IMG/VR virus record: IMGVR_UViG_3300034375_003059
Coordinates: 1-20,039 of that record
Length of the DNA: 20,039 nucleotides
Source: a virus
Strand: one strand, 5' to 3'
The translations under genes were made by a program, and so were the position numbers. Shown here one piece after another: positions 1 to 20,039 of the stretch. How positions within the stretch are numbered: position 1 is the first letter of the stretch; every line of letters begins with the position of its first letter. The notes under the pieces were generated by a model, which searched no databases, was not told where the DNA came from, and worked only from the letters and a program-made list of their open reading frames with translations.

Positions 1-13
1 GATTACTGGAAAG

Positions 14-37
14 GGAGGTTGAAAGGCCTCCTTTTTT
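14..37 (+). terminator. Intrinsic terminator closing an upstream gene
   Basis: Bases 14-20 pair with 25-31 (GGAGG with CCTCC plus two G-T wobbles) around a GAAA tetraloop. A run of six T follows. No gene is visible before it in the window, so it ends a transcript arriving from the left. Confidence 0.75.
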
Positions 38-49
38 ATTGCTTATTGT

Positions 50-78
50 TTTGAAATTTCAAAAAAGCTTTATATTTT
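50..78 (+). promoter_or_regulatory. Weak Bacteroidota-type promoter candidate
   Basis: TTTG at 50-53 and TATATTTT at 71-78 resemble the Bacteroidota -33 TTTG and -7 TAnnTTTG boxes. The -7 box lacks its final G, and the 17-base gap is shorter than the usual 19-21. It lies just after a terminator and 24 bases before a start codon, which is the main support. Confidence 0.25.
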
Positions 79-102
79 AGCAGAACACAAACACAGAATA
101 TT

Positions 103-465
103 ATGACACGAATAAACGTAGCAGTTAAGCCAATGGAATTAAACAACAGAATGTTGATGGCTGAACACAGAGAAATCAAAAGGATTCCAAATTGTATCAA
201 AAAAGGTCGCTATAATCTTGATGGCATTCCAGAACAGTTCACTTTAGGAAAAGGCCATGTGAAATTCTTTTACAATAAATTAGAATATCTTCATGATCGT
301 TATGTTGATTTGTACAATGAATGTATCAACAGAGGTTTTAACGTGACAAACTATGAAGAAGCTTTCAAAGATTTACCTAATGAACTTTACAACTGGTATA
401 ACGAGACAGAGCAAGACAGAGAGATAATTTTAAAACGTATTGACGAACGATTAAATAAATTATAA
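103..465 (+). CDS. Hypothetical protein, 120 aa
   Basis: Function not recognised. The product is a charged, probably helical soluble protein with no signal peptide or membrane segment. Its middle is rich in Tyr and Asn, and its end is strongly helical (residues about 85-120, with EAFKDLPNELYNWYNETEQDRE). The start follows a terminator and a possible promoter. Base composition is ordinary, with many TG and CA dinucleotides, unlike the structural genes further right. The ORF is clean and ends in TAA. Small proteins like this are common in the early or accessory parts of phage and plasmid genomes, but that is inference only. Confidence 0.7.
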   Translation: MTRINVAVKPMELNNRMLMAEHREIKRIPNCIKKGRYNLDGIPEQFTLGKGHVKFFYNKLEYLHDRYVDLYNECINRGFNVTNYEEAFKDLPNELYNWYNETEQDREIILKRIDERLNKL

Positions 466-475
466 ACATAACTTT

Positions 476-512
476 GTCCCAAGTATATGAGATAAATGGG
501 ACTAACGGACAA
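476..512. repeat. Intergenic inverted repeat with two alternative pairings
   Basis: GTCCCA at 476-481 can pair with TGGGAC at 497-502. Alternatively TTGTCC at 474-479 can pair with GGACAA at 507-512. The two pairings are mutually exclusive and there is no T tract, so this is not a standard terminator. It lies 28 bases or less before the start at 530 and could act on translation or be a remnant of a mobile cassette border. Confidence 0.4.
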
Positions 513-529
513 GAATAAAAACAGTAACG

Positions 530-745
530 ATGAAAGATAAATTAGAACAAATATTTGACAAGCACCACGAGGGTTTTGCAGTTTACAATAAAGATGAAAT
601 CATCAAAGAGTTATTGGTTTTATTTAATGTTGTAGGGCAGAGCGAACAGTTACCTTGCGATTGTAATAAGTACCCAACTTATTTTGATGAGAGTGGTAAA
701 CCAAGGTGCAAGAATTGTAATGAGAGGAGTTGGTTAGCAAGGTAA
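530..745 (+). CDS. Small protein with a four-cysteine zinc-ribbon-like end, 71 aa
   Basis: The first 40 residues look helical (KDEIIKELLVLFNVV). The C-terminal part carries C43-x-C45 and C60-x2-C63, with aromatic and basic residues between and after, consistent with one zinc-binding knuckle or ribbon. Such small proteins may bind DNA, RNA or a protein partner; no specific family was recognised. The gene follows an inverted repeat and has the same ordinary composition as its neighbours. The short length is normal for phage accessory genes, and the spaced cysteine pairs argue that the frame is real. Confidence 0.65.
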   Translation: MKDKLEQIFDKHHEGFAVYNKDEIIKELLVLFNVVGQSEQLPCDCNKYPTYFDESGKPRCKNCNERSWLAR

Positions 746-760
746 TTGCCTACAACGTAC

Positions 761-840
761 TTGGCTATGAACTGAAAGCCGAACCACTAAAGATAAATTG
801 AAATACTAACCAAACAGAGGCTTTTTGTTTATAGCCTTTG
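761..840. repeat. Two intergenic hairpins between small genes
   Basis: The 115-base gap holds two hairpins. Bases 761-766 pair with 777-782 (GGCT/AGCC core) with a 10-base loop. Bases 815-822 pair with 833-840 (eight pairs, one wobble, AGGCT/AGCCT core) with a 10-base loop. A GCCTACAACG stretch lies just upstream at 748-757. The second hairpin has Ts in its loop but no clear T tract after it. The gaps around the neighbouring small genes also hold palindromes. Confidence 0.4.
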
Positions 841-860
841 TTATAAAACGTTTTTGAGCG

Positions 861-1232
861 ATGGAAAAAGAATTTACAAGAGAAGAAAACCCTAACCTTT
901 TTAAGTTGTGGGACTTGAAATGTGTGCAGCGTTGGAAAGATGACCAAAAGCATTTAAAAGATTGGTATAGCTTTGAAATATATGCTAAGACCACAAAAGA
1001 TTTAGAAATGAGCGTATGGAATGGCACACACCCAGTTGATGAAAATACAACTAAACATATTTGCAAAGCAGGAAGTAAAGTTAGGGTTTGGATGGTAAGT
1101 AGATTTGGTGATGTTGGTGTTACTGATAATTTGGAAACGCCAAAAGGATATGATGTGCGTGGATTAGATGCAGACGTTGACTTAATAGACTATGAGTTTA
1201 TAGAACGTGGTGCGGTGGCAAATGTTTTATAA
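861..1232 (+). CDS. Hypothetical protein, 123 aa
   Basis: Not assigned to a family. The product is a soluble protein rich in Trp, Asp, Lys and Val: an N-terminal charged part (residues 1-45), then alternating hydrophobic stretches (SKVRVWMVSRFGDVGVTDNL at about 71-90) that suggest beta strands. There is no signal peptide or membrane segment. Composition is ordinary, with frequent TG and CA. The open frames on the opposite strand across this gene look like shadows, because this one keeps plausible codon use and the same strand as every neighbour. Palindromic gaps flank it on both sides. Confidence 0.65.
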   Translation: MEKEFTREENPNLFKLWDLKCVQRWKDDQKHLKDWYSFEIYAKTTKDLEMSVWNGTHPVDENTTKHICKAGSKVRVWMVSRFGDVGVTDNLETPKGYDVRGLDADVDLIDYEFIERGAVANVL

Positions 1233-1238
1233 CGCCAA

Positions 1239-1268
1239 AGCGAAAAGCCGTTTCAATGGCTCTTTGCT
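1239..1268. repeat. Imperfect hairpin after the 123-aa gene
   Basis: AGCGAAAAGCC at 1239-1249 pairs with GGCTCTTTGCT at 1258-1268 with one mismatch and one wobble, leaving an 8-base loop. No T tract follows. A second small palindrome, CGTCA at 1344-1348 with TGACG at 1355-1359, lies in the same 149-base gap. Confidence 0.45.
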
Positions 1269-1381
1269 GACCGTTGAAGAGCGTTTTAATGCGAATTATT
1301 TATTGAGAAGAAGTAAAACAAGAAATTAAAAAACTTTAAATACCGTCAGTGTATTGACGCAAATAAATTAAATAGAAGATT

Positions 1382-1708
1382 ATGAAAATGACGAACGAAG
1401 AAATTAAGGAAGTATTAGATGCTTTTGATTTAGGGAAGCAAATTGAAGAGTACGGAGAACAAGAAAAGTATTGGTTTAAATTTTTAGGAGAAAAAGAAGT
1501 TATGATAAGGCTAATTTCAAGAGGGGTTGAATACAGAGTTAAACCCGAACCGGAAAAGGTAGAGCTTTACGGTAGGTTTAATTTAGGTAACTCCGTATTA
1601 GACTTTACAGAGGATATCTGGGTAGAGTCAGACACTCATAAACTCTCCTACCTATTAGACGAAAATGGAGAGCCGATTTGCGATAGTATTAAACTTGAGA
1701 AGCTATAA
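1382..1708 (+). CDS. Hypothetical protein, 108 aa
   Basis: Function not recognised. It is an acidic soluble protein with a helical first third (residues 1-28, rich in Glu and Lys), followed by likely beta strands around residues 32-70 (YWFKFLGEKEVMIRLISRGVEYRVKPEP split by turns). A strong terminator follows, six bases after the stop, so this is the last gene of its transcript. A second in-frame ATG lies two codons downstream and cannot be excluded as the start. Hand counting gives about 12 TG and 8 CA over 327 bases. That is fewer than the genes to its left and far more than the genes to its right, so the gene sits at the compositional boundary. Confidence 0.7.
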   Translation: MKMTNEEIKEVLDAFDLGKQIEEYGEQEKYWFKFLGEKEVMIRLISRGVEYRVKPEPEKVELYGRFNLGNSVLDFTEDIWVESDTHKLSYLLDENGEPICDSIKLEKL

Positions 1709-1713
1709 ATTAA

Positions 1714-1738
1714 GGAGAGGTTAACGCCTCTCTTTTTT
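1714..1738 (+). terminator. Intrinsic terminator
   Basis: GAGAGG at 1715-1720 pairs with CCTCTC at 1727-1732 around a 6-base loop and is followed directly by six T. It starts six bases after the stop of the preceding gene and marks the end of the ordinary-composition block. Confidence 0.85.
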
Positions 1739-1740
1739 AT

Positions 1741-2217
1741 TAAGTCTAACGATCTAAAAGCTAAAAACACCTCCTAAAACTATACTAACTAAACTACCGG
1801 ATTAAACTACTTAAACCTAACTAAACTCGCCTCCTCTTAAAAAGCTAACTACTTAATTATTAGACGTTTTAATCGTTCGAAAGGGTTCGAAAGGATTAAC
1901 TAAGGGTTAATAAAGGGTTAGAAACCGTTACGGAATCGTTCGAAATATAGAAGTAGAAACTTAAGTTAAAGCTTAATATAATTTAATCTATCTAGTAAGC
2001 TAACGCGTAACGTACCTACCGGACTACGTCCTTACCGACTACGATTTTTAAAAGAAGCGATTTAAAGAACTTTCTAAGACTTAGATAATAGATAATACTA
2101 TTTTATATTTAAAGTTAACGAGAGAGGCTAAAAAAGGGTTTAAATCGGATTTATTTATTTAAGGTTAAGGTTAAGATTTAACTTTTAAGTTAGAAGAGGG
2201 TTTAGTATATTTACGAT
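1741..2217 (+). promoter_or_regulatory. Repeat-rich gene-free leader, probable control region
   Basis: I see no gene in these 477 bases. The stretch has no TG and one CA (near 1769). It carries short repeats: GTTCGAAAG at 1875-1883 and 1885-1893, GTTCGAAA at 1938-1945, AAGGGTTA around 1902-1920, and GGTTAAGGTTAAG near 2163-2175. A 14-base element at 1885-1898 and a 15-base element at 1973-1987 (TTAATATAATTTAAT) recur exactly in the gap at 14359-14533. TATAAT at 1977-1982 could be a -10 box. Placed between a terminator and a long same-strand operon, it probably holds the promoter and regulator sites of that operon; an origin or packaging site is an alternative. Confidence 0.5.
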
Positions 2218-2466
2218 ATGAATATAGACGACGCTATACGAAGGACGGGTTATAAGGCTAATATAGAAGACTTTAAGACCGTAGTAGAGTGGTATATTAA
2301 GGAGAAGAAAGGAGTAGACGTTAAGATAGACTTATACTCGGAAGCTATTATGGGACGTAATAGAATTAATCCTATAGTCTTTAATCTCCACGTTAAGAGA
2401 CTACTTAGAGCCTACGTATACGCTTTAGAGTATTATAGAAACGATTATAAAAATGATATCGATTAA
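2218..2466 (+). CDS. Hypothetical protein, 82 aa
   Basis: Not recognised. It is a small, largely helical soluble protein with basic and aromatic residues (KTVVEWYIKEKKG at about 20-32, LHVKRLLRAYVYALEYYRND at about 57-76). It is the first gene after the 477-base leader. Its 3' end overlaps the next start by 14 bases, which implies translational coupling. TG and CA occur mainly where Met, Trp, His or a start codon needs them. Position before the tail genes suggests a minor morphogenesis or head-tail role, but no motif supports a specific one. Confidence 0.7.
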   Translation: MNIDDAIRRTGYKANIEDFKTVVEWYIKEKKGVDVKIDLYSEAIMGRNRINPIVFNLHVKRLLRAYVYALEYYRNDYKNDID

Positions 2467-2686
2467 AGAAAGAGGATTACCGGAGACGGATAGGACTTAC
2501 CTAATACTATCTCCTGATTACGAGTCTAAGCCTTTCGAAGCTTACTTAGACGATAACGGCGACTGGCACGATGCGAGAGTACCTAAGAGCGGATTAGCTT
2601 TTATATTTTACGAGGTAACGCATTACGAACCGGTAGACCTATTAGAGAATATAGATGATTTAGAAAATGAAGAAGACGAAAGTTAA
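2453..2686 (+). CDS. Acidic hypothetical protein, 77 aa
   Basis: Not recognised. The first 60 residues have a strand-like pattern (TYLILSPDY, SGLAFIFYEVTHYEP), and the last 15 are almost all acidic (LLENIDDLENEEDES). There is no signal peptide or membrane segment. It overlaps the genes on both sides: 14 bases with the previous gene and 20 with the next. Such dense overlap in a phage operon supports all three being translated. An acidic tail is seen in some small DNA-mimic or assembly proteins, but nothing here is diagnostic. Confidence 0.7.
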   Translation: MISIKERGLPETDRTYLILSPDYESKPFEAYLDDNGDWHDARVPKSGLAFIFYEVTHYEPVDLLENIDDLENEEDES

Positions 2687-2843
2687 ATTTAAGACCTTAG
2701 AGGGTACGATCGAACACGGGTATATCGACGGATATTTACCAGGCTCGGGTATCGATGCTTATGCTATCGTAATTTTAGGAAGTCAGATTAAGCTAATTAA
2801 TATAAAAATGTTAGAAGTAATCGGAAACGAAGTAGAGCTATGA
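2667..2843 (+). CDS. Small hypothetical protein, 58 aa
   Basis: A short frame running from ATG at 2667 to TGA at 2841-2843. The translation begins MKKTKVKFKTLEGTIEHGYI and ends MLEVIGNEVEL. It reads as a compact beta-rich protein, basic at the start, with a GSGIDAYAIVILGSQIKLI core. The stop overlaps the next start as ATGA, and the start lies within the previous gene, the usual arrangement in this operon. Without it the gap before the tail chaperone would be the only sizeable one in this tightly packed stretch. Function unknown. Confidence 0.65.
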   Translation: MKKTKVKFKTLEGTIEHGYIDGYLPGSGIDAYAIVILGSQIKLINIKMLEVIGNEVEL

Positions 2844-3526
2844 TAAAAGGACACTTAGTAAGAAACGAAGAAAGAATAGACTTTTCTATACCGAGCGGTT
2901 GGAACGAGTTAACCTTAGAAACCTTCGAAAAGGTTAAAGAGGATAGTGACGCTTTAGAAGTATTCTCCGCTTTATCCGGATTAGATATAGAGTTTATTAA
3001 GCTATGCGACGTAAAGGAGGTAGAGTTCGTAGTATCGCAGTTAGAGACGTTATTTAACGAGAAAGACTTAGAAGACTTAAAGGAGGTAGTAGATAGCTTT
3101 ACTATTAGAGGTAGGACGTTTAGACTTCCTTCCGATCTCCTTAGTATTAAAGCCGGTCAGTACTGGGATATTAAGAAAGTAGAGGAGCTTTATCGAGGTA
3201 AACCTAACGAAGCGGTAAGAGCATTAATATCTTACTTAGCTATAGAAGAGGGTAAGGAGTACGATTATAAGGACGTAGAGGAAAAGTTAGAACTATTTAA
3301 AGAGTTAGACGTAGAGAGAGCTTTTAAGATTCGCTCTTTTTTTTTAGGCAATCTAATCTTATCTACGACAGATTTAAACCTCTCTTCGATAAAGAGTATG
3401 AAGCGAAAGAACTTAAAGCGGGGTACGATACTATTAGCCGTAAGTACGGCTCTTTACTTACCGTCTATAGCTTGGCTCAAGATAAAGCGATTATTTCGGC
3501 TATTTTCGGGGAAAAAGAAAAGATAA
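2840..3526 (+). CDS. Tail assembly chaperone, short (G-like) form
   Basis: A 228-residue product resembling Bacteroidota-phage tail assembly chaperones: an N-terminal part like IPSGWNELTLETFEKV at residues 17-32, then an FSALSGLD stretch, a beta part (FTIRGRTFRLPSDLLSI), a GQYWDI motif near residues 126-131, and a helical C-terminal part ending in FF before a run of nine T. Chaperones of this kind bind the tape measure during tail-tube assembly and are not kept in the virion. The last 60 residues, after the T run, are basic and hydrophobic and unlike the rest; the main functional product may be the frameshifted form. The start overlaps the previous stop as ATGA. The role is inferred from pattern and context. 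Confidence 0.65.
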   Translation: MIKGHLVRNEERIDFSIPSGWNELTLETFEKVKEDSDALEVFSALSGLDIEFIKLCDVKEVEFVVSQLETLFNEKDLEDLKEVVDSFTIRGRTFRLPSDLLSIKAGQYWDIKKVEELYRGKPNEAVRALISYLAIEEGKEYDYKDVEEKLELFKELDVERAFKIRSFFLGNLILSTTDLNLSSIKSMKRKNLKRGTILLAVSTALYLPSIAWLKIKRLFRLFSGKKKR

Positions 3527-3612
3527 CGGACTATAGCGTAGGAGAAGTCTTTACGTATATGTTAGTTAAACAGGAAAAGAATGAATGCGATTATAAATAT
3601 CAGAGAGAATGA
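2840..3612 (+). CDS. Tail assembly chaperone, -1 frameshifted (GT-like) fusion
   Basis: The -1 frame after the T9 run is open from 3328 (TAA at 3325) to TGA at 3610-3612, with no ATG until about 3559, so it cannot be made whole without frameshifting. Slipping at T TTT TTT (3337-3343) gives 168 residues of the first frame plus 89 of the second, 257 in all. The added part reads as a good protein: RFKPLFDKEYEAKELKAGYD, then KYGSLLTVYSLAQDKA and YSVGEVFTYMLVKQEKNE. This matches the YG…L…D…V.E.L.YM pattern I associate with the T-like domain in Bacteroidota phages. Its TGA forms an ATGA overlap with the next start at 3609, which supports real use. A sequencing indel in the homopolymer is the alternative. 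Confidence 0.7.
3337..3345 (+). promoter_or_regulatory. -1 frameshift slippery site (T9 run)
   Basis: Nine T in a row, read in the zero frame as TCT TTT TTT TTA. They contain T TTT TTT, a perfect X XXY YYZ heptamer at 3337-3343. Both tRNA-Phe pairings survive a -1 slip. I did not identify a convincing stem-loop or pseudoknot downstream by eye. Confidence 0.65.
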
Positions 3613-4103
3613 ATTTAAATACAGTACAAGGAATATTTAAAGACTTAGCTACTAAGCATAAGGCTATTAAGACTTTTTATACAGGGATAGCTGGAGAGTT
3701 TAACACGGACTTCGATTTAAGTTATCCGGCGTTAATTATCGACCCGGTATCGATTACTAAGTCGGCGAGAGAAGGATTCTTCGTTAATAACTGGAATATA
3801 GTAATGGAGGTAATAGACCTTCTATCCGACGAGCGAACTATGGACGAGGTTAATACCGTCTTAGATTCTACTCAGAAGATATTAGACCAGGTTTTAACGA
3901 GGTTTATAACGGACTTTAACGATAAGTTAGTAGAGTATAATAACGAAGAGCATAGAGCGGACTTTACTATTCAAGATAACTTTACGGTCTTACCTTTAAT
4001 CGACGATACGGATAAGAGCCATACGGGGTGGCAGGTATCCTTTACTATAACCGAGCAAGTTAGATTCTCTACTTGTTGTAATTCAGATGTATTCGATGCC
4101 TAG
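3609..4103 (+). CDS. Tail terminator / tail completion-like protein
   Basis: A 164-residue soluble protein. The pattern YPALIIDPVSITKS (about 39-52), then WNIVMEVIDLLSDER and a helix DEVNTVLDSTQKILDQVLTRF, then a C-terminal strand GWQVSFTITEQVRF, resembles small tail-completion proteins (gpU-like) of Bacteroidota phages, which cap the tail tube and join it to the head. The start overlaps the stop of the frameshifted chaperone as ATGA, and the 3' end overlaps the next gene by 17 bases. Two adjacent cysteines near the end (CCNSD) are unusual for this phage, whose proteins are poor in Cys. Family assignment is by eye. Confidence 0.5.
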   Translation: MNLNTVQGIFKDLATKHKAIKTFYTGIAGEFNTDFDLSYPALIIDPVSITKSAREGFFVNNWNIVMEVIDLLSDERTMDEVNTVLDSTQKILDQVLTRFITDFNDKLVEYNNEEHRADFTIQDNFTVLPLIDDTDKSHTGWQVSFTITEQVRFSTCCNSDVFDA

Positions 4104-4557
4104 ACCTTTCTCCCAGACTAAGTTAAGAGTTAAGATAGCCTCTTTCGATATGATAGACGATATTATAGACGATCTAAATAAAGGAGATAAGAACGCCTCC
4201 GGAGATTTAGCTAAATCTTTAAAAGTCGAAGTAGCGGAGGGAGGTTCTTTAATATCGGTAAGGTTTAAAGCTAAGGAGTATTGGAAGTACGTAGACGGAG
4301 GAAGAAGACCAGGTAAACGACCTCCTATAGCTCCTTTAGAAAGGTGGATAGTAAAGAAATTAGGGTTATCCGACGAGGATAGTATTAAGTCTATAGCCTT
4401 CGCTATAGCTAATAAGATTAAGAAGAAAGGTATTAAGCCTACTTATATCTTTAGAGATAACGTAAGAAAGTTTAAAGGAAAATTACGTATATTATTAACG
4501 GACGTTAGTAAAGAGGACGTAACTAAAGAAATTAGAAAAATATTAAATAGAAAATGA
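4087..4557 (+). CDS. HK97 gp10-like neck / head-tail joining protein
   Basis: A 156-residue basic protein. The central pattern EYWKYVDGGRRPGKRPPIAP at about 63-82, followed by LERWIVKKLGL and later AFAIANKIKKKGIKP, is typical of the HK97 gp10-like family of connector/neck proteins. In that family a 'Y…G……PP…' loop precedes a helix, and a 'G..P..f' turn leads to the final helix. These proteins sit at the head-tail interface. A second in-frame ATG at 4096 (MPRPF) would shorten the overlap with the preceding gene from 17 to 8 bases and may be the true start. It overlaps the next start as ATGA. Confidence 0.65.
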   Translation: MYSMPRPFSQTKLRVKIASFDMIDDIIDDLNKGDKNASGDLAKSLKVEVAEGGSLISVRFKAKEYWKYVDGGRRPGKRPPIAPLERWIVKKLGLSDEDSIKSIAFAIANKIKKKGIKPTYIFRDNVRKFKGKLRILLTDVSKEDVTKEIRKILNRK

Positions 4558-4979
4558 GTACGATTTTAACAACGACTTACGGAGCTACCGTAACGATTAA
4601 CGGTAGTACATACGCCGTAGCTAATAACGAGAGTATAACTTTAACGGGAGAAGAAGCGGTAAAGCAGGTAGTTAGCGTACCTACTTCGGAGACTACTATA
4701 GCTAATTTAGGAGCGGTAGGACCAGCATCGTTAACAGACTTAAGCTACTTAGTAGTAATTAATAGAGACGGTACTAACTTCGTAAGGCTAAGGCTATCGG
4801 ATACGGGAGGAGCTACTATGGACGTTAAATTAGAGCCTAATAGAGCTTTTATCTTTAATAGTAGGGAGTTAAGCGTATCGGCTACAGAGGGAGCTTTCGC
4901 GTCTTTCTCTAATATCGATAATATTAAGGCTCAAGCGAATACTGCAGCTTGTGACGTAGAACTTTTATTAGCTTACTAA
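4554..4979 (+). CDS. Small beta-rich virion protein, 141 aa
   Basis: No family recognised with certainty. The product is Thr, Ala, Ser and Asn rich with alternating polarity throughout (TYGATVTINGSTYAV, LVVINRDGTNFVRLRL, GATMDVKLEPNRAFIFNS), consistent with a beta-sandwich. It has no signal peptide or transmembrane segment and few charged residues. Its size and place between a neck protein and large tail proteins suggest a minor structural or tail-associated protein. The motif 'VVINRDGTNFVRLRLSDTGG…DVKLEPNRAFIF' resembles small structural proteins that present a sample-dependent surface, but this is only a reading of the pattern. Start overlaps the previous stop as ATGA. Confidence 0.6.
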   Translation: MSTILTTTYGATVTINGSTYAVANNESITLTGEEAVKQVVSVPTSETTIANLGAVGPASLTDLSYLVVINRDGTNFVRLRLSDTGGATMDVKLEPNRAFIFNSRELSVSATEGAFASFSNIDNIKAQANTAACDVELLLAY

Positions 4980-4981
4980 TT

Positions 4982-6484
4982 ATGGCTTTAACGGTAACAC
5001 AGAGACCGGATAGCTATAGTGCCGCCTATTTACCGGTAGAGTATAAATTAACTTCGGACTTATCTCCTAATAGTATTTCCGGAGAGATCGATAGTAACGG
5101 TACTTTATTTGGTTCGGATAACTCAGGGGAGGATATTTTAGTAGGTACTCAGCCTTTACCTTTAGTAGTAGGCGATTACGTTTACTTAGAGAATGCCGGA
5201 GTCTATAACGGAGTACATAGAGTAAGCGGTATTAATAACGGAGTAGAGGGTATTAGCGTAACTGGTTTCTTTATAGATACTCCAGTAACTACTAATACTA
5301 CCTTACCTGGTATACTTAAGCAAGCGGTAGAGGTTAGTAAGTACTATAATAACTATTCGGCGGTATTAGACGTTTATATTAGCGGTTCTTTCGTAGTAAG
5401 GTTAAGAAAGAGGAGAGATTTTAATAACGAGTTCGTATTCGACTTATCTAGTATTATTCAGGAGTATTTAGGTAGCGACTTATTAGCTTTAGGAACTTCG
5501 ACTACTTTAACGGCTACGGACTTAGCTAAGAGCGTTTATATTCAGTACGCGGAGGAGTACGACGTAATAACCGACGGTATAGCGGATTTAACTTTAGGTT
5601 CTTTTACGGACGATAGCGTTAATACTTTTACGGCGGTTAATAGTACTATCCCTTACGTATTTATGAAAGACTTCTCTATATCTTCTACTAACTATAACTT
5701 ATCCGATTACTGGGAGAATAACATTACAGGTTCTAACACTTACGAGTTATTAACGGCTCAACCTAACGTAAGGATAAAAGCGGAGGATAGTTATCAGGTT
5801 AGCTTTATTAACGGAGCTACTCAATCGGGAGGTGTTCCTTGGGGTCCAGGTTCTATAGATTTAGACTTAATAGTAACGAGTTACGACTCTTCTAATAACG
5901 TTTTAGGTAGTAGTACGGTTAACGTTACGAGCGGTCAGGGAGATACGCTTATTAACGTTTATAACGTACCGGTAGGACCAAGTAACTTAGGAGCTAATAT
6001 ATCTACGGGAGCGGTTAAGTACGAAATCTATTTTAGATTAGCTGGTACTAAGATTACTAATACTAAGACTTTCTTAATCGTAGACGACTGTGAACGTATA
6101 GAGAGGCGTTTCGAGTGGGTTAATAAGTTAGGAGGCTTAGACTCTTTTACTTTTAAGGGTAAAGAGACTCGAGATATAGACGTAGAAAAAGAGACTTTTA
6201 AGAGGGTTATTAACTATCCGAGAACTTTACCGGAGAGATCGGTAACGACTTTCGGTGTAACTACTAAAGATATTTACACGGTTAATAGCGGTATCGTAGA
6301 TAAGGAGGAGAAAGAATGGCTAATCGACTTAGTAGAGTCTCCGGAGGTTTACTTAGTGGTTGACGGTTATAGATTACCGGTTCAGGTTAATACTACTTTC
6401 GGTATCGAGCAGTTAGCGGAGTATAGTTATAACGTGACTTTAGAATACGAATTAGCTTACGAAAAGATAATACAGAGAAATTAA
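4982..6484 (+). CDS. Putative distal tail / baseplate protein, 500 aa
   Basis: A long, beta-rich, Ser/Thr/Asn/Tyr-rich protein without membrane segments. Recognisable parts are a strand-rich N-terminal domain (about 1-110), a segment with SFVVRLRKRRDFNNEFVFDL at about 134-153 leading to a short helix (IIQEYLG), an Asn/Ser-rich middle domain with many loops, and a C-terminal domain starting FEWVNKLGGLDSFTFKGKE near residue 375. The 'NKLGGLDSFTF' phrase is one I associate with tail proteins of Bacteroidota phages. Its place before another large tail protein and the tape measure fits a baseplate or tail-tip role. It overlaps the next start by one base (TAATG). Confidence 0.5.
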   Translation: MALTVTQRPDSYSAAYLPVEYKLTSDLSPNSISGEIDSNGTLFGSDNSGEDILVGTQPLPLVVGDYVYLENAGVYNGVHRVSGINNGVEGISVTGFFIDTPVTTNTTLPGILKQAVEVSKYYNNYSAVLDVYISGSFVVRLRKRRDFNNEFVFDLSSIIQEYLGSDLLALGTSTTLTATDLAKSVYIQYAEEYDVITDGIADLTLGSFTDDSVNTFTAVNSTIPYVFMKDFSISSTNYNLSDYWENNITGSNTYELLTAQPNVRIKAEDSYQVSFINGATQSGGVPWGPGSIDLDLIVTSYDSSNNVLGSSTVNVTSGQGDTLINVYNVPVGPSNLGANISTGAVKYEIYFRLAGTKITNTKTFLIVDDCERIERRFEWVNKLGGLDSFTFKGKETRDIDVEKETFKRVINYPRTLPERSVTTFGVTTKDIYTVNSGIVDKEEKEWLIDLVESPEVYLVVDGYRLPVQVNTTFGIEQLAEYSYNVTLEYELAYEKIIQRN

Positions 6485-8496
6485 TGGCTACACCTTTAAA
6501 TATTTACGAATTAGATAAGTTTAATCCTTACGAGTTCTTTATTCCTTTAACGTTTAGTATTAATGACTTTAGAGATATATCGACTCGTAACGGAACTTTC
6601 TCTAAGACGGTTAAAATACCAGGAACTAAGAAGAACGATTCTTTATTAGGTCATAGCTTCGATATTACGGCAGAGGGTTTCTTCGATAGGAATAAGAGAG
6701 TACCGGCGGTAATAGAAAAGGACGGAATAACTTACTTAGACGGCTCTATGCAGTTAAAAAGCGTAGATATAAGCGACGATAAGAATTGGGTTTATAATAT
6801 TATCCTTTACTCCGACCTATCCGACTGGGGAGCTTTAATTAAGAATAAGAATATACGAGACTTAGACTATGATACTATTACCTATAATCCTACTAACGTT
6901 GAGGCTTCTTGGTCTTATAATGGCAGGGATAATGGTTATACTTTTCCTCTTATTAACTACGGTTATTTCGACGGAGATACTGAATCTACTAATCAACAGG
7001 TAGAGGAGTTCTTACCTTCGGTTTTCGTTTACGACGTATTTAGAAAGATATTTAAGGATATAGGTTATAATCTTAAACCAGGATTTTTTAACCGTCAGGA
7101 GTTTAGAGACTTAATTATGCCGGCTATTAAGACCGACTTATCTACTTCTACGGATACTTTAAACGAGAATAGGTTAGAGGTTAAGAGTTTCTACGGTTTA
7201 TACTTTCCTCAGAGGGTAGAGAGTCAGGATATATTCTTGTCTTTTAACGACGTAGATTACGACGGAGGGTCTAACTATAGCTCCGCTACTATCCCTTATA
7301 TCGCTCCTTTTTTAGGAGGTAGTTATAGTGGTACGGCTTCGGTATCTATTAAGAACGCTCAGATAATTAGTAATAATATCGATATAATTATAGAGGAATA
7401 TACTCCGGCGTTAGTATTCGTTAAGAACTTAGCTTTCGAAACTATCGACCTACCTTCTAACTCTAACTCCGCTACTATCGATTTATCTTTTACCGATATA
7501 TCTATAGACCAGGGTAATTATATTAGAGTTAAGATGCATTCCGATAATCCTAACCCTAAAATAGACGTTATAGCTAATAGCCTTAACGTTACTCCTGTAT
7601 CCGCTCCTTTATCGAACGGAGAGGAGATTAGTATTAAAGACTTCGTTTACGATATGGCTCAGAGTACTTTCGTTAAATACTTCGTACAGTTATTTAACTT
7701 AGTTCACGTTACGGACGATAAAGCTAAGACGGTAGAGTTCTTTCATAGAGACGACTTTTATAAACCTATCGAGGAAGCGGAAGACTGGACCGAAAAGAGA
7801 GACGTTTCGAGGAGGCAGACTATCGAGCAGTTAGACGATAAATTAAATAGAGAGTTAGTTTTCGAGTACGAAGAAGATGATAACGACCAACTATTAAAGA
7901 ACTTCGAAGATATATGGAATACTAACCTAACCGACGATAGTAGAGAGTTAGATAACGAATTTTTAAAAGATGAGAAAAAGGTCGCGAATATTCGTTTCTC
8001 TGGAAGTGTGGGAAGCGGTCGTATTACCCAGACAGCAGGTGGAAGTTTATATATGCCTCAATTAATAACTAACTTTAAAACTACAGGTAGCGAGGTTGAA
8101 TTAAATCCGAGACTATTAATATACGAAGGTTTAAAGAGTGGTAATTTTACTTTCGAAGGTTCTTTAAAGTCAGAGTATCCGGCGAGTTACTTCGTTAAGA
8201 AAACCTCTGGACCGTTCGACGTTTCTTTAAGCTTTAAGAACTTAAACGAGGTAGATAAGTCTATACAGATTAACGACGTAGGATTAGTCGATAGGTTTTA
8301 TAAGGAACAGATAAGACAGTTTAATAACGCTCGTTTATACACGGTTTATCTTAAATTAACTGCCGTAGATATAGTTAATTTAAACTTTAGAACTCCTAAA
8401 TTAATTAACGGAGTTTATTACTATCTTAATAAGGTAGAAGATTATAAAGCCGGAGTTAACGAACCGGTTAAATGTGAATTAATACAAATAGTATAA
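6484..8496 (+). CDS. Putative tail / baseplate protein, 670 aa
   Basis: The N-terminal 60 residues (LDKFNPYEFFIPLTFSINDF, then DISTRNGTFSKTVKIPGTKK) look like the conserved opening of a large tail protein of Bacteroidota phages that I cannot name precisely. The remainder is beta-rich with a Trp-containing region near 130-145, an acidic segment around 455-490, and a C-terminal domain ending in PKLINGVYYYLNKVEDYKAG. Size and context suggest a baseplate hub or tail-tip component. A short segment at about 7980-8060 (residues 500-525, with SGSVGSGRITQTAGG) has ordinary TG/CA density unlike the rest of the gene, suggesting a recombined patch. It overlaps the tape measure start as TAATG. Confidence 0.5.
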   Translation: MATPLNIYELDKFNPYEFFIPLTFSINDFRDISTRNGTFSKTVKIPGTKKNDSLLGHSFDITAEGFFDRNKRVPAVIEKDGITYLDGSMQLKSVDISDDKNWVYNIILYSDLSDWGALIKNKNIRDLDYDTITYNPTNVEASWSYNGRDNGYTFPLINYGYFDGDTESTNQQVEEFLPSVFVYDVFRKIFKDIGYNLKPGFFNRQEFRDLIMPAIKTDLSTSTDTLNENRLEVKSFYGLYFPQRVESQDIFLSFNDVDYDGGSNYSSATIPYIAPFLGGSYSGTASVSIKNAQIISNNIDIIIEEYTPALVFVKNLAFETIDLPSNSNSATIDLSFTDISIDQGNYIRVKMHSDNPNPKIDVIANSLNVTPVSAPLSNGEEISIKDFVYDMAQSTFVKYFVQLFNLVHVTDDKAKTVEFFHRDDFYKPIEEAEDWTEKRDVSRRQTIEQLDDKLNRELVFEYEEDDNDQLLKNFEDIWNTNLTDDSRELDNEFLKDEKKVANIRFSGSVGSGRITQTAGGSLYMPQLITNFKTTGSEVELNPRLLIYEGLKSGNFTFEGSLKSEYPASYFVKKTSGPFDVSLSFKNLNEVDKSIQINDVGLVDRFYKEQIRQFNNARLYTVYLKLTAVDIVNLNFRTPKLINGVYYYLNKVEDYKAGVNEPVKCELIQIV

Positions 8497-11390
8497 TGGC
8501 TAAAGAAGAAATATTTTTTGGTATTAATATAGATACCGGAAAGGTTATTAAGGATTTCGGAACACTTAAAAAGCGTACGAAAGAGCTTAAAAAGGAGTTA
8601 GACGGTACTAAGGTAGGTACTAAAAGGTTTAAAGAGCTTAAAGAAGAGATTACTAAAAACCAGGGTACTATTAGGAGGTTTAACCGTCAGTTAAGAGAGA
8701 CTAAGTCTTTAGCTACTAGAGTCGCTCAGGGAACTACTAGAGCTTTCGCTAGGGTAGGAGCTTCTATCGCAGGAGCTTTCGCCGTAGGAGGAGTATTTCA
8801 GGTCTTTAGAGACGGAGTAGGGGTTATGGTAGACTTCGAACAAGCCGTGGCGGACGTAGGAGCTGTATCCGGTGCTACTGACGAACAGTTAAAAAAGTTA
8901 GAGGCTTCGGCTAGAGACGTAGCTAAGGTATCGGTATTTACGGCTACAGAGGTCGCTGGTTTACAGTTAGAGTTAGCTAAGTTAGGTTTTACGGCGGACG
9001 AGATCGTATCTTCTACGGGAGGAATCGTTAACTTATCTACCGCTTTTAGATACGACGTTAGTCAGACGGCAGAAACGGCTGCAGCTACTCTTAGAGCTTT
9101 CGGACTAGAAGCCGAAGAGATGACTAGAGTAACCGACGTAATGGCGGACTCTTTCGCTAGTTCTGGACTAGACCTTACTAAGTTCCAGGAGTCTATGAAG
9201 TTAGTGGCTCCTACGGCAAAGTCTACCGGAAGAACCTTAGAAGAGACTACCGCTTTACTATCTACTTTAGCGGATAACGGTATATCTGGGTCTATCGCCG
9301 GTACTCAGCTTAGAAGGGTATTTATCGAGCTTAATAAAGACGGAAAGACTTTAGACGAGGCTATGGAATTAGTTTCTAACTCTACCGATAAGTTAGGAAC
9401 GGCTACGGAATTAGTAGGAGTTAGAGGAGCTACGGCGTTACAGATATTCGCGGACCAATCGGAGAGGTTAAAAGAATTAAGAAAGGACTACGAAGATACG
9501 GCTGGAACGGCAGAGGAATTAGCAGAAAAGTCGGGAGATACTCTACAAGGAGCTTTTAAACGTTTAAGGTCGGCTTACGACGAGTTAATTTTAAAGTTTT
9601 CGGAGTCTAGAGGACCAATTAGAGACGTAGTAGAAAGGATTACGGACTTTATTAACTCTATCGACGAAGAGGACGTTAAACGCTTTACTTCGGCGGTTAA
9701 GAACTTATTTAAGGTAGTATTAACGGGAGTTAAGGTATGGATTTCTTATAAGACTGCGGTAATAGCATCTAACGTTGCTACGGCTGCATTTACAAGGACT
9801 CAGGTATTAGCAAGGATTGCCGCTATAGCTTTCTCCGGAGGACTAACCGGAGTAACTCGAGCTATGAAGCTATTAAACCTTACTATTAAAGCTAATCCTA
9901 TCGGGTTATTAGTCGGAGGAATTACTACTTTAATTAGTGTTCTGACCCTATGGGGGAACGAAGAAGAGGAGGTAGAGAAGAGAGTTAAGAAGACTAATAA
10001 GGCTTTAGTAGAAAGAAAGACTATCGTAGACGAGTTAACTAATCAGACTCCGGAGCTTAGAAAAGCTTTAGAGGAATTAGAAGAAGAGTTAGACTTATTA
10101 TCGGACCCTACGGAGGAACAGACTAAGAGATTAAGGGAGTTAAGGGCGGCAGCTGTGGACGCTTTCTTAAACTCCGCTGAGGCTTATAAGAGAGGAATAG
10201 GTAGTTTAGACTTATTCTCTTTACAGGAGGACGCTAGAGACTTAACTAATAAAATAGAGGATTTAGAGGACCAAGTATCTTTCTTCGACGCTGGAGAAGA
10301 GAAGGATAACGCTATAGGTTTTTTAAATACTTTAAAAGCACTACTTAGAGAGGTTAATAACGAAATATCTAGTAGAACCGGAGATAAAGACTCTTTAGGA
10401 CTTATAGAAGACTTAGAAGCTAAGTTAAAGAGATTAGGAGAGGAACTTAAAAAAGCTAAGACCGTCGAAGAGATTCGTTCGGTAGGTAACGAGATTAAAG
10501 CCGTTAATAAAGAGTTGGCTTTCTATAAAGAGTTAGCTAAAGGTATTAGCGATGCGGAAGGATTTAACGAAGACGATGACCCTTTCTTTAATACTTTCGA
10601 CGAAGACCTAGATATAGAGCAAGACCCTGATATAGAGTTTGCTCGTTTAAAAAGAATGGAGCTATTAAAAATAGCCGGAGAGACTACCGACGCTTTAGCT
10701 AAAGAAGAGGAGAAGAGAACGGAAAACGAGAGAATACAAGCGGAGTTAAGAAGGGATATTACTAATACTTTAATATCTACAGCGGGTAACTACGTAGACG
10801 CAACGATTGCCTTTCTACAGAGAGACGAAAGTGCTAGAAAAGCTAACGCCGAAAAGATTAAAGCTTGGGCGAAGGCTAAGGTATTAGTAGACCTTGCGGC
10901 TCAGGTTCAGAGTATCGCTACTACTAACTCCTCTCCTACTCAGCCGGGTAACTTATTCGGATTCGGTATCCCAGGTCAGATAGCTACGGCGGTACAAGTA
11001 GGTGCAGCTACGGCTAACGCGATCGCTCAACTAGCAACGATTCAGAGTCAGAAATTCGCTAAAGGAGGTATATTAAGCGGTCCAAGTCACGCTTCGGGAG
11101 GTATTAAGACTCCATTCGGAGAGTTAGAAGGAGGAGAAGCGGTTATTAATAAGAAGTCTACTAAGATGTTTTCCGGAGTACTTTCCTCTATTAACGAAGC
11201 CGGAGGCGGTAAAAAGTTCGCTAGAGGTGGTATTTTACCTACTCCTAATACTATTTCTACGCCTAATAACCTTAACTTAGAGGTAATTAACGCTATTAAA
11301 GATATAGATATTAAGCCTACGGTATCGGTAGTAGAAATTAACGACGCTCAGGCGAGAATATCGGAGATAGAAAACAATTCAACTTTATAA
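8496..11390 (+). CDS. Tail tape measure protein
   Basis: A 964-residue protein that sets tail length. An N-terminal coiled coil (about 20-75) is followed by an Ala/Gly-rich hydrophobic stretch (about 84-105). Next comes a segment with the hallmarks of the phage minor tail / tape measure domain (TIGR01760-like): FEQAVADVGAVSGATDEQL at 114-132, FTATEVAGLQLELAKLGF at about 148-165, then ISGSIAGTQLRRVFIEL at 263-279. Further hydrophobic segments occur near 405-430 and 470-488, then long charged coiled coils (500-800). A Gly-rich end (FAKGGILSGPSHASGG, GEAVINKK) is typical of tape measures. At about 1.5 Å per residue the full length would imply a tail near 145 nm, if most of the protein is extended; that is inference. 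Confidence 0.9.
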   Translation: MAKEEIFFGINIDTGKVIKDFGTLKKRTKELKKELDGTKVGTKRFKELKEEITKNQGTIRRFNRQLRETKSLATRVAQGTTRAFARVGASIAGAFAVGGVFQVFRDGVGVMVDFEQAVADVGAVSGATDEQLKKLEASARDVAKVSVFTATEVAGLQLELAKLGFTADEIVSSTGGIVNLSTAFRYDVSQTAETAAATLRAFGLEAEEMTRVTDVMADSFASSGLDLTKFQESMKLVAPTAKSTGRTLEETTALLSTLADNGISGSIAGTQLRRVFIELNKDGKTLDEAMELVSNSTDKLGTATELVGVRGATALQIFADQSERLKELRKDYEDTAGTAEELAEKSGDTLQGAFKRLRSAYDELILKFSESRGPIRDVVERITDFINSIDEEDVKRFTSAVKNLFKVVLTGVKVWISYKTAVIASNVATAAFTRTQVLARIAAIAFSGGLTGVTRAMKLLNLTIKANPIGLLVGGITTLISVLTLWGNEEEEVEKRVKKTNKALVERKTIVDELTNQTPELRKALEELEEELDLLSDPTEEQTKRLRELRAAAVDAFLNSAEAYKRGIGSLDLFSLQEDARDLTNKIEDLEDQVSFFDAGEEKDNAIGFLNTLKALLREVNNEISSRTGDKDSLGLIEDLEAKLKRLGEELKKAKTVEEIRSVGNEIKAVNKELAFYKELAKGISDAEGFNEDDDPFFNTFDEDLDIEQDPDIEFARLKRMELLKIAGETTDALAKEEEKRTENERIQAELRRDITNTLISTAGNYVDATIAFLQRDESARKANAEKIKAWAKAKVLVDLAAQVQSIATTNSSPTQPGNLFGFGIPGQIATAVQVGAATANAIAQLATIQSQKFAKGGILSGPSHASGGIKTPFGELEGGEAVINKKSTKMFSGVLSSINEAGGGKKFARGGILPTPNTISTPNNLNLEVINAIKDIDIKPTVSVVEINDAQARISEIENNSTL

Positions 11391-11400
11391 ACGGAAAAAG

Positions 11401-11640
11401 ATGAGCCAGAGAGAACAATTAAGCGATTTATTAAGTATAGACTTAGAGGTAATTAATAAGCTCTTTAACGAGGGTTTATTAGACCCTCGAGGTCTTAGAG
11501 TATTCTTAATAAAAGCAGAGTTTAAAGCTATGAAAGAAGCTAATCCCGACTTAACGGACTATAAGATTACTAAGGAGCTAGGTTATAAGCACGACCTTAG
11601 TAAGTCTACGGTCTATAAATGGGTTACTAATTACGGCTAG
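11401..11640 (+). CDS. Small helix-turn-helix protein, 79 aa
   Basis: The whole protein is helical. Its C-terminal third reads as a helix-turn-helix: TDYKITKELGYKHDLSKSTV as helix, turn and recognition helix, followed by YKWVTNYG. This resembles the DNA-binding part of small terminase subunits or a transcription regulator, but it is too short for a complete small terminase of usual size, and no large terminase follows. It lies 10 bases after the tape measure and is closed by a hairpin at 11640-11660, so it seems to belong to the tail transcript. It may regulate late genes or bind packaging DNA. The stop is TAG. Confidence 0.6.
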   Translation: MSQREQLSDLLSIDLEVINKLFNEGLLDPRGLRVFLIKAEFKAMKEANPDLTDYKITKELGYKHDLSKSTVYKWVTNYG

Positions 11641-11668
11641 TCTTTATTTTACGTAAAGACTTTTATTT
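11640..11668 (+). terminator. Hairpin terminator between tail and head blocks
   Basis: GTCTTTA at 11640-11646 pairs with TAAAGAC at 11654-11660 around a 7-base loop and is followed by TTTTATTT. It begins on the last base of the preceding stop codon. Seven pairs, mostly A-T, make it weaker than the others, so it may only attenuate read-through. Confidence 0.6.
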
Positions 11669-11693
11669 AAAAAAGTTAATAATATTATAGAGT

Positions 11694-12797
11694 ATGTGGT
11701 ATAAAGCACAAAAAGTAAATAATCAAGTAGAAGTAGATTTATTCGACGAGATCGGAGGCTGGGGTATCTACGCTAAAGAGCTAAAAGACGAACTATCTTC
11801 GATGATTGGGAACCCTACCGAGGAGGTAGTAGTTAATATTAACTCGCCAGGTGGTTCGGTATTCGAGGGAATCGAAATCTATAACTACTTAAAAGGATTA
11901 CCTAATAAAGTAACGGTTAAGATTAATAGTTTAGCCGCATCTATTGCTACGGTAATCGCATTAGGAGCTGACGAGTTAGAAATTAGCGAATCTGCTTTCT
12001 TTATGATACATAATCCTTGGACTATGGCAGGAGGAGAAGCGGAAGACCTAAGAAAACAAGCGGACGTATTAGATAAGATTAAGGAAACTATTTTAAGTAT
12101 CTACGAGAAGAACTCTAATCTATCGAGAGAACGTCTAACCGCTTTAATGGACGAAGAGACTTGGTTAACGGGTTCGGAGGCTTTAGAGTACGGTTTTGCT
12201 ACTCGTTTAACGGAAGGTTTAAGCGTTGCGGCGTTAGCTACTACGGATTTAGTAAATAATTTTAAGAATATACCAAACGGTTTAAAGATGGCAGAAAATT
12301 TAGTAGAAGCAGTTGAAGAACTAGCTGAAAACTTAGAAGCTACTATCGAAACTACTAACGAAGTAGAAGAAACTGTAGAAGAAACTACCGAAGAAGTAGT
12401 AGAATCTACGGAGGAAGTTACTAACGAGGTAGAGGAGGTAGAAGAAGTACAAGAAGAAGGTATCTTAGCAAAAGTTAAGGCTTTCTTATCTAACAAGTTA
12501 GAGAACGCGTCTAACGAACTTAACGAGCGTTATTTAGAGGTATCTAACGAGTTAAAAGCAAGTAAAGAGGCTAACGAGGATTTAGCTTCGGAGAACGAAG
12601 AGTTAAAAGCTACTTTAGAGGAGACTTTCGAAATGTTAAAGAAATCTCAAGAGCTTAACGAATCTTTTAAGAACGAAGTAAAGGACTTAAACGATAAGTT
12701 AAAGGAAGAAGTAGGAGAGGACTTAAATCCGGTAGTAGAGCCTGAGGTTAAGGCTAAGACGGATATTAAAGAAGTATTTAGAAATTTAAAAAAATAA
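11694..12797 (+). CDS. ClpP-like head maturation protease fused to scaffold
   Basis: Residues 1-180 form a ClpP/S14-type serine protease domain: VNINSPGGSVFEG at 48-60 (the oxyanion strand-turn), the catalytic Ser83 in SLAASIA, His106 in MIHNPW, and Asp153 in MDEETWLTGSEALEYGFA. This family trims the capsid precursor and scaffold inside the prohead. After residue 190 follow a very acidic, Thr/Glu/Val-rich linker (about 200-258) and a charged coiled coil (about 260-345) typical of a scaffolding domain, so one polypeptide likely does both jobs. The major capsid protein follows after 6 bases, matching the standard protease-scaffold-capsid order. The long open frame on the opposite strand at 12101-12496 only mirrors the acidic repeats and is not a gene. 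Confidence 0.85.
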   Translation: MWYKAQKVNNQVEVDLFDEIGGWGIYAKELKDELSSMIGNPTEEVVVNINSPGGSVFEGIEIYNYLKGLPNKVTVKINSLAASIATVIALGADELEISESAFFMIHNPWTMAGGEAEDLRKQADVLDKIKETILSIYEKNSNLSRERLTALMDEETWLTGSEALEYGFATRLTEGLSVAALATTDLVNNFKNIPNGLKMAENLVEAVEELAENLEATIETTNEVEETVEETTEEVVESTEEVTNEVEEVEEVQEEGILAKVKAFLSNKLENASNELNERYLEVSNELKASKEANEDLASENEELKATLEETFEMLKKSQELNESFKNEVKDLNDKLKEEVGEDLNPVVEPEVKAKTDIKEVFRNLKK

Positions 12798-12803
12798 TAA
12801 GAA

Positions 12804-13754
12804 ATGGCATTTGATTTAACGGCGTTATCTGATTATACTACAGAACACGCAGGAACATTTTTCGCAAAGTCAGTAATGAAGTCTAAGTTAGCTTCATTAG
12901 CAACGGTTTATACTGGGTTTAAACCAGGTACTCATAAGTTACCGGACGTAGAGCACGACTACGATCTTTTACAGAACGGAGAGGCTTGCGGGTTTAACGC
13001 TTCAGGTGATTTAAATATCGAGCAGAGACAGATTATCGTAGAATCTTTAAAAATTAACACTCAGTACTGTGTTAGAGATTTAGAGAAGAAATTTACTCGT
13101 CAGATTATGCCGGCTGGGCAAGATTACGAGGGGTTAGCTCCTTTAGAGGCTGAGTTAATGGCTTCTTTAGATAGAGCTATCGGTAAGATGATGGAGTTAG
13201 TATTAGTTAAAGGTAACAAGGCTACTGCTCCTAACGCATTAGGTTCTTTAGACCACTTAAACGGTTTAAATAAAGTTATCGCAGACGAGATTTCTGGAGG
13301 AGGTATCCCTGCAGCTCAAGCTTTAACTTTAGGAGCTTTAACAGAGTCTAATATCGTAGGATTCGTAGAAGACTTATACGACGCTCTTCCGGTAGACGCT
13401 TACTCTACTATTCAGGACGAGAGATGGTACGTTCTAATGGGAGACGATAAGGCTAAAATGTACGAGAGAGGTTACAGAGATAACTTAGGTACAGTAGTTT
13501 ATAACCAAGGATTCGAGAAGAGATTCGTAGACGGTACTAATATCGCTATCGAAGGAATCCCAGGATTAAACGGAACTGATTACTTAGTACTTATTAAGGA
13601 GTCTGACTTAGTTCTAGCGGTAGACGTAGAAGGAGAAGAAATGAACTTAAAAATGGGTATGGACCAATACGAGGAAAATATCTGGATTAAAGGTAGATTC
13701 GGAGCAGGATTCCAAATTCATTTCCCTTCACAAGTAGTAGTAGCTAACTACTAA
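12804..13754 (+). CDS. Major capsid protein
   Basis: A 316-residue protein immediately after the protease-scaffold gene. The pattern LPDVEHDYDLLQNGEACGFN at about 46-65, then GDLNIEQRQIIVESLKIN and CVRDLEKKFTRQ, resembles major capsid proteins of Bacteroidota phages, where a 'C.w...G......R...V..ik......C...L...w' pattern recurs. The C-terminal half is beta-rich with GYRDNLGTVVYN and GIPGLNGTDYLVLIKESDL. It forms the icosahedral shell, with the HK97 fold expected from context. Its codons break the TG/CA rule more often than those of its neighbours, especially in the first 130 bases, as if translation efficiency overrode it. A hairpin with a UUCG loop follows. Confidence 0.75.
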   Translation: MAFDLTALSDYTTEHAGTFFAKSVMKSKLASLATVYTGFKPGTHKLPDVEHDYDLLQNGEACGFNASGDLNIEQRQIIVESLKINTQYCVRDLEKKFTRQIMPAGQDYEGLAPLEAELMASLDRAIGKMMELVLVKGNKATAPNALGSLDHLNGLNKVIADEISGGGIPAAQALTLGALTESNIVGFVEDLYDALPVDAYSTIQDERWYVLMGDDKAKMYERGYRDNLGTVVYNQGFEKRFVDGTNIAIEGIPGLNGTDYLVLIKESDLVLAVDVEGEEMNLKMGMDQYEENIWIKGRFGAGFQIHFPSQVVVANY

Positions 13755-13771
13755 TAAAAAGATTTATTAAC

Positions 13772-13793
13772 GGGGGTCTTCGGACTCCCTTTT
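13772..13793 (+). terminator. UUCG-loop hairpin after the capsid gene
   Basis: GGGGGTC at 13772-13778 pairs with GACTCCC at 13783-13789 with one G-T wobble. A TTCG tetraloop is closed by C-G, the classic extra-stable loop, and TTTT follows. It probably ends or attenuates transcription after the capsid gene, or protects the 3' end of its mRNA. The next start is only 14 bases further. Confidence 0.75.
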
Positions 13794-13806
13794 AAAAGAT
13801 ATTAAA

Positions 13807-14358
13807 ATGGCAGAATGTTTAATTACAGCGGGTTGGGTAGGACCATCTTGCGACGAGACTTTTAACGTACCAGGAATCGAAAAAGATAAGATTTACGTAG
13901 GTAATAAGTCAGAAATTACTGCTTTTACTTCGACTATCGACGGAGAGATCGACGGGTTAACTTTCGAAACTTATAAAGGGTTATACGCTTTAACGGTTCA
14001 TAAGGACACTGCATCTTGGACGGAGGAGTTACAAGTAGGAGCAAACTCGGGATATTATTATAACGAGTCTTTAACTTTTAGAACTATCGATTCTTCTACG
14101 GCGGTTAGAAACGCTATCGAGGATATGGTAGGTACTTCTTTAGTATTCGTAGTTAAGGATAAGAATGGAAAATGGACTGTAATCGGAGAGACTGACGGAG
14201 TAGAGCTTTCAGAGCAGACTAAAGGTTCCGGAGCGGCACCAGGAGATGATACGGGAGACGTTTTAACTTTCTCGGGAGTAAATAGAGGTAAGGCTAAAAA
14301 GTTTTTTAAGACTGACGCAACTACAACTGACTCTACGTTAGCTGGTTACTTACTTTAA
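13807..14358 (+). CDS. Probable major tail (tube) protein
   Basis: A 183-residue beta-rich protein. The segment YYYNESLTFRTIDSSTAVRN at about 79-98 leads to VFVVKDKNGKWTVIGETDGV near 116-135 and then a GDVLTFSGVNRGKAKKFF ending. This order (beta pair, short helix of 'ST..RNAI..M', 'VFVV.D..G.W.V.G...G.', 'LTF.G') is what I expect of tail tube proteins in Bacteroidota siphoviruses, though it is a judgement by eye. It is compatible with high expression: it follows the capsid gene and a stable hairpin. A head decoration or other virion protein is the main alternative. The gene ends in TAA before a repeat-rich control region. Confidence 0.5.
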   Translation: MAECLITAGWVGPSCDETFNVPGIEKDKIYVGNKSEITAFTSTIDGEIDGLTFETYKGLYALTVHKDTASWTEELQVGANSGYYYNESLTFRTIDSSTAVRNAIEDMVGTSLVFVVKDKNGKWTVIGETDGVELSEQTKGSGAAPGDDTGDVLTFSGVNRGKAKKFFKTDATTTDSTLAGYLL

Positions 14359-14533
14359 TAGTTTCTAAGCTTTATTAAAGGGTTAGTTAAGGGTTCGGAA
14401 CGGTTCGAAAGGATTACGGAACGGTTCGCAAATTTAATTTAATATAATTTAATTTAAGCTTAATAGAATATAATTTAATAGAAGAGGAGGTTTTTAAAGC
14501 CTCCTTTTTTTATCTTTAAGAAAATAATTTATT
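14359..14533 (+). promoter_or_regulatory. Second repeat-rich control region
   Basis: This gap shares short elements with 1741-2217, 12.5 kb away: GTTCGAAAGGATTA exactly at 14403-14416 and 1885-1898, TTAATATAATTTAAT exactly at 14439-14453 and 1973-1987, and TTACGGAACGGTTCG at 14414-14428, close to 1929-1942. CGGAACGGTTCG also occurs twice here (14396-14407 and 14417-14428), and TATAATTTAAT again at 14469-14479. TATAAT at 14443-14448 could be a -10 box. A terminator follows the repeats, so a promoter here would be attenuated, or the elements act on RNA or as protein sites. Confidence 0.5.
14486..14511 (+). terminator. Intrinsic terminator before the glycan cassette
   Basis: GGAGG at 14486-14490 pairs with CCTCC at 14500-14504. 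Extra A-T and G-T pairs extend the stem to about eight, leaving a 3-base loop, and seven T follow. It ends about 22 bases before the next start, so the genes after it depend on read-through or on initiation close by. Confidence 0.75.
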
Positions 14534-14773
14534 ATGGAAGAAAACTTTAAACGTAAAAAGAGGACTTATAAGAAGACTTCTAAAGAAAACGAGGTAGAAC
14601 TACCTAAAAACGAAAAAAAGGTCTTAGAACCGAAGAAATGGGTATTTAAGAACGTAAATAGAAAGATTATTTTAGGTAATTCGGTTATTAGTAACTACGA
14701 CTTAGAAAATAATCAGAGGTTAGCAGAGATTTTAATCGAGAAAGGGTTAGGAGATTTAATATGCTTCGAGTAA
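14534..14773 (+). CDS. Small basic hypothetical protein, 79 aa
   Basis: Residues 1-35 are very rich in Lys, Glu and Thr (RKKRTYKKTSKENEV) and probably disordered. Residues 36-79 form a compact part with WVFKNVNRKIILGNSVISN and a helix LENNQRLAEILIEKGLGDLI. A charged disordered tail before a small folded domain is typical of minor phage structural proteins, such as head-closure or internal proteins, but no family is certain. It overlaps the next start by 13 bases, so it is coupled to the glycan-related genes despite having no visible enzymatic motif. Confidence 0.65.
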   Translation: MEENFKRKKRTYKKTSKENEVELPKNEKKVLEPKKWVFKNVNRKIILGNSVISNYDLENNQRLAEILIEKGLGDLICFE

Positions 14774-15438
14774 GACAGATTTACTATAAGGATACTCAAA
14801 AGGTTATTAATATGGGGCGAACCTCTGACTTCGTTCCGTATTATAACCCTATATCCGATGAAAACTTAGAAAGCGGAGTTATTAGACGGTTATTCGAGTT
14901 AGAGGATTATAAGGACTCGGAATATTACGGAGTAGTTAGTCATAAGTTTTATAATAAGTTAAAAAAGGATTCTAATTATATTAAAGAAACTATCTTAAAC
15001 GACGAGGAAAAAGCCGACGTTTATAGCTTCTTCGGTAAATTAGAAAAGGTTAACTTAGTTACTCAGGGCGTTAACTGGCATCCTCTATTTTTAGATATTT
15101 ATAAGCTTATCTCCGATCGTTTAGACTGGGGTATAGACTTAGAGGATAAGTCTTTATTATTCGAGCCTATTTACTCTAACCACTGGATATCGAGTAAGGA
15201 AACTTTTAAGGAGTTCGCTTTAGACTTTCTTATACCGGTAACCGATTTAATGAACTCTTCTAAAGTACTTAGAGACCTATGTAATCAGGACGCTAACTAT
15301 ATCTCTCGAGAGAAAATATCTCCGGAGCTATGCTTAGAAGTATTCGGTAGACCTTATTATACTTACCACTGTTTTATTTTAGAAAGGTTGTTCCCGATTT
15401 TCTGCTATTTACGGGACAAAAAAGTTAAACATATATGA
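14761..15438 (+). CDS. Glycan-cluster-associated protein, 225 aa
   Basis: Not an enzyme I can name. The pattern YYGVVSHKFYNKLKK at about 55-69, then EKADVYSFFGK, then NWHPLF near 112-117, resembles a family of uncharacterised proteins often found beside glycosyltransferases in surface polysaccharide clusters ('YYG..S.KF..K…DVY…HP'); this is recollection, not a search. There is no signal peptide or membrane segment, and the last part (YYTYHCFILERLFPIFCYLR) is aromatic-rich. It is coupled to both neighbours by overlaps, the downstream one being ATGA with a glycosyltransferase. A role in glycan transfer or sugar recognition is inferred from context alone. Confidence 0.55.
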   Translation: MLRVRQIYYKDTQKVINMGRTSDFVPYYNPISDENLESGVIRRLFELEDYKDSEYYGVVSHKFYNKLKKDSNYIKETILNDEEKADVYSFFGKLEKVNLVTQGVNWHPLFLDIYKLISDRLDWGIDLEDKSLLFEPIYSNHWISSKETFKEFALDFLIPVTDLMNSSKVLRDLCNQDANYISREKISPELCLEVFGRPYYTYHCFILERLFPIFCYLRDKKVKHI

Positions 15439-16133
15439 AGTTTTTAGTATTAGTACCGATATACCGACGTCACGCTGTTTTAAGGCTATTTAACGAAGGT
15501 TTAGAGAGTTTAAAAGGTAAAGGATATAATATCGAAGTTTTAGCCGTAGGAGACGTAAACGACGAGCCTATAGCTAAAGAATTAAATTATAGATACGTTA
15601 TTCATAGGAATATCTTAGGAGAAAAGTTAAATAAAGCTCTTAAAGTAGCTAAGAATATCGATTTCGACGCTATTTTAATGCTCGGTTCTGACGATATATT
15701 AAACTCCGCTACTTTAGATTTTTATATAGATGCTTTTAATCACGATTATAAGTTTGTAGGGTTCTTAGACTGTTACTTCTACGACTTAGAGAAACGTAAT
15801 ATGATTAAATGGAACGGATATAGAGGAGAAAGAGCCGGAGAACCTATAGGAGCTTGGAGATGCTTTAAAAGAGAGCTTATAGAGGAGCTTAACTGGGAGC
15901 TTTGGGGTAATCAGCATCATTCTATCGATTATACGATGTGGGAGAAGATTAAGAAAAGGGAGGATATTTTAAAAGCTAAACTTTTCGAAGATATGTTTAT
16001 CGGAGACTTAAAAACTTCGGAAAACGTAACTAAATTTCGTAAATTCGATAACTCGGTAATAGTAAACCCTTTAGACGGGTTAAACTTATTAGAAACGGAC
16101 TTTAAAAATAAAATATTAAACTATGGAAAATAA
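15435..16133 (+). CDS. GT2-like glycosyltransferase, 232 aa
   Basis: A GT-A fold glycosyltransferase, short for the family. The N-terminal strand and loop FLVLVPIYRRH at 3-13 is followed by a helix and a VEVL-like second strand. The metal- and nucleotide-sugar-binding region is AILMLGSDDIL at 79-89, with SDD in the place of the DxD motif. The later GEPIGAWRCFKREL at about 134-150 fits the acceptor side. There is no membrane segment, so it acts in the cytoplasm on a sugar-nucleotide donor. The acceptor is unknown and could be a virion protein, lipopolysaccharide or a nucleotide. It overlaps the acyltransferase gene by 11 bases. Confidence 0.7.
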   Translation: MKFLVLVPIYRRHAVLRLFNEGLESLKGKGYNIEVLAVGDVNDEPIAKELNYRYVIHRNILGEKLNKALKVAKNIDFDAILMLGSDDILNSATLDFYIDAFNHDYKFVGFLDCYFYDLEKRNMIKWNGYRGERAGEPIGAWRCFKRELIEELNWELWGNQHHSIDYTMWEKIKKREDILKAKLFEDMFIGDLKTSENVTKFRKFDNSVIVNPLDGLNLLETDFKNKILNYGK

Positions 16134-16674
16134 TATCCACCCTACGGCGATCGTAGGAGAAAACGTTAAAATAGGTAAAGGTAATACTATCGGAGCTTAC
16201 TCGGTTATTTACGACGGAGTAGAGATAGGAGATAATAACGAAATAGGTAGTTTTGTAATTATCGGAGGTAGAGGAGAGATTAGAAAGGCTAACGAGTTTA
16301 ACGGCAAGATAGTAATAGGTAACGATAACTTAATTAATCATCACGTAACTATAGATAAGTCTATAGAGGGTTATACTTTATTAGGGTCTAATAATTTTAT
16401 AATGACTAAGGCTCATTTAGGACACGACGTAGCTATAGGTAATAACGTTACTATATCTTCCGGAGCTAATATAGGAGGACACGTAGTAATACACGACCAC
16501 GCTAACGTAGGATTAAACGCCGAAGTACATCAGAGGAAAATTATAGGTAGAGGAGCTATGGTAGGTATGGGAGCCTCTATTACTAAAGATGTTAAAGGAT
16601 TCGAAAAAGTAGTAGGAGTTAATAGAGTTATAGGAGAAAACGAGCGTAAACTAAAGGAGCTAGGGATAGAATGA
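16123..16674 (+). CDS. LpxA-like hexapeptide acyltransferase, 183 aa
   Basis: Left-handed beta-helix protein with repeated [IV]G hexads from residue 5 (IHPTAIVGENVKIGKGNTIG) to about 155. It keeps residues of the LpxA active site: AHLGHD with His98 and His101 (E. coli LpxA His122 and His125), GGHV with His120 (His144) and AEVHQ with His136 (His160). LpxA uses acyl carrier protein to acylate UDP-GlcNAc at the first step of lipid A synthesis. At 183 residues this one lacks most of the C-terminal helical domain (E. coli LpxA has 262), so its substrate may differ; sugar N- or O-acyltransferases share the fold. It is coupled to glycosyltransferase-like genes on both sides. Confidence 0.8.
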   Translation: MENNIHPTAIVGENVKIGKGNTIGAYSVIYDGVEIGDNNEIGSFVIIGGRGEIRKANEFNGKIVIGNDNLINHHVTIDKSIEGYTLLGSNNFIMTKAHLGHDVAIGNNVTISSGANIGGHVVIHDHANVGLNAEVHQRKIIGRGAMVGMGASITKDVKGFEKVVGVNRVIGENERKLKELGIE

Positions 16675-17423
16675 GATTAGCCGTATGTTATACCGTATTT
16701 AATGGAGTAGAACTATTAGAACACGCTATTAACTCGGTTAAAGACCACGTAGACGAGATTATAATAGCTTACCAGGTTACCAGTAATTACGGTAACGAGT
16801 GTAAAGACGTTTTAGAGTTTATAGAACGATTTCCGGACTATACTTACTTAAACTACGAACCTGACTTGACGGTAGACGCTAAGACTAACGAAAAGAGAAA
16901 ACATCAGAAGTTAATAGAGTTCGCTCGTATTTGTGACTGTACTCACTTCTTTCTATCGGCTACGGACCACTTTTACAAGGAGGACGAGATATTATATGCT
17001 AAGAACTTAGTAGATACTACGGGAGTAAAGACGACTTACTCTAAAATGATAACCTACTTTAAAGAGCCTACTTTAAGGTTAGAGCCTTTAGAGACTTATT
17101 ATATGCCGTTTATCTGTTCTACTTCCGTTAATATCGGTTCTTTAGCTCCGGTATTAGTAGACCCTGCTTGCGCTTTTAAACCCTTTTCTCCTTATTACGT
17201 TTTTAGAGAAGACGAGGTATTAATGCACCACTTCTCCTGGGTTAGAAAGGATATAGATAGTAAGTTAGATAACGCTGCGGCTAAGGTAAATTGGTTAGAT
17301 AAGATAGACGAATTTAAGGATAGGTATAATAACTTTAAATTAGGGGATAAATTCCCGTACTATCCTAATCACGAGATAGTAGAGACGGAGGACGTTTTTA
17401 ACTTACGTAAAATTAATTTTTAG
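16671..17423 (+). CDS. Glycosyltransferase-like protein with degenerate DxD, 250 aa
   Basis: The N-terminal part (RLAVCYTVFNGVELLEHAIN, then VDEIIIAYQ at 28-35) is a GT-A fold opening. The segment RKHQKLIEFARICDCTHFFL at 76-95 is followed by SATDHFY (96-102), where related proteins have a DADEFY-type metal site; only the second Asp (Asp99) seems kept. MHHFSWVRKDIDSKL at about 185-199 matches the family's later motif. It may be an active transferase with an altered metal site or a pseudoenzyme. Context: last of the glycan genes, coupled by ATGA to the acyltransferase and followed 24 bases later by the portal gene. Confidence 0.6.
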   Translation: MRLAVCYTVFNGVELLEHAINSVKDHVDEIIIAYQVTSNYGNECKDVLEFIERFPDYTYLNYEPDLTVDAKTNEKRKHQKLIEFARICDCTHFFLSATDHFYKEDEILYAKNLVDTTGVKTTYSKMITYFKEPTLRLEPLETYYMPFICSTSVNIGSLAPVLVDPACAFKPFSPYYVFREDEVLMHHFSWVRKDIDSKLDNAAAKVNWLDKIDEFKDRYNNFKLGDKFPYYPNHEIVETEDVFNLRKINF

Positions 17424-17447
17424 ATAAAAAACTTATTTTAAATAGAT

Positions 17448-18719
17448 ATGGAAGAAAACTTAGAAAAAAGTAACGTTTTTTTTGTTAATCTAACGACTAA
17501 ATCTGTTACTCCGGACGTAGACGTAAGGAGGAATAGAAAGAAAGATTATATTTACTTCGGTAAGGATAATTTATTCCCTAACTATCTAATAGATTTAGCG
17601 GATAATTGCTCTATTCATAGAGCGTTATTAGAGACTAAGTCTAAATTTATCGCCGGAGAGGGGTTCTCTTTCGAAGGAGAGGATAGTCAGGTAGCTTTAG
17701 CGGAAAGATTCTTAGAAGGGTTAGATAAAGACTTTTTAAGAAAGACTTCCGTAGATATGGCTTACTTTAACGGTTTTTACTGGCAGTCTAAGTTCGAAAG
17801 ATCGGGTAACGTAGCTTATTTACGTAACGTAGACTTCTCTTATATCCGTTCGGGTAAAATGAACGAAAATGGAGAAGTAGAAAAATACTACTATACACCA
17901 GATTGGAAGTTTGCTACTAAGCGTAACTCTTTTAAACCTGAGGACGCTATTTACGAACCTAAGCCTATCGCTTCTTGGTATTCTTCCGATAGAGCTTTAG
18001 TAAGAGAGAGAGGAGAACTTATTAACGGTATGAGTTACTCTCCAGGAAAGTTATTTTACGCGGAGCCTAATTACTTAGGAGCGTTAAACTATATCGAGAT
18101 TAGTAATCAGATAGCAGAGTTTCATAAGAATAACTTAGATAACGGTATGGTAGGGTCTATGCATATTCATTTATTCGAAGACCTTAGCGACGGAGAAAAG
18201 CGTAGAAAAGTAGAGAAGTCTATTAATAATAAGTTTAGCGGTTCGGAGAACGCCGGTAAGGTAGTAGTAACTTGGTCTACTAATCCGGATATGAAGACCT
18301 TAGTAGAATCTATACCGGTTAACGATTCTCACGAAATGTTTACCCTACTTAACGGTAAAGTATCGGAGGAGATCGTAATGGCTCATAGAACGCCTATGGC
18401 TTTAGCCGGAATTAAGGTAGCTACCGGACTACAGTCGGAGGATAGTTTAACGCGTTCTAATATGGAGTATTATCAGAATACGGTAATTAGACCTCAGCAG
18501 ACGGTTATAGAGGACTCTTTAGATAAAGTCTTAGAGCGTAACGGTATTAACGTTAAAACTAAAATTAAGCCTCTTAAACCTATCGATATATTAGCTTCGG
18601 AGGAGCTTATGTTACGTACTATGTCCTTAGAAGAGATTAGAAGAGACGTATTAGGTAAAGACGAATTAGAGGGTACTCCGGTATTAAGCGAGAGTAATAA
18701 CGATAATATAGTAGACTAA
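17448..18719 (+). CDS. Portal protein
   Basis: A 423-residue protein matching Bacteroidota-phage portals. The N-terminal part DYIYFGKDNLFPNYLIDLAD at about 33-52 is followed by a helix with HRALLETKSKFIAGEGFSFE. The wing and stem have WQSKFERSGNVAYLRNVDF and EFHKNNLDNGMVG. The C-terminal part has HRTPMALAGIKVATGLQSED and then a long helix MEYYQNTVIRPQQTVIEDSL. Portals form the dodecameric DNA gate at one capsid vertex and dock the terminase and neck. Here the gene lies after the glycan cassette and before the tail fibre, not next to a terminase, which is unusual. A short segment near 17860-17925 contains several avoidable TG/CA. Confidence 0.7.
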   Translation: MEENLEKSNVFFVNLTTKSVTPDVDVRRNRKKDYIYFGKDNLFPNYLIDLADNCSIHRALLETKSKFIAGEGFSFEGEDSQVALAERFLEGLDKDFLRKTSVDMAYFNGFYWQSKFERSGNVAYLRNVDFSYIRSGKMNENGEVEKYYYTPDWKFATKRNSFKPEDAIYEPKPIASWYSSDRALVRERGELINGMSYSPGKLFYAEPNYLGALNYIEISNQIAEFHKNNLDNGMVGSMHIHLFEDLSDGEKRRKVEKSINNKFSGSENAGKVVVTWSTNPDMKTLVESIPVNDSHEMFTLLNGKVSEEIVMAHRTPMALAGIKVATGLQSEDSLTRSNMEYYQNTVIRPQQTVIEDSLDKVLERNGINVKTKIKPLKPIDILASEELMLRTMSLEEIRRDVLGKDELEGTPVLSESNNDNIVD

Positions 18720-20039
18720 TGGCTTTAGATTTAGGAATATTTTTAGAAGGAGCGCAGAGTACTTTTAAGGTAAAAGTTTCTGATAACGACGCTCAAGCTC
18801 AGTACTTAATAGATAAGCTTATTAGCTCTGACGGTTCGGTAACTATTACCGAGACTAACGACGGAGGGATAGAGACTATAGACTTAACTACTTCGGGAGG
18901 TGGGGGTAGTGATACCAATATAGCTAATACAGACTTAACTAATGACGCTAATCATTCAGTTAACTTAAACACGTTCAAACAAGGTTTTACTAACGGAGAG
19001 CTCGGTATTGGTACTGCAACGCCCGATAATTCATCACAACTTGAAGTTTCTGCAACAGATAAAGGCTTATTAATTCCAAGAGTTACTACGGCTCAAATGA
19101 ATGCGATTAGTACGCCAGCTACTAATTTACTTGTGTTTAATACCGATTTAGAAGCTTTATACAGATACGATGGTGCGAATTGGGTTGCTTTATCTGCTGG
19201 TTATGGTGTTATTGAGGTTATTACTGACGCTGATTCGGGTATACCTACCTATTTTACTGATTTACAAAGTGCCTTAGAAACGTGTAAGACAAGTGGAAGT
19301 AATAACGTAGTTAGGTTATGTTCTGACATCACTATTACAAGTGCTATTTCAATTAAAAGTACTGGTTCAGGTACTGGGTTAGGCTATGATTTTGAAAGTT
19401 TAACTATTGACTTCAACGGTTTTAGAGTGGTTAATAATGAAGCTGACGGAAGTTACTGTTTTGATGTTTTTATAGATGGCTCAACAGCTTCAAATCGCCA
19501 ATTATCATTTGTTAATGGTCAAGTAATAAGAACGAGCGGAACTACTGCTAGTAGGTCTATATTGTGCGATTCTGCTGGTCATTACGGTGGTGTATCAATG
19601 AACAAAATGATATGGTACAATGACGGAGGTGTTTGTGCTGATTTCAGAATGGGTAGTGTTGCTAATTATATGACAAGCATTAATGATTGGGGAGGTAGTG
19701 TTTTTCAATCTGACACTAGCTTCGCTATTGATATTCTAGGGATTAATAGTACTTATCCATTCAAAGTTAGGAACTTTACAGCGATAGGTAATAGTGCAAA
19801 TATAGCATTGTATTCTAGGGGTAACGTTGAAGCTAGTCATTTTACCGCTTACAATTTATCAACTGGTGATTCTATTTATGTAAAAAGCACCTCAAATTTA
19901 AGTCATTTTTCAGCTTATTCAACATCGGGTAATGCTATTGAGTTTGCTGATGATTTTGATGGTGTGTTATCTAATTTTTACGCACAATCAACAACTGGAG
20001 ATTGTATATATATGGTTAACAGCTCTAATACATCGTACA
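18719..20039 (+). CDS. Tail fibre / receptor-binding protein, 5' part
   Basis: The frame is open from ATG at 18719 (TAATG overlap with the portal stop) to the window edge. Residues 1-60 are an N-terminal domain, probably the virion anchor. A glycine-rich linker (SGGGGSD, about 59-65) follows, then NTDLTNDANHSVNLN and a fibre module with LGIGTATPD…KGLLIPRVTTAQ…YDGANWVAL, common in Bacteroidota fibres. After about residue 165 the protein has repeated short strands (LTIDFNGFRVV, MSKN-free; many Asn, Ser, Thr, Gly) that fit a right-handed beta-helix, the usual receptor-binding or polysaccharide-depolymerase fold. The TG/CA depletion ends near the linker, so the C-terminal part appears to have been gained from a source of ordinary composition. 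Confidence 0.75.
   Translation, partial: MALDLGIFLEGAQSTFKVKVSDNDAQAQYLIDKLISSDGSVTITETNDGGIETIDLTTSGGGGSDTNIANTDLTNDANHSVNLNTFKQGFTNGELGIGTATPDNSSQLEVSATDKGLLIPRVTTAQMNAISTPATNLLVFNTDLEALYRYDGANWVALSAGYGVIEVITDADSGIPTYFTDLQSALETCKTSGSNNVVRLCSDITITSAISIKSTGSGTGLGYDFESLTIDFNGFRVVNNEADGSYCFDVFIDGSTASNRQLSFVNGQVIRTSGTTASRSILCDSAGHYGGVSMNKMIWYNDGGVCADFRMGSVANYMTSINDWGGSVFQSDTSFAIDILGINSTYPFKVRNFTAIGNSANIALYSRGNVEASHFTAYNLSTGDSIYVKSTSNLSHFSAYSTSGNAIEFADDFDGVLSNFYAQSTTGDCIYMVNSSNTSY

Follow-up and report, generated by a model that had tools for sequence, protein, structure and literature searches.

Gene content and edges of the tract

The window, by which we mean the whole stretch of DNA analyzed here (20,039 nt; positions 1 to 20,039 of IMG/VR record IMGVR_UViG_3300034375_003059), covers part of a tailed phage genome. 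Essentially all of the phage genes lie on one strand, and the features of the window, which include a long tract depleted of the dinucleotides TG and CA, are as follows.

1..1380, + strand: cassette with normal TG/CA, recently acquired at least in 1-875 (identity to phage L312)
103-465, + strand: pyrimidine-dimer DNA glycosylase within this cassette (PF03013 and phrog_1183 matches)
1382..1708, + strand: 108-aa protein without an assigned role, whose gene crosses the left boundary of the tract; TG/CA intermediate (0.53)
1473..18901, no strand: tract poor in TG/CA, with both complementary steps affected in coding and non-coding DNA alike (change points, codon shuffle, observed/expected table)
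1741..2217, no strand: non-coding stretch with no TG and one CA (counts against about 50 expected)
2218..3526 (2218-2466, 2453-2686, 2840-3526), + strand: small phage proteins without an assigned role, depleted
3609..8496, + strand: tail-region proteins without an assigned role, depleted
8496..11390, + strand: tail tape measure protein, depleted (PHROGs matches up to 9e-62)
11694..12797, + strand: head maturation (ClpP-type) protease, depleted (phrog_94, 4e-73)
12804..13754, + strand: probable major capsid protein (gene order; phrog_11320, no function assigned, 6e-12)
14761..17423, + strand: sugar-type genes between capsid and portal (a weak glycosyltransferase match, a hexapeptide transferase and two without assignment)
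17448..18719, + strand: portal protein, depleted (phrog_11226, 9e-45)
18719..20038, + strand: tail-fiber-like gene, N-terminal part conserved and depleted, TG/CA-normal from about 18901 on

The edges of the tract were placed by likelihood change points at about 1473 (support, 1356-1553) and 18901 (18881-18953); the original prediction, which ran from 1741 to 18900, was right about the end of the tract and set its beginning slightly too late. The remaining products of the cassette are small proteins without an assigned role, and a terminator-like inverted repeat with a T run was seen by eye at about 1709-1740, 3' of the gene for the 108-aa protein. The probable capsid protein had no match among isolate phages, and its gene is the least depleted long gene in the tract (CA, 0.57). 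Most relatives align with the tail-fiber-like gene over its first 170-490 bp only.

Size and scope of the deficit

Over positions 1741-18900, the observed/expected ratios were 0.26 for TG and 0.33 for CA, both far below 1 and below the values of approximately 1.0-1.2 found outside, and TA (1.35), CG (1.54), CT (1.45) and AG (1.32) were commoner than expected. The near-total avoidance of TG/CA with plentiful TA and CG, which had been claimed from hand counts, is borne out by these figures, and recounting reproduced the samples themselves: 13 TG plus 13 CA at 181-360 (25 by hand), one of each at 16141-16320 (2 by hand) and 12 plus 9 at 19021-19200 (21 by hand). The non-coding stretch at 1741-2217 contains, as originally stated, no TG and one CA, against expectations of 23 and 27 (Poisson p of about 8e-21). 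When codons in the window were shuffled with proteins and codon usage held fixed, TG across codon junctions (T|G) was observed 117 times against 606±14 expected (z = -34), and the corresponding C|A junction was observed 18 times against 291±12 (z = -23). Inside genes, 315 of the 560 TG/CA occurrences are attributable to Met, Trp, Cys, His and Gln codons and are unavoidable, and the term "near-total" holds for avoidable sites. Depletion is uniform across early and late genes.

The deficit is real and is not an assembly artifact, an explanation that the original prediction had left to be checked. A separate contig of 36,120 bp is 100% identical to the window over 18,913 bp, a third contig is 99.99% identical to the 36,120-bp contig over 11.5 kb, the open reading frames of the window are intact, and related contigs carry the same bias in graded form. 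The 36-kb contig is depleted almost throughout, with codon-aware junction ratios of 0.18 for T|G and 0.08 for C|A (0.75 and 0.72 in sister phages), and in both this contig and the window TG/CA is rarer than codon- and composition-matched expectation, as in depletion of CRISPR protospacer-adjacent motifs (PAMs). Raw tri- and tetranucleotide ratios hinted at a longer motif, TTGW, which was discarded under codon-aware controls: in the 36-kb contig, junction counts were low in each of the 32 tetranucleotide contexts (16 NTGN and 16 NCAN). Flanking bases hardly matter, and the signal is therefore the bare dinucleotide TG/CA.

Relatives, exchanged DNA and substitution patterns

Among IMG/VR relatives, the search originally proposed for phages of the same profile recovered one monophyletic depleted clade, adjoined by near-normal sister phages; the deficit thus marks a single phage lineage. 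Clades C and D are near normal, as are those early genes of clade A that have been replaced by import. The only gene common to all depleted genomes yet absent from genomes G004 and G005 encodes a 77-aa protein with no family match. In relatives and in other phages with this terminase, different dinucleotides are avoided, namely, CpG and GA/TC. Among isolates, the closest are Flavobacterium phage 11b and Cellulophaga phage phi10:1, with 52-53% terminase identity; neither is depleted, and a host search of genome contigs returned two remote terminase matches and nothing else. The depleted group is aquatic and probably infects Bacteroidota. Five of these phages carry no tRNA genes, and tRNA supply was accordingly rejected as a cause.

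These phages often exchange modules, and the depletion ends where DNA was recently exchanged. Positions 1-507 and 754-875 of the window match L312 at 99.2-100% identity; this phage has different structural genes and a TG/CA ratio of 1.21. The imported glycosylase gene has 48 TG/CA sites compared with 21 in the resident, depleted copy, and the differences between the two are most often transitions. Recently imported DNA thus retains normal TG/CA. L312, the donor of the TG-rich cassette, may share hosts with the depleted phages.

In a gain/loss contrast within clades A and B, which compares existing sequences without direction of change and over non-independent sequence pairs, CA was gained at 0.37x (0.27-0.49) and lost at 1.93x the neutral expectation, and TG was gained at 0.55x (0.44-0.68) and lost at 2.33x, as predicted by a scaled selection coefficient near 1.5. 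Total CA differences in the same clades amount to 0.73x of the gains alone that unbiased mutation would be expected to yield. Gain/loss ratios of depleted versus control clades differed in the expected direction, with wide intervals, and the conclusions are drawn from the contrast within clades. Transversions were used freely alongside transitions at lost sites, and at fourfold T|G sites the T is mostly replaced by A or G, which are transversions; relative to other purine exchanges, CA was lost at NCA codons no more than in controls. Avoidance at the amino acid level was not seen, since His, Gln, Cys, Trp and Met residues are kept as in a control phage and only silent sites have changed. The deficit is maintained by selection-like fixation, in which new sites seldom spread and lost ones give way to any silent alternative. 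Suppressed gains, raised losses, free use of transversions and unaffected amino acids therefore indicate selection, or selection-like biased repair, rather than a deaminase or mutator; on the first three, the deficit resembles PAM depletion in being attributed to selection and not to mutation bias, and biased repair gives the same signature.

Candidate causes of the deficit

A literature search of open-license full text found no paper on TpG/CpA avoidance in a phage. Loss of CpG through 5-methylcytosine deamination resembles the present case in that one dinucleotide is strongly lost genome-wide, but it proceeds by one transition, leaves gains unaffected and raises TG/CA while depleting CG, whereas here TG/CA is lost, transversions are common, gains are suppressed and CT and AG are enriched as well; the original view that this is not CpG-type deamination stands. 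Like the hypermodified TAGT phages, the 36-kb contig encodes a TAGT-family glycosyltransferase, its one modification-type gene; unlike them, it had no methyltransferase or TET-type match among the scanned proteins of this near-complete contig, so that of the C5-methyltransferase, TET/JBP and glycosyltransferase that make up the pathway, the last alone is present. Approximately 70 other phages with homologues of this glycosyltransferase have TG/CA near 1 (one exception, 0.67), and it was rejected as the cause; the sugar/glycosyltransferase module at 14761-17423 was set aside likewise, being carried also by the non-depleted clade D. The DNA modification suggested originally thus found no support. 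A PADLOC defense scan gave no match in the ten proteins scanned.

A context-dependent mutator or editing activity, by which a deaminase, a modified base or a polymerase error would turn TG/CA into TA or CG, was also among the causes first proposed, and the enrichment of both TA and CG and the prevalence of transitions between the two glycosylase genes accord with it. We consider it very unlikely, however, because a loss-only mutator would not suppress gains, the alternatives at fourfold T|G sites are mostly transversions, loss of CA at NCA codons lies within controls, only silent sites have moved and ACA cannot become ACG by C-to-T deamination. Selection at the mRNA or codon level, with host translation or RNA stability disfavoring UG and CA, is most improbable: the one-stranded arrangement of the genes means that mRNA and DNA are not fully separable, and the probable capsid gene, in which codon selection ought to be at its most intense, shows the least depletion, but non-coding DNA has also been emptied, codon junctions are depleted with codon usage fixed, and TG and CA are mutual reverse complements, as duplex DNA predicts. 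A phage-intrinsic cause, in which TG/CA would be disfavored by a DNA transaction that the phage encodes or by mismatch repair as the phages frequently recombine, and alleles lacking the dinucleotide would spread as if selected, accommodates the gain/loss data equally, as biased conversion yields the same signature. The phages have recombination genes of their own (ERF annealing protein, exonuclease and RusA-like resolvase) and exchange modules frequently, and the avoidance of other dinucleotides by phages with this terminase, together with the possible sharing of hosts by TG-rich L312, favors such a cause. We nonetheless judge it quite unlikely, since a single enzyme would need to settle mismatches of several kinds, including transversions, always against TG/CA; the sole gene distinguishing the depleted genomes from G004 and G005 is that of the 77-aa protein; and the imported early genes of clade A are near normal.

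Direct reading of TG/CA by a non-CRISPR activity, be it a nuclease or restriction-type enzyme whose site is 2 bp or very degenerate, or a motif-reading, DarT-like DNA-modifying toxin acting on exposed phage strands, would impose a per-site hazard that the phage lessens by cutting the number of sites, and it seems rather unlikely to us. It would leave the same selection signature within clades A and B, agrees with the uniform depletion of early and late genes, and finds some support in the distribution of methyltransferases: clades C and D, with C5 and/or N6/N4 enzymes, are near normal, and the most depleted phage yielded none. Against this, clade B is depleted despite an N6/N4 methyltransferase, and a 2-bp cutter would require complete self-protection by the host. 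Restriction-site avoidance similarly lowers a per-site hazard, but its known sites span at least 4 bp and are as a rule palindromes, and the word avoided here is 2 bp, non-palindromic and independent of its flanks, with all NTGN and NCAN contexts low. DarT-type toxins, which recognize short single-stranded DNA motifs, offer a precedent for short-motif reading, although DarT1 has no reported consensus motif and DarT2 reads four bases (PMC11543638).

We tentatively favor, as a leading possibility that falls somewhat short of probable, selection by a host activity that reads TG/CA. The lineage would have been long exposed to an antiphage activity, most likely host encoded, whose sole fixed sequence requirement in phage DNA is this dinucleotide, such that every site would carry a small cost and silent changes removing sites would win. 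The original suggestion of a defense or nuclease with a very short site survives to the extent that selection against TG/CA is the best reading of the gain/loss data; no such system was identified, and neither a CRISPR locus nor a nuclease was seen. Of known classes, a CRISPR effector whose PAM is the 2-nt word TG (or CA) would fit best, because a PAM can be 2 nt long, blind to its flanks and counted on both strands, and such a reader would spare its host because the spacer supplies specificity. The type V-C effectors Cas12c1 and OspCas12c, with a TG PAM (PMC9522604), recognize precisely TG in duplex DNA next to a target set by the spacer and provide a literature lead. PAM depletion through selection has been described in phages for types I-C, I-E and II-A (PMC4246573) and, like the present deficit, lowers a 2- to 3-nt word on both strands, genome-wide and mainly at silent sites (PMC4246573, PMC12174588). 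Published PAM depletion is, however, far weaker, that for type I-F being slight (CC, 8.27 versus 8.74%; PMC12174588), whereas here avoidable sites are nearly purged. Also at odds with the favored selection by a host activity are the lack of depletion in the cassette donor, which possibly shares hosts, and the avoidance of CpG and GA/TC by relatives, which could instead reflect something intrinsic to the phages. Protospacer mutations offer another way out of CRISPR attack, and a purge of the whole dinucleotide would therefore need very long or intense pressure.

It is a broader and unlikely conjecture that an undescribed antiphage activity of aquatic Bacteroidota reads bare TG/CA in duplex DNA, that related activities read CpG or GA/TC and that phage genomes would form a readable dinucleotide record of the activity faced. 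If a defense is responsible, either the motif that it reads is unusually short or its pressure lies far above any measured for PAMs; in both cases the host system could be sought directly, and the past course of the pressure would be legible in the graded relatives. If biased repair is responsible instead, this would be a strong example of a phage genome shaped by conversion. Motif avoidance in phages is known as a slight statistical shift; in the present case, silent positions across most of a genome have lost a two-letter word almost completely with protein sequence untouched, and the graded relatives and freshly imported TG-rich patches serve as natural controls.

Extent and unit of the deficit

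Avoidance of TpG and CpA (TG/CA) over 1741-18900, which the original prediction drew from hand counts that our recount reproduced, was confirmed and proved stronger than could then be shown, with TG at 0.26 and CA at 0.33 of expectation (dinucleotide observed/expected). TA and CG were indeed plentiful there (1.35 and 1.54), CT and AG stood at 1.45 and 1.32, and TG/CA was about 1.0-1.2 in the flanks of this region; likelihood change points put the boundaries of the depleted tract at ~1473 and ~18901. The non-coding stretch 1741-2217, described as almost devoid of these steps, held 1 against about 50 expected. When synonymous codons of the window genes were shuffled, with proteins and codon usage held constant, T|G spanning adjacent codons occurred 117 times against 606 expected (z -34) and C|A 18 times against 291 (z -23). 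Codons for Met, Trp, Cys, His and Gln, in which TG/CA is unavoidable, can account for 315 of the 560 sites remaining in genes.

In G001, an IMG/VR contig of 36,120 bp with 100% identity to the window across 18,913 bp, codon-aware junction values were 0.18 for T|G and 0.08 for C|A, against 0.75 and 0.72 overall in sister phages, and all 16 NTGN contexts (0.07-0.39) and all 16 NCAN contexts (0-0.35) were low. A preference for TTGW in raw counts was explained largely by codon and amino-acid composition. The avoided unit is the bare dinucleotide TG/CA, and the loss of both complementary steps, from coding and non-coding DNA alike, is most simply explained if duplex DNA is the target.

Depleted lineages and imported DNA

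The 20,039-bp window comes from a tailed phage and encodes head and tail proteins: tape measure, a protease for head maturation, portal and a probable capsid protein. To these G001, itself 99.99% identical to a further contig across 11.5 kb, adds replication, recombination and terminase genes; G001 is depleted along almost its whole length, the exception being tail-fibre/appendage genes at about 17.6-22.6 kb. By terminase identity, Flavobacterium phage 11b and Cellulophaga phage phi10:1 are the closest isolates (52-53%), and the hosts are therefore probably Bacteroidota. In a structural-gene tree, G001, clade A (contigs G006 and G002), clade B (G003) and fragments grouped together, their junction TG/CA ranging from 0.21 to 0.57; values were 0.76-0.78 in sister clade C, 0.63-0.70 in clade D and 0.79 and 0.97 in the outermost sequences. 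Among 386 fetched loci, each of at least 4 kb, all those with TG/CA <0.6 belonged to this group. A 77-aa protein (window 2453-2686) with no Pfam match was present in the depleted G001, G002, G003 and G006 and was not found in contigs G004 and G005. G002 (about 19-34 kb; L112, L113) combines depleted structural genes with near-normal early genes, and so seems to be a mosaic of lineages with and without depletion. G009 (64 kb, GC 49%; L122-L125), unrelated by portal gene, had TG/CA of 0.64 with low AC and AG and high AA, which looks like a broader composition signature and not the same effect.

Contig L312, from a phage with other structural genes and TG/CA of 1.21 along its whole length, matches window positions 1-507 and 754-875 at 99.2-100% identity, whereas a contig matching G001 at 100% over 6.8 kb runs on into its own, depleted pyrimidine-dimer glycosylase gene. 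Near-identical phages thus carry two T4 endonuclease V-type glycosylase genes, a natural recoding pair:

Window 103-465: imported copy, TG-rich
L313:5998-6357: resident copy, TG-poor

The two share 81% DNA identity and, over 119 aligned codons, contain 48 (imported) and 21 (resident) TG/CA sites, 18 of them common to both. The tail region of G001 is 94% identical to that of G006 over 1.57 kb, against about 80% elsewhere, and the boundaries of the depleted tract look like those of recent exchange. The TG-rich L312-like cassette, the depleted resident glycosylase and the G001/G006 exchange thus indicate that incoming TG/CA is tolerated and that its removal needs evolutionary time. Because window 1-1126 is absent from G001, the left-end cassette join may be chimeric; the depletion is independent of that join.

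Selection, mutation and modification

Within depleted clades A and B, pairs of close relatives were scored for changes at third-position pyrimidines, with pyrimidines preceding C or T serving as the neutral reference; these are pairs of existing sequences, not independent and with no direction of change assigned. Before A, CA-creating changes ran at 0.37x neutral (95% block-bootstrap interval, 0.27-0.49) and CA-destroying changes at 1.93x (1.60-2.39); before G, the corresponding TG values were 0.55x (0.44-0.68) and 2.33x (1.82-3.02). Gains at about 0.4x and losses at about 2x are what a scaled selection coefficient near 1.5 would give, whereas a loss-only mutator would leave the gain rate unaltered. 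Without the equal-flux assumption, all CA differences summed came to 0.73 (0.54-0.97) of the gains alone under unbiased mutation. The contrast with clades C and D alone gave wide intervals. Where clade D has T|G at fourfold sites, G001 has A at 0.55, G at 0.23, C at 0.05 and T at 0.18 (22 sites), and clade D NCA codons correspond to NCT at 0.37, NCG at 0.27, NCA at 0.31 and NCC at 0.04 (51 sites); transversions are therefore freely used. His, Gln, Cys, Trp and Met were retained in G001 about as often as in a control phage. These results rule out a C-to-T deaminase and make any single mutator unlikely, a context-dependent one having been among the causes originally suggested. Biased repair during recombination may be responsible instead, as its outcome could not be told apart from that of selection. 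The most likely cause is selection against the TG/CA dinucleotide itself in duplex DNA.

No DNA methyltransferase was found among the G001 proteins scanned, and the sole modification-type gene adjoins one for a weakly ParB-like protein:

L111:11980-13195 (G001 31980-33195): small ParB-like protein, then TAGT-family glycosyltransferase (PF20691, phrog_842)

The glycosyltransferase was rejected as the cause, homologues occurring in about 70 other phages in which TG/CA is essentially normal. C5 and/or N6/N4 methyltransferases lie in the early regions of clades C and D (clade D genes named by eye), but clade B also has a methyltransferase and is depleted, so methylation and normal TG/CA do not consistently go together.

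A possible short recognition site and other avoided dinucleotides

For a restriction-type enzyme, a 2-bp site would put the host itself at risk unless protection were complete. A CRISPR effector whose PAM is 2 nt long would spare its host because specificity comes from the spacer; such an effector appears to be the best-fitting known class of candidate. TG PAMs are known for Cas12c1 and OspCas12c (PMC9522604), and selection-driven PAM depletion in phages is documented (PMC4246573; PMC12174588), although far weaker than that seen here (CC, 8.27 versus 8.74%; PMC12174588).

Avoidance of TG/CA may be one of several such cases, since other lineages with related terminases avoid CpG (0.07 in L211 and 0.12 in L178; also L163, L189 and L197; terminase identity 50-55%) or GA/TC (0.53-0.61 in L152, L153 and L192, with junction TC of 0.28 in L152). 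Unlike methyl-CpG deamination, the CpG poverty of L211 and L178 comes with no rise in junction TG. Among phages carrying the TAGT gene, L256-L260 and L263-L265 (45-47% GC) had CpG of 0.17-0.41 with TG/CA up at 1.2-1.4, the pattern expected for CpG methylation and deamination.

Follow-up and report, generated by a model that had tools for sequence, protein, structure and literature searches.

The tail fibre gene of the window (the whole stretch of DNA analysed, 20,039 nucleotides, a 20-kb piece of a marine phage) passes from TG/CA-depleted to ordinary composition within the codons of a short glycine linker, and relatives of the phage carry different outer parts behind a common anchor. The explanation, which is highly probable when taken as a whole, is that the gene would be a mosaic, in which a virion anchor of about 60 residues has been vertically inherited and a presumably receptor-binding part, joined at the linker, has been recently acquired by recombination from a donor that was itself probably a phage of ordinary composition. 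Across the clade a weak, strand-symmetric fixation bias at the dinucleotide level would, over a prolonged period, have stripped TG and CA from the whole genome, favouring the fixation of changes that destroy TG/CA and disfavouring that of changes that create it.

A near-complete 36-kb contig of the same phage (G001, also L002) is identical to the window across 1127–20039 and holds the full-length fibre, of 625 amino acids (L002, 11272–13149). Relatives were gathered via the portal gene, giving 33 related loci, and the portal of the window also finds a counterpart in the one annotated in Nonlabens phage P12024S (tblastn, E 1e-25). Gene calls are mechanical. The depleted stretch contains the structural block (tape measure, head maturation protease, putative major capsid and portal) together with a few other genes, the major capsid being assigned by position alone.

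Features of the window, with positions, strand and the basis on which each is distinguished
Feature	Position	Strand	Basis
Second patch of ordinary composition	1..1472		Change point; DNA match to outgroup G004
TG/CA-depleted stretch, density 0.033	1473..18900		Change-point fit, dinucleotide ratios, PHROGs/Pfam
Portal protein gene, TG/CA-depleted, used to find relatives	17448..18719	+	Phage_portal E 1.4e-8, under the Pfam score cut-off
Conserved tail fibre anchor, 59 codons, TG/CA-depleted	18719..18895	+	TG/CA count below expected; conserved in relatives
GGGGSD linker, at which composition changes and the recombination junction lies	18896..18913	+	Change point 18901; step in DNA identity to G002, 85% to 97%
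Post-linker domain, ordinary TG/CA	18914..19206	+	Shared with G002, 97% DNA identity over 18905–19140
Predicted beta-helix tip (start), ordinary TG/CA, no DNA-level relation to G002	19207..20039	+	Beta-helix model, weak tailspike matches

Change-point analysis of TG+CA density places two breaks in the window, at about 1472 (2-lnL interval 1268–1550) and at 18900 (2-lnL interval 18881–18952), the density being 0.125 over 1–1472, 0.033 over 1473–18900 and 0.128 thereafter. A fit restricted to the fibre gene puts its break at 18901 (interval 18882–19015), inside the GGGGSD codons (amino acids 60–65 of the fibre), with a gain of 9.06 lnL units, reached by 0 of 1000 codon shuffles of the gene. Under synonymous resampling, in which the protein is held fixed and codons are redrawn from the usage of outgroup relatives, anchor codons 1–59 hold 6 TG/CA against 19.2 ± 2.7 expected (z −4.8), the post-linker domain 35 against 37.5 (0.93 of expectation) and the beta-helix 177 against 173.8 (1.02); amino-acid content is not the cause of the step. 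At NNY codons the T/C counts of the anchor are 0/5 before G and 4/0 before A, those of the C-terminal part 44/25 and 43/20, respectively. Outgroup anchors are mildly low too, at 0.58–0.70 of expectation vs 0.89–1.02 for outgroup tips, so part of the contrast between anchor and tip is older than the depletion. The preliminary description of this DNA had noticed a composition switch at the glycine linker and proposed a change-point analysis, which confirms a real and well-placed break; it had missed the ordinary composition of window 1–1472 and the extent of the depletion, which spans the 36-kb genome. Inside the ordinary left patch lies a pyrimidine-dimer glycosylase-like gene (103–465; Pyr_excise E 3e-13), DNA-similar to outgroup G004.

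In the predicted fibre model the anchor comprises a helix (residues 27–35) and two strands (39–45 and 51–58), confidence being low before residue 119; strands end at residue 58, resuming as an extended series beyond about residue 165. The best PDB matches of the model include tailspikes, at weak E-values, weakly suggesting that the tip may be a tailspike-like beta-helix; a receptor-binding role would be presumed for the C-terminal part. The post-linker domain contains a stretch of 60–70 amino acids with protein relatives in unrelated phages.

The anchor is present in the records of 8 of 9 relatives, with 61–100% amino-acid identity, and at many of the 33 loci a common anchor of about 60 amino acids is followed by divergence into different C-terminal types: TNIAN/beta-helix (window phage, G002 and G006), several SPLxxKGDL types, a DNMANADL type and others. 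Pairwise DNA alignments between fibres of differing types commonly stop 156–190 nucleotides into the gene, which is at the linker. Anchor and post-linker relationships conflict across this junction. The first 156 nucleotides of the G002 anchor are 98% DNA-identical to L009 and G007, which have another tip type, and 90% to the window phage, while past the linker G002 is 97% identical to the window phage (7 differences in 18905–19140), with no similarity left at the DNA level to either L009 or G007. From about 19207 the beta-helices of the window phage and G002 are unrelated at the DNA level, and downstream of the fibre high identity between the two, mostly 94–98%, resumes. Furthermore, over the first 555 nucleotides of their fibre genes G003, which is depleted, and G004, which is not, are 96.6% identical, so exchange crosses the composition boundary. 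The search for a donor phage of the tip found none, returning the phage itself and a 35%-identical relative of ordinary composition; the best protein relatives of the tip are 35–46% identical. These comparisons of sequences strongly support a probable replacement of the outer part of the fibre with retention of the anchor, as the preliminary description had it; relatives with different C-terminal parts after the same linker were looked for and found, and where mixed composition recurs the tips are non-homologous, rather than belonging to one homologous full-length fibre.

An artefact of protein composition, sampling noise or chimeric assembly is vanishingly improbable as the source of the break: no points in its favour were found, synonymous resampling and codon shuffles both speak against it, the frame is open across the junction and, since the same fusion of anchor and tip is present in G002, from another metagenome, as well as in the 36-kb contig, it is not an assembly join. 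A tip exempt from the pressure, for example for protein or expression reasons, instead of newly acquired, would account for the near-ordinary tip in every depleted relative examined. However, this is very unlikely, as the tips of different relatives are different proteins, hence turnover is demonstrated, and in several depleted phages the tip is itself depleted in part, as if ameliorating (L014 0.78, G003 0.72, L010 0.83). Non-fibre cargo is likewise ordinary; depletion at synonymous sites extends to every class of structural gene.

Relative to the value that base composition predicts, TG/CA stands at about 0.3 in the window phage and at 0.37 across all of G001. This ratio is about 0.45 for the sister clade and about 0.8 for outgroups (67–74% portal identity), and reaches 1.0–1.18 for phages further away, among them the cultured Nonlabens phage P12024S; the depletion is restricted to one clade and graded along it. 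It covers the genome except for a few patches, those other than the fibre tip being mostly lineage-specific cargo or genes near-identical to those of G002. In the mosaic genomes of G007 and G009, part of the early region is ordinary. CG is raised (1.45). At twofold codons the T:C counts of the window phage genome are 72:634 before G and 732:26 before A, compared with 55% and 75% T in outgroups, and at fourfold sites four of four routes creating TG/CA are suppressed, by 1.7–2.8 natural-log units. Selection at the RNA level is judged unlikely, as the coding strand is short of both TG and its reverse complement, CA. An expression-linked exemption of the putative capsid gene (0.58) was considered and rejected, its synonymous T/C choice being as skewed as elsewhere; amino-acid content thus explains its weaker depletion. 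A literature search found no precedent for such TG/CA depletion, and this background appears to be undescribed.

Rates of loss and gain were estimated by two-state likelihood on gene trees, with context effects taken from outgroups; the model comparison excludes four gene trees in which depleted and non-depleted phages do not form separate groups. In the sister clade losses run at two to three times neutral and gains at 0.3–0.6 of neutral, outgroups being nearer neutral. Before G, the rates of the depleted clade are 4.91 for T to C (neutral 2.26) and 1.34 for C to T (neutral 2.15), and before A they are 7.26 for C to T and 0.71 for T to C. At fourfold sites gains of T before G are lowered for A to T (0.24, p 6e-7), C to T (0.50, p 0.08) and G to T (0.40, p 0.001), and losses are raised for T to A (1.96-fold, p 0.002) as well as for T to C and T to G (1.54-fold, singly not significant); T to A before G is also up in outgroups (2.2-fold, p 0.07). 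A parsimony count with the window phage as outgroup (gains 200 vs losses 41) was discarded as mis-polarised, the window phage being the most depleted.

A mutational hot spot, from which TG/CA mutates away faster while new TG/CA is gained normally, would fit the roughly two- to three-fold acceleration of losses in the depleted clade, and a loss-only model is far better than one with no effect (lnL −2572.36 vs −2604.84). Such a bias predicts faster loss with unchanged gain, however, and gains are suppressed, to 0.24–0.62 of neutral, with moderate statistical support; all third-position routes to TG/CA share in this and transversions act like transitions. The loss-only model lies 4.7 lnL units under the free one (nominal p ~0.01 for the 2 additional parameters of the latter), whereas the fixation-bias model, only 0.9 units under the free one, is indistinguishable from it. 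With equal parameter numbers fixation bias beats loss-only by 3.8 lnL units for the clade and 3.4 for the window phage branch, a moderate difference of 3–4 units each. The hot spot is accordingly quite unlikely, and the slow mutational process of the preliminary description is among its less supported parts. Suppressed gains and raised losses, transversions included, are expected of weak selection, or of a bias in repair or conversion, and not of a single lesion; the data favour a weak fixation bias, selection-like or by biased repair or conversion, over a pure mutational hot spot. Its scaled strength S is about 1–2 in the sister clade and about 2.5–5.7 on the window phage branch. With so small a strength, and many hundreds of sites left (583 TG/CA in the 17.4 kb of the depleted stretch), present numbers exclude lethal cutting of every site, in line with the earlier argument against an acutely lethal restriction of every TG/CA. 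It is possible rather than probable that an undescribed selection against TG/CA at the level of dsDNA, via host defence or phage DNA modification, would act in this clade of marine Bacteroidota-type phages, strong enough for the near-total dependence of synonymous T/C on the next base, with the swapped tips as a built-in clock.

At its full TG/CA content the tip would have arrived within about 0.014–0.025 substitutions per site, a rough figure for which decay constants and an ongoing bias are assumed, compared with a window phage branch of 0.07–0.3 per gene and about 0.13 as a whole. Under continued pressure, the tip would keep its TG/CA through arrival in about the last 0.02 substitutions per site, in agreement with a post-linker block only 3% diverged from G002; recency by itself is enough to account for the ordinary composition of the tip. 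The alternative, that the pressure was over in the lineage of the window phage, as with a past host, and the tip was acquired afterwards, gains some ground from young sister branches, in which TG/CA gains slightly outnumber losses (184 vs 135), so that the pressure may have eased, and from recently exchanged blocks at least 96% identical to G002, which show no excess TG/CA loss on the window phage side. Gene-wide rates on the window phage branch are nevertheless strongly biased and recency suffices, making an ended pressure somewhat unlikely. The earlier statement that the pressure has had no time to act, or no longer acts, is thus sufficient in its first half; its second, with the past host, is undecided, the two small counts leaning towards it. 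The recent changes of the window phage itself are unreadable, no relative at 80–99% identity having been found; a search with an early gene returned only the same virus, in other samples.

Exchange of fibre tips is a well-known phage habit, and a conserved short anchor, unrelated C-terminal parts, a linker junction and a predicted tailspike-like beta-helix tip are all shared with modular exchange of tail fibres and tailspikes; unlike there, a genome-wide dinucleotide depletion makes the swap stand out as a compositional step and allows a rough age limit. Restriction-site avoidance in phages likewise produces a selection-like scarcity of a short word on both strands, but concerns a specific, usually palindromic word of at least four bases, whereas here a non-palindromic two-base word is reduced about three- to four-fold, and still present, in all 16 NTGN contexts (0.12–0.76), with a weak per-site bias. 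CpG depletion by methylation and deamination is a similar strand-symmetric loss of a dinucleotide over evolutionary time, of the opposite kind, however, since here CG is raised, TG/CA is lost and gains are suppressed. Very-short-patch repair and biased gene conversion can mimic weak selection through a directional fixation bias, yet TG/CA is lost here towards several other dinucleotides, transversions included, and no repair gene of the very-short-patch kind was identified. A graded, clade-wide loss of a non-CpG dinucleotide with such a signature of gain and loss would point to an unrecognised force on phage DNA, for which inserts of ordinary composition such as the fibre tip would serve as time stamps, making its rate and persistence measurable.

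Several further observations concern G001. A TET-associated glycosyltransferase gene (L036:12362–13192, G001 32362–33195; Pfam TAGT E 3e-34, PHROG beta-glucosyl-HMC-alpha-glucosyltransferase E 1e-65) is TG/CA-depleted and has no match in the other relatives compared, which hold in its slot methyltransferase-, helicase- or thymidylate-synthase-like genes, named by reading their sequences. Phages with TET-type cytosine hypermodification combine such a glycosyltransferase with TET and a cytosine methyltransferase; no TET or methyltransferase was matched among the proteins scanned, the genome being not quite complete. Glutamine codons CAA/CAG go from 679/186 in outgroups to 51/123 in G001 core genes (L035, L036), a switch exceeding that of glutamate and lysine codons, although both glutamine codons contain CA. 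Two genes at G001 21403–22631 (L036:1403–2631), of ordinary or intermediate TG/CA amid depleted genes, have homologues only in outgroup G005 among the genomes compared.

A host search with the portal found no related portal among the genome contigs searched, and terminase relatives in Bacteroidota genomes (45–56% identical) all have ordinary TG/CA, at 0.92–1.22. Beside a Flavobacterium rivuli prophage-like terminase (L113), a 1-kb stretch has a TG/CA ratio of 0.39, the locus being ordinary overall. The complete-looking 37.65-kb relative G007 (L045, L046) has a depleted structural half and an ordinary early half, the early genes of which often show 70–87% protein identity to those of the window phage despite their ordinary composition.
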